From Phyllobacterium myrsinacearum (GTDB lineage Bacteria > Pseudomonadota > Alphaproteobacteria > Rhizobiales > Rhizobiaceae), in assembly GCF_014138285.1 (NCBI RefSeq), contig NZ_JACGXN010000002.1, forward strand, positions 310,001 through 374,000: 64,000 nucleotides of DNA. The letters are read 5' to 3'. A program made the translations under genes and the position numbers. How positions within the stretch are numbered: the stretch's first letter is position 1; every line of letters begins with the position of its first letter. The notes below the pieces were generated by a model. That model made no database searches. It had not been told where the DNA came from and saw nothing but the letters and a program-made list of their open reading frames with translations. This document shows, one piece after another, positions 1-64,000 of the stretch.

Positions 1-295
1 GCTGGAGTGCCGCATTTGTCGCTTTATCGATGGTCGCCTGCGCGATGGCGGCGGGTGATTTGCCGCTCCACACATCCAGCCAGAATGTCGCTGCGGAGTT
101 CATGACCGAAATCTGCGCCGCGACGACGCCGTCTGTCACCGCCGCCATCTTTTCCGAAACCGCCCGCGTTGACTCCGGTTTGTCGGTTTTATCCGTCATC
201 CCCTCCATCATCATCATGGGCAGGCGCATCGCGATAACCATCGACGCCATCTGCAAATCATGAACAGGCGCGCGGCTTTTTGTCGGAGACTTCAT
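1..295 (-). CDS. hypothetical protein, N-terminal part (runs off window)
   Basis: An open frame of 98 codons starts at ATG 295-293 and continues past the window edge. Its ATG overlaps the TGA of the upstream carboxymuconolactone decarboxylase-like gene (ATGA, 292-295), so the two are probably translationally coupled. The visible part has a Met-rich stretch (LPMMMMEGM) near residue 25-33, then Ala/Ser-rich, probably helical sequence with WLDVWSGKSP. No family is recognised. A phasin-like helical protein is one possibility, but nothing visible proves it. Confidence 0.6.
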   Translation of the reverse strand, partial: MKSPTKSRAPVHDLQMASMVIAMRLPMMMMEGMTDKTDKPESTRAVSEKMAAVTDGVVAAQISVMNSAATFWLDVWSGKSPAAIAQATIDKATNAALQ

Positions 296-711
296 TGTTT
301 GGGCCCTTTTGGTTTGAACGCGGCATCGACCGGTGGCTTTAAACCATTGGCGAGCCGATTGGTTTCATTGGCCATGCCGACAACCGCAAGAAGTTCCATG
401 AGCTGCGGATCGGTCATGCCCTTGGCCCGCGCGGAAGCGGTATGCGACCAGCTGCAATAGTCACAATTGTTGGTGGCGGAAACGGCGATATAGATCATCT
501 CCTTGACCAGCGGATCGAGAGCGCCCGGCCCCATGACCTCCTTGAGGCTTTCCCATGTCCGCTTCAAGAGCTTCGGATCGTTGGCCAGCACCTTCCAGAA
601 ATTGTTGATCCAGTCCGAACCGCGCGTGTGCATGATGTCGTCATAGACCGCGCGTACCGCTTCATCTGCCTGTCCATACTCGATCATCGGAACAATAGTT
701 TCGTCAGTCAT
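292..711 (-). CDS. carboxymuconolactone decarboxylase/AhpD-like family protein
   Basis: A 139-residue protein starting MTDETIVPM. A longer frame exists, but this ATG has a purine-rich GAGAGAG stretch just upstream. The AhpD-type motif C83-D-Y-C86 with H90 is visible, preceded by the usual helical segment with IAVSATNNC. In this family the CxxC and His act in peroxidase or thiol-disulfide chemistry, and many members are uncharacterised. It overlaps the next gene by ATGA. The substrate cannot be told from sequence, and no link to the neighbouring betaine genes is evident. Confidence 0.85.
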   Translation of the reverse strand: MTDETIVPMIEYGQADEAVRAVYDDIMHTRGSDWINNFWKVLANDPKLLKRTWESLKEVMGPGALDPLVKEMIYIAVSATNNCDYCSWSHTASARAKGMTDPQLMELLAVVGMANETNRLANGLKPPVDAAFKPKGPKQ

Positions 712-1159
712 TCTGCTCTCTCGCACTCCCAGGGCGTCGCAAAGAGCCGTCCGCACAGACCGGACGGCGGGGATGAAACCGCAGATTGAGACCGTTCAGA
801 TGAGAAAGTCCATTGGAATTCTTTCACAGGAAATTCCCGCGCTTAGAACCAGATAAACCGGCAGAAAGCGCCTTTCGGTGAATGAATTGGTGAAGAAAAA
901 TTGCCTAAAGCATTGATCTTTCATCAGCCGACTTGTTACACTATCCCCATGAACATTGTGATTTCCGCCTTCACAATTGATTTTCCCGCGTCGCTATATC
1001 GACAGGTGCTGTCGCGATATACCTCATTAATTCAGGGAAACCATTGCATTCTGATGCGATAAGGATGCCAAATGGCACGCAAGCGAACGACTGGGTAAGG
1101 CAGTACCAAGTTAAGATTCGTACCGGGTGAACTGTCAAAACGAGTGGGAGACAAAACCT
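712..1159. other. intergenic region upstream of proX
   Basis: 448 bp between two divergent genes. The only structure seen is the operator at 990-1020 and the Shine-Dalgarno GGGAG (1146-1150) that fixes the proX start. No RNA gene or repeat was recognised. Confidence 0.5.
990..1020 (+). promoter_or_regulatory. 21-bp-spaced GTCGC direct repeat (putative AraC-type operator), proX promoter
   Basis: Half-sites GTCGCTATAT (990-999) and GTCGCGATAT (1011-1020) match at 9 of 10 positions and start exactly 21 bp, about two helical turns, apart. They lie about 140 bp upstream of the proX ATG. The same GTCG(C/T) step of 21 bp recurs before four other operons of the betaine system. Binding by the GbdR-like regulator at 29686-30684 is inferred. 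Confidence 0.6.
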
Positions 1160-2161
1160 ATGAAGAAGCTGCTTGCTTCAACTTTACTGGCCGCAGGGTT
1201 TTTCGGCTTTGCCGGAGCCGCTTCGGCCGCAGAATGCGGTTCGGTTACCATTGCCAATATGAACTGGCCGTCAGCGGAAGCCCTGGCCAATCTGGACAAG
1301 CTGGTCCTGACGGAAGGCTATGGCTGTGATGCGGAACTGGTCGCTGGCGACACGGTGCCGACTTTCACATCGATGATCGAAAAGGGACAACCGGATATCG
1401 CACCCGAAGGCTGGCTCAATTCCGTTCGTGAGCCGCTTGAAAAGGCGGTCAAGGAAAACAAACTGGTTTACGCCGCACCCGCCATCACCGAAGGCGGTAC
1501 GGAGAGCTGGTGGATCCCCAAATATTTCGCTGACGCACATCCTGATATAAAGACGATTTCCGATGCCATGAAGCATCCGGAGCTTTTCCCTTCCCCCGAA
1601 GATCCGAAGAAGGGCGCTGTCTACAACTGCCCGTCAGGCTGGGCCTGCCAGATCACGACCACCAATTTCTACAAGGCCTATGAAGGCGACAAGCATGGCT
1701 TTACCCTTGTCGACACCGGCTCGGCTGCGGGTCTCGATGGCTCAATCGCCAAGGCTTACGAGCGTAAGGAACCCTGGCTCGGCTACTACTGGGGCCCGAC
1801 CGCGATCCTTGGGAAATACCCCATGGTCAAGCTCGACAACGGTGTACCGTTTGACGAGAAGGAATGGCAGCGTTGCACAACCATTGCCGATTGTCCGGAT
1901 CCAAAGCCGAATGGATGGGCGAAATCCGACATCTACACGATTGTCACAAAGAAATTCGCCGACAAGTCGGGGCCTGCATTCGATTATCTGAAGCAGCGTC
2001 AGCTTTCCACGGTCGAGTTCAACAAGCTCCTCGCATGGATGGTCGACAACCAGGCCACCGGCGAAGACGGTGCAAAATATTACCTGAAGAACAACGAAGC
2101 CACGTGGTCGAAGTGGGTTTCTCCGGAAGCCGCTGCCAAGATCAAGGCTGCAGTTCAATAA
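1160..2161 (+). CDS. glycine betaine/proline-betaine-type ABC transporter substrate-binding protein
   Basis: A 333-residue periplasmic binding protein of the OpuAC/ProX family. ATG 1160 is preferred over an upstream in-frame GTG (1127) because GGGAG lies 9 nt before it and a clean signal peptide follows, with cleavage near ASA-AEC (residues 21-26). Trp36, Trp85 and Trp117/Trp118, plus an LGYYWGP motif, could build the aromatic cage that binds trimethylammonium groups in this family. It is followed by a strong intercistronic hairpin, a permease and an ATPase, so it should feed quaternary amines to the demethylation genes downstream. Choline, glycine betaine, carnitine or proline betaine are all possible ligands. 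Confidence 0.93.
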   Translation: MKKLLASTLLAAGFFGFAGAASAAECGSVTIANMNWPSAEALANLDKLVLTEGYGCDAELVAGDTVPTFTSMIEKGQPDIAPEGWLNSVREPLEKAVKENKLVYAAPAITEGGTESWWIPKYFADAHPDIKTISDAMKHPELFPSPEDPKKGAVYNCPSGWACQITTTNFYKAYEGDKHGFTLVDTGSAAGLDGSIAKAYERKEPWLGYYWGPTAILGKYPMVKLDNGVPFDEKEWQRCTTIADCPDPKPNGWAKSDIYTIVTKKFADKSGPAFDYLKQRQLSTVEFNKLLAWMVDNQATGEDGAKYYLKNNEATWSKWVSPEAAAKIKAAVQ

Positions 2162-2167
2162 CAGACT

Positions 2168-2196
2168 GATGCGGCGAAGACCCTCTTCGCCGCATC
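2168..2196 (+). promoter_or_regulatory. intercistronic hairpin between binding protein and permease
   Basis: A perfect 13-bp stem (2168-2180 with 2184-2196) closes on a CCC loop and has no T-run after it. Such hairpins after binding-protein genes commonly protect the upstream mRNA or attenuate downstream transcription, giving more binding protein than permease. That role is inferred here. Confidence 0.75.
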
Positions 2197-2276
2197 GCAC
2201 CATCTTGAATGGGCCGAGCGTCAACGCGTTCGGTCGCGATGGTCATTTCTGACCCACAAAGAAGGGGACGCGACAT

Positions 2277-3164
2277 ATGGATTGGTTCTACTCATTCCCG
2301 AAAATGAATGACGAGACACTCCGCAATCTGAAAAAAACCATGGATGAAGGCTTCAAGGCTTTCACCCGCAGCTACGGCGATGTGATCGAGTCGTTTTTCC
2401 AGCCGCTGCAATATTTCCTGATCCAGGCCGAGAAGTTCATGACTTCGACCCCATGGCCGATCATGGTTCTGCTGATCGCGGGCATTGCGTGGCTCGCCAG
2501 CCGCAACTGGAAGATCGTTGCCGGAACAGTCCTCACCCTTCTCCTGATCGGCTATTTCGATATGTGGAGCGACGCGATGAAGACCATCGCAATGATTTTC
2601 GTGGGAACAGTCGTGTCCGTCGTTGTCGGCATTCCTATCGGCATTGTCATGGCGCGTTCCGACGGCTTCCAGCGTATCGTCAATCCCATTCTTGACGTCA
2701 TGCAGACCATGCCAAGCTTCGTCTACCTCATCCCCGTTGTCATGCTTCTCGGCATCGGCAAGGTTCCCGGCCTCATCGCCGTGGTGATCTACGCCATCCC
2801 GCCGATGATCCGCCTGACCAATCTTGGCATCCGGCTCGTCGACAAGGATGTGCTTGAGGCCGCCGATGCCTTCGGCTCCTCCAGTTGGCAGCGGCTTAAG
2901 AACGTACAGATTCCCCTGGCCCTGCCCACCATCATGGCCGGTATCAACCAGACAATCATGATGGCGCTTGCCATGGTGGTCATTGCCTCGATGATCGGCG
3001 TACAGGGCCTCGGCCAGCCGGTTCTGCGCTCGGTCAACGGCCAGTTCTTCTCGCTCGGACTTTTCAACGGTCTTGCCATTGTCGGCATTGCCATCATTTT
3101 TGACCGCGTCAGCCAGGCCTATGGCATGCGCCTTCAAAAGCACCAGGAGGTGGTTCATGGCTGA
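2277..3164 (+). CDS. betaine/quaternary amine ABC transporter permease (ProW-like)
   Basis: A 295-residue inner-membrane permease. Its ATG is preceded by AAGGGG (2262-2267). After a hydrophilic N-terminal segment of about 60 residues come about six membrane segments with the BPD_transp_1 signature region (EAADAFGSSSWQRLKNVQIP). The layout matches the ProW/OpuAB family. It overlaps the ATPase gene by 8 bp, so it belongs to the proX-permease-ATPase operon. It should form the channel of the quaternary-amine importer. Confidence 0.93.
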   Translation: MDWFYSFPKMNDETLRNLKKTMDEGFKAFTRSYGDVIESFFQPLQYFLIQAEKFMTSTPWPIMVLLIAGIAWLASRNWKIVAGTVLTLLLIGYFDMWSDAMKTIAMIFVGTVVSVVVGIPIGIVMARSDGFQRIVNPILDVMQTMPSFVYLIPVVMLLGIGKVPGLIAVVIYAIPPMIRLTNLGIRLVDKDVLEAADAFGSSSWQRLKNVQIPLALPTIMAGINQTIMMALAMVVIASMIGVQGLGQPVLRSVNGQFFSLGLFNGLAIVGIAIIFDRVSQAYGMRLQKHQEVVHG

Positions 3165-4227
3165 TCGTTCCGTTCAGGGCGCCGGTATCCAGATCAAGAA
3201 TCTCTACAAGATCTTCGGCCACAAACCGGGAGCCTATGTCGATGCCGTCAAGAACGGCATGACCAAGACCGAGCTCAATGAAAAGCACAACCACGTGCTC
3301 GGCCTGCGCGATATCAATATCGATATGCCCGCCGGCTGCATTCAGGTGGTCATGGGTCTCTCGGGTTCAGGCAAGTCAACACTGATCCGCCACATCAACC
3401 GGCTCATCGATCCGACCGTCGGCGAAGTCATTGTCGACAAGGCCGACGTCTGCAAGATGAATCAGAACGATCTGCGCGAATTCCGCCGTCACAAGACCGC
3501 GATGGTTTTCCAGAAGTTCGCGCTGCTTCCGCATCGGACGGTTCTCGACAACACGGTCTATGGTCTGGAAATCCAGGGTCTTAGCCGGATAAAACAGGAA
3601 GAACAGGCGCGTCGCTGGATTGAACGGGTAGGACTGAAGGGCTTCGAGGACAATTATCCGAACCAGCTGTCAGGCGGCATGCAGCAGCGTGTCGGGCTTG
3701 CCCGCGCCCTGACCAATGACGCACCGATCCTGTTGATGGACGAGGCATTTTCGGCCCTTGATCCGCTGATCCGCATGGATATGCAGTCCGTGCTTCTGGA
3801 CCTGCAAAAGGAAATCAAGAAAACCGTCGTTTTCATCACCCACGATCTCGATGAAGCACTGCGGCTCGGCGACCGGATCGCCATCCTGCGCGATGGCGAG
3901 GTGGTCCAGCAGGGAACGGGTCAGGATATCGTGCTGAAACCGGCCGACGAGTATATTTCAAGCTTCGTCAAGGAAGTGAACCGCGGGCGGGTGATCATGG
4001 TCGATACCATCTCCACCAAGGGCGACGGTTCGGCCAATGCGGGCGGCGTGACGGTCAAGACCGGGACGATCCTCGAGGAAGCCGCCAAGACCATGACGGA
4101 TGCCAACCAGCAGCACGCAACAGTTGTGGACGACGCCGGCAAGCCGCTCGGGGTCATCACCATGAACAACCTGATTCAGGCGATGGTCACACCCATCAGC
4201 CATTTGACTCATCAGGCGGCGGAGTGA
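3157..4227 (+). CDS. glycine betaine-type ABC transporter ATP-binding protein (ProV/OpuAA-like)
   Basis: A 356-residue ATPase. The ATG at 3157 has AGGAGG (3145-3150) inside the permease gene, so a longer frame beginning at 3073 is rejected. Walker A GLSGSGKST is at 67-75, with the signature LSGGMQQR, Walker B LLMDEAFSALD and a switch His (FITHD). The N-terminal extension with HKPGAY and the C-terminal CBS-like region (ATVVDDAGKPLGVI) are typical of osmoprotectant ATPases, where the C-terminal part senses ionic strength. It is the last gene of the importer operon, followed by an inverted-repeat element. Confidence 0.94.
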   Translation: MADRSVQGAGIQIKNLYKIFGHKPGAYVDAVKNGMTKTELNEKHNHVLGLRDINIDMPAGCIQVVMGLSGSGKSTLIRHINRLIDPTVGEVIVDKADVCKMNQNDLREFRRHKTAMVFQKFALLPHRTVLDNTVYGLEIQGLSRIKQEEQARRWIERVGLKGFEDNYPNQLSGGMQQRVGLARALTNDAPILLMDEAFSALDPLIRMDMQSVLLDLQKEIKKTVVFITHDLDEALRLGDRIAILRDGEVVQQGTGQDIVLKPADEYISSFVKEVNRGRVIMVDTISTKGDGSANAGGVTVKTGTILEEAAKTMTDANQQHATVVDDAGKPLGVITMNNLIQAMVTPISHLTHQAAE

Positions 4228-4261
4228 GTTCTAGCTGGTTATGCAAAATTTATATGTATTT

Positions 4262-4455
4262 TCACCCCCCTCTGGGCTGTCGCCGATCTCCCCCACAAGG
4301 GGGGAGATCAGCCTTCATGACTTCCTTCGCATAATTTGCAATGTTGAAAATAGCGCGAAATCTCTGATGTCGATGTGATCTCCCCCCTTGTGGGGGGCCG
4401 AAGGCGGGCGAGACCCGTGGCTCGCCCCGGTAGGGCGACAGCCCGGAGGGGGTGA
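4262..4455. repeat. nested inverted-repeat element with polyC/polyG arms
   Basis: The outer arms 4262-4284 (TCACCCCCC...GGCTGTCGCC) and 4434-4455 (GGCGACAGCCC...GGGTGA) are near-perfect inverted copies. Inside them, 4285-4310 (GATCTCCCCC/GGGGGGAGATC) is itself palindromic and is echoed at 4377-4396. No ORF is credible. It looks like a non-autonomous palindromic repeat of the type scattered through Hyphomicrobiales genomes, and it separates the importer operon from mttB1. Confidence 0.7.
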
Positions 4456-4530
4456 TACAACAGATATCATCGTCTATTGCGACTCTGCAGTTCCCGGCAA
4501 ATGCGCTTCCAGACATACTCTCCCACCCAT

Positions 4531-4556
4531 GTCGCTTCCCTTGCGCTCGGCGTCGC
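4531..4556 (+). promoter_or_regulatory. 21-bp-spaced GTCGC direct repeat, mttB1 promoter
   Basis: GTCGC at 4531-4535 and again at 4552-4556, 21 bp apart, on the coding strand about 65-90 bp upstream of the mttB1 ATG (4623). The same arrangement occurs before proX, the corrinoid protein gene, the PF13769/metF operon and the second DMGDH-like gene. Inferred operator of the betaine regulon. Confidence 0.6.
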
Positions 4557-4622
4557 TCACGCCGCGCACGATTGCCCCGTCTCTGGCGATAGTGGCACCA
4601 TCGCAAGTGAAGGGCATGAGCA

Positions 4623-6203
4623 ATGAGTGAACCGGCAGCAGACATCGAAATCCCCGCAACGGCACGCGATCATGGCCGACGTGGCGGACGGTCCCGCCCC
4701 CGCAGCCTCGAAAGCGGCGCCTTCGACCAGCCACCTTTCCGTCAGCTGAAAATTCCGTTCGCGCCAACCAAGATCATTTCCGACGACGAACTGGAATCGA
4801 TCCACAATGCCTCGCTGCGGGTGCTGCAGGAGATCGGCGTCGACGTGCTGCATGACGGCGCGCGCGAGATCATGAAAACCGCCGGTGCCGACGTGCGCCC
4901 CGGCTCGCAGCGCGTGCATTTCGACAAGGACATGATCCTCGAATATGTCGGCTATGCGCCGTCGGAATTCACCCTGCATGCCCGCAACCCTGCCCATAAT
5001 GTGCGCTTCGGCGGCAACAATCTGATTTTCTCGCAGATGGGTTCCGCCCCCAACTGTTCCGATACGGACAATGGCCGACGTTCCGGCAATCAGGCGGATT
5101 TCCGCAACTTCGTCAAACTGGCGCAGATGCACAACATCATCAACACCACGGGCGGTTATCCCGTCGAGCCGATCGACATCCACCCCTCGGTACGCCACCT
5201 CGAATGCATCCGCGATCTTTCCATCCTGTCCGACAAGGCGTTCCACATCTATTCGCTCGGCAAGGAACGCAATCTGGATGGTATCGAGATCGCCCGTCTT
5301 GCCCGCGGCATCAGCCTGGAGCAGCTGCAGAACGAGGCCTCCTGCTACACCATCATCAACACCAATTCGCCGCTGAAGCTCGACGTTCCGATGATGGAAG
5401 GCATCATCCATATGTCGGGCAATGGCCAGATCGTCATTGTCACGCCGTTCACACTGGCTGGCGCCATGGCGCCGGTGACCATCGCCGGTGCGTTGGTGCA
5501 GCAGAACGCCGAAGCCCTTGCGGGCATCTCCTTCACGCAGATGGTCAAAAAAGGGGCGCCGGTCGGCTATGGCGGCTTTACCTCCAATGTCGACATGAAA
5601 TCCGGAGCGCCCGCTTTCGGCACGCCCGAATACATGAAGGCACAGATGGTCGGCGGCCAGCTTGCCCGCCGCTACAAGATTCCCTACCGCACCTCCAATG
5701 TCTGCGCCGCCAACACGGTCGATGCGCAGGCGGCCTATGAATCGGTCTTCTCGCTGTGGGGCGCCATTCAGGGCGGCGGCAATTTCATGCTGCATTCCGC
5801 CGGCTGGCTGGAAGGTGGCCTCTGCTGTTCCTATGAAAAGATGATCCTCGATTTCGACCTCCTGCAGATGGTGGCGGAATTCCTGACACCGCTCGACCTG
5901 TCGGAAGATGCGCTCGGCATCGAAGCCATGCGCGATGTCGGCCCCGGCGGTCATTTCTTCGGTACAGCCCATACCCAGTCGCGCTACAAGACGGCGTTCT
6001 ACGCCCCGATCATTTCCGACTGGCGCAACTATGAAACATGGCAGGAAGCAGGCTCGCCCACGGCCATCGAACGCGCCAACCGCGTCTGGAAAGAGCGGCT
6101 GGCCACCTATGAAAAGCCCGCCATCGATCCGGCGATCGAAGAAGAGATCAACGCCTTCGTTGCCCGGCGCAAGGCCGAGGGCGGCGCGCCGACGGATTTC
6201 TAA
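4623..6203 (+). CDS. MttB-family (COG5598) corrinoid-dependent quaternary amine methyltransferase, non-pyrrolysine (copy 1)
   Basis: 526 residues; GAAGGG (4609-4614) supports ATG 4623. The body matches the trimethylamine methyltransferase superfamily (IINTNSPLKLDVPMMEG, FTLAGAMAPVTIAGAL, HSAGWLEGGL). The frame has no internal amber codon, so unlike archaeal MttB it should not use pyrrolysine. Known non-Pyl members such as MtgB and MtpB transfer a methyl from glycine betaine or proline betaine to a Co(I)-corrinoid protein. The N-terminus carries an Arg-rich, probably disordered tail (R15, R19, R20, R23, R25, R27) outside the family fold. A DMGDH-like gene follows 64 bp later, suggesting the N-dimethyl product is handed to it. 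The exact substrate is unknown. Confidence 0.92.
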   Translation: MSEPAADIEIPATARDHGRRGGRSRPRSLESGAFDQPPFRQLKIPFAPTKIISDDELESIHNASLRVLQEIGVDVLHDGAREIMKTAGADVRPGSQRVHFDKDMILEYVGYAPSEFTLHARNPAHNVRFGGNNLIFSQMGSAPNCSDTDNGRRSGNQADFRNFVKLAQMHNIINTTGGYPVEPIDIHPSVRHLECIRDLSILSDKAFHIYSLGKERNLDGIEIARLARGISLEQLQNEASCYTIINTNSPLKLDVPMMEGIIHMSGNGQIVIVTPFTLAGAMAPVTIAGALVQQNAEALAGISFTQMVKKGAPVGYGGFTSNVDMKSGAPAFGTPEYMKAQMVGGQLARRYKIPYRTSNVCAANTVDAQAAYESVFSLWGAIQGGGNFMLHSAGWLEGGLCCSYEKMILDFDLLQMVAEFLTPLDLSEDALGIEAMRDVGPGGHFFGTAHTQSRYKTAFYAPIISDWRNYETWQEAGSPTAIERANRVWKERLATYEKPAIDPAIEEEINAFVARRKAEGGAPTDF

Positions 6204-6267
6204 ACACGGCGATTGAATCAACCTCTCAACGCATTGAATCACATTTTTATACAAGAGGCATAAGTGA

Positions 6268-8844
6268 ATGAAATCGCACGTTAAAGCAGTTGTCATTGGC
6301 GGCGGCGTAGTCGGATGTTCGGTCCTTTACCATCTCGCCCGCGCCGGCTGGACCGATGTCCTGCTGATCGAACGCTCGGAGCTGACTTCAGGGTCTTCCT
6401 GGCATGCGGCTGGCGGTTTTCATACGCTGAACGGCGATCCCAATGTCGCCAAGCTGCAGGCCTATACGGTCAGTCTCTACAAGGAAATCGAGGAACTCTC
6501 CGGCCAGTCCTGCGGCCTGCACCTGACCGGCGGCGTGATGATGGCCGACAGCCCGGAGCGCATGGACTTCCTGCGCCTTGCCCATGCGCGCGGCCGCTAT
6601 CTCGGCATGGATACCGAGCTAATCACCCCTTCCGAAGCCAAGGCCATGTTCCCGCTGATGGACGAAACCAATTTCGTCGGCGCCATGTGGGACCCGGTCG
6701 AAGGTCACCTCGATCCATCCGGCACCACCCATGCCTATGCCAAGGCCGCCCGCAAGCTGGGTGCTGAAATCTCCCTGCGCAACCGCGTCGTCGAACTCAC
6801 GCAGGAGGTCGACGGAACGTGGAATGTCGTCACCGAACAGGGAACCGTCAAGGCCGAGCACGTGGTCAATTGCGGTGGCCTGTGGGCGCGTGAAGTCGGT
6901 CGCATGGTCGGCCTCGAACTGCCGGTTCTGGCCATGGAGCACATGTATCTCCTCACCGAGGATGTGCCAGAGGTCATGGAATTCAACAAGTCGACCGGAC
7001 GCGAGCTGATCGGCGTCATGGATTTCAAGGGCGAGATCTACACGCGACAGGAGCGCAACGGCATCCTGCTCGGCACCTACGAAAAGGCGGCAAAGCCATG
7101 GTCGCCGGTCAATACGCCATGGGATTTCGGCCATGAACTGCTGGCCCCGGATATTGACCGTATCGCCCCTTCCCTCGAAGTCGGCTTCAAACATTTTCCC
7201 GGCATCGAGAAAGCCGGTATCAAGCAGATCATCAACGGCCCCTTCACCTTTGCGCCGGATGGCAATCCGCTGGTTGGCCCCGTCCCGGGCCTGACCAATT
7301 ACTGGACCGCCTGCGCCGTCATGGCCGGGTTCAGCCAGGGCGGCGGCGTCGGCCTCGCGCTTTCCAACTGGATGGTGCACGGCGAGCCCGGCTTTGACGT
7401 CTGGGGCATGGATGTCGCACGTTTCGGCGAATGGGCAACCCTGCGCTACACCAATGCCAAGGTGCGCGAAAACTATTCGCGCCGTTTCTCCATCCGGTTC
7501 CCCAACGAGGAACTGCCTGCCGCACGGCCGCAGCAGACAACACCGCTCTACGACACGATGCTGCGCCAGAACGCCGTCATGGGCGATTCCTGGGGTCTTG
7601 AAACCCCGCTCTGGTTCGCACCCAAGGGTACCGAGGCCAAAGATATCGTTTCCTATCACCGCTCCAACGATTTCGAGCATATCGGCAACGAAGTCCGCGC
7701 CACGCGTGAGCGGGTCGGCGTTACCGAAATCGCCAACTTCGCCAAATATGAAGTCACCGGCAGCGGAGCAGAAGCATTCCTGTCTCACCTGATGACCAAC
7801 ACGATGCCGAAAACCGGCCGGCTTGTCCTCACCCCCATGCTGAACGAAACCGGCAAGCTGATCGGCGATTTCACCATCGCCAAGGCGGCTGAAGAGCGGT
7901 TCCTCATCTGGGGCTCGTCCGCGGCCCAGCGCTATCACATGCGCTGGTTCCAGCAGCACCAGCCCAAGGATGGGTCGGTGCATATTCATCGTTTCGACCA
8001 GACGCTCGTCGGCCTGTCCATCGCCGGTCCGAAATCGCGCGATCTTCTGGCCAAGCTGGTGGACGAGGACGTGTCGAACGCCGCTTTCCGGTTCATGGAT
8101 TTCCGCGAAATGGCCGTCGGCGGTGCCCCCTGCAAGGTCAACCGCATTTCCTATACGGGCGATCTCGGCTACGAAATCTGGATGGAACCCGCCTATCAGC
8201 GGCTGGTCTATGCCGCCATCAAGGACGCGGGCGAGGAATTCGGCATTGTCGATTTCGGCATGCGCGCGCTGCTCTCCATGCGGCTTGAAAAGAATTTCCC
8301 GACATGGTTCCGCGAACTGCGTCCGATCTACGGCGTTTACGAAGGCTCTATGGATCGTTTCATCAAGCTTGGCAAAAATGATTTCATCGGCCGCGAGGCG
8401 GCAGCGCAGGAAAAGGCCGAGTTTGATGCCGGCACCAGCAAGAAGCTGCGGCGGGTCTCGCTGATCATCGACGTGCCTGATGGCGACGGCGCTGCCGATG
8501 TCATGGGTGATGAGCCGATCTGGGCCAAGGTCAGCAAGGACTATGGCGTGGTGGAAGCCGGACACGGCATCGGCGCGCCGCGCTTCAACGATGCGGGCGC
8601 GGTCGTTTCCTTCGAGGGCGACAAGGGTGCCGTGCAGGGTGAATGGCGTGTCGTCGGCTGGGTCACGTCAGGCGGCTACGCCCATTATGTCGGCCATTCC
8701 ATGGCGCAGGGCTATGTGCCTGCGGAACTCGCGGAAAATGAGAACGCCGGCCTGTTCGAAGTCGAAATTCTCGGTCTTCGCCGCACCGCCCGCATCAACA
8801 TCGAGCCGCCATTTGATCCATCCGGCTCCAAAATGCGCGGGTGA
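6268..8844 (+). CDS. FAD-dependent dimethylglycine/sarcosine dehydrogenase-like oxidoreductase (copy 1)
   Basis: 858 residues with an AAGAGG ribosome site. Order: a Rossmann FAD (DAO) domain with VIGGGVVG near residue 9; SGSSWHAAG with His46, the position that carries covalent FAD in DMGDH; an FAO_M linker; and C-terminal GcvT and GcvT_C aminomethyltransferase domains (about 430-858) that bind tetrahydrofolate. Family members oxidise N-methyl groups and trap formaldehyde as 5,10-methylene-THF. It lies 64 bp downstream of mttB1, probably on the same transcript, so it likely acts on that enzyme's product. An 838-residue paralog lies at 31886-34402. Confidence 0.92.
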   Translation: MKSHVKAVVIGGGVVGCSVLYHLARAGWTDVLLIERSELTSGSSWHAAGGFHTLNGDPNVAKLQAYTVSLYKEIEELSGQSCGLHLTGGVMMADSPERMDFLRLAHARGRYLGMDTELITPSEAKAMFPLMDETNFVGAMWDPVEGHLDPSGTTHAYAKAARKLGAEISLRNRVVELTQEVDGTWNVVTEQGTVKAEHVVNCGGLWAREVGRMVGLELPVLAMEHMYLLTEDVPEVMEFNKSTGRELIGVMDFKGEIYTRQERNGILLGTYEKAAKPWSPVNTPWDFGHELLAPDIDRIAPSLEVGFKHFPGIEKAGIKQIINGPFTFAPDGNPLVGPVPGLTNYWTACAVMAGFSQGGGVGLALSNWMVHGEPGFDVWGMDVARFGEWATLRYTNAKVRENYSRRFSIRFPNEELPAARPQQTTPLYDTMLRQNAVMGDSWGLETPLWFAPKGTEAKDIVSYHRSNDFEHIGNEVRATRERVGVTEIANFAKYEVTGSGAEAFLSHLMTNTMPKTGRLVLTPMLNETGKLIGDFTIAKAAEERFLIWGSSAAQRYHMRWFQQHQPKDGSVHIHRFDQTLVGLSIAGPKSRDLLAKLVDEDVSNAAFRFMDFREMAVGGAPCKVNRISYTGDLGYEIWMEPAYQRLVYAAIKDAGEEFGIVDFGMRALLSMRLEKNFPTWFRELRPIYGVYEGSMDRFIKLGKNDFIGREAAAQEKAEFDAGTSKKLRRVSLIIDVPDGDGAADVMGDEPIWAKVSKDYGVVEAGHGIGAPRFNDAGAVVSFEGDKGAVQGEWRVVGWVTSGGYAHYVGHSMAQGYVPAELAENENAGLFEVEILGLRRTARINIEPPFDPSGSKMRG

Positions 8845-8851
8845 TTAAACA

Positions 8852-8885
8852 GGCTTCACCACATTGCTGTGTGGTGAAGCCCTTT
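8852..8885 (+). terminator. hairpin terminator after the mttB1-DMGDH operon
   Basis: A 12-bp perfect stem (GGCTTCACCACA 8852-8863 with 8870-8881), 6-nt loop, followed by CTTTGC. It lies 8 bp after the stop codon. The short T-run makes it moderate as a Rho-independent terminator. Confidence 0.65.
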
Positions 8886-8898
8886 GCATTAGCATTGT

Positions 8899-9044
8899 GC
8901 GTGGTTCGACAAGCTCACCATGAGGGAGAGTGGTGCTGCAAAGGCTAACCGGAAACATCGCAGAACGAGCCAATAACAAACATTGCAGAACCTGGCTCCC
9001 TGCAATCCCCACTCTCCCTCATGGTGAGCCTGTCGAACCACGCA
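8899..9044. repeat. inverted-repeat element, copy 1 of 6
   Basis: The arms TGCGTGGTTCGACAAGCTCA... and the inverted ...TGTCGAACCACGCA enclose an AT-richer core containing GCTAACCGGAAA and TCCCTGCAATCC. It is 146 bp with no ORF. The same arms recur at 12945, 21594, 24101, 30731 and 53459. This is a REP/MITE-like non-coding element. Confidence 0.85.
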
Positions 9045-9063
9045 TCCTTGCTTATGCAATCTT

Positions 9064-9825
9064 CTAGATCACCACATCCTCAAATGCCGAGATGAACGGC
9101 AGGCCCTTGCGCTTGCCGGTCCAGCCGACGACGATCAAGGCACTTGCGGCTTCGTCATAGCGCTGGGCCAGCGCCCATGACTTGCAATCGATCGCGGCGA
9201 TGTCGGCGCGGCCCGAAGCAACCGCCTCGATGGACATACGGTGGCCGCCCGTCTCGACAAGCCGCGCAAACAGCTCAAAACCCTCACCCCGAGCCGCCAG
9301 ATCCCGCTGAATGCCGAGATAACCGGACATGGAGTCCAGGCTGTTGAAGGCAAGACGTTTGCCGCGCATCCGGGCACTCGCGGGCAAGGCAGGTTCGCTG
9401 CCATCAGGCGCGGGCACGGCCAGCCCCTCGCCCCGGCGCATCACCAGCGCGCTGGAATAGAGTGCATCATCGCCGCCCGCCATGCCGGAATAATCATCCT
9501 GCCCCGCCACATGCACATGGGGGGCAAGACCAAGCTCCATCGGCCCCCAGCAGGTCTGGGTGAACAAGAGTGCCGGATGGCGCCAGAGGGTCGGCAAGTC
9601 AAGCTCATCCGGCGGAAGCGTTGCCGGGTCCGGCGCAATGACCGCGCCTGAAGCGTCGCGAATGCCGCCGGGCACAGCCGGAAGATCGCCATTGCGCCGT
9701 GTCAGAAGTTCGGGCGCATCAAAACCTTTGGCCCGAAGTCTGTCGCGGATGGCCACCCATTGTGCGTCCACTTCGGCACGGCGTTCCGGCCAGTCATACA
9801 TCGGCAAGGCTGCAACAAGGGTCAT
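9064..9825 (-). CDS. PhnD-like substrate-binding-fold protein without signal peptide
   Basis: 253 residues starting MTLVAALPMYDWPE, with no export signal, so it is probably cytosolic. The fold resembles PF12974 phosphate/phosphonate-type periplasmic binding proteins (FTQTCWGPMELGL; GKRLAFNSLDSMSGY; GRADIAAIDCKSWAL). No transporter partner is nearby. It starts 9 bp after the stop of the desaturase gene, so the two form a small operon. Stand-alone cytosolic members of this fold could bind a small metabolite or act as an enzyme; the function is unknown. Confidence 0.8.
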   Translation of the reverse strand: MTLVAALPMYDWPERRAEVDAQWVAIRDRLRAKGFDAPELLTRRNGDLPAVPGGIRDASGAVIAPDPATLPPDELDLPTLWRHPALLFTQTCWGPMELGLAPHVHVAGQDDYSGMAGGDDALYSSALVMRRGEGLAVPAPDGSEPALPASARMRGKRLAFNSLDSMSGYLGIQRDLAARGEGFELFARLVETGGHRMSIEAVASGRADIAAIDCKSWALAQRYDEAASALIVVGWTGKRKGLPFISAFEDVVI

Positions 9826-9834
9826 GCGGAGATT

Positions 9835-10878
9835 TTACTCTGTCGGAGGCTCGGCGGGAATAGGCACGCTTGTTCCGCCCTGCAGGGAAATGCCATGGCG
9901 GCGCGGGCGGAACGCACGAGCGGTCGCAGGTTCACGGCGCAATACCGGGTGAACCACGTCTTCCTTGCTGTGGAACGCATAGGCCCGCAATATCTCGAAG
10001 TAATTGCGGAACACATAGCCGCCATTCATCGTCTTCCACTCCTCGCGCTGTTCGCGATAGAGCTTTGGCAATTGATACCACGGCACGGTCGGGCGCTTGT
10101 GGTGGACGAAATGCAGATTGTTGTTGAGGAAAAGCAGCGCCAGTGGCGATTTCTCGACAATGATGGTGCGTCCGTCCGGCCGTTCCGACCACTGGTGCTC
10201 GCAATAGGAGCGGATGGCAATGATCGCCAAGCCCCAGTAGACAGCCGTCAGCGCGTAGAGCCAGAGCGGAATGCCGAATGCGAGAAGCAGCGCGAACATC
10301 GGCACGAACCCTATGCCGTGCAGCAGCCATGCTGTGCGCACTTTACGGTCACCGCCGGCAATCAACTTGATATCGGTGAAGAGAAAGCCAACGATCATCA
10401 GCGCGGGACCAATGATGATGCGGCCAAGCAATGTGTTGTTCCAGTTGAGAAGCGCCTTCAGGACGGCAGGCAGCTTCTCCCAATCACCAAGCGCGCGATA
10501 GTAGCTCTCGGGATCGTCATAGGGATCGGTCAAACGCTCGTCCGCATGGTGCTTGAGATGCAGATGCTTGTAGCGGCGATAGGGATAGAACAGACCGATC
10601 GGCAGCGAGACAAGAATTTCATTGAGCATACCGCTGCGGGTCGGGTGACCATGCAGGGCTTCATGCTGCAGCGATGAGTGAAATGCGACAGCGACAGCCA
10701 TCAGCACCAAAGCAAAGAAGGGCGCGGCGGTATAGATGTACAGGCCAGCGATGAACCACAAGCCGTAGCAGACAATCATCAATCCCAGGGTTGGCCATTC
10801 CAAGCCCGCGTGCTTGCGCTCGCGATTCAATTTGTCAGTTGATTTTGTTGTATGTGCTTCTGATTCCATGACTTTCAT
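9835..10878 (-). CDS. fatty acid desaturase / beta-carotene hydroxylase-type membrane di-iron enzyme
   Basis: 347 residues. ATG 10878, preceded by GGTGAG, is preferred over an upstream TTG. Three His boxes typical of membrane desaturases are visible: HEALHGH (72-78), HLHLKHH (105-111) and a C-terminal HFVHH near 260. Hydrophobic segments near 30-70, 85-100 and 150-215 anchor it in the inner membrane. Such enzymes use O2 and reduced ferredoxin or cytochrome to desaturate or hydroxylate acyl chains or small substrates. It is divergent from an XRE-type regulator and cotranscribed with the PhnD-like gene. The substrate is unknown. Confidence 0.88.
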   Translation of the reverse strand: MKVMESEAHTTKSTDKLNRERKHAGLEWPTLGLMIVCYGLWFIAGLYIYTAAPFFALVLMAVAVAFHSSLQHEALHGHPTRSGMLNEILVSLPIGLFYPYRRYKHLHLKHHADERLTDPYDDPESYYRALGDWEKLPAVLKALLNWNNTLLGRIIIGPALMIVGFLFTDIKLIAGGDRKVRTAWLLHGIGFVPMFALLLAFGIPLWLYALTAVYWGLAIIAIRSYCEHQWSERPDGRTIIVEKSPLALLFLNNNLHFVHHKRPTVPWYQLPKLYREQREEWKTMNGGYVFRNYFEILRAYAFHSKEDVVHPVLRREPATARAFRPRRHGISLQGGTSVPIPAEPPTE

Positions 10879-10932
10879 GGTCTCACCGTCCGAAACTGTC
10901 AGCAATGATATTATTGTGAGAAACCGTTGATT

Positions 10933-10952
10933 TTGCGCACCAAATCGCGCAA
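10933..10952. promoter_or_regulatory. TTGCGC-N8-GCGCAA palindrome between divergent desaturase and XRE genes
   Basis: Inverted hexamers TTGCGC (10933-10938) and GCGCAA (10947-10952) lie midway in the 106-bp divergent promoter region. The position suits an operator for the adjacent XRE-type regulator, which would control both the desaturase operon and itself. This is inferred from symmetry and location only. Confidence 0.5.
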
Positions 10953-10984
10953 TTGTTGTATTTAGTAAACAAAAGGACAGGAAA

Positions 10985-11821
10985 ATGGATAAACGCGACC
11001 TCTCGCTCCTGTTTCAGGAGCGGATCCGGATGCTGCTCAATCGCAGCGGCGACAACCAGTCATCCTTCGCTTCCGCCGTCGGCATTGACCGTTCTGCCCT
11101 GTCCCAGCTCCTGTCCGGCCAGTCCACGCGCCTGCCGCGTGTGGAAACATTGCTCAACATTGCCGAACGTTATGCGGTGTCGCTGGACTGGCTGCTGGGC
11201 CTCAGTCAGGACGAAGGCATTATCGGCGAGCTGCGCGCCAGTATGGAAATCGAGGAGGGTGTTGACGGCTTCGAGCGGACACTCCTCGTGCGCTGGCACG
11301 GCGAAGCATCCGGCAGCAAGATCCGCTATGTACCGGCCCGCATCCCCGATCTCCTGCGCACACAGGCGGTGATTGCCTACGAGACATCGCTGGTGCACCG
11401 CGACCCTGCCACCCAGATCACCGAAACGGCATTCCGGCTGGACTACAACCGCCAGCCGGGCACTGACATGGAAGTGTGCATGCCCTACCAGACCCTGCGC
11501 GATTTCGCGATGGGTGGCGGCATCTGGGGCGACCTGCCGCGCGACACGCGCATTGAGCAGCTGGAGCATATGAGCGCGCTGATCGACGAGCTCTACCCCT
11601 CTTTCCGGCTTTACCTGTTTGACGGGCGTGAGCGCTTTTCGGTGCCCTACACCGTGTTCGGCCCCTACCGCGCCGCCATCTTCGTCGGCGAGATGTATCT
11701 TGTCCTGAATACCACGGAAGCAGTCCTGACCATGCAGCGGCATTTCGACGGGCTGATCCGGGTGGCGAAGATCAATGCCCACGAGGTCGGCACCTATATT
11801 TCTTCGCTCAAGGTCGAATGA
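10985..11821 (+). CDS. XRE-family helix-turn-helix transcriptional regulator
   Basis: 278 residues with AGGA just upstream of ATG 10985. An N-terminal HTH_3 domain (about 9-70; QSSFASAVGIDRSALSQLLSG, in which SALSQLLSG is the likely recognition helix region) is followed by a roughly 200-residue domain of unknown ligand specificity. It is divergent from the desaturase/PhnD-like operon, which it probably controls through the palindrome at 10933-10952. Its 3' end contains part of a weak GTCG repeat in front of the homocysteine methyltransferase gene. Confidence 0.88.
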   Translation: MDKRDLSLLFQERIRMLLNRSGDNQSSFASAVGIDRSALSQLLSGQSTRLPRVETLLNIAERYAVSLDWLLGLSQDEGIIGELRASMEIEEGVDGFERTLLVRWHGEASGSKIRYVPARIPDLLRTQAVIAYETSLVHRDPATQITETAFRLDYNRQPGTDMEVCMPYQTLRDFAMGGGIWGDLPRDTRIEQLEHMSALIDELYPSFRLYLFDGRERFSVPYTVFGPYRAAIFVGEMYLVLNTTEAVLTMQRHFDGLIRVAKINAHEVGTYISSLKVE

Positions 11822-11839
11822 TGCGGCAGGTCTTGTCGC
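11813..11839 (+). promoter_or_regulatory. imperfect (22-bp) GTCG repeat upstream of the homocysteine methyltransferase gene
   Basis: GTCGA at 11813-11817 and GTCGC at 11835-11839 resemble the betaine-regulon operator, but the step is 22 rather than 21 bp and the first half-site overlaps the end of the XRE gene. Listed as a weak candidate. Confidence 0.25.
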
Positions 11840-11910
11840 AAATGAAGATTGACCACATATAAAGACTTCCTTATATCGTTATCTAGATATCATCACAGGA
11901 ACTGCGCGCC

Positions 11911-12924
11911 ATGACCCCAGCCAATCCGCTTGCCGATCTTCTTGCTGAAAAAGGTGTACTGCTGGCCGACGGCGCAACCGGCACGAACCTGTTCGCGACA
12001 GGGCTGGAAGCCGGTGAAGCGCCCGAACTGTGGAACGAAGCCCAGCCGGAAAAAATCCTCGCCTTGCATCAGGGTTTCGTTGATGCCGGGGCTGATATCA
12101 TTCTCACCAATTCGTTCGGCGGCACCCGGCATCGCCTGAAACTACATCACGCGCAGGACCGTGTTTTCGAACTGAACAAGAAGGCAGCTGAACTGGCCCG
12201 CGCCGTTGCCGACAAGGCCGACCGCAAGGTGATTGTTGCCGGCTCCGTCGGCCCGACAGGTGAACTGCTGGTTCCGCTTGGCGCGTTGACCGAAGAGGAC
12301 GCTGTTGCCGCCTTCACTGAACAGCTGGAAGGCCTGAAAGCTGGCGGCGTCGATGTGGCCTGGATCGAAACCATGTCGGCTCCCGGCGAAATTCGCGCCG
12401 CTGCGGAAGCAGCCGTCAAAGTCGGCCTGCCCTATGTCTATACCGGATCGTTCGACACAGCTGGCAAGACCATGATGGGCCTGCCACCGAAGGACATTCA
12501 CGCCGTTGTCGATGGACTTGAGGCGCGTCCTGTCGCCGTTGGTGCCAATTGCGGTGTCGGCGCCTCGGATATTCTCGCCTCTCTCCTCGATATGTCGGAA
12601 GCCGATCCGTCGGCCACCATCGTCATCAAGGGCAATTGCGGCATTCCGGAATTTCGCGGCGCGGAGATTTTCTATTCAGGCACGCCCGAACTCATGTCCG
12701 ACTATGCAAAGTTAGCCATTGATGGCGGCGCGAAGATCATTGGCGGCTGCTGCGGCACCTCCTTCCAGCATCTGGCAGCAATGCGGCAGGCGCTTGACAG
12801 CCATATTCGGGGCACGCGGCCAACAATCGAATCCATTGTGGAAACCATTGGGCCAATGCGCAACAAGCTCGCCGCCCACGCTGATGACCTGCCCAAACGT
12901 GAGCGCCGCGGCCGCCGGGGGTGA
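11911..12924 (+). CDS. bmt: homocysteine S-methyltransferase family protein (betaine-homocysteine methyltransferase-like) with Arg-rich tail
   Basis: 337 residues; AGGA precedes the ATG. It is a TIM-barrel S-methyltransferase: GATGTN near residue 21-26, LTNSFGG at 65-71, and the Zn-binding Cys triad C214 (GANCGVG) plus C280/C281 (GGCCGTS). Family members move a methyl from betaine, S-methylmethionine or a methyl-corrinoid to homocysteine, making methionine. An unusual C-terminal tail (KRERRGRRG, 329-337) resembles tails on the corrinoid-interacting enzymes of this window, so a methyl-corrinoid donor is possible. Direct use of glycine betaine is the usual annotation. Confidence 0.85.
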   Translation: MTPANPLADLLAEKGVLLADGATGTNLFATGLEAGEAPELWNEAQPEKILALHQGFVDAGADIILTNSFGGTRHRLKLHHAQDRVFELNKKAAELARAVADKADRKVIVAGSVGPTGELLVPLGALTEEDAVAAFTEQLEGLKAGGVDVAWIETMSAPGEIRAAAEAAVKVGLPYVYTGSFDTAGKTMMGLPPKDIHAVVDGLEARPVAVGANCGVGASDILASLLDMSEADPSATIVIKGNCGIPEFRGAEIFYSGTPELMSDYAKLAIDGGAKIIGGCCGTSFQHLAAMRQALDSHIRGTRPTIESIVETIGPMRNKLAAHADDLPKRERRGRRG

Positions 12925-12944
12925 AACTGCCCTATTGATTCGCG

Positions 12945-13113
12945 GCTGCATGGCCATCGTGCGTGGTTCGACAGGCTCACCATGAGGGAGAGTGGTGCTG
13001 CAAGGCTAACCGGAAATATTGCAGGATTCAGAAGTGTTGCGGGATATGACTCCCTGCAATCCTCACCCTCCCTCATGGTGAGCCTGGCGAACCACGCACG
13101 ATGGCCGTGCAGC
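12945..13113. repeat. inverted-repeat element, copy 2 of 6
   Basis: The longest, most perfect arms of the family: from GCTGCA 12945 through GCGTGGTTCGACAGGCTCAC on the left, mirrored on the right to TGCAGC at 13113 with few mismatches. The core carries GGCTAACCGGAAATATTGCA and TCCCTGCAATCC. Non-coding. Confidence 0.85.
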
Positions 13114-13127
13114 CCAATGAAACAGAC

Positions 13128-13149
13128 ATGGCCGGGCGAACCCGGCCAT
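13128..13149 (-). terminator. hairpin after the vWA gene
   Basis: A stem ATGGCCGGG (13128-13136) pairs with CCCGGCCAT (13141-13149) around a 4-nt loop, 26 bp past the stop of the minus-strand vWA gene. The T-run is poor, so termination strength is uncertain. Confidence 0.55.
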
Positions 13150-13175
13150 TGGCTTTTGAACAATCCTGCAGAGCG

Positions 13176-15260
13176 CTACTTCTTGCCTTCCAGCGCATCG
13201 GCCAGGCGCACCAGCGACAGGAACTCGCTGCGATAGCCGAAGGCATCGTCGCCGCGTGATCCGGCACCGAGCTTGGCTATGTCGGCATAGCTGTAGTTCG
13301 CCAGACTGTCCGTCCCGCGCAGCTTTTGACCGAAGGCCGCCACTGCCGTCGAGAACCGCACATCGCTCGATGCGGATACTGCATCGGCAATCTCGTTGGC
13401 TTTCGTCACAGGCGTCGTGATCAGCTTGCTGGTGTCTTCATTCGGCAGCTTGTAGCGGATCTTGAAGAACGCGTATTCGTCAGAACCTGTCTTGGCATCA
13501 GAAGCCGCTGCATCGGGTTTGCCGTAACGCAGATCATCAGTGAGCACCGCCGGGCTGTTTTTCGGCGTTATCTCGTAGATGGCGGTGACCGTATGACCAG
13601 AGCCGATTTCGCCGGCATCAATGCGGTCATTGTTGAAATCCTCGCGCTTGAGTGCGCGGGTTTCATACCCGATGAGCCTGTATTCCGCGACGGCAGCCGG
13701 ATTGAACTCGACCTGGATTTTCACATCCTTGGCGATCGGGAACAATGTCGATGTCGCTTCCTGCACCAGCGTCTTTTCAGCCTCGGCCAGCGTGTCGATA
13801 TAGGCAGCGGTGCCGTTGCCGTTCTGTGCGAGGATCTGCATCATCTGGTCGTTGTAATTGCCTTCGCCGAACCCGAAGACCGACAGGAAGACGCCGGATT
13901 TGCGCTCATCTTCGATCAGTTTCTTCAGTTCCTCGTCGCTGGACTGGCCGACGTTGAAATCGCCGTCCGTGGCCAGCATCACGCGATTAACACCGTCCTT
14001 GACAAAATTGGCTTTGGCCAGCCGGTATGCCTCCTTGATACCAGCCTCGCCCGCTGTCGATCCGCCTGCCTCCAGCCGGTTCAGCGCGTCAAAAATCTTG
14101 GCCTTGTCCTTTACTTCGGTTGGTTCAAGCACGGTTCCGGCATTCCCCGCATAGGTGACAATGGACACCGTGTCCTTCGGATCGAGCTTGCTTACCAGCA
14201 TATGAAAGGCGGATTTCAGCAGCGGCAGCTTGTCCGGCTTGTTCATGGAACCCGACACGTCAAGCAGGAACACCAGATTGGCACGCGGCTTTTCCGCCGG
14301 GATAACGTCGTATCCCTTGATACCGATATGCATCAGCTTGGTGTTCTGGTTCCACGGCGTGGGCGTCACGGTAATCGTCGCGTTGAACGGCGTGTCGCGG
14401 TTGTCCGGTCCTTTCCAGTCATAGGGGAAATAATTGATCATCTCCTCGACCCGGATACTGTCGGGATCGGGCAGCACGCCGTCCTTCAACGAACGGCGCA
14501 CCATGGCATAGGACGCCGTATCCACGTCGATCGAGAACGTCGACACCGGATCATCGGCCACGCGTTTCACCGGATTGGTTTCGAACTGTGCAACCCGATC
14601 ACGCGATGGTTGCGGGGGTGCCGATCCCTCGGCATCCATCCGCGCATAACCCTGGTTCAAAGCGGGGGGAACAGGCTCGGCTGCCGGCACAGCCGTTCTG
14701 TCCTGCGCCAGATCCACTGTTGCACTCGACGGCTGTGAAACGACCGCCGGAGCGCCAGCCGCAGCCTGTTCCTTCATTACGGGCGCGGATTGCTGCTTGG
14801 CCGTTTGCGGCGCCGCAACGCGCCGCTCTGCGGGAGCAGGCTTTGCCAGCGGTTCCACAACGGGACGGGACGGGACGACAGGTTCCGCCGGCTGCTGCTG
14901 TGCGGCTGCAAGCGGCGGTTGGCTTATGGTGGTCTCGTCCTGCGTCTGATCGCCCGTGAGCATGCGTGGGTCATGCATCATGTTCCAGGTGAGATAACCG
15001 GCAATCGGCAGGATGAGCAGGCCGCCAAGGGCCGACGTTGACAGCAGAAACTTCTTTTCCATCGTTTCACTCCACAATTGGGTTGCGATGGAACTAAGAC
15101 GACGGATGAATCCGCTTCCTTGGGTCTGCTCTGAAGTTTTTTTCGCATCGGCCTGATCAAACGCCTGCATGGCGGCATGCATGGCTGCGCGCTTTGCGGC
15201 GTCAGATGGCTGCGGCGGTGTCAGTTTGCCGAGTTCGCTGAATTTCTGATCATTCGTCAT
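13176..15260 (-). CDS. membrane-anchored von Willebrand factor A protein (YfbK-like)
   Basis: 694 residues from ATG 15260; a longer frame to 15623 runs into the sigma gene and is rejected. Residues 1-70 are cytosolic with an Ala-rich helix (AAMHAAMQAFD), one membrane segment spans about 71-91, then a Pro/Ala-rich linker, a vWF_A N-terminal domain, a vWA domain with MIDAS motif DVSGS, and a DUF3520-like C-terminus. The start lies 2 bp after the sigma factor stop, indicating coupling. By position the cytosolic segment may act as the anti-sigma part, linking periplasmic vWA events to the sigma factor. This is inference; YfbK-type proteins are otherwise uncharacterised. Confidence 0.88.
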   Translation of the reverse strand: MTNDQKFSELGKLTPPQPSDAAKRAAMHAAMQAFDQADAKKTSEQTQGSGFIRRLSSIATQLWSETMEKKFLLSTSALGGLLILPIAGYLTWNMMHDPRMLTGDQTQDETTISQPPLAAAQQQPAEPVVPSRPVVEPLAKPAPAERRVAAPQTAKQQSAPVMKEQAAAGAPAVVSQPSSATVDLAQDRTAVPAAEPVPPALNQGYARMDAEGSAPPQPSRDRVAQFETNPVKRVADDPVSTFSIDVDTASYAMVRRSLKDGVLPDPDSIRVEEMINYFPYDWKGPDNRDTPFNATITVTPTPWNQNTKLMHIGIKGYDVIPAEKPRANLVFLLDVSGSMNKPDKLPLLKSAFHMLVSKLDPKDTVSIVTYAGNAGTVLEPTEVKDKAKIFDALNRLEAGGSTAGEAGIKEAYRLAKANFVKDGVNRVMLATDGDFNVGQSSDEELKKLIEDERKSGVFLSVFGFGEGNYNDQMMQILAQNGNGTAAYIDTLAEAEKTLVQEATSTLFPIAKDVKIQVEFNPAAVAEYRLIGYETRALKREDFNNDRIDAGEIGSGHTVTAIYEITPKNSPAVLTDDLRYGKPDAAASDAKTGSDEYAFFKIRYKLPNEDTSKLITTPVTKANEIADAVSASSDVRFSTAVAAFGQKLRGTDSLANYSYADIAKLGAGSRGDDAFGYRSEFLSLVRLADALEGKK

Positions 15261-15262
15261 GT

Positions 15263-15847
15263 CTAAAAGCCCTCCGGCGCGCGCAGAATGCGCTTCAACC
15301 GTTTTTTGGCGTCGTGTATGTGCCACGAAACCGTGGCCTCGGCGCAGTCCAGCACTTCGGCTGCGTGCGCGTGGTTCAATCCCTCTCCATAGACCAGTAG
15401 CACCGCATCGGCGGTCTTGTCGGGCAATGTCTTTACCGCTGCCCACAGGGCACCAACGTCCGCGTCGATATCCGAACCATCGGCAACCGGCACATCGTTG
15501 AGCAATTCGCGATGATAGGCCTCCGCCTTGCGCTTTTCCCTTGAATATCTGCGCATGTGATCGCGGGCGGCATTCAGGGTCATCTGGTAAAGCCACGTGC
15601 GCAATGCGCCCTGCCCGCGCCACTGCCGGATGGCACTGCCGAGCTTGATACAGACATCCTGCGCGATATCTTCCGCATCGTTGCGGTTGCCCGACCAGCG
15701 CCAGGCAATGCGATGGATGAAGTCGTAGTTCTGTTCAACCAGAACGCTGAATGCTGTTCGATCCCCTGCCCGCGCTTGCGCCACAAGGGTTGAAACATCA
15801 GCCGTGTCATCCATCAAACCGGAAGTGTCCAAAATGCGTGTCACCAT
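15263..15847 (-). CDS. ECF-type RNA polymerase sigma factor
   Basis: 194 residues. ATG 15847 sits 8 nt after AAGGGG, better placed than ATG 15853. It shows sigma region 2 (NYDFIHRIAWRWSGNRNDAEDIAQDVCIKL; WLYQMTLNAARDHMRR) and region 4 (LPDKTADAVLLVYGEGLNHAHAAEVLDCAEATVSWHIHDAKKRL). It is coupled to the downstream membrane vWA gene, which is the likely regulator of its activity. ECF factors usually control their own operon and envelope or stress genes; the target promoters are not identifiable here. Confidence 0.93.
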   Translation of the reverse strand: MVTRILDTSGLMDDTADVSTLVAQARAGDRTAFSVLVEQNYDFIHRIAWRWSGNRNDAEDIAQDVCIKLGSAIRQWRGQGALRTWLYQMTLNAARDHMRRYSREKRKAEAYHRELLNDVPVADGSDIDADVGALWAAVKTLPDKTADAVLLVYGEGLNHAHAAEVLDCAEATVSWHIHDAKKRLKRILRAPEGF

Positions 15848-15928
15848 GTTCATCGCCCCTTTGACGATGCAACCGGATCAATCCTTGGGTGAAAAATCGA
15901 AATCAATCAAAATATTTTTCGCCCATGA

Positions 15929-16615
15929 TCAGCCGTGGGCAAACGCAGCCATGTGAAAGCGTTGCTGATCCGGCATATAGGCGTGTTCCTGCCCCACCGG
16001 ACAGGCCAGACGCGCGAGGCACCCGCCACCCATGCAAAGCGCGCCCTCCGGCCTCGCCAGATAGCTGCGGCAACGGTCAACGGCAAAACCGGTTCCATCG
16101 AAGGCATCGACCGGACAGGTATGCAGACACGGTTTTTCGACGCAGCTGTCACAAGGATGGTTGTTGGATGGGTGGGGTGCGAAACGGATGATCCTGTCAA
16201 AAAGCAGCGCACCGCGAAACGCCTGCCAGAGGCCGTATTCGGGATGAATCAGGAGCCCCAGTGGCGAGGCAGACAGGCCTTCCGCGCGTTTTGCCCACTG
16301 CTGAAACGGCATGTAGGGCTTGTCGGATGGAAACACCGCCTGTCCTCCCACCGCACCAGCCACGTCCGTGAGAACCTCCTTGGACCACGTGTCCAGCGGA
16401 TCGGGCTGATCCCTGTGGGACTGCCGCCATTGTGTGAAAGGCGGCCAGATCGATGAGCCAAAATGGCCGACGAGAACCACGCTGCACGCTGCAGCGCCAT
16501 GGCTCAGGCGGGGCGCATCGTCATCGGGTCCAAACACAAAACCGCCGCGCGGAACGAGACCATGCGGTTCCAGCGCGGCGGTGATCTGGTCAATGATCGG
16601 ATCAATAGCGGTCAT
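15929..16615 (-). CDS. QueG-like 4Fe-4S ferredoxin protein, probable redox partner of the corrinoid system
   Basis: 228 residues with no signal peptide. The C-terminal half holds two cysteine clusters: C155-x2-C158-x4-C163-x3-C167, and C182, C194, C199, C205 with CPV after each, giving up to two 4Fe-4S clusters. The N-terminal half (VLVGHFGSSIWPPF) recalls the epoxyqueuosine reductase/reductive dehalogenase superfamily, whose members bind cobalamin. It lies 86 bp downstream of mttB2 on the same strand, so cotranscription is likely. An inferred role is reduction of Co(II)-corrinoid or electron supply to RACE. The family assignment is tentative. Confidence 0.75.
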   Translation of the reverse strand: MTAIDPIIDQITAALEPHGLVPRGGFVFGPDDDAPRLSHGAAACSVVLVGHFGSSIWPPFTQWRQSHRDQPDPLDTWSKEVLTDVAGAVGGQAVFPSDKPYMPFQQWAKRAEGLSASPLGLLIHPEYGLWQAFRGALLFDRIIRFAPHPSNNHPCDSCVEKPCLHTCPVDAFDGTGFAVDRCRSYLARPEGALCMGGGCLARLACPVGQEHAYMPDQQRFHMAAFAHG

Positions 16616-16701
16616 CCCGGACCCGGACCTTTGACAGCAGAGGCCCAGACTTCGTGATGGATCAAATCGGCCACTTTAGCCCGGCCGTCTTCGGGCTTCT
16701 T

Positions 16702-18288
16702 TCAGGTGAATGCGTCGGGCATCGACGCTTTTTTCTTCGCAATGAATTCCTTGAGGGATTCGTCGATGGCCGGGTCGAGATAGGGTGCCTCATAGGTTTC
16801 GAGCCATCGGCGTGCCAGATCGTTGCCGCGTTGATCGGCGCGTTTCTCGCCTTCGGCCAGCCATTGCTCGTAGGAATTGTTATCGGCAATGTTCGAGCGG
16901 TAGAACGCCGTCTGGAAGTTCGCCTGCGTGTGATCGCAGCCGAGATAGTGACTGCCCGGACCCACCTGCCGGATCGCATCCATCGCCTGGCCGTTCTCGG
17001 AAAGATCAATGCCCTCGGCGAATTTTTGCGCCATGCCGAGCTGGTCGATGTCCATCATGAACTTCTCATAGGAAGACACGAGACCGCCTTCGAGCCAGCC
17101 GGCCGAATGTAGCACGAAATTCGTGCCCGCGAGAAGCGTCGAGTTCAGCGTATTGGCGCTTTCATAGGCCGCCTGCGCATCGGAAACCTTCGAGGCACAG
17201 AGCGAACCACCGGTACGGAACGGCAGTCCGAGCCGCCGTGCCAGCTGTGCCGCGCCATAGGAAACAAGCGACGGCTCCGGCGTGCCGAATGTCGGTGCCC
17301 CCGACTGCATTGAAATCGATGAGGCAAAGGTGCCGAAAATGACCGGGGCGCCGGGACGGATCAGCTGGGTGAAGGACGCGCCTGCCAGCACTTCCGCCAG
17401 AACCTGCGTCAACGTACCGGCCACCGTCACCGGGCTCATCGCTCCGGCGAGAATGAACGGCGTGACGATGCAGGCCTGATTGTTGCGGGCATAGACCTTC
17501 AGCGCGCCAACCATCGTCTCGTCAAAGACCATGGGGGAATTGGCGTTGATCAGGCTGGTCAGGACCGTGTTCTGGTCGAGATAATCCTCGCCGAACACCA
17601 GCTTGCACATGGCAATCGTGTCTTCTGCCCGTTCCGGCGCCGTGACCGAGCCCATGAATGGCTTGTCGGAATATTTGATGTGGGCGTAGACCATATCGAG
17701 ATGGCGTTTGTTGACGGGCACGTCAACCGGTTCGCACACGGTTCCGCCGGAATGGTGGATCGACGGCGCCATGTAGGAGAGCTTCACGAAATTATTGAAG
17801 TCTTCAATCGTTGCATAACGGCGATTGCCTTCGAGATCGCGCACGAAGGGCGGACCGTAAACCGGCGCGAACACCGTGGCCTTGCCGCCGATCTGTACAG
17901 ACCGTTCAGGGTTGCGTGCATACTGCGTATAAACCGAAGGAGCCGTTTTCAGAAGCGACCGGGGAAGACCCTTGGGGAAATGCACCCGCTCGCCTTTAAC
18001 GTCGGCTCCGGCTTCACGCCAGAGCTGCAGGGCCTCCGCATCGTCGCGGAACTCGATGCCGATCTCTTCAAGCACCGTATCCGCATTGGCTTCGATCAGC
18101 GCCAGCCCTTCTTCATCCAGCACCTCATATTCGCGAATCTTGCGCGTGATAAAGGTAAGCGACTTGCCCGGGCCGCCGCCGGAACGGGCTGCTCGGCGGG
18201 CAGCTGCGCCTGCACCGGCACCACGTCCGCGGCGTCCGCCGCTTTCTGCCGTGTCCGCAGGTGCATCGACTGGCGTTTCCTGATTCAT
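16702..18288 (-). CDS. MttB-family corrinoid-dependent quaternary amine methyltransferase, non-pyrrolysine (copy 2)
   Basis: 528 residues. ATG 18288 is chosen because GGGAGAG lies just upstream, while alternative starts to 18348 lack a site. It carries the same superfamily hallmarks as copy 1 (INANSPMVFDETMVGAL, FILAGAMSPVTVAG, HSAGWLEGGL) but is clearly divergent, so probably a different substrate. No internal amber codon. The N-terminus is an Arg/Gly/Ala-rich low-complexity tail (R19, R20, R22, R31, R32, R35) before the fold starts near SLTFITRKI. It is divergent from the corrinoid protein gene, its likely partner, and followed by the QueG-like ferredoxin gene. Confidence 0.92.
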   Translation of the reverse strand: MNQETPVDAPADTAESGGRRGRGAGAGAAARRAARSGGGPGKSLTFITRKIREYEVLDEEGLALIEANADTVLEEIGIEFRDDAEALQLWREAGADVKGERVHFPKGLPRSLLKTAPSVYTQYARNPERSVQIGGKATVFAPVYGPPFVRDLEGNRRYATIEDFNNFVKLSYMAPSIHHSGGTVCEPVDVPVNKRHLDMVYAHIKYSDKPFMGSVTAPERAEDTIAMCKLVFGEDYLDQNTVLTSLINANSPMVFDETMVGALKVYARNNQACIVTPFILAGAMSPVTVAGTLTQVLAEVLAGASFTQLIRPGAPVIFGTFASSISMQSGAPTFGTPEPSLVSYGAAQLARRLGLPFRTGGSLCASKVSDAQAAYESANTLNSTLLAGTNFVLHSAGWLEGGLVSSYEKFMMDIDQLGMAQKFAEGIDLSENGQAMDAIRQVGPGSHYLGCDHTQANFQTAFYRSNIADNNSYEQWLAEGEKRADQRGNDLARRWLETYEAPYLDPAIDESLKEFIAKKKASMPDAFT

Positions 18289-18419
18289 TTTCTCTCTCCC
18301 GGCGCTTGATGCGCGGATTGGTTCTTCGGTCATGACCTCAACAGTCAAATCCTACCCGCGACACATATCGGGGCGTTTCCGTGTGCGTCAAACAATGGCG
18401 CATGGAAGACAACCAGACA

Positions 18420-18445
18420 GTCGTTTTCGTCTTTTACGAGGTCGC
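18420..18445 (+). promoter_or_regulatory. 21-bp-spaced GTCG(T/C) direct repeat between mttB2 and the corrinoid protein gene
   Basis: GTCGTTTTCG starts at 18420 and GTCGCATTTA at 18441, 21 bp apart, on the strand of the corrinoid protein gene and about 95-120 bp before its ATG. The second half-site is nearly identical to GTCGCATTTG at 21818. A separate pair in mttB2 orientation was not found, so the site may serve both divergent genes. Confidence 0.6.
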
Positions 18446-18541
18446 ATTTAAGCAATGCGTTTTCAGCAACTTGCCCGATATGTTAAGGGAATGCCAGTAC
18501 CGATACAAAGCTGTGCATAACGCTTGAGAGGAAGAACACCC

Positions 18542-19240
18542 ATGGCCGACGATGAAATCATTCTTTCGGAGCTTTCGGACGACGAACTCGTCGAACAAAT
18601 GCATGACGATCTGTATGACGGATTGAAGGAAGAGATCGAGGAAGGTACCAATATTCTTCTGGAGCGCGGCTGGGTCCCTTACCGGGTTCTGACCGAAGCG
18701 CTGGTCGAAGGCATGCGTATCGTAGGCGAGGATTTCCGCGACGGCATCCTTTTCGTGCCGGAAGTTCTGCTTTCAGCCAATGCCATGAAGGCAGGCATGT
18801 TCATCCTGCGCCCTCTCCTTGCAGCAACTGGCGCACCGAAACAGGGCAAGCTGGTTATCGGAACCGTCAAAGGCGACATTCACGATATCGGCAAGAATCT
18901 CGTCGGCATGATGATGGAAGGCGCTGGCTTCGACGTCATCGATCTCGGCATCAACAATCCGGTCGAAAACTATCTGGCCGCCATTGAAGAACACAAGCCT
19001 GACATTCTCGGCATGTCCGCCCTGCTTACAACGACGATGCCCTATATGAAGGTCGTTATCGACACGATGAAGGAAAAGGGCATTCGCGACGATTACGTCG
19101 TGCTCGTTGGCGGTGCTCCCCTAAACGAAGAGTTCGGCAAAGCCGTGGGCGCGGATGCCTATTGCCGCGATGCGGCCGTCGCGGTTGAAACCGCCAAGGA
19201 CTATATGAAGCGCAAGCACAACCAGTTGGCCGGTGCCTGA
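18542..19240 (+). CDS. cobalamin-binding corrinoid carrier protein (MttC/MtgC-like)
   Basis: 232 residues; AGAGGAAG precedes ATG 18542. It has an N-terminal methionine-synthase-type helical cap (about 20-100) and a B12-binding Rossmann domain with G111-D-I-H-D-I-G117, in which His114 is the lower axial cobalt ligand, followed by MSALLTTTM and VGGAPLN. It should shuttle the methyl group between MttB-type donors and the MtgA-like acceptor. The first 35 residues are strikingly acidic (15 Asp/Glu against one Lys), which may pair with the Arg-rich tails of its partner enzymes. Divergent from mttB2 and followed by a strong terminator. Confidence 0.95.
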   Translation: MADDEIILSELSDDELVEQMHDDLYDGLKEEIEEGTNILLERGWVPYRVLTEALVEGMRIVGEDFRDGILFVPEVLLSANAMKAGMFILRPLLAATGAPKQGKLVIGTVKGDIHDIGKNLVGMMMEGAGFDVIDLGINNPVENYLAAIEEHKPDILGMSALLTTTMPYMKVVIDTMKEKGIRDDYVVLVGGAPLNEEFGKAVGADAYCRDAAVAVETAKDYMKRKHNQLAGA

Positions 19241-19252
19241 ACCAGAACAAAA

Positions 19253-19280
19253 CGGCCGCATCCAAATGCGGCCGCTTTTT
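19253..19280 (+). terminator. Rho-independent terminator after the corrinoid protein gene
   Basis: Stem CGGCCGCAT (19253-19261) pairs with ATGCGGCCG (19266-19274) around CCAA, followed by CTTTTTC. Starts 12 bp after the stop codon. Confidence 0.9.
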
Positions 19281-19334
19281 CATGCAATACATGCAATATA
19301 AGTTTGCTGAAATTGATCTGGCTGGATCAAGTCA

Positions 19335-19490
19335 TCAGTTGGCAGATTTTGCTACCCGATGACCAGCGGACTGGGTTGCATTCACTGTATTGGCTGTATC
19401 TGCACCCATGCCGCGGATTGTGTTGGCGCAGCCGGAAAGGGCTACAACAGCAAGAACAGCGGCGATTGGTACAACGCGTGATAGTTTCAT
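19335..19490 (-). CDS. entericidin-like small lipoprotein
   Basis: A 51-residue protein. ATG 19490-19488 is preceded by GGGAGA at suitable distance. The sequence begins MKLSRVVPIAAVLAVV and continues to a lipobox LSGC with Cys21, then a short hydrophilic tail with NTIRGMGADTANT and SAGH. The layout (signal peptide, lipobox, roughly 30-residue mature lipoprotein with GxD motifs) matches the EcnA/EcnB entericidin family of small membrane lipoproteins, which are widespread and of poorly defined function. It stands alone between the corrinoid protein terminator and the DUF1638 gene on the opposite strand. Confidence 0.8.
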   Translation of the reverse strand: MKLSRVVPIAAVLAVVALSGCANTIRGMGADTANTVNATQSAGHRVAKSAN

Positions 19491-19559
19491 GGACAGGGTC
19501 TCCCGTTCTGATAGAATTTAATCAACAATCGCATAACGCAATGGAGCGAAATCGGTTCC

Positions 19560-20189
19560 ATGAATATGAGCCAGAAACCGAATAATTCACCGGACACCGT
19601 TCGCGTTATTGCCTGCGGAATGATCGCCCGTGAAATTCTGGCGATACGCGAGCAATTTGGCCTCAATCATATCGAGTTGAAATGCCTGCCCGCCGTCTAT
19701 CATCATTATCCCCAGAAGATCGCACCATCCGTTGACCGGGCCATTGTGCGAGCCAAGGCGCAGGGCATCAAGCGCATCTTCGTCGGCTATGCGGATTGCG
19801 GCACCGGCGGCATGCTTGACCGTGTGTGTGAGAAACACGGAGTGGAGCGCATTGAGGGACCACATTGTTTCTCGTTCTACGTGGGCAATAATGCTTTTGC
19901 GTCCAAATGGGACGATGACATGACGTCATTTTTCATGACCGATTTCCTCGCCCGGCATTTTGAAGCCTTCATGGTCAAACCCCTCGGCCTCGACCGGCAT
20001 CCGGAATTGCGCGACATGTATTTCGGCAATTATACCAAGATGATCTACCTCGCGCAGACGGATGATCCCAAGCTCAATGCCAATGCGGAGCGGGCAGCGG
20101 AATTCCTCGGCCTTGCCTATGAACGGCGCTTTACCGCCTATGGCGATCTGACACCTGCTCTTCAACAGGCGGCGGCTACGGCTCTTTGA
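19560..20189 (+). CDS. DUF1638 family protein, accessory to the corrinoid methyltransferase system
   Basis: 209 residues; ATG 19560, with an alternative ATG at 19566. DUF1638-type features: VIACGMIAREILAI near the N-terminus, LPAVYHHYPQKIAP, and a conserved glycine/cysteine stretch VGYADCGTGGMLD with possible catalytic or metal-binding Cys and His residues (GPHCFSFY). The family has no established function but is often found beside MttB-type methyltransferases and corrinoid proteins. Here it follows the corrinoid protein gene by about 320 bp with a terminator between, so it has its own promoter. A role in corrinoid loading, repair or methyl-group handling is speculative. Confidence 0.85.
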   Translation: MNMSQKPNNSPDTVRVIACGMIAREILAIREQFGLNHIELKCLPAVYHHYPQKIAPSVDRAIVRAKAQGIKRIFVGYADCGTGGMLDRVCEKHGVERIEGPHCFSFYVGNNAFASKWDDDMTSFFMTDFLARHFEAFMVKPLGLDRHPELRDMYFGNYTKMIYLAQTDDPKLNANAERAAEFLGLAYERRFTAYGDLTPALQQAAATAL

Positions 20190-20258
20190 CGCTTTCCTTT
20201 GCGTTCTGAAATCGGCATGTTCCTGCCCCGGATGGAATCGAAAGCAAAGGACTGTCTC

Positions 20259-20843
20259 ATGTTGTTTCGCACGTTTTTTCTTGCAACGATTGGCTTGAGC
20301 ACGGTGAGTGCCGCCCATGCGGACGGCGCGATCACCAAGATCATCACTGCCGCTGACAGCAAGCGTCTCGAGCAATATCAGCAGACAAAAACCAAAGCGG
20401 TTGCAGAAGCGAAGGCCACCGGAGCGGCAGCGGATGTACGTCTGGTGGACGATTTGCTGAACAAACCCGGACTTCCGTTCAGCCAGGATTTTGACATGAC
20501 CGGAAACTGGCAATGCCGGACCATCAAGCTCGGTGGCATGGCACCGGCGCTCATCGTCTATGGCTGGTTCAAATGCAAGGTCACCGACGACGGCTCGGGC
20601 TGGGCGCTGGAAAAGATTTCGGGCTCGCAGCGCACCAAAGGCCGCTTCTACACCGAAAGCGATACGCGCCTGACCTATCTCGGCACCGGCTATGTCTCGG
20701 ATCAAAAGCCGGTCAAATACGGCGCAGGACCGAAAACCGACGAAGCCGGTTATGCCTATCGTACCGGGAAAAATGCCTTTCGCATCGAGCTTCCCGCACC
20801 CTATTACGAATCCTTGCTCAACGTCATGGAATTCAGACGCTAG
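20259..20843 (+). CDS. exported DUF4893-like protein
   Basis: 194 residues from ATG 20259 (AAAGGA upstream); a longer frame from 20199 is rejected because the signal peptide begins here (MLFRTFFLATIGLSTVSAAHA, cleaved near AHA-DG). The mature part shows the DUF4893 pattern WQCRTIKLGG, VYGWFKCKV, SGSQRTKGRFY and a C-terminal ELPAPYYESLLNVMEF. It is predicted periplasmic and its function is unknown. It sits between the DUF1638 and exoD genes on the same strand, with 69 bp on both sides, so it may be cotranscribed with either. Confidence 0.8.
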   Translation: MLFRTFFLATIGLSTVSAAHADGAITKIITAADSKRLEQYQQTKTKAVAEAKATGAAADVRLVDDLLNKPGLPFSQDFDMTGNWQCRTIKLGGMAPALIVYGWFKCKVTDDGSGWALEKISGSQRTKGRFYTESDTRLTYLGTGYVSDQKPVKYGAGPKTDEAGYAYRTGKNAFRIELPAPYYESLLNVMEFRR

Positions 20844-20911
20844 CTCTTTTCCGTCATTGCAATGTCACCTTTGCCCCTCCATATGGGCAAAGATTGAATA
20901 AAGATGAGCTC

Positions 20912-21574
20912 ATGGTTGCATTAGACACGAAAAATCAGAAGAAAGCGGACGGGACCACGCATGCGGACAATGATCCGCGCCCGCTCTCACAGGTTTTCGA
21001 AGACCTTGCACGGACAACCGACGCGCCCGTTTCTTTCACAGAACTTGAAGACGCATTCACGGATCGCAGTTTTGCTGCCCTTCTGACATTTTTTGCCATT
21101 CTCAACCTGCTACCTTTGCCGCCGGGGACCGGTATCGTCACCGGCATCCCGCTTGTTCTGGTCTCGGTGCAGATGGTCATGGGACGCGAATCCGTCTGGT
21201 TGCCCGCGTTCATGCGAACCAAGACAATCGCGCCGGAACGCTTCCGTCAGGTCTCGAACAGGGTCGTTCCGTGGCTGCAATGGCTCGAGCGGTTCATCCG
21301 CCCGCGCAACTGGCCATTCTCGCAGCGTCAGGGTGATCGCTGGCTTGGCGCTTTTACGACAGTCCTTGGCATGTCCGTCGTCCTGCCCATGCCGTTGTCA
21401 AACTGGCTCCCGGCCCTTGCAACCGCCATAGTCGGTATCGCTCTGTGCGAACGCGATGGCCGTTTGATGCTCGGTGGTCTCATCCTGGGCGTCATTTCCA
21501 TCAGCATTGTCTTCGGCTTTGCCTTCATCGCCGCCAATGTGTTTGCCTATCTCCTTACCTTCTGGCCGTTTTGA
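20912..21574 (+). CDS. exoD: ExoD family exopolysaccharide synthesis/membrane protein
   Basis: 220 residues; ATG 20912 is chosen because the longer frame to 20513 runs through the DUF4893 gene. A hydrophilic N-terminus is followed by about four membrane segments with the ExoD pattern LLTFFAILNLLPLPPGTG, LVSVQMVMGRESVWLP and PLSNWLPALATAIVGIAL. In Sinorhizobium, exoD mutants show altered exopolysaccharide and alkali sensitivity, but the biochemical role is unknown. It ends 20 bp before an inverted-repeat element and has no clear tie to betaine metabolism. Confidence 0.88.
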   Translation: MVALDTKNQKKADGTTHADNDPRPLSQVFEDLARTTDAPVSFTELEDAFTDRSFAALLTFFAILNLLPLPPGTGIVTGIPLVLVSVQMVMGRESVWLPAFMRTKTIAPERFRQVSNRVVPWLQWLERFIRPRNWPFSQRQGDRWLGAFTTVLGMSVVLPMPLSNWLPALATAIVGIALCERDGRLMLGGLILGVISISIVFGFAFIAANVFAYLLTFWPF

Positions 21575-21593
21575 ACATTACTGCAATACTCGG

Positions 21594-21761
21594 GTGCGTG
21601 GTTCGTGGTTCGACAAGCTAAGGAAGCTCACCATGAGGGTGAGGGAGGCTGCAAGGCCAACCGGAGATATTGCAGGCACTAGTCACCTGCGATGCAGAAC
21701 TTGACTCCCTGCAATCCTCCCTCTCCCTCATGGTGAGCTTGTCGAAGCACGAACCACGCAC
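21594..21761. repeat. inverted-repeat element, copy 3 of 6
   Basis: The left arm GTGCGTGGTTCGTGGTTCGA includes a duplicated GTGGTTC; the right arm ends ...CGAACCACGCAC. Core with GGCCAACCGGAGATATTGCA and ACTCCCTGCAATCC. Together with the promoter below, it accounts for the 330-bp gap 21575-21904. Confidence 0.85.
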
Positions 21762-21817
21762 AGTGGGAATGCAATCCCTTCACTAAAATTCCTGTCGCAA
21801 AAGCAACAATGGCGCAC

Positions 21818-21843
21818 GTCGCATTTGAGTGCACGCACGTCGT
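21818..21843 (+). promoter_or_regulatory. 21-bp-spaced GTCG(C/T) direct repeat, PF13769/metF/mtgA operon promoter
   Basis: GTCGCATTTG starts at 21818 and GTCGTGAGAT at 21839; they are preceded by identical CAC, so CACGTCG repeats exactly at 21 bp. The pair lies 60-85 bp upstream of ATG 21905. Extra single GTCGY sites occur at 21794 and 21882. Confidence 0.6.
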
Positions 21844-21904
21844 GAGATAGCAAGCTTAACCCCTGATTTTCCGGCAAAACGGTCGTTGTTGGAGGATAAA
21901 GTGC

Positions 21905-22207
21905 ATGGCCGATCTTATTGTCGTTTATTGGCGGGACATTCCTGCACAGGTGACCGTCAAAAAAGGACGTCAAGCCGCAAAGCGCGAACTTCCTCTTCGA
22001 TTTACTGAAGCCATCGACATGTGTGCGATGCGTATAGGTGCCCGGGATTCGGACGCCTATCTGGCAGAATGGCGCCGGGGAACTCCGGTGCCAGTGAGTG
22101 ATGATCTGGACGCAGAGGCTGATGCAGCCCTCGCCCGTATTGACAGTGAATATCACCGGGAGCGGCTTGTAGCGCTCGTAAAGGCAGGCGGACATGACAA
22201 TTCATGA
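21905..22207 (+). CDS. PF13769-type small protein (annotated virulence factor family), accessory to the methyl-transfer operon
   Basis: 100 residues with a strong GGAGG (21891-21895). The sequence (MADLIVVYWRDIPAQV, RFTEAIDMCAMRIGARDSDAYLAEWRR) matches the small family named virulence factor (PF13769), whose function is unknown. It is the first gene of an operon: the metF-like gene starts inside its 3' end (14-bp overlap) and the mtgA-like gene follows. This position argues for a role in C1/corrinoid chemistry rather than virulence, for example as a subunit or chaperone of the MetF-like protein. That is inference. Confidence 0.85.
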   Translation: MADLIVVYWRDIPAQVTVKKGRQAAKRELPLRFTEAIDMCAMRIGARDSDAYLAEWRRGTPVPVSDDLDAEADAALARIDSEYHRERLVALVKAGGHDNS

Positions 22208-23090
22208 ATTGAAAGCAAAGCCCATGACAAAGATCGCAGCATCCATCGAAGTGGCGGCACGCCAGGCGATTGATTCACAGGACCTGCCGGGTCTGTTCCC
22301 CGAGGGAACCCGCGTCTATATCACAGATATGGGCACCGATGGCGTCGACACGCTGACAGCTGCGGCCAAGCGCATCCATGATCTCGGCTACAAGCCCGTC
22401 CCGCACATTGCATCGCGCCGCCTTGGAACACGGGCCGCTCTGGAAACCCGCATTCGCCGTGCCGCTGAAGAAGCTGGCGTGACCGATGTTCTGGTCATCG
22501 GCGGCGGCCTCGAACGGCAGGCTGGCGACTTCTCCTCCACCATGGAAGTGCTGGAAACCGGCTTTTTCGACAAATACGGCATCACAGAAATGGGCGTCGC
22601 GGGCCATCCCGAAGGCAGCCCGGAATTTTCCGAGGCGGTTGCCCTTGAAGCACTGCGCCTGAAGAAGAATTTCGGTGAGCGCACCGGCGCCCGTCTGCGC
22701 GTGGTTACCCAGTTCGGCTTTGATGCCGACCGTTTCATCCGCTACTCGGAATCGCTGCGCGAACATGGCGTTGATCTGCCCGTGCATCTCGGCGTTGCCG
22801 GTCCGGCCAAGATCACCACGCTGATCAAATATGCTGCCATGTGCGGCGTCGGCAACTCGATCAGCTTCCTGAAGAAGAATGCCCTGTCGCTGACAGCACT
22901 CGCCACGAGCCATTCGCCGGAAGGCGTTGTTGGCCCGATCGAGCAGCATGTCATCAACAATCCGGCTTCTGCCATCAAGCAGATCCACATTTTCCCGTTC
23001 GGCGGCCTGAAGAAGTCGTCCGAATGGCTGGTTGATCGCGGCTCCTGGAGTGTTGCATCGGCCCAATACGCATCCGCAGCAGCGAATTAA
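22194..23090 (+). CDS. methylenetetrahydrofolate reductase-like protein (short MetF, no N-terminal regulatory domain)
   Basis: 298 residues from ATG 22194, which overlaps the PF13769 gene by 14 bp; ATG 22224 is an alternative. The TIM-barrel pattern matches the MTHFR superfamily: RVYITDMGTDGVDT, PVPHIASRRLG, VLVIGGG, EMGVAGHPEGSPEF, RVVTQFGFDADRF and PVHLGVAGPAKI. In the demethylation pathway it would run in the oxidative direction, converting the 5-methyl-THF made by the MtgA-like enzyme to 5,10-methylene-THF. It carries no Arg-rich tail, consistent with it not contacting the corrinoid protein. The electron acceptor is unknown. Confidence 0.88.
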   Translation: MTIHELKAKPMTKIAASIEVAARQAIDSQDLPGLFPEGTRVYITDMGTDGVDTLTAAAKRIHDLGYKPVPHIASRRLGTRAALETRIRRAAEEAGVTDVLVIGGGLERQAGDFSSTMEVLETGFFDKYGITEMGVAGHPEGSPEFSEAVALEALRLKKNFGERTGARLRVVTQFGFDADRFIRYSESLREHGVDLPVHLGVAGPAKITTLIKYAAMCGVGNSISFLKKNALSLTALATSHSPEGVVGPIEQHVINNPASAIKQIHIFPFGGLKKSSEWLVDRGSWSVASAQYASAAAN

Positions 23091-23101
23091 GGATTTCCTG
23101 A

Positions 23102-24064
23102 ATGACCCGCACGATCGTTGCCTCGGCGACCAGAGAAATCATCATCGGATTTGATCAGCCATTCTGCGTGATCGGCGAACGGATCAATCCGACAGGCCGC
23201 AAGAAACTTGCGGCCGAGATGGCTGCCGGCATTTTTGATACGGTGATCAAGGATGCGCTGGAACAGGTTGCCGCTGGTGCAACCATGCTCGACGTCAATG
23301 CGGGTGTCACCTCCGTCGACCCGAATGCGACGGAGCCCGGTCTGCTCGTCAAGACACTGGAAATCGTGCAGAATCTCGTCGACATTCCCCTGTCCATCGA
23401 CAGTTCGGTCACTGCTGCCATCGAAGCTGCGCTGAAGGTCGCCAAGGGCCGTCCACTGGTCAATTCCGTGACCGGTGAAGAGGAAAAGCTTGAGGCCATC
23501 CTGCCGTTGATCAAGAAGTACAATGTCCCCGTCGTCGCCATCTCGAACGACGAAACCGGTATTTCCATGGACCCGGATGTGCGCTTTGCCGTTGCCAAGA
23601 AGATCGTGCAGCGCGCCGCCGATTTCGGCATTCCAGCCCATGACATCGTCGTCGATCCGCTGGTCATGCCCATTGGAGCCCTTGGCGATGCGGGCCGTCA
23701 GGTTTTTGCACTTCTGCGCCGTCTGCGCGAAGAACTGAAGGTCAACACCACCTGCGGTCTCTCCAATATCTCCTTCGGCCTGCCTCATCGTCACGGCATC
23801 AATGCCGGGTTCATTCCCATGGTGATCGGCGCCGGCATGACATCGGCAATCATGAATCCCTGCCGTCCGCAGGAAATGGAAGCGGTTCACGCCGCCAACG
23901 TTCTCAACGGCACCGACCCCAACTGCACCTATTGGATCAAGAAGTATCGTGACCATCAGCCGGCCGCTGCCGGGGCAGCACCTGCTGTTTCAGTACCGGC
24001 CGATGCCAATGGCGGCGGACGCCGGCGCGGTGGCCGTGAAGCGCGGCGCGGCGCGACGGGTTGA
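23102..24064 (+). CDS. pterin-binding methyltransferase, methylcorrinoid:tetrahydrofolate (MtgA/MtvA-like)
   Basis: 320 residues starting 11 bp after metF. The DHPS-like pterin-binding barrel has GERINPTG (25-32), LDVNAG, LSIDSS, VNSVTGEEEKL, AISNDETG and GLSNISFGLP, as in the methyl-THF domains of MetH, AcsE and MtgA. The expected reaction transfers the methyl from methyl-Co(III)-corrinoid to tetrahydrofolate. An Ala/Pro linker (about 287-302) leads to a C-terminal Gly/Arg tail (304-320, with RRRGGREARR) absent from the core family. Similar tails occur on MttB1, MttB2, RACE and the homocysteine methyltransferase. Followed by an inverted-repeat element and the RACE gene. Confidence 0.92.
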   Translation: MTRTIVASATREIIIGFDQPFCVIGERINPTGRKKLAAEMAAGIFDTVIKDALEQVAAGATMLDVNAGVTSVDPNATEPGLLVKTLEIVQNLVDIPLSIDSSVTAAIEAALKVAKGRPLVNSVTGEEEKLEAILPLIKKYNVPVVAISNDETGISMDPDVRFAVAKKIVQRAADFGIPAHDIVVDPLVMPIGALGDAGRQVFALLRRLREELKVNTTCGLSNISFGLPHRHGINAGFIPMVIGAGMTSAIMNPCRPQEMEAVHAANVLNGTDPNCTYWIKKYRDHQPAAAGAAPAVSVPADANGGGRRRGGREARRGATG

Positions 24065-24100
24065 TTGGTTTGGAATGCCACGCTATTGGCGGCATCAGTC

Positions 24101-24294
24101 ATTGTGCGTGGTTCGTGGTTCGACAAACTCACCATGAGGGAGATGGGTGGCTGCAAGGCTAACCGGAAAGATTGCAGGGTATAGCTCCCTACAATCCTCC
24201 ATCTCCCTCATGGAGAGCCTCACTCCCCTCATGGAGAGCACCACTCTCCCTCATGGTGAGCTTGTCGAACCACGAACCACACACCACGCATAAT
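24101..24294. repeat. inverted-repeat element, copy 4 of 6 (enlarged)
   Basis: Arms ATTGTGCGTGGTTCGTGGTT and ...CCACGCATAAT. At 194 bp it is the longest copy, because the right half contains two extra CTC(A/C)CTCATGGAGAGC units (about 24200-24240). It lies between the mtgA-like and RACE genes and opens an in-frame extension upstream of the RACE start. Confidence 0.85.
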
Positions 24295-24336
24295 GGCGTT
24301 GCAGGCGAATGGCATGCGGGACTTGGAGCATTGATC

Positions 24337-26421
24337 GTGGACGCACCCGTGAAAGACACTGAAGCATCGGCTAAGGACGCCCTCGTTCTGTTCATGCCGT
24401 CGGGCAAGCGCGGGCATTTTGCGGTCGGTACGACAGTGCTCGAAGCGGCCCGGACGCTGGGCGTCTATGTCGAAAGCGTGTGCGGCGGGCGCGGCATCTG
24501 CGGGCGCTGCCAGATTGATGTGCAGGAAGGCCGGTTTGCCAAACACGGCATCACCTCCTCCAACGACCACATTTCCGAATTCGGCCCGAAAGAAAAGCGC
24601 TATGCCGAAAAGCGTGACCTGAAGGACGGACGCCGGCTTTCCTGCTCGGCGACCATTCTCGGCGATCTTGTCGTCGACGTACCGCAGGACGTGCAGGTCA
24701 ATGCGCAGGTCGTGCGCAAGGATGCCGACACGCGCATCATCGAGCGCAATCCCGCCGTGCACATGTGCTATGTCGAGGTGGAAGAGCCTGACATGCACAA
24801 GCCGCTCGGCGATCTCGACCGCCTGAAGGCAGCGCTGGAACAGGAATGGGGCATCCGCAACCTCGATGTGGATACCTATCTTCTGCCGCAGATCCAGAAA
24901 ATCCTGCGCAAGGGCGAATGGACGGTCACCGCCGCCATCCACCACGATGAGGAAACATCGCGGCCGACCATGATCGGCCTGTGGCCGGGCCTGAAGAACG
25001 AGGCCTATGGCATCGCCTGCGATATCGGTTCGACCACCATCGCCATGCACCTGTCGTCCCTCTTGTCGGTGCGCACCATTGCTTCGGCCGGAACATCCAA
25101 CCCACAGATCCGCTTCGGCGAAGATCTGATGAGCCGCGTTTCCTACGTCATGATGAATCCGGATGGGCGCGAAGGCATGACCAATGCGGTGCGTGAAGCC
25201 ATCAATGATCTGATCGGCAAGGTCTGCGCCGAAGGCAATGTCGCACGCGAAGATATTCTCGATGCGGTCTTTGTCGGCAATCCGATCATGCACCACCTTT
25301 TCCTTGGCATCGACCCGACCGAACTGGGCGGTGCGCCTTTTGCGCTTGCCGTTTCCGGTGCTGTGCATCTGAAAGCCAACGAAATCGGCCTCGCCATGAA
25401 TCCGGGTTCGCGGGTCTATATGCTGCCCTGCATCGCCGGTCACGTCGGCGCCGATGCGGCAGCCGCGACCCTCGCGGAAGGCCCGCACCGGCAGGACGAG
25501 ATGATGCTGCTCGTCGATGTCGGCACCAATGCGGAAATCGTGCTCGGCAACCGCCAGCGCACCGTTGCCGCCTCCTCTCCAACGGGTCCTGCCTTCGAAG
25601 GCGCCGAGATTTCAGGCGGCCAGCGCGCCGCGCCGGGTGCCATTGAGCGTGTGCGCATCGATCCGGTGACACTGGAGCCGCGCTTCCGCGTCATCGGTAC
25701 GGAACAATGGTCGGATGAACCCGGCTTTGCCGAAGCGGTACAGGCCAGCGGCATAACAGGCATTTGCGGCTCGGCCATCATCGAAGTCGTCGCGGAAATG
25801 TATCTTTCCGGCATTATTTCCGAAGACGGCGTGGTGGATGGCAGTCTGGTCGCGAAATCACCGCGCATCCGCCCAACGGGCCGCACCTTCTCCTATCTTC
25901 TGCACGAGGGATCGCCGACGATCATCATCACGCAGAACGACGTGCGGGCGATCCAGCTGGCCAAGGCTGCGCTCTATGCAGGCGTCAAGCTGCTGATGGA
26001 CAAGCAGGGTATCGATCACGTCGACCAGATTCGTTTTGCCGGAGCCTTCGGTTCGTTCATCGATCCGAAGTACGCCATGGTGCTCGGGCTTATCCCCGAT
26101 TGCGACCTCGACAAGGTGAAGGCTGTCGGCAATGCGGCCGGCACCGGTGCGCGGATGGCGCTGCTCAACCGCGATTACCGCCGCGAGATCGAAGACACAG
26201 TCACCCGCATCGAAAAGATCGAGACGGCACTGGAACCGAAGTTCCAGGAGCATTTCGTCTATGCCATGGCCATGCCCAACAAGGTCGACCCTTTCCCCAA
26301 ACTCTCGCTCGCCGTCAGTCTGCCGCCACGCAAGAATGTCGGTGAGGATGGCCAGGTCGGCGATGCAACGCCGCGCCGCCGCTCACGCGAGGACAGGGCT
26401 GCCCGCCGGTCGCGCGAATAA
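24337..26421 (+). CDS. RACE/RamA-like reductive activator of corrinoid proteins (2Fe-2S ferredoxin plus ASKHA domain)
   Basis: 694 residues from GTG 24337, with GGAG at 24325-24328. The frame extends to ATG 24172, but that part is repeat sequence, so it is rejected as start. The N-terminal plant-type ferredoxin domain has C49-x5-C55-x2-C58 and C103; a linker domain follows, then a DUF4445/ASKHA ATPase domain with DIGSTTIAM, VDVGTNAEIVLG and FAGAFGSFIDP. Such proteins reduce inactive Co(II)-corrinoid to Co(I) using ATP and an electron donor. The C-terminus has an Arg-rich tail (PRRRSREDRAARRSRE) like those on the other corrinoid-contacting enzymes. The electron donor could be the QueG-like protein at 15929-16615. 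Confidence 0.9.
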   Translation: MDAPVKDTEASAKDALVLFMPSGKRGHFAVGTTVLEAARTLGVYVESVCGGRGICGRCQIDVQEGRFAKHGITSSNDHISEFGPKEKRYAEKRDLKDGRRLSCSATILGDLVVDVPQDVQVNAQVVRKDADTRIIERNPAVHMCYVEVEEPDMHKPLGDLDRLKAALEQEWGIRNLDVDTYLLPQIQKILRKGEWTVTAAIHHDEETSRPTMIGLWPGLKNEAYGIACDIGSTTIAMHLSSLLSVRTIASAGTSNPQIRFGEDLMSRVSYVMMNPDGREGMTNAVREAINDLIGKVCAEGNVAREDILDAVFVGNPIMHHLFLGIDPTELGGAPFALAVSGAVHLKANEIGLAMNPGSRVYMLPCIAGHVGADAAAATLAEGPHRQDEMMLLVDVGTNAEIVLGNRQRTVAASSPTGPAFEGAEISGGQRAAPGAIERVRIDPVTLEPRFRVIGTEQWSDEPGFAEAVQASGITGICGSAIIEVVAEMYLSGIISEDGVVDGSLVAKSPRIRPTGRTFSYLLHEGSPTIIITQNDVRAIQLAKAALYAGVKLLMDKQGIDHVDQIRFAGAFGSFIDPKYAMVLGLIPDCDLDKVKAVGNAAGTGARMALLNRDYRREIEDTVTRIEKIETALEPKFQEHFVYAMAMPNKVDPFPKLSLAVSLPPRKNVGEDGQVGDATPRRRSREDRAARRSRE

Positions 26422-26499
26422 ATCCATTCACTTGAGTTTGCCATGCGGGGAAATTCCGCTATCAACATTCACCATGATTGATTCCGGACCTGTTTTCCC

Positions 26500-27414
26500 A
26501 TGATTGCCTGCTTTGACATCGGTGGCTCGGCCATCAAGGGTGCAATGGCCTATGCACCTGAAGACATAAGGCCCCTACCGAAAGTGCCGACGCCCCTGCA
26601 TGATTTCGACGCCTTTGCCAGTGTCATCGAAAAAATCGCGGCGGACGGCGGCGCTGATCCGGCATCGTTGATCTCCATCTCGGTTGCTGGCGTGGTCGAT
26701 GCCGAAAGCGGCAGGATCACCTGCGCCAACATCCCCTGCATCCATGGCCGTCCCCTTGTTAAGGACCTGAGTGAAAAACTCGGCCGCCCGGTCCTCGTCG
26801 CCAATGATGCCGATTGCTTTGCCCTGTCGGAAGCCGTTGTCGGCGCCGGACGCGGCCACCGCGTGGTGTTCGGGATCATTCTGGGCACCGGCGTCGGCGG
26901 CGGTCTGGTCATCAACGGCAAAATCCACGAAGGCGCAGGCGGGTTTGCCGGGGAATGGGGCCATGGGCCGATTTCCGCGACATGGGCGGGCAATCCGCCC
27001 ATTGCCATCCCGCGCTATGCCTGCGGCTGCGGCCAGGTGGGCTGTGTCGATGCGGTGGGCGCCGCACGCGGTATGGAGCGGCTGCACGCCCATATCCACG
27101 GCGTCGACCTGCCGAGCACCGAAATCATCGCGGCATGGAACAATGGCGACGCGGCGGCCGAGCGCACCATCGATTGCTATATCGATATCGTCAGCGGGCC
27201 GCTGGCCATGACGCTGAATGTGCTCGGCGCGTCGGTTGTGCCCGTCGGCGGCGGTCTGGCCAATGCCGTCCCGTTGATCGAGCGGCTGGACCGGGCGGTG
27301 CGCGACCGCATCTTATGGAAGACCGGCAAGCCGCTGGTCATTCCGGGGCAGCTGAAAATCGAACCCGGGCTGATCGGTGCAGGTGTTCTCGGATTGATGG
27401 GCGAAACGAAATGA
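26500..27414 (+). CDS. ROK-family sugar kinase
   Basis: 304 residues: ATP-binding DIGGSAIKGA at the N-terminus, NDADCFALSEA, GTGVGGG, a GEWGH substrate motif, and the Zn-binding cysteine cluster CGCGQVGC typical of ROK proteins. It probably phosphorylates a hexose or N-acetylated hexosamine in the cytosol. It overlaps cutC by ATGA and starts 78 bp after the RACE gene on the same strand, so read-through from the corrinoid operon is possible though unrelated in function. Confidence 0.88.
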   Translation: MIACFDIGGSAIKGAMAYAPEDIRPLPKVPTPLHDFDAFASVIEKIAADGGADPASLISISVAGVVDAESGRITCANIPCIHGRPLVKDLSEKLGRPVLVANDADCFALSEAVVGAGRGHRVVFGIILGTGVGGGLVINGKIHEGAGGFAGEWGHGPISATWAGNPPIAIPRYACGCGQVGCVDAVGAARGMERLHAHIHGVDLPSTEIIAAWNNGDAAAERTIDCYIDIVSGPLAMTLNVLGASVVPVGGGLANAVPLIERLDRAVRDRILWKTGKPLVIPGQLKIEPGLIGAGVLGLMGETK

Positions 27415-28136
27415 GCGGCATTCTTCTGGAAGTCTGCGTGGACGATTCCAACGGCCTTGCCGCTGCCATAACAGGCGGTGCCGACCGTGTGGAGCTGTGC
27501 TCGGCGCTTGAACTGGGCGGGTTGACCCCGACACCGGGCCTGATCGGCCAAGCGATTGCCTCACCCATCCCGATCTATGCGATGATCCGCCCGCGCCCCG
27601 GCAATTTCGTGTTCGCCGAGGCCGATATCGACGCGATGCTGCGGGAAATCGACATGATCCGCAGTGCCGGCCTTGCCGGTGTCGTCTTCGGTGCGAACCA
27701 CGCTAATGGCAGCCTCGATCATACCACGCTGGAACGTCTGATACGCAATTGTGACGGGCTTGGCGTCACGCTGCACCGGGCCTTCGATCTTGTGCCCGAC
27801 CTCGGGGAAGCCGTTGAAACAGCCGTCGAAATCGGCTTCGAACGCATTCTCACGTCGGGCCGGATGCCGACCTCGGCGCAGGGGATCGACGATCTGGAAA
27901 AGACATTTGCGCTCGCTGCCGGTCGCATCAAAGTCATGCCCGGCTCCGGCGTCAACATCGGTAATGCCGATGCACTTTTACAACGCATTCCTTTCCGGGA
28001 AATCCATTCATCCTGTGCTGTGCCGGCTGAACCGGTAAGCGCTGCCGCACAGCGGCTCGGTTTCGAAACCCCCACGCAAAAACGCACCAGTGTTGAACTG
28101 GTCAGGGCATTGAAGGCGTTTTGCCTCGCGCGTTGA
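27411..28136 (+). CDS. cutC: CutC family protein (copper homeostasis-type)
   Basis: 241 residues with start ATG overlapping the ROK kinase stop (27411-27414). A TIM barrel with the CutC pattern LLEVCVDDSNGLAAAITGGADRVELC, GGLTPTPGLI, YAMIRPRPGNFVF and THRAFD-like TLHRAFD. CutC was linked to copper tolerance in E. coli but its biochemical role is disputed, and pairing with a sugar kinase suggests carbohydrate metabolism. A weak hairpin follows before the convergent LysR gene. Confidence 0.9.
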   Translation: MSGILLEVCVDDSNGLAAAITGGADRVELCSALELGGLTPTPGLIGQAIASPIPIYAMIRPRPGNFVFAEADIDAMLREIDMIRSAGLAGVVFGANHANGSLDHTTLERLIRNCDGLGVTLHRAFDLVPDLGEAVETAVEIGFERILTSGRMPTSAQGIDDLEKTFALAAGRIKVMPGSGVNIGNADALLQRIPFREIHSSCAVPAEPVSAAAQRLGFETPTQKRTSVELVRALKAFCLAR

Positions 28137-28142
28137 GGTGTT

Positions 28143-28160
28143 GGGGTGCGTTTTCACCCC
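28143..28160. terminator. weak hairpin between convergent cutC and lysR genes
   Basis: GGGGTG (28143-28148) pairs with CACCCC (28155-28160) around CGTTTT. The stem is only 6 bp and there is no clear T-run; the position between convergent genes suggests it could serve both. Confidence 0.35.
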
Positions 28161-28161
28161 C

Positions 28162-29064
28162 CTAAAGCTTTCCTGTCCGCTCATAACCCTCGAAATACAC
28201 CCGGAGATGCTGGGCGACGGCTTTGACATGCGCACCGGCATTCTTGGCCACCAGCATGCCGAGTTTTGATTCCCCGAGGGGCGGCAGCCCGTGTTCGGCG
28301 CCAAGCTCAACCATATTGTCTTCAAGCAGGAATTTTGAAAATGGCGCAACCGCAAGGTCAGCCACGATGGCGGCACGCTGCCCCATTGTATGCGCACTCA
28401 TATAGGCGACGCGATAGTCCCGGCCCGCACTTTCCAGTGCACTGATGGCATTGGCGCGCCAGATACAGCCTTCTTCCCACATGGACAGGGGCAAGGGATT
28501 GCGTTCATGCGCCGTACCGCATTTGGCGCCGGCCCAGATGATATCTTCGGTCATCAGGACTTCGACGTCATCAAGCCTTGCCAGTGTTTCATTGACATTG
28601 ACCAGGGTCACATCAAGCCGTTGCTCATCGAGCCGCTTGCGCAGGCTGTTGCTCTGGTCGATGACCACATCGACGGTCACATCCGGGTGCGATTCGGCAA
28701 AGCGCTTGAGAACGAAGGGCAGAACCTTTTCGCCGACATCATCGGGCGCACCGAGCCGGACCACGCCGGAAACAGTCGGAGTGATGAACTTCGCAACTGT
28801 TTCGCGGTTGAGCGCGAGCATGCGGCGCGCATAACCCAGCAGAAGCTCGCCGCTCGGCGTCAGCTTGACCGACCGCGCATCGCGCTCAAGCAGGATATGA
28901 CCAAGCGTCTCTTCCAGTTTCTTGATCTGCATGGATACCGCCGACGGCGTCCGGAACACGGCGTTAGCTGCACTCGAAAAGCTGCCCGTCTCGGCAATCA
29001 TGGCAAATGTGCGCAACACATCGAGATCAAGGATCGGTATGGGATGCTGCATCGGTGCTGACAT
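28162..29064 (-). CDS. LysR-family transcriptional regulator
   Basis: 300 residues; ATG 29064 has GAAGGAG 8 nt upstream, so the longer frame to 29184 is rejected. Typical LysR N-terminal HTH (LDLDVLRTFAMIAETGSFSSAANAVFRTPSAVSMQIKKLEETLG) and a C-terminal ligand-binding domain. It is divergent from a small DUF1127-type gene, which is a likely target. The inducer is unknown. Confidence 0.93.
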   Translation of the reverse strand: MSAPMQHPIPILDLDVLRTFAMIAETGSFSSAANAVFRTPSAVSMQIKKLEETLGHILLERDARSVKLTPSGELLLGYARRMLALNRETVAKFITPTVSGVVRLGAPDDVGEKVLPFVLKRFAESHPDVTVDVVIDQSNSLRKRLDEQRLDVTLVNVNETLARLDDVEVLMTEDIIWAGAKCGTAHERNPLPLSMWEEGCIWRANAISALESAGRDYRVAYMSAHTMGQRAAIVADLAVAPFSKFLLEDNMVELGAEHGLPPLGESKLGMLVAKNAGAHVKAVAQHLRVYFEGYERTGKL

Positions 29065-29205
29065 TGCGGCGTCTCCTTCATCAATTTTTCTGAACCATAG
29101 CGTTCTATAATTTCGTTTGATTGAACATGAACTTGAGCAGATAGTCAAGATCACACAACAAACTGACTGTAGAAAAACAGTCATCTAAAGCATAGGAGCA
29201 GTAAA

Positions 29206-29466
29206 ATGAGTGTCTGCAATGAACTTCATGTCAAGCACGAGGCAAGTTTGAGTGAACGTCTTTTCGCCGCCGTGACGCGCACAGCGGAAAACGTAGCATC
29301 AATAGCAGCGAGCTCGCGCGATACAATTGTCCGCCAACGCCGTCTGCGTGCAACGGAAGCGGCTCTGGACAGTCTGCCGGAAAATATCCGTTTCGATATT
29401 GGCTGGCCGGATTTGTACGAGCGTCAGGTTATCGAGTGCAACGACGTCAACCGTACGCGCCAATAA
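29206..29466 (+). CDS. DUF1127-like small protein
   Basis: 86 residues. The C-terminal half carries the Arg-rich, DUF1127-like motif (RRLRATEAALDSLPENIRFDIGWPDLYER). Small DUF1127 proteins in alphaproteobacteria have been tied to RNA turnover and stress or phosphate/carbon responses; this one has a longer than usual N-terminus. Divergent from lysR and followed by a strong terminator, so it is monocistronic. Confidence 0.75.
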   Translation: MSVCNELHVKHEASLSERLFAAVTRTAENVASIAASSRDTIVRQRRLRATEAALDSLPENIRFDIGWPDLYERQVIECNDVNRTRQ

Positions 29467-29485
29467 GCCATGAGAACACAACAGT

Positions 29486-29517
29486 AAGGGAGCAGACCGG
29501 TCCACGTCTGCTCCCTT
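29486..29517 (+). terminator. hairpin terminator after the DUF1127-like gene
   Basis: A 12-bp stem AAGGGAGCAGAC (29486-29497) pairs with GTCTGCTCCCTT (29506-29517) around 8 nt; the 3' strand ends in CCCTTTAT. Confidence 0.8.
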
Positions 29518-29685
29518 TATCATGTCATCTACCTGCGCTTTTGCGACACAGGCGCACTCTCTTCCCTTTAGAATAATTCTATGGTTCTATCTGAAAAAAA
29601 GCTCCAGAGACCACGTTTGTGATTTGAAGACTCTACTTCAGGTGCGACATGGCCTCGTAGTAAAAAACGGGAACCAAGAATCATC

Positions 29686-30684
29686 ATGAACCAGACGGGC
29701 CTCAATAAGCGGTCTTTTGTTTTTTTCCTCGTGCCGAACTTTTCGATGATCGCTTTTGCGACGGCCATCGAACCGCTCCGCATTGCCAATCGCATGCTCG
29801 GATATGAGGCCTATCGCTGGCGCCTTGCTTCCGTGGACGGTAAGCCCGTCACTGCCTCCAATGGCGTTGAATGCGCTGCCAACTCCTCGCTTGAAGACGA
29901 GCGCCGTTTCCTGACCGGCGAAGACCGCCCCTCGATGGTGTTTGTCTGCTCCGGCGTGCATGTCGAAAAATTCCAGAACAAATCCGTCTATGCCTGGCTG
30001 CGTGAAGAGTTCAACCGCGGCGTGGCCGTTGGCGGTCTTTGCACGGGCGCGCATATTCTGGCGGCCGCCGGGCTGCTTTCGGGCAAGCGCTGCGCGATCC
30101 ATTGGGAAAACCTGCCCGGGTTTGCCGAATCATTCCCCAAAGCCGATGTCTATGCCGACCTCTTCGAAGTGGATGGCAATATCTACACCTGCGCCGGCGG
30201 TACTGCCGCGCTTGATATGATGCTGAAGCTGATCGGCGACGATTTCGGCGACAACATCGTCAATCGCGTCTGCGAACAGGCGCTGACAGATCGTGTCCGC
30301 AGCCCGCATGACCGCCAGCGCCTGCCGTTGCGCGCGCGCCTCGGCGTGCAGAATTCCAAGGTCCTTACCATCATCGAGTTGATGGAGGCCCGGCTTTCCG
30401 AACCGCTGTCGCTGATCGAGATCGCCGATCATGTCGGCCTGTCGCGCCGCCAGATCGAGCGCCTGTTCCGGCAGGAAATGGGCCGGTCCCCGGCACGGTA
30501 CTATCTGGAGATCAGGCTCGACCGAGCCCGCCACCTGCTGATCCAGTCATCCATGCCCATCGTTGAAGTCGCCGTTGCCTGTGGTTTCGTCTCGGCATCG
30601 CATTTCTCCAAATGCTACCGCGAGCTGTATGGCCGTTCGCCGCAGCAGGAACGGGCCGACCGCAAGCAGCTGATGGCGGCTTAG
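29686..30684 (+). CDS. GlxA-family AraC-type regulator, GbdR-like
   Basis: 332 residues. An N-terminal DJ-1/PfpI-like domain (about 10-185; FFLVPNFSMIAFATAIEPLRIAN, GGLCTGAHILAAAGLL) is followed by a C-terminal AraC DNA-binding domain (about 225-325) with two HTH motifs (SLIEIADHVGLSRRQIERLFRQ and VAVACGFVSASHFSKCY). This architecture is that of GbdR, the activator of glycine betaine and dimethylglycine catabolism in Pseudomonas. It is the most likely reader of the 21-bp-spaced GTCG(C/T) repeats found before five operons in this window, since AraC proteins bind such two-turn direct repeats. No such repeat was seen in front of its own gene. Confidence 0.9.
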   Translation: MNQTGLNKRSFVFFLVPNFSMIAFATAIEPLRIANRMLGYEAYRWRLASVDGKPVTASNGVECAANSSLEDERRFLTGEDRPSMVFVCSGVHVEKFQNKSVYAWLREEFNRGVAVGGLCTGAHILAAAGLLSGKRCAIHWENLPGFAESFPKADVYADLFEVDGNIYTCAGGTAALDMMLKLIGDDFGDNIVNRVCEQALTDRVRSPHDRQRLPLRARLGVQNSKVLTIIELMEARLSEPLSLIEIADHVGLSRRQIERLFRQEMGRSPARYYLEIRLDRARHLLIQSSMPIVEVAVACGFVSASHFSKCYRELYGRSPQQERADRKQLMAA

Positions 30685-30730
30685 GACGAGTTTCTCCCGT
30701 TTTGCTCTGCTGCACGGTGCGGCAGAGACT

Positions 30731-30890
30731 GTGGTTCGTGGTTCGCCCTTCGACAGGCTCAGGAAGCTCACCACGAGGGGAGTGAGGGTTGCAGGGAGTC
30801 AAGTTCTGCAAAGTAGGTGAATAGCGTCTGCACTGTTTTCGGTTAGCCTTGCAGCACCACTCTTCCTCATGGTGAGCTTGTCGAACCACG
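30731..30890. repeat. inverted-repeat element, copy 5 of 6
   Basis: Left arm GTGGTTCGTGGTTCGCCCTTCG with an extra CCCTTCGACAGGCTCAGGAAG stretch split over 30746-30766; right arm ...TGTCGAACCACG. The core is inverted relative to copies 1-3 (TTGCAGGGAGTCAAGTTCTG first, GGTTAGCCTTGCAG last). Non-coding. Confidence 0.8.
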
Positions 30891-30907
30891 CACAATGCAC
30901 ATGCAGC

Positions 30908-31759
30908 CTATCGCGTCTCCCAGTCCTGCATGCGGCGTTGCCATATCCTCTCGCCGGAGAGGCAATCATAGTCTTTTTTCGCCTGGGCGAGAACAACGGG
31001 GAGCTTCGCTCGGGGTGACCATTCCGCATGTCTTATGATGCCGGGATCGCCCGCCAGTTCCTGAACGAGCTTGCGCCGCACGGCTTCGGGAAACTGCTCC
31101 CATGACGTGACAGGCACCATGAAGGCGCCGCGCCCGCCGATGACGCAGTTGCCGTAATATGCATCAAGATCGGAAACAGCCCAGTCCGAATAGAAATCGC
31201 TCTGCGTCATCAACGGCAGGCCATTGATGGTCACGCCCTTGGCTATCGCCTCTTCACGCGCCTCGACAACCGGCCTGCCATGATTGTTCGCGCCGTCGCC
31301 GGAAATATCGATCACGTGGCGCGACGACCGGAACGCATTGTTGTCGAACAGCGTCGCGCCAAAATCGATCGCCCCGGAAATGGACGTGCGGCTTTGCGTC
31401 GAAGGAATAGGCTGGTCCAGTGCCGAAGCCAGCCGTTCGGCCGATTCCACGCCGTCCACCAGCGTCCACGGCACGATGATCCGCTGCACACCGGCGCCTG
31501 CCCATTCGACATAGGTGATTGCCACGCGGCCGTGCACGCCCTCGCGAATGGCATCGATCACCTCTTTGTGGCGCAGCGCAGCGATATAGCCGTCACGCTG
31601 AATCTTCTGTTCAAAGGGTTCCATGGAGCGGGAGGCATCTACCGCCAGCACCAGTTCAACATCAACATCAACGGGGGACGGCTGGGCGCATGCGATTGAG
31701 CTTGCCAACGAAGCAGCAAGGAGAAGAAAACCGCCGGAAGCTTTCTGTTGCGATGCCAT
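30908..31759 (-). CDS. exported DUF1194 (von Willebrand A-like) protein
   Basis: 283 residues from ATG 31759, chosen because a signal peptide starts here (ASGGFLLLAASLASSIACA, cleaved before QPSPVD); an in-frame extension to 31870 lacks features. Right after the signal sits a vWA-like strand with MIDAS motif VDASRS, then DUF1194 motifs (VDGVESAERLASAL, ISGDGANNHGRPV, YGNCVIGG). It is predicted periplasmic with unknown function. It lies downstream of the second DMGDH-like gene on the same strand (126 bp gap). Confidence 0.85.
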   Translation of the reverse strand: MASQQKASGGFLLLAASLASSIACAQPSPVDVDVELVLAVDASRSMEPFEQKIQRDGYIAALRHKEVIDAIREGVHGRVAITYVEWAGAGVQRIIVPWTLVDGVESAERLASALDQPIPSTQSRTSISGAIDFGATLFDNNAFRSSRHVIDISGDGANNHGRPVVEAREEAIAKGVTINGLPLMTQSDFYSDWAVSDLDAYYGNCVIGGRGAFMVPVTSWEQFPEAVRRKLVQELAGDPGIIRHAEWSPRAKLPVVLAQAKKDYDCLSGERIWQRRMQDWETR

Positions 31760-31885
31760 GGGGAAGTGTAACGCAAACGGCCACAATACAAAGCCCGATA
31801 CAGTCCGTTCACGCTCTATTGAACGCCAACGAAAATGGCGCCCTCGCGGACGCCGTTTCCTGTCTTTCAAACCGTTGGAAGTCTT

Positions 31886-34402
31886 TTAGGCTCTGAGGCG
31901 CTCGTTCTCGGTATCGAACGGAGTTTCGGGGATAACCGTCGCCTTGTGCGTCTTGCCGAGGATCTTGATCTCCAGCTGTGTGCCCAGTGCCGAGTAATCA
32001 GGCTTGACCATGGCAAGAGCCAGGCTCTTGCCCAGACGCCAGCCATAACCGCCATGGGTCGCACGGCCGATAAGCTGGCCATTGGCATAGATCGGCTCGC
32101 TGCCCCGCGCATCCACATCGGACACACCGGGCACATGCACCTCAAGCGTCACAAAGTTCCACTTCAGGCCATCCTCGCGAGCCTTCACAACCGCATCGCG
32201 GCCGATGAAATCCCCCTTGTTGGGATGGACGAAACGATCGAGACCGCTTTCGAAGGCATTATATTCGATCGACAGTTCGCGCGGGATCAGGCGATAGGAC
32301 TTTTCGACCGCCATTGCCGTCATCGCGCGGATACCGAACGGCTTGATGCCGAATTCCGCACCGGCTTCGAGCAGCAGATCATAGATGCTGTTCTGCTGTT
32401 CGATCGGATGATGCAGTTCCCAGCCGAGTTCGCCGACAAAGTTGACGCGCAGGGCATGAGCCGTTGCCGTACCAACGCTGATTTCCTTGCCTGACAGCCA
32501 GGGGAACGCTTCATTGGAGAGGTCGGCACGGGTGATCTTCTGCAGAACCTCACGACTCTTGGGGCCTGCAAGCACCAGAACGCCATACATCTGCGTGATC
32601 GGGCGAAGCGTCACCGAACCATCGGCTGGCAGCAGCTTGACGAGATAATCATGATCATGGTTCTCGTAGGCACCGGCGGAAACCAGATAGAACTTGCCGG
32701 GAGCCCATTCGTAGACCGTGAACTCGGAGCGCACGCCGCCCTGCTTGGTCAGGAGGTGGCAAAGCGCAATACGGCCCTGCTTCTTGGGGATGCGGTTTGC
32801 CAGAATGGAATCGAGCCATTCGCGCGCACCGGGGCCCGCCACTTCAATCTTGGCAAAGGCTGACATATCGAGAAGGCCGACATTGCTGGTGACGTTCTTG
32901 ATCTCGTTGCCGACATGCTCGAAATAGTTCGAACGATGGAAGGACCAGATCTCCTTCACCTTGCCATCCGCATCCGGCTTCGGATGATTGTGGTTCATCA
33001 GCACATCCGGCTTGTCCAGCTTGGCGACGTCGAGGCCATAATCCTGCGGCGCAAACCAGTTGGCGCGTTCCCAGCCATAGACGGTGCCGAACACGGCGCC
33101 GAGTGCCTTCTGGCGATCATAGGACGGTGAACGCTTGAGCGGACGGGCAGCACCGCGCTCTTCATCGGGATAGTGCACCGAGAACACCTCGGCATAGGCT
33201 TCCTCGTTCTTTTCCTTCAGGTAGCCTTCAGTCGCATAGGGGCCGAAGCGGCGCGGATCGACGCCCATCATGTCGATGGAGGGCTCGCCTTCGACGATCC
33301 ATTCGGCCAGCTGCCAGCCGGCACCACCCGCGGCGGTGACGCCGAAGGAATGGCCTTCGTTGAGCCAGAAATTCTTCAGGCGCGGCGCAGGTCCGATGAT
33401 GGGCGAACCATCCGGCGTATAGGCGATGGCGCCGTTGTAGACCTTCTTGATACCGACTTCACCGAAGGCCGGAACGCGGGCAATGGCTGTCTCGATATAG
33501 GGTTCGAGGCGATCAAGATCTTCCTGGAACAGCTCGTATTCGCTGGCATCGGAAGGGCCGTCGACATAGCAGACAGGCGCGCCCTTTTCATATGGCCCGA
33601 GCAGCAGACCGCCGTTTTCCTCGCGCATGTACCAGGACGAATCGCTTTCACGCAGTACGCCCATCTCAGGCAGGCCCTTGGCCTTGCGCTCGACGATGGC
33701 GGGATGCGGCTCGGTGACGATATACTGGTGTTCAACCGGAATGACAGGCACGTCGAGGCCGACCATCTTGCCGGTCTTGCGGGCAAAATTGCCGGTTGCC
33801 GAAACAACGTGTTCAGCGGTGATGTCGCCCTTGTCAGTTTTGACAAGCCATTCGCCTGAGGGCAGCTGCTCGATGCCGAGAACCGTCGTGTAGCGATAGA
33901 TGGTTGCACCGCGATCACGCGCGCCCTTGGCGAGGGCCTGCGTCAGATCGGCTGGCTGGATGTAGCCGTCTTCCGGATGCTGGATAGCACCGAGAATGCC
34001 GTCCATTTCCGCCAGCGGCCAGATTTCCTTGACCTGTTCGGGCGTCAGCAGCTTGACCGGCACGCCGATCGTCTCGGCAACACCGGCATAGTACATGTAT
34101 TCGTCCCAGCGATCCTTGGTACGGGCGAGACGGATATTGCTGCAATTGGTGAAGCCGACATTCATGCCGGTCTCTTCCTGCAGCTCCTGATAGAATTTTA
34201 CCGAGTATTTGTGAATCTGGCCAACGGAATAGCTCATGTTGAACAGCGGCAACAGCCCAGCCGCGTGCCATGTCGAACCTGAGGTGAGTTCCTTGCGCTC
34301 GATCAGTACGACATCGCTCCAGCCTTTCTTGGCCAGATGATAGAGTGTCGAGACACCCACCACACCACCGCCGATAACAACTACACGCGCTTGGGTCTTC
34401 AT
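31886..34402 (-). CDS. FAD-dependent dimethylglycine/sarcosine dehydrogenase-like oxidoreductase (copy 2)
   Basis: 838 residues; ATG 34402 lies 9 nt after GAGGA, so the TTG at 34411 is rejected. Same layout as copy 1: Rossmann motif VIGGGVVG, SGSTWHAAGL with His46 for covalent FAD, an FAO_M linker, and GcvT plus GcvT_C folate-binding domains (about 430-838). It probably oxidises dimethylglycine or a related N-methyl amino acid to formaldehyde captured as methylene-THF. The promoter carries the 21-bp GTCGC repeat (34496-34521), placing it in the same regulon as mttB1 and the importer. The two paralogs may split dimethylglycine and other N-methyl substrates. Confidence 0.92.
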   Translation of the reverse strand: MKTQARVVVIGGGVVGVSTLYHLAKKGWSDVVLIERKELTSGSTWHAAGLLPLFNMSYSVGQIHKYSVKFYQELQEETGMNVGFTNCSNIRLARTKDRWDEYMYYAGVAETIGVPVKLLTPEQVKEIWPLAEMDGILGAIQHPEDGYIQPADLTQALAKGARDRGATIYRYTTVLGIEQLPSGEWLVKTDKGDITAEHVVSATGNFARKTGKMVGLDVPVIPVEHQYIVTEPHPAIVERKAKGLPEMGVLRESDSSWYMREENGGLLLGPYEKGAPVCYVDGPSDASEYELFQEDLDRLEPYIETAIARVPAFGEVGIKKVYNGAIAYTPDGSPIIGPAPRLKNFWLNEGHSFGVTAAGGAGWQLAEWIVEGEPSIDMMGVDPRRFGPYATEGYLKEKNEEAYAEVFSVHYPDEERGAARPLKRSPSYDRQKALGAVFGTVYGWERANWFAPQDYGLDVAKLDKPDVLMNHNHPKPDADGKVKEIWSFHRSNYFEHVGNEIKNVTSNVGLLDMSAFAKIEVAGPGAREWLDSILANRIPKKQGRIALCHLLTKQGGVRSEFTVYEWAPGKFYLVSAGAYENHDHDYLVKLLPADGSVTLRPITQMYGVLVLAGPKSREVLQKITRADLSNEAFPWLSGKEISVGTATAHALRVNFVGELGWELHHPIEQQNSIYDLLLEAGAEFGIKPFGIRAMTAMAVEKSYRLIPRELSIEYNAFESGLDRFVHPNKGDFIGRDAVVKAREDGLKWNFVTLEVHVPGVSDVDARGSEPIYANGQLIGRATHGGYGWRLGKSLALAMVKPDYSALGTQLEIKILGKTHKATVIPETPFDTENERLRA

Positions 34403-34495
34403 TTCATTCAATCCTCTGATATCAATCGGTGGTCAGGCGGCACGCGCCATTTTCTGCACTATGCCGTTCGTACTGTCCATTGCTAAGGCCTGTTT

Positions 34496-34521
34496 GCGAC
34501 ATGGCCAAAACACGCCGCGAC
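34496..34521 (-). promoter_or_regulatory. 21-bp-spaced GTCGC direct repeat, second DMGDH-like gene promoter
   Basis: On the minus (coding) strand GTCGCGGCGT starts at 34521 and GTCGCAAACA at 34500, 21 bp apart, about 95-120 bp upstream of ATG 34402. Same spacing and orientation as the four other operators in the window. Confidence 0.6.
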
Positions 34522-34646
34522 GCGCGGCAAACTGGCTGCATTTTGCATGAATTTCTGCTCAAACTACCACGCCGATTTAACGCAATATGGAGACTTGCCA
34601 TCGTAATGATGGTCTTCAAGCGCCGCCGAGCCTGAATCGAAGGACA

Positions 34647-36371
34647 ATGTCAGACATTTCCACCGGTATGACCAAACCGCCACGCGTTCTGTTCTCCCCG
34701 CTGGCCCTGCTGCTGGTGGTGCTGGTGCTGCTGGCTATTCTGCTCAGCCTGCGTCTCGTCGTGCCGATCGGGCCGATGTACTGGGACACCTATATTTATC
34801 TGGATGCGGCCCAGCGCATAAAGATGGGCCAGATTCCGGCCGTAGATTTTCTGGCGCCGGTCGGCGCACTGGATTATTACCAATTCTACTGGCTGCAATG
34901 GCTTTTTCCGAATGGTCAACCGACGCTCCTGGCGCAATGGTCCGCTCTCATCGTTGCCGCCCCTCTTATGGCTGTAATCGTTCTGGATCTGGACAAGCGA
35001 AGCCGCAATCTCGCCTTTGCCGTGCTCGTTCCCTTTCTGGTCTTTGCCATCTGCCCGACCAACACCCAGAGCTTTCACTCTTATCCCGGATCCAATGGTG
35101 TCGGCATTTACAACCGGCACACGTCGCTGCTGCTCTACGTCTTGACCAGCGCGCTGATCTTCCTGCCGAACGCACGCAAGCTCGCCGTCATCGCGGCTCT
35201 CTCAATGCTCGCCCTGTTTCTGACCAAGATCACCGGCTTTCTCGCGGGCGGCCTGATCGGTCTGTTTGCAATATTCACCGGCCGGTTGAAATGGCGCCAT
35301 GTATTGCTGGCCATCACAGTGGTGCTCGCGGTTCTGGCTGTTCTGGAGCTGAACCACCGCATGGTATCGGGCTATCTGTCGAGCATCATCACCTTGGTCG
35401 GCATGAACCAGGACATGCTCCTGCCGCGGTTCCTGACCGTTTTCTCCACCAAGCTTGACGTCATCCTGGCCTCGGCAGTCCTCGCGGTGTTTCTGTTCTG
35501 GACCAATCGCAACAGCCTCGCCGCCCTGATCAGAAAACTGGCGAGCCAGCCTTCGTCCAAGGCGGCCGCAGCCGTTCTCGATCAGGATTTTCTCTGGATC
35601 GGTGTCGTGATGGTCGCGGGAATATTTCTCGAAACCCAGAACACCGGCAGCCAGGAATTCATCTTCCTCTGGCCCGTCCTTCTGGCTCTCATCGTCAAGT
35701 CCACCGCCCTGCCGGAACGGCAGCGCCTCACCATCTACGCTCTCGTTGCATTCACGGCGATCCCCACCGTCACCAAGGTCACCCACGAATCCCTGCGCAT
35801 GGCGGCAGTGGCGCCGACCTACACAGCAGCGCCCGTCACCGACGTGAAATCCATGGGCCTTGTATCGACACACAGGGACATCATGGAACGGGTCGATCTC
35901 CTGCAGGCGCATTACGCCAGGAATGCCCTTACCTATCAGGAACTGGCGGAACAGGGGCAGCTTCCAAGCTGGCAACTCTATTCCGAGCTGGATTACCAGA
36001 TGTTCTGGCTCGTGTCGGCAGATCGGGCAGTCAAGGCGATCAAGCAGTTCGAGGCTGCCAATGGCATACGTCTGAACAGCCTGATGACACTCGATTTCAC
36101 TAACCCGTTTCCGTGGATTCTTGATCGCGACGCAACGCGTTACATACAGATCGGTGCTGACCCCTTCCGCACTGTCGGCGACTTGACCGCACAGGAAGAA
36201 GAGGCCGTAAGGGCGACTGACGGGGTGCTGCGGCCAAGCTGTCCGGTAACCACGGCACGCTTGAAGCTTTGGAAAGTCTACGGGAAGGCCCTGGATGACC
36301 GCACCGTCGTCAAGCTGAACGAATGCTGGAATCTACTGTTGCGTCCGGGCATTGCCGTGCTGCGGAAGTAA
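34647..36371 (+). CDS. polytopic membrane protein, GT-C glycosyltransferase-like
   Basis: 574 residues; ATG 34647 follows GAAGGA. About ten membrane segments. The first periplasmic loop contains YWDTYIYLDAAQRIKMGQIPAVDFLAPVG, the acidic-residue pattern (Asp in loop 1) typical of GT-C glycosyltransferases that use polyprenyl-phosphate sugars. The C-terminal about 170 residues are soluble, probably periplasmic. Convergent with an aminotransferase gene and separated from it by a shared terminator. The next operon contains DprE1-like and UbiA-like enzymes, which make such donors in mycobacteria, so it may be the transferase using them. The acceptor is unknown. Confidence 0.75.
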   Translation: MSDISTGMTKPPRVLFSPLALLLVVLVLLAILLSLRLVVPIGPMYWDTYIYLDAAQRIKMGQIPAVDFLAPVGALDYYQFYWLQWLFPNGQPTLLAQWSALIVAAPLMAVIVLDLDKRSRNLAFAVLVPFLVFAICPTNTQSFHSYPGSNGVGIYNRHTSLLLYVLTSALIFLPNARKLAVIAALSMLALFLTKITGFLAGGLIGLFAIFTGRLKWRHVLLAITVVLAVLAVLELNHRMVSGYLSSIITLVGMNQDMLLPRFLTVFSTKLDVILASAVLAVFLFWTNRNSLAALIRKLASQPSSKAAAAVLDQDFLWIGVVMVAGIFLETQNTGSQEFIFLWPVLLALIVKSTALPERQRLTIYALVAFTAIPTVTKVTHESLRMAAVAPTYTAAPVTDVKSMGLVSTHRDIMERVDLLQAHYARNALTYQELAEQGQLPSWQLYSELDYQMFWLVSADRAVKAIKQFEAANGIRLNSLMTLDFTNPFPWILDRDATRYIQIGADPFRTVGDLTAQEEEAVRATDGVLRPSCPVTTARLKLWKVYGKALDDRTVVKLNECWNLLLRPGIAVLRK

Positions 36372-36397
36372 AAGGCCGGAACAGTTGCCCGGCCTTT
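36371..36397. terminator. bidirectional terminator between convergent genes
   Basis: AAAGGCCGG (36371-36379) pairs with CCGGCCTTT (36389-36397) with a 9-nt loop; A- and T-runs on both sides allow function in either direction. It overlaps the last base of the upstream TAA. Confidence 0.85.
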
Positions 36398-36403
36398 CGG
36401 GCT

Positions 36404-37855
36404 TCATTTCACCTGCGCTTTGACGAAATCCTTGACGATCCGAACGATGCCGCGCGCGAGCACCTCATCGAGGGCCGTGATGAACCTGTCGACGTGTTCC
36501 TGCTGGCAGATCAATGGCGGCTCGAGACGCACGACATTCCGGTTGTACTCCGTGAAAGCCACCAGAACGCCGTGATCGCGCAGGAGATGGCTGCCGATAA
36601 AGCCGGGGAGAGATCCCTTCAGCTTGTCGTCAAGCATGGCGAGCACCGGACGCAGGACGACCGGAACGGTTTTGGAAAAATCGTGGAATTCGAGGCCGAC
36701 CATCAATCCCTTGCCGCGAACATCCTTGATCATGGCTGGATATCTGGCTTTCAACCCGTCGAGCTGCTCCAGCAGATAGCCACCGGTCTCGGCTGCATTG
36801 TCGATCAGATGCTCGTCATAGAGGATGTTGATCGCTTCGATTGCCGTGACGCAGGCTTCGCCGATACCACCAAAAGTTGCCATGGCGTGGATCATTGCCG
36901 TCTTGGGCGTGCCATAGGCTTTCATATAGACCTCGCGCCGCGCAATCATGGCGCCAACAGCGGCCTTTCCGCCACCCAGCGATTTTGCCAGCGCCGTCAC
37001 ATCGGGCACGACACCCGCATGCTCGAACGCATAGAATTTTCCTGAACGGCCAAAGCCGCACTGCACTTCATCGGCGACCCAGAGCACGCCATACTGATCG
37101 CACAGGGCACGCAGCTTCTGCCAATAGGCATCCGGCGCCTGAATGATACCGCCGCCGCCCTGAATTGTCTCAAGCACGATGACACCGATTTCCGGTTCCG
37201 AGCGGAATGCGGTCTCCACCGCATCGATATCGCCGAACGGAATACGCACGGTATTGTCGACAAGCTTGAAGTCACCGCGATAAAGCGGACCGTCTGTGAT
37301 GGAGAGCACGCCCTTGGTCTTGCCGTGGAAGGAATTCTCGGCATAGACGATCTTTGGCTTCTTCGGGCCCGCTGCACGCTCCGCCACCTTGATTGCGGCC
37401 TCCATGGCCTCCGAACCGGAAGAGCCGAGGAAAACCATGTCGAGATCACCGGGCGAACAGGCAGCGAGATTATGGGCCAGTGCGCTGGCATATTGCGACA
37501 TGAAGGCAATGGCGATTTCCTGACGCCGCTCGTCCTGGAACTGTTTGCGCGCAGCGACGATCCGCGGATGGTTGTGGCCAAAGGCCAGTGAGCCGAAACC
37601 GCCGAAAAAATCCAGAATGGCCCGGCCGTTCTGATCGTAATAATACATGCCCTCCGCATGCTCGATCTTGATCTTGTGGAAGCCCAGCAGCTTCATGAAG
37701 TGCAGCTGACCCGGATTGAGATGTTTGGTGAAAAGCTCCGTCATGCGCGGCAGCGTCATCACCTTGGCCTCTTCGACCGTCAACAGATCCGGCTTTGCGA
37801 TCTGTGCGACCGATCCGGGCGCTTCGTCTTTTGGCAGTAGTGTCAGCTTGTTCAT
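36404..37855 (-). CDS. class III PLP-dependent aminotransferase
   Basis: 483 residues. Class III features: DFFGGFGSLAFGHNHP, GSSGSEAMEAAIK, NSFHGKT, WVADEVQCGFGRSGKFYAFEH, and the PLP lysine in LAKSLGGGKAAVGA. The N-terminal extension with LNPGQLHFMKLLGF resembles the HpnO-like branch that aminates side chains in hopanoid or other amphiphile synthesis, but no hopanoid genes are seen here. It follows the SDR epimerase gene (12 bp apart) and ends at a shared terminator, so it is the last gene of the polyprenyl-sugar operon. The substrate is unknown; an amino-sugar or polar-lipid precursor is plausible. Confidence 0.88.
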   Translation of the reverse strand: MNKLTLLPKDEAPGSVAQIAKPDLLTVEEAKVMTLPRMTELFTKHLNPGQLHFMKLLGFHKIKIEHAEGMYYYDQNGRAILDFFGGFGSLAFGHNHPRIVAARKQFQDERRQEIAIAFMSQYASALAHNLAACSPGDLDMVFLGSSGSEAMEAAIKVAERAAGPKKPKIVYAENSFHGKTKGVLSITDGPLYRGDFKLVDNTVRIPFGDIDAVETAFRSEPEIGVIVLETIQGGGGIIQAPDAYWQKLRALCDQYGVLWVADEVQCGFGRSGKFYAFEHAGVVPDVTALAKSLGGGKAAVGAMIARREVYMKAYGTPKTAMIHAMATFGGIGEACVTAIEAINILYDEHLIDNAAETGGYLLEQLDGLKARYPAMIKDVRGKGLMVGLEFHDFSKTVPVVLRPVLAMLDDKLKGSLPGFIGSHLLRDHGVLVAFTEYNRNVVRLEPPLICQQEHVDRFITALDEVLARGIVRIVKDFVKAQVK

Positions 37856-37867
37856 CGGTCTTCCCTG

Positions 37868-38878
37868 TTATTGCGCCGTGATCGATGATGGTTGCTCGAC
37901 AACCTTGCCATCTCGCTTGTTGCGATATTCGCGATAGGCCGCGATCAGCATGTCCTCGTCCCGGTATTGCGGTATCCAGCCGAGTTGCTGCTCGGCTTTC
38001 GAGACATCCAGAACGCACATTTCGTCGGCGATCAGATACTGTTCCGGGTCCATGATGGGCATGTTCAGCCAGTCAAACATATCCAGCGTTTTCTTGACCG
38101 CCCAAGCGGGTGTCGGAAGCAGAAGAGATTTCGAATTGGCAAACTTCACAAGGTCGCCCAGCAGCTTGCGCACCGGCGGCGGGTTGAGCGAGCCAAGATT
38201 ATAGGCCTCGTTTGGCACCCCCGCCTTCCAAGCGGCGCGCGCGGCTTCGGCACAATCGAACACCGAAATGAACTGATAGGGGTTCTTGCCCGAACCGATC
38301 ATCGGAACCGGTAGATTGTAGTCGATCAGCTTGAACAGCTTTTCAAGAATACCAAGCCGTCCCGGACCGATGATCAGGCGCGGACGAAACAGCGAGATGT
38401 CCATGCCTCTTGTTCGCCATTCAGCCGCCAGTTCCTCGGTTTTCAGCTTTGACAGGCCATATTCACCCAATGGCGCCGCCGGATGTTCTTCCGTCTGCGG
38501 CCAGACATAGGTGTGACCATAGATCATGTCTGTGGTGTAATGGACAAGCTTCTTGGCCCCAGCTTTGTCCATCGCCTTAATGATGTTTTCAGTGCCGAAA
38601 TAGTTCACCGGAAAGAAGAAATCATGCCGTTTGGCACGCACCTGCAGCGGCGACAGCATCTTCGCCGAAAGATTGTACACCATGTCGTCCGCCTTGATGC
38701 CGACGACGGCGATTGCCTGTGGATCGGTCACATCGCAGGCAATGAAGGCGACATTGGCATAATGCGGCAGATCGCTCTTGACGATATCCGCGACAATGAC
38801 CTCTTCTCCGTCCGCCACCAGTTTGGGTGCCAGATGACGTCCAACGAAACCGTCACCGCCAAAAATGATATGTCTCAT
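37868..38878 (-). CDS. NAD-dependent epimerase/dehydratase (extended SDR)
   Basis: 336 residues; ATG 38878 is preferred over GTG 38890. Rossmann motif GGDGFVGRHLA at residues 7-17 and catalytic Y-x3-K (YGLSKLK) near 145, with a preceding TDMIYG stretch. Typical of sugar-nucleotide epimerases, dehydratases or reductases. It lies between the SMR-type transporter (12 bp before) and the aminotransferase gene, so it likely acts on the same sugar or side chain. No closer assignment can be made. Confidence 0.9.
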   Translation of the reverse strand: MRHIIFGGDGFVGRHLAPKLVADGEEVIVADIVKSDLPHYANVAFIACDVTDPQAIAVVGIKADDMVYNLSAKMLSPLQVRAKRHDFFFPVNYFGTENIIKAMDKAGAKKLVHYTTDMIYGHTYVWPQTEEHPAAPLGEYGLSKLKTEELAAEWRTRGMDISLFRPRLIIGPGRLGILEKLFKLIDYNLPVPMIGSGKNPYQFISVFDCAEAARAAWKAGVPNEAYNLGSLNPPPVRKLLGDLVKFANSKSLLLPTPAWAVKKTLDMFDWLNMPIMDPEQYLIADEMCVLDVSKAEQQLGWIPQYRDEDMLIAAYREYRNKRDGKVVEQPSSITAQ

Positions 38879-38890
38879 GGTTTTGCTCAC

Positions 38891-39319
38891 TCAGGATGAT
38901 GCGGTGGACGCTGGCGGTGACTGGTCACCGGGCTCGGAGGCACCATGCCGGCCACTCTGCGCAATGAAAATCGTGCCCAGCATGATAAGCGCAATTCCGG
39001 CAATCTTGTAGGCACCCAGCTCCTCCTTGAAGACAGCCCATGCAAACAGCGCGACCGCCACATAGGCGAGACTGAGGAACGGATAGGCGAAGGAGAGATC
39101 AACCTTCGACAGCACATAAAGATGCGACGCCATGGAAATGACGAAGGTGAAAAGTCCGGCGAAAACCCAGGGGTTAAAGACAATCTGAAACACACGCTGG
39201 ATGAAACTGTCCGCGCTGAAACTGATCGGTCCGAGTGTGATCATCCCGTATTTCAGCATGACCTGCGCCGCAGCATTGGTCATGACGGTAAAGAGAATGA
39301 ACGGAATATATTTTGTCAT
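38891..39319 (-). CDS. small EamA/SMR-type four-TM transporter (ArnE/ArnF-like)
   Basis: 142 residues. Four membrane helices with the SMR/EamA-like sequence ending HLYVLSKVDLSFAYPFLSLAYVAVALFAWAVFKEEL, as in ArnE/ArnF undecaprenyl-phosphate-aminoarabinose flippase subunits, plus a short Ser/Pro-rich C-terminal tail. By context it may flip a polyprenyl-phosphate sugar made by the adjacent enzymes to the periplasmic face. A short upstream gap (99 bp) separates it from the DprE1-like gene. Confidence 0.8.
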   Translation of the reverse strand: MTKYIPFILFTVMTNAAAQVMLKYGMITLGPISFSADSFIQRVFQIVFNPWVFAGLFTFVISMASHLYVLSKVDLSFAYPFLSLAYVAVALFAWAVFKEELGAYKIAGIALIMLGTIFIAQSGRHGASEPGDQSPPASTASS

Positions 39320-39418
39320 GCCAACACTACCCCCTCTTGCCAGCCCCGCTCATATCAACCTTACGTTGAAGAGCTTCGAAAACCATCGTTAAAACTTGAA
39401 CCATCTGCCCAATCCCGT

Positions 39419-40732
39419 TCATTCCCCGGACAGGGCAGTCCGGTCCCAGAAGTTCGAAACGAACTTCTGGTCGCGCAATGCCTCCACGGAGCTCCATTGC
39501 GGAAATCCCGCCTTGAACACCGCCGCGCTCATCCGCTGGTCCTTGTAGGGATTGACCCTGCCGCCTGCGTCTATCGTCATGCGGTCAAGCTGCGCCAGCA
39601 GGGCCAGCGTCTTGCGGCCACGATTGGGGAAATCCAGCGTGAGTGTATAACCCGCACGCGGAAACGACAGTATGCCCGGCGAGGCGGCGGCGCCAAAACG
39701 CTTGAGAACTGTCAGGAACGAGTTCTGCCCGGCCTGCCGTGTCACCGCCAGCATGGCGGCTATCGTCTCGCGCGCAATCATCTCGGGAATGACGCTCTGA
39801 TGCTGATAGAGCCCGGCACGGCCGTAAAGGCGGTTCCAGTTGCGCACCTGATCAAGCGGATAGAAGAAGGGCACGTAGCCCGTCAGCCCCGTGCCGGCCC
39901 TGCTGCCCTTGCGATGGTAATAAGCGGCATTGAAGAGTTTCAGGCTGGGGAAATTCAGCGCCGAAACCGGCAGGTCGACCGGCACGCGAAACCGGGTCGT
40001 ACCCGTGCTGATGTCGAAATTGCCGTTATCGGCATGGTTTCCGGTCAGAAGCACCCCTCGCCCGGCATCACGTCCGCCGCTCAGCTGATCCACCCAGGCA
40101 ACGGCATATTCATTATCGTCATCCGCCTTGGCGGCAAGATCGAAATAGGCGTCCAGGTTTTTGAAACGCGTGACGCGCTCCTCGATGTCGAGCGAACCGA
40201 CCCGCATCAGCCGGATTGAGGCGGTCTGGATGATCCCCGTCAGGCCGAGCCCGCCAATCGTCGCACGGAACAGGTCGGCATTCTCCGTTGCCGAACAGGC
40301 CGTGACGCTGCCGTCCGAGCGCAGGAGATCGAAACTGTCGACATGACAGCCGAACGTACCCCGCCGATGGTGGTTCTTGCCATGCACGTCGTTGGCGATG
40401 GCGCCGCCCAGCGTGACAAAGCGGGTGCCGGGTGTCACGGGCAGAAAATAGCCTTGCGGCGCGGCAATGGCCAAAACGTCCGACAGCAGCATACCCGCTT
40501 CCGACTGCAGGATGCCCGTACGGGCACTGAAAGAAATAAGCTGGTTGTTCGGCCGCATGTCCACCAGCAGGCCGCGGTCATTGTGACAGCTGTCACCATA
40601 GGATTTGCCATTGCCGAACGGCAGGTAGGATCCGGGCAATGCCAGCTCGAAAGCCTGCCGCGCTTCCTCCAGCGAGATGGCGGACCGGCGCCGGCGGTCT
40701 ATCCGGCCGAAGCTTTCGTATTCGCGGGTCAT
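39419..40732 (-). CDS. DprE1-like FAD-dependent oxidase (decaprenylphosphoryl-ribose 2'-oxidase family)
   Basis: 437 residues; ATG 40732 overlaps the TGA of the HAD-UbiA gene (ATGA), so a longer frame to 40888 is rejected. The PCMH FAD domain shows GNGKSYGDSCHNDRGLLVDM near 40-60, VTPGTRFVTLGGAIANDVHGKNHH and GLGLTGII, very close to mycobacterial DprE1 signatures. DprE1 oxidises decaprenylphosphoryl-ribose at C2 on the way to the arabinose donor. Coupling to a UbiA-type prenyltransferase supports the same type of reaction here. The DprE2 partner (a short SDR) is not obvious in the window; the extended SDR at 37868 could fill or replace it. Confidence 0.88.
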   Translation of the reverse strand: MTREYESFGRIDRRRRSAISLEEARQAFELALPGSYLPFGNGKSYGDSCHNDRGLLVDMRPNNQLISFSARTGILQSEAGMLLSDVLAIAAPQGYFLPVTPGTRFVTLGGAIANDVHGKNHHRRGTFGCHVDSFDLLRSDGSVTACSATENADLFRATIGGLGLTGIIQTASIRLMRVGSLDIEERVTRFKNLDAYFDLAAKADDDNEYAVAWVDQLSGGRDAGRGVLLTGNHADNGNFDISTGTTRFRVPVDLPVSALNFPSLKLFNAAYYHRKGSRAGTGLTGYVPFFYPLDQVRNWNRLYGRAGLYQHQSVIPEMIARETIAAMLAVTRQAGQNSFLTVLKRFGAAASPGILSFPRAGYTLTLDFPNRGRKTLALLAQLDRMTIDAGGRVNPYKDQRMSAAVFKAGFPQWSSVEALRDQKFVSNFWDRTALSGE

Positions 40733-42174
40733 GCCCTTGCGCCACCGTAGAGCAGGAGGGCAGCACCGATCGCGATCATGATCTGGCTGCGCCAATCGGA
40801 GATAAGGAAAACCACCGGATCTTCGTGCATTTCGCCGCGATGCGCCAGAATCCAGATGCGGATATTGATATAGAGAACGATGGGACAAAGCGGCCAGATC
40901 ATCCAGGGATAGGAATACAGCCGCACCACGGAATCACTGTCGACATAGAGTGCAAGCACCAGCGCAGCGGCGAACGCCGAGGCAACGCCGCATTGCGCAA
41001 CCATTTCACGGTCATCCGCCCGGTATCCCCGGCCTGCAATCCGGTTTTTCTCAAACAAGGCGGTGTGCTGCAGTTCCACGTAGCGTTTGACCAGAGCCAG
41101 CGAGAGGAAGAAAAACGACGAGAATGCCAGAAGCCAGAACGACCCTTCAATCTGCGTCGCGGCAGCACCGGCCAGTACACGCACCGTATAAAGTCCCGCA
41201 AGCATCAGCACGTCGATCAGCAGCATGCGCTTCAACGCCAGAGAATAAGCTGTGGTTGCGATGATATAGACGCCGAGAACGATACCGAATTCCAGGGGCA
41301 ACCGGGTTGCCAGAAGCACGGCTATCGCCAGAAGCACAAATGCCATCTGCAGCCCGAACGGTATGGAGAAAGCCCCGCTGGCAAAGGCACGGCTTTTTTT
41401 GCGGGCGTGCTGCCGGTCCAGCGGCAGGTCAAAGAGATCATTGACGATGTAAATCGCCGAAGCTGCCGCAGAGAACGCGCAGAAAGCGATCAGGGCGTTG
41501 CCCAGGACAGACCAGTTCGTGAGTTCATGGTCGAGCGTGGGTGGCACGAAGATTAGAGTGTTCTTCATCCATTGATGCGCCCGCAGCATACGAAAGAATG
41601 CTTTCCAGCTCCTCTTCGGTGTTTCGAACAATCGGGTAGGATGCGCGCGCTGCCATTTGGCGGCAGCTCTGTCAGGCGCAACTACAATGGCCTCACCTGC
41701 AGCCTCGAAGACCGGGATATCGGCCCTGCTGTTGCCCGCATAGGCAAAGCTTCTTCCGGCAAATGTCTCGATCAGGAACTGCGTCTTGAGCTTCGATGTC
41801 AGGTTTCGCGTTGCGTCGGTGGCATAAACCGCATCAAAGATCCCGATGTGGGCGGCAATGTCATCGGCAAACCGCCGCGCGGCACCGGTCGCCAGAACGA
41901 TCCGCCTGCCCTTGCCGTGTTCCTCGCGCAGATAATTCAGAAAATCCTGTCTGTAGGGAAGAAGAGCCGGATCAATGCGCACGCGCTCGGCAATCTGGTG
42001 CTTCAGATAGCCTTTTCCTCTCAATGCCCAGAACGGCACGACAAAAAGATAAAGCATATTCTGCTTGAGCAGCTGAAAAATACTCTCCCACAGAAGATCA
42101 GTGGCGATCAACGTGCCATCAAGATCAACAACGAGATCCACAAATTGCTTGCCCGACTGCACGCTCACCGACAC
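40729..42174 (-). CDS. HAD phosphatase-UbiA prenyltransferase fusion (polyprenyl-phosphate phosphoribosyltransferase-like)
   Basis: 481 residues. The N-terminal HAD domain (about 1-195) has the nucleophile motif DLDGTL near residue 17, then LATGAARR and GNSRADIPVFEAAG. The C-terminal UbiA domain (about 205-481) has eight or so membrane segments and the Asp-rich NDLFDLPLDRQH motif. In mycobacteria separate proteins (Rv3806c and Rv3807c) transfer phosphoribose to decaprenyl phosphate and then dephosphorylate it; here both activities seem fused. Together with the downstream DprE1-like gene this suggests polyprenyl-phosphate pentose synthesis. The lipid and final sugar are inferred. Confidence 0.85.
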   Translation of the reverse strand: MSVSVQSGKQFVDLVVDLDGTLIATDLLWESIFQLLKQNMLYLFVVPFWALRGKGYLKHQIAERVRIDPALLPYRQDFLNYLREEHGKGRRIVLATGAARRFADDIAAHIGIFDAVYATDATRNLTSKLKTQFLIETFAGRSFAYAGNSRADIPVFEAAGEAIVVAPDRAAAKWQRAHPTRLFETPKRSWKAFFRMLRAHQWMKNTLIFVPPTLDHELTNWSVLGNALIAFCAFSAAASAIYIVNDLFDLPLDRQHARKKSRAFASGAFSIPFGLQMAFVLLAIAVLLATRLPLEFGIVLGVYIIATTAYSLALKRMLLIDVLMLAGLYTVRVLAGAAATQIEGSFWLLAFSSFFFLSLALVKRYVELQHTALFEKNRIAGRGYRADDREMVAQCGVASAFAAALVLALYVDSDSVVRLYSYPWMIWPLCPIVLYINIRIWILAHRGEMHEDPVVFLISDWRSQIMIAIGAALLLYGGARA

Positions 42175-42293
42175 ATCCCCATGCGTTATTCCCCATGCAA
42201 CGACCTATCGGGAAAGTAGAAATGAAGAGTGAACTGCTTGTGAAAGATAAAAAAATAGCCTTGAAAACAATGTCGACAGTGAACGAGAAATTA

Positions 42294-42328
42294 ATAGGCC
42301 CGAACTGTTTGGAACAGTACGGGCCTAT
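42294..42328. terminator. long hairpin between hypothetical periplasmic gene and HAD-UbiA gene
   Basis: ATAGGCCCG (42294-42302) pairs with CGGGCCTAT (42320-42328), with further inner pairing ACTGTT/AACAGT, giving a stem of about 15 bp. It lies 26 bp past the stop of the minus-strand gene at 42354, so it probably terminates that gene. Confidence 0.75.
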
Positions 42329-42353
42329 ATTTATGCGAATAGCCGGGTTTCGT

Positions 42354-42617
42354 CTACTTGATCGAAACCTTGCCGCCTTTGATTTCGATACTTTCACCAC
42401 CCGTCAGAGCTTCACGGTCGCCGTTGGGGAAAGTGACAAAGCAACCGCTGCTGCAAAATTCAACCGTATCGCCTGCAGCAACCTGCAACTGGGTCTTGCT
42501 GGAGCCTTCGGTAACGACAATGGTCTGAGCGCTGGCATCGCTGTTCTTAAGGCTGGCTGCGAAAGCTGGTCCGGCCAAAATGGTGCTTGTAAGAATAACA
42601 ACAGCAAACTTTTTCAT
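42354..42617 (-). CDS. small exported protein of unknown function
   Basis: 87 residues with a signal peptide (MKKFAVVILTSTILAGPAFA, cleaved before ASLKN). The mature 67 residues include a CSSGC motif (FCSSGCFVTF) that could form a disulfide or bind a metal, and a Gly-rich C-terminus. No family recognised. It is monocistronic, with its own hairpin terminator, between the polyprenyl-sugar operon and the mechanosensitive channel gene. Confidence 0.75.
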   Translation of the reverse strand: MKKFAVVILTSTILAGPAFAASLKNSDASAQTIVVTEGSSKTQLQVAAGDTVEFCSSGCFVTFPNGDREALTGGESIEIKGGKVSIK

Positions 42618-42771
42618 TTCACCCCGGTGCTTCCACCGCCCCTGTTAAGTCGAGCTCAACGTGCCCTTTTCGACAGTAGTTATAACGGGGTGAAACTGAA
42701 CGGCAACTGAACGTCTCGTTATTTTTCCGTGATTTAGACTAAAGTACCAAACCTGGCATCAACCCCGATGA

Positions 42772-45330
42772 TCAAGACTTTGTTGTCTTCTTCGGCTGGC
42801 CGGCAAGCTGTTCCTTTACGCGCTCCGTGATCATCTGCACGATCGCATCCGCGTCATCCAGATGGATATTGACGTCCCGCTGGGGGAATGGAATCTCGAT
42901 GCCCTCTTCGGCAAAGCGATCGACCAGCGCAAAGCGGATTTCATTCTGCACGGTGCCGGAATTCGACAGATCAGCCAGATGCACCCGCATTTCGAAATCC
43001 ATGGTCGAGTCTGCCAGTGCCTTGAATGCAACGAACGGCTCGGGGTTTTTCAGAACGAGCGGATGGCTGCGCGCAATATCCATGAGGATGGCATGCACGC
43101 GGCGCGGATCGACCTTGTAGGAAACGCCAATCGGAATTTCGACACGGCCCAGCTTGTTGCGATGGGTCCAGTTGCCGACATTGCCATTGATGAAGGACGA
43201 GTTCGGAATGATGATCGACTGGCGCTGGAAGGTCTCGACCTCCGTTGCGCGAACACTGATCTTCTTGACGATTCCCCCGACGCCACTGGTTTCAATCCAG
43301 TCACCTACCTTGAAGGGACGCTCGGCGAGAAGGATCAAACCGGAGACGAAGTTGGAAACGATCGCCTGCATACCGAAACCGATACCGAGCGAGAGACCGC
43401 CGGCAACCAGTGCCAGGCTGGAAAGATTGATGCCCGCTGCCGAGATGCCAATGAGGCCAGCTATGCCAAGGCCGAGATAACCTACCGCGGTACGGATCGA
43501 GTTGCGCACACCGGAATCCAGTTTGCCACGCGACATGACGCGAACATCCAGCCAACCCTGAAACCAGCGCGTAAAGAAGTAGAACAGAAGAAACAGCAGG
43601 ATGCCGACGGCGATCGCGACCAGCGAGATAGTCACCGAACCGATCTGGAATCCCGTGGCGATGGTGAGGAACCAGACCGTCATCTCGCTCCACTGGAATC
43701 CCCAGAGCAGCAGGATCACGGGGATACCGAGCAGGAGCACAAAGACGTTGATGACAATGCTCGCGATCAGGCCAAGCTGGTCGAGTGTCGATTCATCGAT
43801 GCCAAACCGCGTCTGAATGGTACGGCCGAGCACAGTTCCACCCAGAGCGTTTTCATCGGCCACGGCACGGGCCGTCAGAAAGCCCAGATACATTGTCACG
43901 AGCACGGCGCCATTGATAACGATCTGCTGCGACACGAAGCGTGCAAAACCGATATAGCCGAGCAAGGCGGCAATGATCGGGATGAGGCCGATGGCGTAGA
44001 GAAACAGCCGCAACGGCCTTGGCCAGCGCTTTGCCGCTCCGGTCTCCTGATCCTCCAACGGCTTCAGCAGCGCCATGGCGATAATCAGAAGCCCGACCAG
44101 AACAGTTGCAAAGAGACTTTTCGCCACTGTCAGCGAGAGGGGTGATGCTGCTATTTGGTTGACTGTATTGGCAAGATAATCAAGCCCCGTAATGGTCGCC
44201 GTCGCTGTGATCAGAACCATGAGAATACGGCCCGGACGCGGTGCGACGCGCACCAGACGCCAGTTCGGTGCACCGGGACAAATGACAGCCTGAGCCAGGG
44301 CATGCACAAAATAGACGATGCCGATCACGGAAAAGAGCGTGTAGAAAAGCGAACCGACATCGGGCCGCAACACATTGAAATAGCCGAGAAAAAAGTAAGT
44401 GGTGGCAAGAAACACCACAACTGTCAGCGACCGCATCAGGGTTGACCAGAAGGCGACCGCCAAACGGCTCAGGTACGACGGCTCTTCAATCGCGGGATCG
44501 CGCAGGTAAAGATGCCCCAGAAGCCGCTGGCCGCCGATAAGAAGAACGAGTGCAGCAACTGCCGCGAAGAAAGCGGCGGCAAGCATCGACTGCCATTTGA
44601 ACGTGATGACGAAGCGCCACCAGGACGAAATGAGCTGATTCATCGTGCTCATTTCCTGGCCGTAGGCTTCCATGACTTCACTGCCGAGGGAATAATTGAT
44701 GTCAACGCGCTGCGACAGGGTATTGGCAAAGAGTTCGCGCCGTGCGTCGCTGATCGCATCGATCATCTTGTTGACTTCGAGCAATTGGTCTTCGGTTTCA
44801 CCGAGAACCGCATTGATCTCGGCCTTTTCTGTCGTCAGGCGTGTCCGCTCGTCTGTAACGATCTTCGCCTCTGCCGGTTGTCCTTGCGGCGGCGGCGATC
44901 CCAGCTGTTCGAGACGGGCATTGATCTCCGTGATGCGGGGACGGAATGAAACACCGATATCCAGCAGCTTCTTGCCGGTCACTTCCAGATCAAGGCGAAG
45001 ATTGGCCAGCGCCGCATCCGCGTCGGCTTTTTCCTTGAACTTCTGTTCGTAGGCCGAGATCTGCTTCTTCAACGCGTCAATGGCCGGCCGCTGCTCGGCG
45101 ACAATACCCGATTGAACCGCAGGTGCAGGCTCTACGGGGACGACAACAGGAGCCGGCGCAGCCGCAGGTGCCTGTTCGGTTGCAACTGGCGCAGATTGAG
45201 TCGCTGCCGGAGCGGGTGCAGGCGTTTGCGCCAAAGCCAATTGAACCGGGGCCGCCAGAAACATCACGGCAAGAATCGTCAGAAGAATCTGCCGAAGAAA
45301 AGATGCGATCACAGGTCTAGATCCATTCAT
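42772..45330 (-). CDS. MscS-type mechanosensitive channel with N-terminal DUF3772 periplasmic domain
   Basis: 852 residues from ATG 45330; no strong Shine-Dalgarno is seen. A signal-anchor and Pro/Ala-rich segment, then a coiled-coil-rich periplasmic DUF3772-type region (about 60-250), about ten membrane helices, and a C-terminal MscS core (GGLSLGIGFGMQAIVSNFVSGLILLAERPFKVGDWIE) plus beta and alpha/beta domains. It likely protects against hypo-osmotic shock, a sensible partner for osmolyte import, though its promoter shows only a poor match to the betaine operator. Confidence 0.9.
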   Translation of the reverse strand: MNGSRPVIASFLRQILLTILAVMFLAAPVQLALAQTPAPAPAATQSAPVATEQAPAAAPAPVVVPVEPAPAVQSGIVAEQRPAIDALKKQISAYEQKFKEKADADAALANLRLDLEVTGKKLLDIGVSFRPRITEINARLEQLGSPPPQGQPAEAKIVTDERTRLTTEKAEINAVLGETEDQLLEVNKMIDAISDARRELFANTLSQRVDINYSLGSEVMEAYGQEMSTMNQLISSWWRFVITFKWQSMLAAAFFAAVAALVLLIGGQRLLGHLYLRDPAIEEPSYLSRLAVAFWSTLMRSLTVVVFLATTYFFLGYFNVLRPDVGSLFYTLFSVIGIVYFVHALAQAVICPGAPNWRLVRVAPRPGRILMVLITATATITGLDYLANTVNQIAASPLSLTVAKSLFATVLVGLLIIAMALLKPLEDQETGAAKRWPRPLRLFLYAIGLIPIIAALLGYIGFARFVSQQIVINGAVLVTMYLGFLTARAVADENALGGTVLGRTIQTRFGIDESTLDQLGLIASIVINVFVLLLGIPVILLLWGFQWSEMTVWFLTIATGFQIGSVTISLVAIAVGILLFLLFYFFTRWFQGWLDVRVMSRGKLDSGVRNSIRTAVGYLGLGIAGLIGISAAGINLSSLALVAGGLSLGIGFGMQAIVSNFVSGLILLAERPFKVGDWIETSGVGGIVKKISVRATEVETFQRQSIIIPNSSFINGNVGNWTHRNKLGRVEIPIGVSYKVDPRRVHAILMDIARSHPLVLKNPEPFVAFKALADSTMDFEMRVHLADLSNSGTVQNEIRFALVDRFAEEGIEIPFPQRDVNIHLDDADAIVQMITERVKEQLAGQPKKTTKS

Positions 45331-45645
45331 GAATAGTTTGCTTCGCCGATTTGCCCGTTCATGTCGGCACAATCAAGGCACTTTCTGCTTTCATTCCCCC
45401 GAGTGGTCGGCTTGTTGATAGTGCTCGCCGCTATCGTGGTGACCATCCTAATGATCCAACAGTAGCATAATGCCGGGGTAATCATGAATCGTCACTCATC
45501 AGGCAAGCCGAAAACCTTGTCAAAGTAACAGTTTTGCTCACCTTCTCTTCGCACTCATCTTGACCAGTCCGGACACACACTGTTGACTGGCACAATCGAG
45601 AAACAAACGCCACCGCAACAGATTCGCTTTCGAGACAAGAAGACC
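45331..45645. other. divergent intergenic region between the MscS-type gene and soxD
   Basis: 315 bp without ORF or strong hairpin. A degenerate pair, GTCGG at 45406 and GCCGC at 45427, has the 21-bp step but two mismatches, and lies 240 bp from soxD, so it is not counted as an operator. No soxB remnant was seen. Confidence 0.4.
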
Positions 45646-45933
45646 ATGATCATCAAATGCCCCTATTGCGGACCGCGTGACGTCATCGAATTCACCTATC
45701 AGGGCGACGCAACGCGCCAGCGTCCTGATCCGGCCTCATCCGATCAGACCGCATGGAATGCCTATGTCTATGACCGGACCAATCCTATGGGCTCGCACCG
45801 CGAATTCTGGCTGCACGCCGGCGGATGCCGCCAGCATTTGATCATCACCCGGGATATGGCAACCCATGTCATTTCGTCCGTGGGCTTTGCCCGTGACGCT
45901 GTTTCTTCGGGGAGAGAGGGTGACCGCCCATGA
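45646..45933 (+). CDS. soxD: sarcosine oxidase delta subunit
   Basis: 95 residues; ATG 45646 follows AAGAAG, and an in-frame extension from 45583 is rejected. Zn-binding pattern CPYC (C5, C8) at the N-terminus and HAGGC in the middle. SoxD is the small Zn subunit of heterotetrameric sarcosine oxidase. Overlaps soxA by ATGA (45930-45933). The large FAD-containing beta subunit gene (soxB) that normally precedes soxD is absent here. Confidence 0.93.
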   Translation: MIIKCPYCGPRDVIEFTYQGDATRQRPDPASSDQTAWNAYVYDRTNPMGSHREFWLHAGGCRQHLIITRDMATHVISSVGFARDAVSSGREGDRP

Positions 45934-48920
45934 CCAGCTCGCGACTCCCCCAGGGCGGGCGGATCGACCGTACGAAAACAGTCCGTTTCACCTTCGACGG
46001 AAAGGCCTATAGCGGCCATCAGGATGATACACTTGCCTCTGCGCTGCTCGCCAATGGTGTGACGCTGTTCGGCCGATCCTTCAAGTATCATCGGCCCCGC
46101 GGTGTTTTTGCCGCTGGCAGTGATGAGCCCAACGCGCTTGTAACCATTCTCTCCGGCGATGTGCGCGAGCCGAATGTCCGGGCCACGGAACTAGAAATTC
46201 ACGACGGACTCGTCACCGAAAGCCAGAACCGCTTTCCATCACTCGAACATGATTTCATGGCCATAAACCAGCTGGCAGGACCGATATTGTCGGCCGGTTT
46301 CTACTACAAGACCTTCATGGGACCGGCCATAGGTCCGCTGCGCAGCACCAGGGTCTGGATGTTCTTCGAGAAATTCATCCGCCGCGCCGCCGGTCTTGGC
46401 AGGGCAGGCATTGCAGCGGACCCCGACCGTTATGAGCGCATGAATGCATTCTGTGACGTGCTCGTGGTGGGCACCGGGCCTGCCGGACTGCTGGCTGCAG
46501 AAGCTGCTGCGGAAACCGGCGCAAAGGTGATCATTGCCGAGGAAAAACCGGTTGCCGGTGGCTCGCTTCTGGCATCGGCGGAACTGATTGACGGACGCAA
46601 TGCCGCTGTCTGGGCGCGGGAAAAGGCGGCGGCACTCGCCAATCTCCCCAATGTGCGTTTTCTCACCCGCACCTCCGTCTGGGGTTATTATGACGGCAAT
46701 GTCCTGACGGCCATCGAGCATGTCTCGGATTTCAAGCCCAACCGCACCAAGGGACAGCCGCGCCAGCGCTATTGGGTAATCCGCACCGGCAAGACCATTC
46801 TGGCCACGGGTGCATTCGAGCGGCCGATCGTCTTTCCTGGCAATGATTGTCCCGGCGTCATGCTGGCCGATGCTGTCAGGCGCTACGCGATCGAATACGG
46901 TGTTGCTGCCGGAAACAATGTGACGCTGTTCACCAACAATGACAGTGCCTATGAAGCAGCACGGGCCTTGGCGCAGGCAGGCATCAACATCGTTGCCATC
47001 GTCGACGTACGCGCCGATGTGTCCGGCGCCTGCATCGAGATTGCATCATCGGCGGGAGCAGAGCTGATCCTTGGCCATGCCGTGACCGGTACCCATGCGG
47101 GCAAGACGCTGAGCTCCATCACCGTGCAGCATTTCAATGCACAGACCGGCCATGTCTCCGGCGCACCTCGGGAAATCAAAACCGACTGCCTTGGTGTATC
47201 CGGCGGATGGTCCCCGGCTATCCATCTCGCCAGCCAGGCGGGTGGCAAACCGGAATGGGATGAGGACCTGCAAGCTTTCCTGCCGCCTGAACCCAACCAG
47301 AACTGGGTCACGGCGGGATCGGCGGCCGGTTACATGGATACGGTCAGTGTGCTTTCCGATGGCGCGACCAAAGGCTCGTCATCCAAGACCAAACCGAAAC
47401 TGCCAGCCGTCGACGCTCCGATGTTCGACGCATCGCCGGCTCCGGTGTTTGAAATCGAGCCTGCGGTCAAATCGCAAAAGGCGTTTGTCGATTTTCAACA
47501 CGACGTCACCGCCGACGACATCCGCCTCGCCTATCGCGAAGGCTTTCATTCCGTCGAGCATCTGAAGCGTTACACGACGCTCGGCATGGCCACGGATCAG
47601 GGCAAGACATCGAATATTCCCGGCTTGGCCATCATGGCCGATGTGCGTGGCATCACCATTCCGGAAGCAGGAACCACCCGTTTCCGACCACCGTTCACGC
47701 CGGTGTCCTTCGGTGCGATTGCCGGTGAGCGCTATGGCGACCTGCGACCGCACCGGCTCACCCCGATGCATGACTGGCATCTGGCCAACAGTGCCAGGAC
47801 CTATGAAGCTGGCCTGTGGCACCGCCCGATGATCTACGGCAGCCACGGCGAAACGGTCGAGCAGGCCTATGTGCGCGAAGCCCGCGCCGTACGCCAGAGC
47901 GTCGGCATCGTCGATGTCTCGACCCTCGGCAAGATCGACATTCAGGGTCCCGATGCAGGCGTGTTCCTCGACCGCGTCTACACAAACATGTTTTCCACCC
48001 TGCCCGTCGGCAAGGCGCGCTACGGCCTGATGCTGCGCGAAGACGGCATTGTCTATGATGACGGCACGACATGGCGCCTGAGTGAAACGCAGTTCCTTAT
48101 GACGACGACCACGGCCAATGCCGGAAACGTCATGCAGCATCTGGAATTCTATCTGGATTGCGTCTGGCCTGACCTGCGCGTGCATCTGACCTCGGTCACC
48201 GATGTCTGGGCCGGATCGGCCGTGTCGGGTCCCAAAGCCCGCGCCGTTCTGGAAGCTTGCGTCACGGACACCGCAATCGACAATGCCACACTGCCGTTCA
48301 TGGGTATCGTCCATGGCTTGATCGGCGATGTACCGGTCATGGTCTGCCGCCTCTCCTTCTCGGGCGAACTCGCCTATGAAGTCTATTGCGGCGCCGGGTT
48401 CGGAACGCAGGTCTGGGAAGCGCTGCTTGAAGCAGGCAAGCCTTTTGACATCATGCCCTACGGGCTGGAAGCGCTTGGCACCTTGCGCATTGAAAAGGGT
48501 CACGTCACCGGTGCCGAAATCGATGGCCGCACCACAGCCCATGACCTGCATCTCGACTGGATGCTGTCGAAGAAGAAGCCCTATATCGGCTCCGGCATGA
48601 AGGACCGTGCGGGATTGAACGATGAAAACCGTCTGTCGCTCGTCGGCCTGATCTCGCTTGACAACCAGTCGATCAATGGCGGCAGCCATATTGTCAGCGA
48701 TGCGGCGCCGCGCGAACCCGCCGACAGTTTCGGCCACGTCACAGCGGCGTGCTATTCCCCGGCGCTTGGCAAATATATTGCGCTGGCTCTGGTCAAGCAT
48801 GGCACATCGATGATCGGCAACCGCGCCTATGCGACCGACCTTCTGCGCGGCAAGCACGGCGCCGTCGAGATCGTCAGTCACCACATGTTTGATCCAGACG
48901 GGAGCCGGATGCATGGCTGA
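45930..48920 (+). CDS. soxA: sarcosine oxidase alpha subunit
   Basis: 996 residues. N-terminal ferredoxin-like region (VRFTFDGKAYSGHQDDTLASALLANG), a FAD/NAD-binding part with VVGTGPAGLLAAEAA and ATGAFERPIVFPGNDCPGVMLADA, and a C-terminal GcvT domain (about 610-996) for tetrahydrofolate. The enzyme oxidises sarcosine to glycine, giving methylene-THF and H2O2, and would complete betaine breakdown begun by MttB and the DMGDH-like enzymes. Overlaps soxD (4 bp) and soxG (8 bp). Confidence 0.95.
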   Translation: MTSSRLPQGGRIDRTKTVRFTFDGKAYSGHQDDTLASALLANGVTLFGRSFKYHRPRGVFAAGSDEPNALVTILSGDVREPNVRATELEIHDGLVTESQNRFPSLEHDFMAINQLAGPILSAGFYYKTFMGPAIGPLRSTRVWMFFEKFIRRAAGLGRAGIAADPDRYERMNAFCDVLVVGTGPAGLLAAEAAAETGAKVIIAEEKPVAGGSLLASAELIDGRNAAVWAREKAAALANLPNVRFLTRTSVWGYYDGNVLTAIEHVSDFKPNRTKGQPRQRYWVIRTGKTILATGAFERPIVFPGNDCPGVMLADAVRRYAIEYGVAAGNNVTLFTNNDSAYEAARALAQAGINIVAIVDVRADVSGACIEIASSAGAELILGHAVTGTHAGKTLSSITVQHFNAQTGHVSGAPREIKTDCLGVSGGWSPAIHLASQAGGKPEWDEDLQAFLPPEPNQNWVTAGSAAGYMDTVSVLSDGATKGSSSKTKPKLPAVDAPMFDASPAPVFEIEPAVKSQKAFVDFQHDVTADDIRLAYREGFHSVEHLKRYTTLGMATDQGKTSNIPGLAIMADVRGITIPEAGTTRFRPPFTPVSFGAIAGERYGDLRPHRLTPMHDWHLANSARTYEAGLWHRPMIYGSHGETVEQAYVREARAVRQSVGIVDVSTLGKIDIQGPDAGVFLDRVYTNMFSTLPVGKARYGLMLREDGIVYDDGTTWRLSETQFLMTTTTANAGNVMQHLEFYLDCVWPDLRVHLTSVTDVWAGSAVSGPKARAVLEACVTDTAIDNATLPFMGIVHGLIGDVPVMVCRLSFSGELAYEVYCGAGFGTQVWEALLEAGKPFDIMPYGLEALGTLRIEKGHVTGAEIDGRTTAHDLHLDWMLSKKKPYIGSGMKDRAGLNDENRLSLVGLISLDNQSINGGSHIVSDAAPREPADSFGHVTAACYSPALGKYIALALVKHGTSMIGNRAYATDLLRGKHGAVEIVSHHMFDPDGSRMHG

Positions 48921-49500
48921 ACCACAATCGCCACTCGGGCACACGTTCGTTCCCGGTGATCACGGCAACTCCGCCGGGGGTATCGGCCTCGTCCTGACCG
49001 AGCGCAACGACGTTTCCATCGTGCAGGTCACCGCATGGCGCGGTACCATCCCCGCCATTCTGGCCGCCATCAGCGATGTGACCGGACTGAACGTCCCGGA
49101 CAAACCCGGCGCCGGACGCAGTGCGGGCGAGAAATCCGCCTTCGGTTTCTCCCCCGGCCGCTATTTCATCGTGGCCCCGTCCGATGATCTCGAAGAACGT
49201 CTCCGCAAGGCCATACCGCTCGAAACCGGTACGATCATCGATCTTACCCATGGCCGCACGGCCATTCGCATCAAGGGTCCTTGGTCCGAATGGGTGCTAT
49301 CGAAGCTTTTCGCCATAGACTTTTCCGAGCACGGTTTTCCCGTTGGCTTTGGCCGCGCCACGCTGCATCACGATATTCACACCAATATCCAGCGTATCGA
49401 TGCGGAAACGTTTGACCTCTACGTGTTCCGGACCTTTGCCCGTTCGTTCTGGCAGACGCTGGGTCACGCGGCGGCGGAAGTCGGCTATCGCGTCGAATGA
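48913..49500 (+). CDS. soxG: sarcosine oxidase gamma subunit
   Basis: 195 residues; ATG 48913 lies inside the end of soxA (8-bp overlap). Matches the SoxG family, itself a partial GcvT-like fold (GFSPGRYFIVAPSDDLEERL, DLTHGRTAIRIKGPW, HDIHTNIQRIDAETFDLYVFRTFARSFW). Last gene of soxDAG, convergent with a DAO-type flavoprotein gene only 14 bp away. Confidence 0.93.
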   Translation: MAEPQSPLGHTFVPGDHGNSAGGIGLVLTERNDVSIVQVTAWRGTIPAILAAISDVTGLNVPDKPGAGRSAGEKSAFGFSPGRYFIVAPSDDLEERLRKAIPLETGTIIDLTHGRTAIRIKGPWSEWVLSKLFAIDFSEHGFPVGFGRATLHHDIHTNIQRIDAETFDLYVFRTFARSFWQTLGHAAAEVGYRVE

Positions 49501-49501
49501 T

Positions 49502-49517
49502 TAGGGTCCAGACCCTA
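49502..49517. terminator. small palindrome between convergent soxG and DAO genes
   Basis: TAGGGTC (49502-49508) mirrors GACCCTA (49511-49517), overlapping the minus-strand gene's TAG stop. The 7-bp stem with a 2-nt loop could end both transcripts, but it lacks T-runs. Confidence 0.4.
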
Positions 49518-50732
49518 GCCCGTCTTGAAGGCAAAAAGATCGGCGTCCGCATCGCCCGTCCCGGCGATCAGCCCGCGGATCACCTGTGCGGCGACCATGG
49601 AAAAGGTGATCCCGTTGCCGCCATAGCCGAGCACGGCATAACAGCGGTTCATTCCGGGTATCTCGCCGATTGAAGGCAGGCCCGTATCGCTGGCTCCAAA
49701 GCACCCGGTCCAGGCAAAATCGGCTTCCGCGACCACATCGGGAAACATCTTTTTCAGCTTGCGCAGGATGACCTTTGTCTTGGCCGGGAGCTTGGCATCA
49801 CGTTTCGCTTCGTTCTCGAATTCCTCATCCTCGCCGCCGACGATAATCCGTCCATCCCGTGTCGTTCGCATATAGAGATAGGGTTCCGACGCTTCCCAGA
49901 TCAGACAGCGCTCCGGCCAGAGGTTCTGCTTTTGCGGGGGCGTTGCCAAAGCCCAGGTGGAAATGATCTGATGACCCTTTTGCGGCACCACATCGGGAAT
50001 TTCGTAGCCCGTGGCATAGACAAGGTGCTTGCAGCGGATGGTTTGCCCGTCCGTGGTGGTGGCGATCACATGCCGGGGATAGGATTCGACCGAGATGATA
50101 TCAACCGGCGCATAAACGGCAGCCCCGAAAGAAACAGCAGCGCGGAGATAACCATGCGCCAGCTTGCGTGGATTGGCTTCGATATTGTCAAAGCACATCA
50201 GGGCGGCAGCGCGATCGATACGGAACCGCTCCTTCAGTTCTTTACGGTTCAGCAGCTCTATTTCAAATCCCGCATGGCGGCGGGCATTCATTTCCCGCTG
50301 CAGTCCATCCGCATCGAGCATATCCCCGGCAAGATAAAGCGAATCCCGGTTTTTCATTTCGCAGGATATGCCAAGACGGCGGGTCCGCTCCCGCAAAATG
50401 TCGACAGATAGTTTTGAACGCCGCCACGCCCGCTCTGCATCGGCAAGACCAATCTTCCTGGCAAGGACGTGTAGGGGAATGTCGATTTCGAACTGCAGCA
50501 GAGCCGTGCTGGCGGGTGTTGAACCGGTCACCGGTTTGCGCCGGTCAAACACCGCAACTGACATTCCCGCATCGGTCAGGCTCTCGGCGACGAGCGCCCC
50601 GCTGACACCTGCACCGACGATGGCCACATCGATTGTGATATCTTGGGTCAGTGCGTCGTAGCGCACGGTTTCGGCCGGTCGGCCCAACCAGATCGGCTGG
50701 CCGGTTCTCAAATCTCGGTGCTGTGTCGCCAT
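49515..50732 (-). CDS. DAO-family FAD-dependent oxidoreductase
   Basis: 405 residues; ATG 50732 is preceded by AGGG. N-terminal Rossmann motif (VAIVGAGVSGALVAESL), CFDNIEANPRKLAHGY, and a C-terminal GCFGASDTGLPSIGEIPG...GYGGNGITFS pattern of glycine/sarcosine/gamma-glutamylputrescine oxidase-like proteins. It is convergent with soxDAG and upstream of no operon partner on its strand. It could oxidise an N-substituted amino acid, but it is not a SoxB (no signature match), so it cannot simply be taken as the missing beta subunit. Confidence 0.85.
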   Translation of the reverse strand: MATQHRDLRTGQPIWLGRPAETVRYDALTQDITIDVAIVGAGVSGALVAESLTDAGMSVAVFDRRKPVTGSTPASTALLQFEIDIPLHVLARKIGLADAERAWRRSKLSVDILRERTRRLGISCEMKNRDSLYLAGDMLDADGLQREMNARRHAGFEIELLNRKELKERFRIDRAAALMCFDNIEANPRKLAHGYLRAAVSFGAAVYAPVDIISVESYPRHVIATTTDGQTIRCKHLVYATGYEIPDVVPQKGHQIISTWALATPPQKQNLWPERCLIWEASEPYLYMRTTRDGRIIVGGEDEEFENEAKRDAKLPAKTKVILRKLKKMFPDVVAEADFAWTGCFGASDTGLPSIGEIPGMNRCYAVLGYGGNGITFSMVAAQVIRGLIAGTGDADADLFAFKTG

Positions 50733-50828
50733 GGAAAACCCTGATCTGCGAGAAAGTGACAAAGCCGAACGGTGCGGAACCGCACTTGGTTCCGTACCAC
50801 CGGATATTCCCGTGAAATCAATGGCTTG

Positions 50829-52145
50829 TTATAAGGTCAATGTGCTCTTCGCAGGTTTTCCCGCCACGTAAACCTCAGCAATCGTGCGGTCATCGCCCAT
50901 CGTCTGCATCAGGAAAAGCTCTTCGACGAGCGTTTCGACCGTCTCCATGCGCAGGCGCATGGCCGGGGTTGAACGGGCGTTGAGCACAATGCAATCCGCC
51001 TCGGCACCGGGTGTGAATGAACCGATGATACCCTGCAGCGACAGTGCGCGGGCATTGCCGAGCGTCGCCTGATAGTACGAGCGCAGGGGATGATAACGCT
51101 GGCCCTGAATATTCAGGATCTTGTAGCCCTCGTCCAGCGTGCGCAGCATGGAATAGGACGTGCCGCCGCCGATATCGGTGGCAATCGCATGGCGCACCGG
51201 CGGGTTGGATGCTTCCAGACGAGCCAGATTGAACAGTCCGCTGCCAATGAACAGGTTCGAGGTCGGGCAGAAAACCGCGACCGACCCGCTGTTCGCTATG
51301 GCAGCGATTTCCACATCGGTCAGGTGGATGCAATGCCCAAGCAATGTCTTCGGGCCAAGCAGACCATAATGCTCATAAACCTGCGTGTAGTCGCGGCTCC
51401 ACGGGAAAAGTTCGGCCACGAAGGAAATCTCGGCGGTGTTTTCGCACAGATGGGTCTGCACATGCAGATCAGGATATTCACGGGCGAGTGCCCCGCTCAT
51501 TTCCAGCTGTTCCGGCGTCGATGTCGGCGCAAAACGCGGTGTGATGGCATAGAGCTGACGCCCGACACCGTTCCATTTGCGGATCAGCTCCTTGCTGTCG
51601 TCATAACCCGACTGCGCCGTGTCCAGAAGACCGGGAGGCGCATTGCGGTCCATCATCACCTTGCCCGCGACCATGCGCATGTTGCGCCTGTTCGCCTCGG
51701 TGAAAAACGCCTCGACCGACGCCTTGTGCACGGTGCAATAGGCGGCGGCTGTCGTGGTGCCGTGGCGGATCAGTTCATCAAAAAAGGCCGAGGCAATCCG
51801 CTCCGGGTGCCCCTGATTGGAAAATTTCTGTTCCTCGACGAAGGTATATTTATTCAGCCATTCCATCAGTTCGCCCGCATAGGAAGCGACGACCTGCATT
51901 TGCGGATAATGGATGTGCGTATCGATGAAGCCCGGCATGATCAGGTGCGGGCGATGGTCGATGACTTCCACATTCCGGCCTTCCCCGGCGCGCAGGCGGG
52001 CATAGTCGTCGATGGCCCAGATCTTGCCGTCGCGGATCAGCAGCCCGCCATCTTCAATATAGGTGAACGCGTCAGGACTGGCTTCCCCGGCCAGCGGCTC
52101 ATCGTGAAACGTCAGCAGACGTCCGCGTAACAGAAGTTCGGTCAT
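50829..52145 (-). CDS. guaD: guanine deaminase
   Basis: 438 residues; ATG 52145 overlaps the puuD stop (ATGA), so a longer frame is rejected. Amidohydrolase with Zn motif H77-x-H79 (FIDTHIHYPQMQV), HLCEN and FCPTSNLFIGSG, and TDIGGGTS toward the C-terminus. It converts guanine to xanthine and ammonia. Pairs with puuD in an operon for purine breakdown. A DAO gene lies 96 bp downstream on the same strand. Confidence 0.92.
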   Translation of the reverse strand: MTELLLRGRLLTFHDEPLAGEASPDAFTYIEDGGLLIRDGKIWAIDDYARLRAGEGRNVEVIDHRPHLIMPGFIDTHIHYPQMQVVASYAGELMEWLNKYTFVEEQKFSNQGHPERIASAFFDELIRHGTTTAAAYCTVHKASVEAFFTEANRRNMRMVAGKVMMDRNAPPGLLDTAQSGYDDSKELIRKWNGVGRQLYAITPRFAPTSTPEQLEMSGALAREYPDLHVQTHLCENTAEISFVAELFPWSRDYTQVYEHYGLLGPKTLLGHCIHLTDVEIAAIANSGSVAVFCPTSNLFIGSGLFNLARLEASNPPVRHAIATDIGGGTSYSMLRTLDEGYKILNIQGQRYHPLRSYYQATLGNARALSLQGIIGSFTPGAEADCIVLNARSTPAMRLRMETVETLVEELFLMQTMGDDRTIAEVYVAGKPAKSTLTL

Positions 52146-53371
52146 TGCGTGGATTTTCCCGATACCGCGGCGCGATACCACGATACGATCTGGGCCCGCT
52201 CGGTATCTGTAATGTGAGTAAGGTTTCCCGGTGGCATGGCGTGGCTGGCACCGGCGAACAGATAGACCTGACTGGCATGAGTCGCAATCAGTTCATCCGT
52301 ATCGAGGCGAATTCCCTTGGGTGCATGCATGATCCCGTCCCACGACGGTTCCGCCGCATGGCACATGGAACAGCGTCCCATCACTGTGTCGCGCACCTGC
52401 TGAAAGTTCGTCGCAGCCAGAAAAGGCGCAGCCGCATTCGATACTTTTTCCTCGCCTGTCAAAACCTTCGGCACGGTCGACAGCCAGATGATGACAATGA
52501 ACAGCACGACCGAGGCCAGCCATGTCCAGTGCGGATTGCCCTTACCCGCATGTTTTGAGTTGAAGTAGTGACGGATCAACACGCCGATGATGAAAATCAG
52601 CGCGGCGATGATCCAGTTGAACTCCGTCGAACTTGCCAGCGGATAGTGGTTGGACAGCATCAGGAAAATAACGGGCAGCGTCAGATAGTTGTTGTGGGTC
52701 GAGCGCTGCTTGGCCTGCTTGCCCAGCTTCGGATCGGGTGTCTTTCCGGCGATCAGATCCGCAACCACCTTTTTCTGGTTCGGAATGATCAGCAGGAAAA
52801 CATTGCCGGACATGATCGTGGCGGTGAATGCACCAAGATGCAGGAAGGCCGCGCGCCCTGTGAACAGATGCGTATAGCCCCACGTCATGAAAACGATGAC
52901 CGCATAGAGAATGATCATCAAGGCCGTGTCATTGTTTGCCAGCGGCGACTTGCACAGGAGATCATAGATCAGCCAGCCAAGACCGATGGATGCAAGCGAA
53001 ATCAGGATGCCGACCGGCGTTGAGACGTCAAGAACATTGCGGTCGATGAGATAAAGGTCGGCGCCAGCATAATAGACGATGCATAGAAGCGCAAAGCCGG
53101 AGAGCCACGTGGCATAGGACTCCCATTTGAACCAGATCAGATGTTCCGGCATGTTCGGCGGCGCGACCATATATTTCTGGATGTGATAGAAACCGCCGCC
53201 ATGCACCTGCCATTCCTCGCCGTTCACTCCCTGCGGCAAGCCCTGATGGCGGCGCAGCCCCAGATCAAGCGCAATGAAATAGAAGGATGATCCGATCCAG
53301 GCGATTGCAGTGATCACATGCAACCAGCGGGCGGCAAAGCTGAGCCATTCCCAGAAAATAAGATAATCCAT
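52142..53371 (-). CDS. puuD: urate hydroxylase PuuD (membrane cytochrome c-linked urate oxidase)
   Basis: 409 residues; ATG 53371 with GAGG upstream. N-terminal membrane part with eight or nine helices and PuuD motifs (HGGGFYHIQKYMVAP, MPEHLIWFKWE, THNNYLTLPVIFLMLSNHYP), then a C-terminal cytochrome c domain with heme motif CSMCH near residue 345 and a Met ligand (HAMPPGN). It oxidises urate in the membrane, passing electrons to the respiratory chain rather than making H2O2. Cotranscribed with guaD. Confidence 0.93.
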   Translation of the reverse strand: MDYLIFWEWLSFAARWLHVITAIAWIGSSFYFIALDLGLRRHQGLPQGVNGEEWQVHGGGFYHIQKYMVAPPNMPEHLIWFKWESYATWLSGFALLCIVYYAGADLYLIDRNVLDVSTPVGILISLASIGLGWLIYDLLCKSPLANNDTALMIILYAVIVFMTWGYTHLFTGRAAFLHLGAFTATIMSGNVFLLIIPNQKKVVADLIAGKTPDPKLGKQAKQRSTHNNYLTLPVIFLMLSNHYPLASSTEFNWIIAALIFIIGVLIRHYFNSKHAGKGNPHWTWLASVVLFIVIIWLSTVPKVLTGEEKVSNAAAPFLAATNFQQVRDTVMGRCSMCHAAEPSWDGIMHAPKGIRLDTDELIATHASQVYLFAGASHAMPPGNLTHITDTERAQIVSWYRAAVSGKSTQ

Positions 53372-53458
53372 CGAGGCCTCATGCAAAGCATCACAATGCG
53401 TGTGTTCGCTGCCCGATGCAAGGTGATGGCTGCAAGATCAATGCGTGGTTTATGGTGG

Positions 53459-53620
53459 GTGGTTCGTGGTTCGACAAGCTCACCATGAGGGAGAGTGAGG
53501 CTCTTCATGAGGAAGGTGGAGAATTGCAGGGAGCTATATTCTGTTTGATTGCGCATATTGCAATGCTTCCGATTAGCTTTACAGCACCACTCTCCCTCAT
53601 GGTGAGCTTGTCGAACCACG
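53459..53620. repeat. inverted-repeat element, copy 6 of 6
   Basis: Left arm GTGGTTCGTGGTTCGACAAG and right arm ...TTGTCGAACCACG, with CTCACCATGAGGGAGAGT mirrored. Core order is inverted like copy 5. It lies in the divergent-looking 263-bp gap between puuD and the 2OG oxygenase gene (both on the minus strand). Confidence 0.82.
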
Positions 53621-53634
53621 AACAATGCACGTAC

Positions 53635-54333
53635 TTACTTCGAATCGTGAAAGATGATCCCGAGCGTGTTGCGTTTGCCGCTACGCACGCGGCTCACACC
53701 ATGGCGCATGTTGACCCGGTAATAGCCGCGCGATCCCTTGACGGGGCGCTGGCTGACCGGAAAGACCACACCATCACCCTGCCGAAGCGGCACGACTTCC
53801 GCTCGGGATTGCATGCGCGGACGCTGTTCGGTCAGGACAAATTCGCCGCCGGTGAAATCCGTTCCGGGCTCTTTCAGCAGAAACGCCACCTGCAACGGGA
53901 ACACGTGAACGCCGTAAATATCCTGATGCAGGCAGTTGTAGTCCCCCGCGCCATATTCCAGCAGCAGCGGCGTTGGCCGGTCCTGTCCGGCGGCATGGCA
54001 ACGCTCGATGAATGCTTGGTGTGCATCCGGATAACGGATGTCGATGCCCATCTGCTCGTTCCAGCGGTTGGCTATGCCGGCCAGCGGCGGGTATAGCGCT
54101 TCACGCAACCCATGGACTACTTCCGGTAGCGGATAGGAGAAGTATTTGTACTCGCCCTGCCCGAAGCCATGCCGTGCCATGACGATGCGCTTGCGAAAAA
54201 TCGTATCATCCGGATAGCTGCCAGCCAGTGTCTCACATTCCGACTGCGACAGAACATTGCGCAGGATCGTGCAGCCGCAGGCATCCATCTCCGTTTCCGC
54301 AGCGGTCCAGTCTACTGAGTTCAGTTCGGGCAT
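53635..54333 (-). CDS. 2-oxoglutarate/Fe(II)-dependent oxygenase
   Basis: 232 residues from ATG 54333 (GAGGAAG upstream); in-frame extensions to 54510 are rejected. A COG3826-like prolyl hydroxylase-type fold with iron motif H-x-D (LHQDIYG), FTGGEFVLTEQRPR, and a distal His and Arg (MRHGVSRVRSGKRNTLGIIFHD). It presumably hydroxylates a small molecule or repairs alkylated bases; the substrate is unknown. It stands alone, with a repeat element just downstream. Confidence 0.85.
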   Translation of the reverse strand: MPELNSVDWTAAETEMDACGCTILRNVLSQSECETLAGSYPDDTIFRKRIVMARHGFGQGEYKYFSYPLPEVVHGLREALYPPLAGIANRWNEQMGIDIRYPDAHQAFIERCHAAGQDRPTPLLLEYGAGDYNCLHQDIYGVHVFPLQVAFLLKEPGTDFTGGEFVLTEQRPRMQSRAEVVPLRQGDGVVFPVSQRPVKGSRGYYRVNMRHGVSRVRSGKRNTLGIIFHDSK

Positions 54334-54566
54334 TGCAGCTTCCTCGATCATCAAAAGTTCCGAGCAATCGAGCGCAATTCCACCACAACTGCCACCCGAT
54401 TCCTGCACAGGGCGTGTTGAAAGGCCCAGCGCTTCACAAAAAGGACGGTTTTTTTGTCCACGAGGCCAGTCACACGACGATTTTAAGTGACTCAGCTTGC
54501 CGGACTTCATAAATAGAGTCGCAACGGGGTCTGACAGACCGCGACAGAGAACTGTTGGAAACGCAT

Positions 54567-54983
54567 ATGGGCTTGAACAGAAATGGCAAATCAGAAAGGC
54601 GTGGGTCCGCTCCGCTGCTGATTTCTATATTCTGGCTTATTGCCACTTTGGGCGCCGTTTATATCGCCGCTCCGGAAGCGGATTTGCGCAACAATCGTGC
54701 CAGCGCACCAGTTCGCGATGATGCTCGTGTCGCGCACGAAAATGACAATCGCTCCACGCCCGTGCAGAATTCCATGCGCATTGCCGCGCTGGAAGCCCTG
54801 CATCTGAAAATGAAGGGCGGTCTGCGCGCGGATGCGAGCTCGCACGACGGCATTTTGCCGGATGGCAAGGCCCTGTTTCTGGTTGGCGGAACGCTGACCT
54901 CATCTTCTGAACCCGGATCGAGCCTCGCGCTCGACCGAATCGGCGTTTTCAGCGCCCGGGCACCACCCGCCACGCTTGCCTGA
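54567..54983 (+). CDS. hypothetical protein with one N-terminal membrane segment
   Basis: 138 residues from ATG 54567; a TTG start at 54555 is possible. An N-terminal basic stretch (NRNGKSERRGS), one membrane segment (about 22-40; LLISIFWLIATLGAVYIAA), then a periplasmic low-complexity tail. No family recognised. It precedes secDF by 109 bp, with a small hairpin between (54990-55006). Confidence 0.6.
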   Translation: MGLNRNGKSERRGSAPLLISIFWLIATLGAVYIAAPEADLRNNRASAPVRDDARVAHENDNRSTPVQNSMRIAALEALHLKMKGGLRADASSHDGILPDGKALFLVGGTLTSSSEPGSSLALDRIGVFSARAPPATLA

Positions 54984-55092
54984 GGCAGTCCGTTGCCTGG
55001 CAACGGTCTCAACGCAACACAATCGGCAGCCGCCTGGACCAGATGTGATCATCTCTCGGCAGCAGCGCCGCAATTCATAACGGAACACTGAT

Positions 55093-57627
55093 ATGCGCAC
55101 TTCGAAATGGGTTCTGGGAACCTATATTTTCATCATTATTGCGGGCATTATCCTCGCACTCCCCAATATTTTCACCAAAGCACAGCTTGATGCCTTGCCA
55201 AACTGGCTGCCCAAGAAGCAGATCTCGCTTGGTCTCGATCTTCGTGGCGGTTCCTATCTCGTTCTCGAAGTAGACGCAGCAGCGCTCAAAAAAGACCGCA
55301 TCCGCGCCATGCTGGATGATGCGCGCAACAAGTTGCGCACTGAACGCATTCAGGCACAGTCGGTCCGTATTGCCGGTGATTCCGTGATCGTCACGATTGC
55401 CGATCAGGCCCAGCGTGACCGTGCGGTGACCGTTTTGAAGGAACTGACAGCGCAGGTCGCGCAGGTCGGCTTTGCTGCTCCGGTCAGCGATATCGACATC
55501 ACTTCGGCCGACAACACGATCCGCCTTACCCTGACGGATGCGGGCATGAAGGACAGGCTCGATAACGCCCTGCAGCAGAGTCTTGAAATCGTCCGGCGGC
55601 GCGTCGATCAGGTCGGCGTGGCCGAACCGTCCATCCAGCGTGTCGGTTCGGATCGTATCGTCGTCCAGCTTCCGGGTCTGCAGGATCCATCCCAGTTGCG
55701 CGCACTGCTCGGCAGCACGGCCAAGATGACATTCCACATGGTCGCCGATCGCAATTTCGGTGACACGCCGCCTCCCGGCGTTTCCATCCTGCCGGATGCA
55801 AAAAATCCCGGTGAGACCTATCCCGTCGAGGACCGTGTTGCCTTGAGCGGTGAACGTCTCACCGACGCCCGCGCGGCCTTCGATCCGCAGACCAACCAGC
55901 CGATCATTTCGTTCCGTTTTGACAATGTCGGTGCCCGTCAGTTTGCCGATATCACCAGCCAGAACGTCGGTCGCCCCTTCGCCATCGTTCTCGACGGCAA
56001 GGTCTTGACCGCTCCGGTCATTCAGGTGCCGATCACCGGCGGCTCCGGCCAGATCACCGGTAACTTCACGGTGCAGGATACGGTAACAACGGCGGCCCTG
56101 CTGCGTGCCGGTGCCCTGCCCGCTCCGCTGACGGTTATCGAAGAACGCACTGTCGGTCCTGATCTTGGCGGCGACGTCATCAAGATGGGTATTCTGACCG
56201 GTCTTGTCGGCTTCGCGCTCGTCGTCGGCTTCATCTTTGTTCTGTATGGCACCTGGGGTTTCATCGCCAATCTGGCTCTGGCTCTCAACGTCATCCTGAC
56301 ATTCGGCGTCCTCAGCCTTATCGGCGCCACCCTCACCCTGCCCGGCATTGCCGCTATTATCCTTGGTATCGGTTTTGCGGTGGATGCGAACATTCTCATC
56401 AATGAACGTATCCGGGAAGAAGCCCGCAAGGGCATTGGCGCCATGGCCGCGGTCGACCGCGGTTTCAAGCACGCTTACGCGACCATCGTCGACGCGAACG
56501 TAACGCACCTGATTTCCACGCTGCTGCTGTTCCTCTTCGGCACCGGCCCAATCCGCGGTTTCGCGGTCACCATGGTCATCGGCACGCTCATTTCGATGTT
56601 CACCGCCGTTACGGTGGTGCGTATCGTCATGACGGCCATCGTTCGTCGCCGCAAGATGAAGACCATCCACATCGAACACGTGGTCAAGCTCGTTCCGGAG
56701 ACGACAAAGATCTCCTTCATGAACGCGCGTTTCTTCGGTATCGGCGTTTCGATCTTCCTGTCGATTGCCTCGATTATCCTGTTCATCCATCCGGGCCTCA
56801 ACTACGGCATCGACTTCAAGGGCGGTATTCAGGTTGCGATCACCACATCCAAGCCTGCCGATCTTGCAACCATGCGCAGCTCGCTCGAAGAACTCGGGCT
56901 CGGTGAAGTCGTGCTGCAGCAAGCTGGTGGCGACAATCAGGTTCTGATTCGTGTCCAGCGTCAGGATGGAGGCGAAGAAGCCCAGACGGTTGCCGTGACC
57001 AAGGTCAAGGCAGCGGTTGAAAAGCTCGATGCCGGTGTGAAGATCGAAAGCTCGGAAGTCGTCGGACCAAAGGTCAGTCAGGAACTGGCACGGTCAGGCG
57101 TTCTGGCGGTTATCCTCGCCAGTATCGCCATGCTGCTCTATATCTGGTGGCGGTTCGAGTGGCACTTTGCCCTCGGTGCAATTGCCACGCTGATCCTCGA
57201 TACGACCAAGACTGTTGGCTTCTTCGCCCTCATGGGGCTCGACTTCAACCTCACCGCCATTGCGGCGCTGCTGACGATGATCGGTTACTCCGTCAACGAC
57301 AAGGTGGTGGTCTATGACCGCATGCGCGAGAACTTGCGCATTCACAAGAAGATGCCGCTGCGCGAGATCATTGATATGAGTATCAATCAGACCTTGGCAC
57401 GTTGTATCTACACCTCCGTCACCATCTTCCTTGCCATGCTCCCCATGGCAATCTGGGGTGGCAAGGCCGTGGAAAACTTTGCACTTCCCATGCTGTTCGG
57501 TGTCGTGATCGCCACCAGTTCCTCGATCTTCATTGCAGCACCGATCCTTCTGCTGCTGGGAACCTGGTGGGAAAAGAACCACACGCACCGCATCGGTTCG
57601 AGCGAGACACCGGCTGTGAAGAGCTGA
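55093..57627 (+). CDS. secDF: protein translocase SecDF (fused)
   Basis: 844 residues. SecD half (about 1-510) with the P1 periplasmic domain, six membrane segments and DLRGGSYLVLEVD near residue 47-58 plus GFAVDANILINERIREE; SecF half (about 530-844) with GIDFKGGIQ and GYSVNDKVVVYDRMREN. SecDF uses the proton gradient to complete Sec-dependent export. The fused form is usual in several Hyphomicrobiales. The start ATG lacks a strong ribosome site. Confidence 0.95.
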   Translation: MRTSKWVLGTYIFIIIAGIILALPNIFTKAQLDALPNWLPKKQISLGLDLRGGSYLVLEVDAAALKKDRIRAMLDDARNKLRTERIQAQSVRIAGDSVIVTIADQAQRDRAVTVLKELTAQVAQVGFAAPVSDIDITSADNTIRLTLTDAGMKDRLDNALQQSLEIVRRRVDQVGVAEPSIQRVGSDRIVVQLPGLQDPSQLRALLGSTAKMTFHMVADRNFGDTPPPGVSILPDAKNPGETYPVEDRVALSGERLTDARAAFDPQTNQPIISFRFDNVGARQFADITSQNVGRPFAIVLDGKVLTAPVIQVPITGGSGQITGNFTVQDTVTTAALLRAGALPAPLTVIEERTVGPDLGGDVIKMGILTGLVGFALVVGFIFVLYGTWGFIANLALALNVILTFGVLSLIGATLTLPGIAAIILGIGFAVDANILINERIREEARKGIGAMAAVDRGFKHAYATIVDANVTHLISTLLLFLFGTGPIRGFAVTMVIGTLISMFTAVTVVRIVMTAIVRRRKMKTIHIEHVVKLVPETTKISFMNARFFGIGVSIFLSIASIILFIHPGLNYGIDFKGGIQVAITTSKPADLATMRSSLEELGLGEVVLQQAGGDNQVLIRVQRQDGGEEAQTVAVTKVKAAVEKLDAGVKIESSEVVGPKVSQELARSGVLAVILASIAMLLYIWWRFEWHFALGAIATLILDTTKTVGFFALMGLDFNLTAIAALLTMIGYSVNDKVVVYDRMRENLRIHKKMPLREIIDMSINQTLARCIYTSVTIFLAMLPMAIWGGKAVENFALPMLFGVVIATSSSIFIAAPILLLLGTWWEKNHTHRIGSSETPAVKS

Positions 57628-57660
57628 TCGGTCTCTGATCTGAGCTCTTCAGGCTAAATA

Positions 57661-57701
57661 TCTGCGGCGTATGAAAAAAATTGCATTTCCTACGCCGCAG
57701 A
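57661..57701. promoter_or_regulatory. 11-bp stem hairpin between secDF and the antiporter gene
   Basis: TCTGCGGCGTA (57661-57671) pairs with TACGCCGCAGA (57691-57701) around a 19-nt A-rich loop. There is no T-run after it, so a termination or processing role is uncertain. Confidence 0.5.
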
Positions 57702-57813
57702 ATGACAAAAGTTGTTTGCAAGACATCATGCGTACGCAATACTGAAGCAGTCATTAGCTGTTCGCAGTTGACATGATTATTTTTCATCACGACCCAGGGG
57801 GAGACACCGACAT

Positions 57814-59571
57814 ATGCCTCATGAAACGCCGCTGATTGCGACAATCGTAGTGGGCCTCGTTCTGGCCTTCATATTCGGTGCGATTGCCAACCGTTTGCGC
57901 GTTCCTCCCCTTGTCGGATACCTCATCGCCGGCGTTCTCGCCGGCTCCCACACCCCCGGTTTTGTCGCCGATCAGGAACTCGCCGCGGAACTTGCCGAGA
58001 TCGGCGTTATCCTGCTGATGTTCGGCGTCGGGCTGCATTTCTCGCTGAAAGACCTGCTCTCCGTCCGGGCAATCGCCATTCCCGGTGCGATCGTACAGAT
58101 CGTCGTTGCAACATTGCTTGGCGCCGGTCTTGCCTGGATACTCGGATGGAACATGCAGGCCGGTTTCGTTTTTGGCCTTGCCCTGTCCGTCGCCAGTACC
58201 GTTGTGCTGCTCCGCGCAATGCAGGAACGCCGCCTGATCGAGACCGAGCGTGGCCGCATCGCCGTCGGCTGGCTGATCGTCGAAGACCTGGCCATGGTTC
58301 TGGCACTGGTGCTGCTGCCAGCCATTGCCGGTGCCCTCAACGGCAAGAACCCGGTGACCGAGGCCGCGGCCCATGTGGCGAGTGACCCCATTGCCACCTA
58401 TTTCAATCTCGGCATTGGCGGGATCATTGCTCTCACGCTCGGCAAGGTCGCTGCCTTCGTCGCCGTCATGCTCATTGTCGGCCGCCGCGTCATTCCGTGG
58501 ACCCTGCATGCCATCGCGCATACCGGATCACGCGAACTTTTCCGGCTTGCCGTGCTCGCCATTGCCCTTGGCGTGGCCTTCGGTGCGTCGAAACTGTTCG
58601 GCGTATCGCTGGCACTTGGCGCCTTCTTTGCCGGCATGATCATGAGCGAATCCGAACTCAGCCATCGTGCAGCCGAAGAATCCCTGCCACTGCGCGATGC
58701 TTTCGCCGTTCTGTTCTTTGTTTCCGTCGGCATGCTGTTCGACCCGATGACCATCATCAATGATCCGCTGCCTCTGCTGGCGACGCTGGCGATCATCGTG
58801 GTCGGTAAATCGCTGGCAGCATTCTTCATTGTTCTGGCGTTCGGCTATCCCACGGGAACGGCCCTGATCATTTCGGCCAGTCTGGCGCAGATCGGCGAAT
58901 TCTCGTTCATCCTTGCGGAGCTCGGTGTCGGGCTCGGCATGTTGCCCGAGGAAGGACGCGATCTCATTCTCGGCGGTGCCATTCTGTCAATCCTGCTCAA
59001 TCCGGTTGTGTTTGCAGGCGTGGGATATCTCAAACCCTGGCTGGAAAAGCGCTATGCCTCCACGGCCGAGACAGGTCCGGAAATCGCCGTTGTTGAAGAG
59101 CCTGATGTGGAAGAGCTGCATCAGACGACTCTGACGGACCATGCGGTCCTCATCGGCTATGGCCGTGTCGGCAGTCTGGTGGGCGATGCGCTGAAAGAGG
59201 TCGGCAAGCCGTTCCTCGTAATTGAAGATGCAGACAAGACTGTTGCAAAACTGCGGGATGATGATGTTGAAACCATCGTCGGCAATGCAGCGAATGGCGA
59301 TGTTCTGGCAGCCGCCAACCTTGCGGAGGCACGGCAGCTTATCATTGCCATTCCGAATGCCTTTGAAGCGGGGCAGATTGTCGTCAAGGCACGGGCGGCC
59401 AACCCGGCGATCAGCATCCTCGCACGGGCGCACTCCGATGCGGAGGTTCAGCATTTGCAGGATCTCGGTGCCGATGCGGTCATCATGGGCGAACGGGAGA
59501 TCGCCCGTGGTATAGTCGCGCATATTCTCGATCTGGACAAACCTAAGCCGGAGGAACCGTTACCGGCATAA
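57814..59571 (+). CDS. ybaL: CPA2 cation:proton antiporter with RCK/TrkA-N domain (YbaL-like)
   Basis: 585 residues preceded by a GGGGGAG site. N-terminal Na/H exchanger domain of 12 or so helices (IGVILLMFGVGLHFS, VASTVVLLRAM, DAFAVLFFVSVGMLF), then a cytosolic TrkA-N Rossmann domain (about 440-560; VLIGYGRVGSLVGDAL). Members such as YbaL and KefB exchange K+ or Na+ for H+. The gene is monocistronic or leads the following UPF0104 gene. Confidence 0.92.
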   Translation: MPHETPLIATIVVGLVLAFIFGAIANRLRVPPLVGYLIAGVLAGSHTPGFVADQELAAELAEIGVILLMFGVGLHFSLKDLLSVRAIAIPGAIVQIVVATLLGAGLAWILGWNMQAGFVFGLALSVASTVVLLRAMQERRLIETERGRIAVGWLIVEDLAMVLALVLLPAIAGALNGKNPVTEAAAHVASDPIATYFNLGIGGIIALTLGKVAAFVAVMLIVGRRVIPWTLHAIAHTGSRELFRLAVLAIALGVAFGASKLFGVSLALGAFFAGMIMSESELSHRAAEESLPLRDAFAVLFFVSVGMLFDPMTIINDPLPLLATLAIIVVGKSLAAFFIVLAFGYPTGTALIISASLAQIGEFSFILAELGVGLGMLPEEGRDLILGGAILSILLNPVVFAGVGYLKPWLEKRYASTAETGPEIAVVEEPDVEELHQTTLTDHAVLIGYGRVGSLVGDALKEVGKPFLVIEDADKTVAKLRDDDVETIVGNAANGDVLAAANLAEARQLIIAIPNAFEAGQIVVKARAANPAISILARAHSDAEVQHLQDLGADAVIMGEREIARGIVAHILDLDKPKPEEPLPA

Positions 59572-59648
59572 CAACAAGAAATGGGGTTCGTGGCGTGCGT
59601 TTGGTGGGACTGCGCAGGCCGAGTGAGAATGACGAGACAGGGATAGGT

Positions 59649-60599
59649 ATGAAGTTAAAGGATTATGTATGGCCAGTTGTCGGACTGGCTGCAGTCGGTA
59701 TTTCCGCATGGCTCCTCTATCGGGAGTTGCGCAGCATTTCGCTGGATGACGTAATCCACAGCCTTTATGCCATTCCGGCCCATCGGTGGGTTTTGGCGGC
59801 ACTCGGTTCGCTGGTCGCCTATGCGGCACTTGCGGGGTACGACCGCATCGCCCTGTTGCACCTGCGCCGCAAGATTTCCTGGCTGTTCATCACACTCTGC
59901 TCGTTCACCACCTACGCTCTATCGCACAATATCGGTGCATCGGTGATATCGGGTGCCGTGGTGCGCTATCGCGCCTATTCCTCACAGGGCATGAGCGCAC
60001 CCGAGATCGCACTTCTCATTGCCTTCTGTTCCTTCACCTTCATGCTTGGCACGATAACCCTGAGCGCCGTTGTCCTCCTGCTCGAACCGCATATCCTGCA
60101 GCGCTTCAACGAGGAAACGCCGCTCTATGTCAGTTACCTCCTCGGCTTCGGCGCTCTCGCGCTGGTCCTGCTCTACGTCTTCGGCAGCTGGCTGCAATTG
60201 CGCCCGCTGCGCATCCGCAAATTCACCTTGGAATATCCGAGACTGTCCGTTGTTGCCCAGCAGCTGATTGTCGGACCGGTGGAACTGATCGGTGCTGCAG
60301 CCATCATCTACTTCACCCTGCCGGAAGCGGGTAATCCCGGCTTCCTGATCATTCTCGGAATCTTTCTCATCTCATTTTCTGCGGCACTGATTTCCCATGC
60401 GCCCGGTGGCCTTGGCGTACTGGAACTGGTTTTCCTCACCGGCCTGCCCGATATGAATCAGGCCGATGTACTGGCGGCGCTCATCATTTTCCGCCTGTTC
60501 TACCTGCTGATCCCGTTCGCCCTGTCGCTGCTTGTTGTCCTGTTCTTCGAACGCTCGCAATTGCTGCTGCGCTGGTACAAAAAAGACCCCGAGAGCTAG
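59649..60599 (+). CDS. UPF0104/lysylphosphatidylglycerol synthetase-type membrane protein
   Basis: 316 residues; ATG 59649 follows AGGGATAGG. About eight membrane helices with the family pattern YALSHNIGASVISGAVVRYRAY and SHAPGGLGVLELVFL. This domain (PF03706) is the membrane part of MprF-like lipid aminoacylating flippases, but here it occurs without the catalytic domain, as in many alphaproteobacteria; function unknown. Confidence 0.85.
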   Translation: MKLKDYVWPVVGLAAVGISAWLLYRELRSISLDDVIHSLYAIPAHRWVLAALGSLVAYAALAGYDRIALLHLRRKISWLFITLCSFTTYALSHNIGASVISGAVVRYRAYSSQGMSAPEIALLIAFCSFTFMLGTITLSAVVLLLEPHILQRFNEETPLYVSYLLGFGALALVLLYVFGSWLQLRPLRIRKFTLEYPRLSVVAQQLIVGPVELIGAAAIIYFTLPEAGNPGFLIILGIFLISFSAALISHAPGGLGVLELVFLTGLPDMNQADVLAALIIFRLFYLLIPFALSLLVVLFFERSQLLLRWYKKDPES

Positions 60600-60750
60600 A
60601 GCAATTTCGCGATTTCGGATTTTGGCATTGGAATTTTTTTCCATTCCCAGCACCTTTTAGACCCCCATTCCTTCAACAAATGGAGGCCCGCACCTATTTT
60701 CAGGCTCTGACTTCAACATTTCCTCCCGAAACTGGAAGGATGAGTGCCTG

Positions 60751-61311
60751 ATGACAACATTGATTATTCCGGGATATCGCGGCTCTGAAAAAGGCCATTG
60801 GCAGCAGCAGTGGCTTGCCGATGACGATGCTGCCCGCCTTGTCGAACAGGAGGACTGGGAGAACCCTGTTCTCTCACAGTGGCTGCACGTGCTTGAAGCT
60901 GCGATCTCGGAAACACCCGGCGCCATTCTTGTTGCCCATAGCCTTGGTTGTGTTCTCGTCGCACATCTGGCAAGCCGCCCTTCCGCCGCCCATGTGGCCG
61001 GCGCGGTTCTGGTGGCGCCAGCCGATGCCGAGCGCATGGCCGTGCAGGACCCCAAATTCCGCAGCTTTGCCCCCTTGCCGCGCCACGACTTCAGTTTTCC
61101 CTCGATCGTCGCCGCCAGCAGGGACGACCCCTACATGTCAATCAACAAGGCGCGGGCACTCGCGGAAACCTGGGGTTCGGGATTTGTTGATATGCGCCAT
61201 GCCGGGCACATCAATGTCGCCAGCGGTTTTGGCACATGGCCGGAAGGATACATTCTGGCGGACTCGATGCGGCGGCAGAACGAACCTTTTCGCACCAGAC
61301 GCGCCGCATGA
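60751..61311 (+). CDS. RBBP9/YdeN-type alpha/beta hydrolase
   Basis: 186 residues; GGAAGGATG lies just upstream. RBBP9/YdeN family pattern with IIPGYRGSEKGHWQQQWL, nucleophile AHSLGC (Ser near residue 64), and GHIN with the active-site His near 150. A small serine hydrolase of unknown substrate. It is convergent with the sulfate transport operon. Confidence 0.88.
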   Translation: MTTLIIPGYRGSEKGHWQQQWLADDDAARLVEQEDWENPVLSQWLHVLEAAISETPGAILVAHSLGCVLVAHLASRPSAAHVAGAVLVAPADAERMAVQDPKFRSFAPLPRHDFSFPSIVAASRDDPYMSINKARALAETWGSGFVDMRHAGHINVASGFGTWPEGYILADSMRRQNEPFRTRRAA

Positions 61312-61326
61312 AGCGACGGGTAGGAT

Positions 61327-62190
61327 CTAACCTGCCTGTTTGCGTTCGAGGAAGTACTTCAGCACGAGGGTGACCACCGCAATCAGAGCCAGAGTCGATG
61401 CAGCAGCAAAGGCCCCGGTCACATTGTAGTCGTTGAACAGCAATTCGATCTGCAACGGCAGCGTGTTGGTCTGGCCGCGAATGGCGCCTGAGACAACCGA
61501 TACCGCGCCGAATTCACCCATGACGCGCGCATTGCACAGCACGGCGCCATAAAGCAGCGCCCAGCGGATATTCGGCAGTGTCACATAGAAGAAAGTTTGC
61601 AGTCCTGACGCCCCAAGGGTGATGGCCGCTTCCTCGTCCTCACTCCCCTGCGCCTGCATGAGCGGAATGAGTTCCCGCGCCACGAACGGGCTGGTCACAA
61701 ACAGGCTGACAAGAAAGATCGCCGGCACCGTGAACATGATCTTGATGTCATAGGTTTCCAGCAGCGGACCCAACAGGCCCTGACTGCCATAAAGAAAGAG
61801 GTAGGTCACACCCGCGACAATCGGCGAGACTGAGAACGGAATCTCGATGAAGGTGATCAGCAATCCCCGCCCCGGAAAGCGGAACCGCGTCACGAGCCAT
61901 GCCACGCAGATACCGAAGATCATGTTGATTGGCACCACGACGATTGCCGTCAGCACGGTCAGCCAGATCGCATGCAGCGTGGCCGGCTGGGCGATCTGCG
62001 AGAAGTAGACCGCCACACCCTCGCGCAATGCATAGGTAAAGATCACCGCGATCGGCACGCCGATGAACAGCGCAGACAGAGCCATGGCGGCAAGGATCAG
62101 CAGCCAATGCGACCAGCGCCCCGGGCGCTGACCATGCCGTCGGGAGGACTGCATCTTCGCGGCGGTGGCGAGATCAGTTGCGGTCTGCAT
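61327..62190 (-). CDS. cysW: sulfate ABC transporter permease CysW
   Basis: 287 residues from ATG 62190, overlapping cysT by 17 bp; a longer frame to 62244 is rejected. Six or so membrane segments, with the permease loop EEAAITLGASGLQTFFYVTLPNIRWALLYGAVLCNARVMGEFGAV typical of CysW. Works with CysT and the binding protein to import sulfate or thiosulfate. No cysA ATPase gene is visible before the strand switch, so it lies elsewhere. Confidence 0.93.
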   Translation of the reverse strand: MQTATDLATAAKMQSSRRHGQRPGRWSHWLLILAAMALSALFIGVPIAVIFTYALREGVAVYFSQIAQPATLHAIWLTVLTAIVVVPINMIFGICVAWLVTRFRFPGRGLLITFIEIPFSVSPIVAGVTYLFLYGSQGLLGPLLETYDIKIMFTVPAIFLVSLFVTSPFVARELIPLMQAQGSEDEEAAITLGASGLQTFFYVTLPNIRWALLYGAVLCNARVMGEFGAVSVVSGAIRGQTNTLPLQIELLFNDYNVTGAFAAASTLALIAVVTLVLKYFLERKQAG

Positions 62191-63016
62191 AACGGAGCTG
62201 CCAGGCTTGAATGGAGTTGGTGACGAAAAGCATGAGGAAGGCAAGGACCAGCATCACCGTGGCGATCGCCGCTGCTGCCGGATAGTCATATTCATCGAGC
62301 CGGATGAAGACGAGCAGGGACATGACCTCGGTTTGGAATGGCAGATTGCCGGAGATGAAGACAATGGCGCCGAATTCTCCCAGACTGCGGGCAAAGGACA
62401 GGCTGCAACCGGCAATGAATGCCGGGAAAATCGCTGGCCAAATCACCCTCGCAAAAATCTGCCAGTTCGTCGCCCCAAGCGAGCGCGCCGCTTCCTCGAC
62501 ATCAAGCGCCACATCTTCGAGCACCGGCTGCACGGTACGGACCACGAAGGGAATGCTGGTGAACATCATGGCAATGGCGATACCGAGCGGCGCATAGGCA
62601 ATCTTCACCCCCAATGGCTCCAGATACCGGCCAAACCAGCCATTAACGGAAAAGACGGTAACCAACGCAAGACCTGCCACCGCAGTCGGCAGGGCAAAGG
62701 GCAGATCGACCACCGCATCCAGCAGCCGCCGCCCGGGGAACTCATAACGCACCAGTACCCAAGCGAGCAGCAAGCCGAACAGCGCATTGAACAAAGTTGC
62801 CAGCAGCGCGGCGCCGATGGTTATCTTGTAGGTCGCGACGGCTCGCTCGGAAGAGATGATGGTCCAGAAATCCGTCCAGCCGAGATTCACCGATTTGTAC
62901 AGCATCGCCAGCAGGGGCAAAGCCACGATGATCGTGAAATACAGCAACGTCACGCCAAGGGTCAGGCTGAACCCCGGCAATATTCCGCGCTGGCTGGATT
63001 TTGAAAACAACGACAT
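62174..63016 (-). CDS. cysT: sulfate ABC transporter permease CysT (CysU)
   Basis: 280 residues. CysT/CysU pattern with VDLPFALPTAVAGLAL and EEAARSLGATNWQIFARVIWPAIFPAFIAGCSLSFARSLGEFGAIV. Partner of CysW in the inner-membrane channel; in one operon with sbp upstream and cysW downstream (17-bp overlap). Confidence 0.94.
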   Translation of the reverse strand: MSLFSKSSQRGILPGFSLTLGVTLLYFTIIVALPLLAMLYKSVNLGWTDFWTIISSERAVATYKITIGAALLATLFNALFGLLLAWVLVRYEFPGRRLLDAVVDLPFALPTAVAGLALVTVFSVNGWFGRYLEPLGVKIAYAPLGIAIAMMFTSIPFVVRTVQPVLEDVALDVEEAARSLGATNWQIFARVIWPAIFPAFIAGCSLSFARSLGEFGAIVFISGNLPFQTEVMSLLVFIRLDEYDYPAAAAIATVMLVLAFLMLFVTNSIQAWQLRYADRN

Positions 63017-63070
63017 GCTCGGGTTCTAATACGTGCCCACACGAAAGCAAGCAGGGGTTGTAAAGAATGC

Positions 63071-63096
63071 GGCGGCATAGCCAATGCCATGCCGCC
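63071..63096 (-). promoter_or_regulatory. intercistronic hairpin between sbp and cysT
   Basis: GGCGGCAT (63071-63078) pairs with ATGCCGCC (63089-63096), loop 10 nt, in the 101-bp gap after sbp. As after proX (2168), it probably raises binding protein output over permease. Confidence 0.65.
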
Positions 63097-63117
63097 TTCG
63101 GGGCGATCAGCCGTTGA

Positions 63118-64000
63118 TCAGCGCTTGGTGAAAACCTTGTCTAGGATACCGCCTTCGCTAAAATGTTCCTTCGACAGCTTGTCCCAGCCGCCGAATACAT
63201 CTTCCACGGTCAGCAGGCGCGTCTCGGGAAACTGTGCGGCATATTTGGCTTTGACGGTTTCGTCGTGCACGCGATTGAAGTTCTGGGCGAGAATGTCCTG
63301 CCCTTCCGGCGTGTAGAGGAACTTCAGATAGCTCTCGGCAATTGCCCGCGATCCGCGCTTGTCGACCACCTTGTCGACAACGGTGACTGGAAACTCCGCG
63401 AGCAGGCTGACCGGCGGTACCACCGCCTCGTACTTGTCTTCGCCCAGCTGCTTGCGTGTCCCCAGAACTTCAGCTTCGAACGTGATCAGCACATCGCCGA
63501 TGCCGCGTTCGGCAAAAGTCGTGGTTGCGGCACGGCCGCCCGTATCGAAGACGGGTACGTTGGCAAACAGCTTCTTGGTGAATTCCTGCGCCTTGGCCTC
63601 ATCCTTGTTGAACGCTTCAAGCGCATAGGCATAGGCCGCCAGATAGGTGTAGCGCGCATTGCCGGATGTCTTCGGATTGGGAAAAATCACCTTCACATCG
63701 TCGCGAACCAGATCATCCCAGTTCTTGATGTGCTTCGGATTTCCGGCGCGAACCAGAAATGCCGGCAGGGAATAATACGGCGACGAATTGTTCGGCAGGC
63801 GCGACTGCCAGTTGGCGGGAATGAAGTTTCCCTTGTCATGCAGAACCTGTACGTCGGTGACCTGATTGAAGGTCACAACGTCGGCTTCGAGCCCTTCCAG
63901 AATGGACCGTGCCTGCTTCGATGATCCCGCATGCGATTGGCTGACCGTTATGTCCTTGCCCGCCTCTTTCTTGTAAGCTGCGGTGAAGGCTTTGTTGATC
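63118..64000 (-). CDS. sbp: sulfate-binding protein, C-terminal part (5' end beyond window)
   Basis: 293 codons plus stop are in the window and the frame stays open to base 64000, so the start and signal peptide are missing. Sbp/CysP pattern: QSHAGSSKQAR near the visible N-terminus, TFNQVTDV, KTSGNARYTYLAAYAYAL, and FDTGGRAATTTFAERGIGDVLITFEAE. The periplasmic protein delivers sulfate or thiosulfate to CysT/CysW. The visible start at ATG 63876 is internal and not the true start. Confidence 0.93.
   Translation of the reverse strand, partial: INKAFTAAYKKEAGKDITVSQSHAGSSKQARSILEGLEADVVTFNQVTDVQVLHDKGNFIPANWQSRLPNNSSPYYSLPAFLVRAGNPKHIKNWDDLVRDDVKVIFPNPKTSGNARYTYLAAYAYALEAFNKDEAKAQEFTKKLFANVPVFDTGGRAATTTFAERGIGDVLITFEAEVLGTRKQLGEDKYEAVVPPVSLLAEFPVTVVDKVVDKRGSRAIAESYLKFLYTPEGQDILAQNFNRVHDETVKAKYAAQFPETRLLTVEDVFGGWDKLSKEHFSEGGILDKVFTKR

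Follow-up and report, generated by a model that had tools for sequence, protein, structure and literature searches.

The Pseudomonas regulators CdhR, GbdR, SouR and ArgR possess a DJ-1-like sensor, and in P. aeruginosa gbcAB belongs to the GbdR regulon. Cobalamin riboswitches are known ahead of metE and of class I ribonucleotide reductase genes, which encode B12-independent isoenzymes, and B12 silences metE beside metH via the leader RNA. The operators of the four Pseudomonas regulators are described as direct repeats, GGTCGC or TGTCGC, that recur after a 21-bp step; the promoters that carry them belong to quaternary-amine or amino-acid genes (PMC5806209, PMC10963909). The CdhR site, GGTCGC-N15-GGTCGC, is called very similar to the sites of GbdR, SouR and ArgR, and at caiX-cdhR of P. 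aeruginosa the like sites of CdhR and GbdR overlap (PMC5806209). The ARG box, TGTCGCN6GNAA, occurs in tandem with 5 bp between the copies, which amounts to a 21-bp step, and its spacing is variable in P. alloputida (PMC10963909). The betaine-catabolism set that P. aeruginosa places under GbdR includes the transporter gene cbcX (PMC5806209, PMC3170909). For Ruegeria pomeroyi, B12-dependent demethylation with MtgC has been reported (MtgBCD) and contrasted with the GbcAB route; the main text of that paper, in the form accessible, has no mention of AraC, GbdR or a promoter, and the word riboswitch occurs only in a reference title, on the glycine riboswitch (PMC12478193). TmaR, an AraC regulator of methylamine genes, was considered as a further lead and dropped, since the accessible text contains neither 'binding site' nor 'motif' (PMC13390433).

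The window analysed here is a stretch of 64,000 nucleotides from Phyllobacterium myrsinacearum (contig NZ_JACGXN010000002.1, positions 310,001 to 374,000). An earlier note on this DNA had described five GTCGY-N16-GTCGY pairs that point toward genes, and all five were found (Table 1); it had missed that the site type is already known from Pseudomonas. As in the Pseudomonas operators, the half-sites are direct repeats with a 21-bp step in front of genes of this class. Unlike those operators, they are found ahead of B12-dependent methyltransferase genes, the half-site is GTCGY, and a 22-bp step is also used. The set resembles the P. aeruginosa GbdR regulon in combining betaine catabolism with a transporter, but it also has MttB, MtgC and MtgA genes, and its gbcA is separated from the operator by a cobalamin riboswitch. 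In B12-dependent demethylation with MtgC the locus corresponds to R. pomeroyi. We consider it quite probable that the repeats function as operators for an activator of the GATase1 type, likely GbdR-like, that drives both demethylation routes, and that B12 silences the oxygenase route.

Table 1. Predicted operators and associated genes in the window, and the riboswitch of the unlinked gbcA-like gene.
Feature	Position	Strand	Remarks
GTCGC-N16-GTCGC operator (predicted)	990..1015	+	precedes proX-like gene (betaine-type ABC transporter)
proX-like substrate-binding protein (OpuAC)	1127..2161	+	likely start 1160
proW-like permease and proV-like ATPase genes	2277..4227	+	
GTCGC-N16-GTCGC operator (predicted)	4531..4556	+	precedes mttB1 (MttB family) and DMGDH1
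mttB1, MttB-family methyltransferase	4623..6203	+	
DMGDH1-like FAD/GCV_T protein	6268..8844	+	
mttB2, MttB-family methyltransferase	16702..18348	-	divergent from mtgC; lacks a same-strand pair
GTCGT-N16-GTCGC operator (predicted)	18420..18445	+	between divergent mttB2 and mtgC, facing mtgC
mtgC-like B12-binding corrinoid protein	18524..19240	+	215.8 bits (NCBIfam cut-off 370)
GTCGC-N16-GTCGT operator (predicted)	21818..21843	+	precedes PF13769-metF-mtgA
PF13769 small protein, metF-like and mtgA-like genes	21905..24064	+	
GbdR-like regulator	29686..30684	+	DJ-1/PfpI domain and AraC-type HTH; proposed activator
second DMGDH-like gene (DMGDH2)	31886..34411	-	
GTCGC-N16-GTCGC operator (predicted)	34496..34521	-	precedes DMGDH2
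sixth exact match	63780..63805	-	coding; inside solute-binding-protein gene
cobalamin riboswitch RF00174	C12:3530-3729 (L315:3530-3729)	-	between operator and gbcA-like gene

The locus also encodes a corrinoid reactivator, and the gap of 64 bp suggests that DMGDH1 probably belongs to the mttB1 operon. Among the best 80 of 591 loci, the top named matches to the mtgC-like protein come from Phyllobacterium, and named loci from genera such as Phyllobacterium, Mesorhizobium, Rhizobium and Hoeflea in this set point to the Rhizobiaceae as the family. Divergent from DMGDH2 there is an open frame of 574 amino acids (34647-36371, plus strand), which scores well for codon usage and matches no Pfam family.

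The five pairs have the arrangement of GATase1-AraC operators, with GTCGC-like half-sites in direct orientation and a 21-bp step between the two. Their number had been proposed to be unlikely by chance, and this is borne out by comparison both with shuffled DNA and with the genome's own rate. Dinucleotide-preserving shuffles of the window gave an expectation of 1.03 pairs (sd 0.96, largest 4), and none of 100 shuffles reached six. At the rate found outside the window, six or more matches would occur in it with a probability of about 2.5e-4, a post hoc value because the window was chosen for the motif. The sixth match in the window was set aside as a chance occurrence, being inside a coding region. 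Upstream of 27 genes hand-picked in the left 38 kb of the window, the step of 21 was found five times and every other step below 60 at most once. The distance from the first half-site to the start codon is 170 bp for proX (137 bp to an earlier GTG), 92 bp for mttB1 and 87 bp for PF13769; depending on the choice of start it is 104 or 122 bp for mtgC and 110 or 119 bp for DMGDH2. The tail of the ARG box, N6-G-N-AA, follows the second half-site at mtgC (GTCGC-N6-G-N-AA) and PF13769 (GTCGT-N6-G-N-AA); the second half-sites of proX, mttB1 and DMGDH2 do not fit it.

A genome-wide scan for the exact motif had been suggested as a check on position. The genome of 5.97 Mb contains 84 matches, about 0.9 per 64 kb. 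The window sites are among the 18 that lie mostly outside genes, but the other 66 are in genes called by a home-made codon-usage script, which misses small genes such as PF13769, and six of these 66 sit 86-230 bp ahead of a called same-strand start. Position alone therefore cannot single out the five window sites, whereas conservation does. Besides the five, the mostly non-coding group comprises one site before psd, one before a gbcA-like gene and 11 others for which the same home-made caller gave no same-strand start within 579 bp. The psd site (C1:215397-215422, minus strand; L232:2498-2523), an exact 21-bp pair 185 bp ahead of the phosphatidylserine decarboxylase gene, may be a chance match.

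Comparison with relatives, the second check that had been suggested, gave strong support for mtgC, PF13769 and gbcA, moderate support for DMGDH2 and mttB1, and weak support for proX. Gene starts in relatives were extrapolated from tblastn. For mtgC the best 80 of 591 confirmed loci (named contigs) were used, and with the window itself excluded a pair at 21 or 22 bp was present in 75 of 80 regions. Among these same best 80 loci, PF13769 could be placed with sufficient upstream DNA in 70, and every one of the 70 regions had such a pair, again not counting the window. Of the regions ahead of gbcA 102 out of 119 contained one and 17 did not. The remaining genes were searched for in 61 family genomes, including that of P. 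myrsinacearum, and each gave 29 loci outside its own genome. Identity limits reduced these to 20 for DMGDH2 (70%), 19 for mttB1 (65%) and 24 for proX (55%), while all 29 gbdR-like loci passed a limit of 70%. Pairs at 21 or 22 bp were found for DMGDH2 in 11 of 20 orthologue regions, for mttB1 in 7 of 19, for proX in 4 of 24 homologues and for the gbdR-like gene in 5 of 29 relatives, the own genome being excluded each time. At the same loci, six genes that are not targets (mttB2, DUF1638, mtgA, RACo, BHMT and LysR) had no pair at 21 bp in 362 regions and two at 22 bp. L152, an mttB1 locus scored among those without a pair, is partially matched and has a pair across its extrapolated start. A same-strand pair for mttB2 was likewise considered and rejected; it occurs in none of 75 relatives and is absent from the window.

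The relatives also modify the view of the spacing. All five window pairs are exactly 21 bp apart, as had been stated, but a strict 21-bp rule does not hold, as 22 bp is common elsewhere and the mtgC and PF13769 promoters of one and the same locus differ in 13 of 67 cases. The steps for mtgC and PF13769 were 21/21 in 38 loci, 22/22 in 16, 21/22 in nine and 22/21 in four. Since both spacings can occur within one locus, it is more likely that the regulator accepts either of them than that the regulator itself has changed. Other common steps are 35 and 56 ahead of mtgC (21 of 80 each, among the best 80 of 591 loci), which are due to a third element, and 54 ahead of mttB2 (28 of 75), where 57 and 30 are found as well. 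The third element in mtgC regions of Mesorhizobium loci (e.g. L035, L043) is palindrome-like, GTCGCAAAATCGAC, and is positioned 35 bp upstream of the first half-site.

To define the promoter geometry, 174 dereplicated promoters of seven genes were aligned on the second half-site. The pooled alignment contains a -10-like signal, [TC][AT][AT]NNT, at offsets 36-41, with informative positions at 34-41, and the base before the GTCGY half-site is loosely conserved. The signal is uneven: a stricter -10 pattern reaches at least 25% at offset 36-37 in four of the seven groups (PF13769, DMGDH2, mttB1 and proX), and the mtgC, gbcA and gbdR groups remain below 25%. A -35 consensus was not found in the 174 aligned promoters. 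The end of the second half-site would fall at the -35 position, as expected for an activator that replaces a poor -35 box.

The most likely candidate for this activator is the GbdR-like protein of the window. Against the NCBIfam GbdR model NF052371, its best name, it scores 365 bits, below the equivalog cut-off of 480, and it is called GbdR-like for that reason. The stretches SRRQ-ERLF and CGFVS--HFSKCYRE, which we take to be the recognition helices, are common to the window protein and all eight compared proteins that score above the GbdR cut-off; these reference proteins are from genomes of the same phylum, probably Pseudomonas judging by the name of the model. In the nearest paralogue, C1:786096, both motifs differ, the second most strongly. 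Of the 61 family genomes, the own genome among them, 51 encode an orthologue with 70% identity or more. Such an orthologue is present in all 43 MttB-positive genomes versus 8 of the 18 MttB-negative ones, and in all 48 genomes that have either pathway versus 3 of 13 that have neither, some of the negatives being small genomes. These counts (43/0/8/10 and 48/0/3/10) are hand tallies, and the Fisher tests on them ignore phylogeny. The regulator gene is close to DMGDH2 in the window and in several relatives. Within 300 bp upstream of the gbdR-like gene of the window there is no pair, even with up to two mismatches allowed, and autoregulation in this genome was discarded for lack of an upstream pair, yet 5 of 29 relatives have one; in L226 the gbdR-like gene is preceded by three consecutive GTCGY half-sites at 21-bp steps. 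The proposal of an AraC-type, GbdR-like regulator has thus gained weight from the likeness of the operator to the sites of CdhR, GbdR, SouR and ArgR, from the shared motifs, from the pairs before gbdR-like genes in relatives, and from the co-occurrence of the regulator with the pathway.

The regulon likely extends beyond the set described in the earlier note, to gbcAB with a B12 riboswitch. This unlinked sixth target is on C12, where an exact pair is present 383 bp ahead of a gbcA-like gene, across a riboswitch leader. The encoded Rieske oxygenase scores 523.7 bits with NCBIfam NF058607, which is its best family by far, and because this is below the cut-off of 670 it is named GbcA-like. An adjoining GbcB-like reductase scores 281.7 bits, its gene being incomplete in the stretch analysed. 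The RF00174 match in the leader is full length with 103.9 bits, well above the Rfam gathering threshold of 31.5. A gbcA orthologue occurs in 120 of 297 family genomes and is preceded by an exact 21-bp pair in 72 of the 120. The distance from pair to gene is 351-439 bp with a riboswitch and 88-322 bp without, so that the riboswitch reads as an insert between promoter and gbcA. Folding of the gbcA leader gave no expression platform beyond shuffles (z -0.25). As with metE and ribonucleotide reductase, of two isofunctional partners it is the B12-independent one whose leader contains RF00174; unlike in the metE and nrdA cases, the partners here are two pathways of betaine demethylation, and an operator of a substrate-responsive type is present in the promoter as well. 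Seven other cobalamin riboswitches of this genome precede metE-like, nrdA-like, TonB-receptor, cobU/cobW, cbtAB, nitroreductase and DUF1636/ABC genes, and the first two of these encode B12-independent isoenzymes. The one before the cobU- and cobW-like genes (C2:305112-305345, minus strand) is about 4.7 kb left of the window. In the open-licence literature we found no earlier report of a gbcA cobalamin riboswitch or of its link to a betaine regulon, which may be in print elsewhere.

The presence of the riboswitch follows that of mtgC. Of 119 genomes scanned (G608, L446, was left out), a riboswitch precedes gbcA in 81 of 83 that have mtgC versus 4 of 36 that lack it (Fisher p 3e-22, not corrected for phylogeny). 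The six exceptions belong to two genera. Four genomes of g299 (L383, L389, L390 and L391) are mtgC-free and have weak riboswitch matches of 56-61 bits before gbcA, as if the switches were decaying; the remaining riboswitches score 84-119 bits, save one at 68.8. Two genomes of g307 (L418 and L420) have mtgC and gbcA, with neither riboswitch nor pair before gbcA. The genera g48 and g312 are each split, and the riboswitch follows mtgC in both. In a tree of 43 gbcA proteins, built from loci with the full gene and without the six exceptions, riboswitch and mtgC agree in every row. Six changes are needed on this tree, five of which are forced by well-supported branches, and five of five independent pairs point in the same direction (p 0.0625, the lowest value possible).

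Three other explanations should be considered. The repeats could be chance matches in GC-rich DNA, given that the motif is short and most of its matches in the genome are in called genes. The shuffles, the step spectra, the lack of 21-bp pairs ahead of non-target genes and the conservation across many genera all argue against this, and we regard it as very improbable. The operators could also be real while their main binder is a different GATase1-AraC paralogue, for example C1:786096. The own genome has nine more proteins that match the GbdR model over nearly its full length, so another paralogue could bind, and the likeness and overlap of CdhR and GbdR sites at caiX-cdhR of P. aeruginosa (PMC5806209) would fit such a situation. 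However, the window protein has both recognition-helix motifs from which the nearest paralogue departs, it is conserved in the family, including every genome with MttB, and its gene is near DMGDH2 and in some relatives preceded by a pair. A different main binder seems unlikely, and the GbdR-like protein is preferred.

The association of riboswitch and mtgC could reflect shared ancestry instead of a functional choice between pathways. Genomes of the same genus are not independent and the Fisher value takes no account of this; the tree test is limited to five pairs, and its 43 rows contain none of the six exceptions. On the other hand, both traits change jointly at least five times on the gbcA tree, the splits in g48 and g312 follow mtgC, and the four riboswitches without mtgC have the low scores of apparently decaying elements. 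Shared ancestry as the whole explanation is rather improbable, and a functional link between the riboswitch and the B12-dependent route is the preferred reading.

A mechanism that accounts for these observations can be outlined. The repeats would serve as operators of a GATase1-type activator with a DJ-1/PfpI sensor and an AraC HTH, most likely the GbdR-like protein encoded at 29686-30684. Together with a betaine-pathway ligand, the activator would occupy both half-sites, which are spaced by 21 or 22 bp, and the downstream half-site would adjoin the -35 position. This would activate betaine uptake, B12-dependent demethylation by MttB, MtgC and MtgA, and dimethylglycine breakdown. The same operator would drive the unlinked gbcAB-like genes of the B12-independent oxygenase route. 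The position of the cobalamin riboswitch between operator and gbcA suggests that when B12 is present the oxygenase would be shut off and betaine left to the B12-dependent route; under B12 shortage the oxygenase would take over. Binding by the GbdR-like protein, the ligand, the activation and the repression by B12 are proposed here on the basis of sequence.

For the Rhizobiaceae it appears fairly probable that two isofunctional betaine demethylation pathways are placed under one GbdR-like operator, with the riboswitch on the oxygenase branch making the choice. With B12, methyl groups would pass via MttB and MtgC to folate, without B12 GbcAB would act with oxygen, and the riboswitch would be kept or lost together with the B12-dependent route. 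The cell thus probably picks its betaine pathway by vitamin supply. Industrial B12 fermentation with Pseudomonas denitrificans and Sinorhizobium meliloti makes use of betaine (PMC8123684), so a link between B12 supply and the route of betaine is of practical interest. What began as a repeat spotted by eye becomes a regulon that can be tested across a large group of bacteria from soil and plants. If the proposal is true, betaine demethylation would be a further process for which a B12 riboswitch governs the use of the B12-independent isoenzyme.
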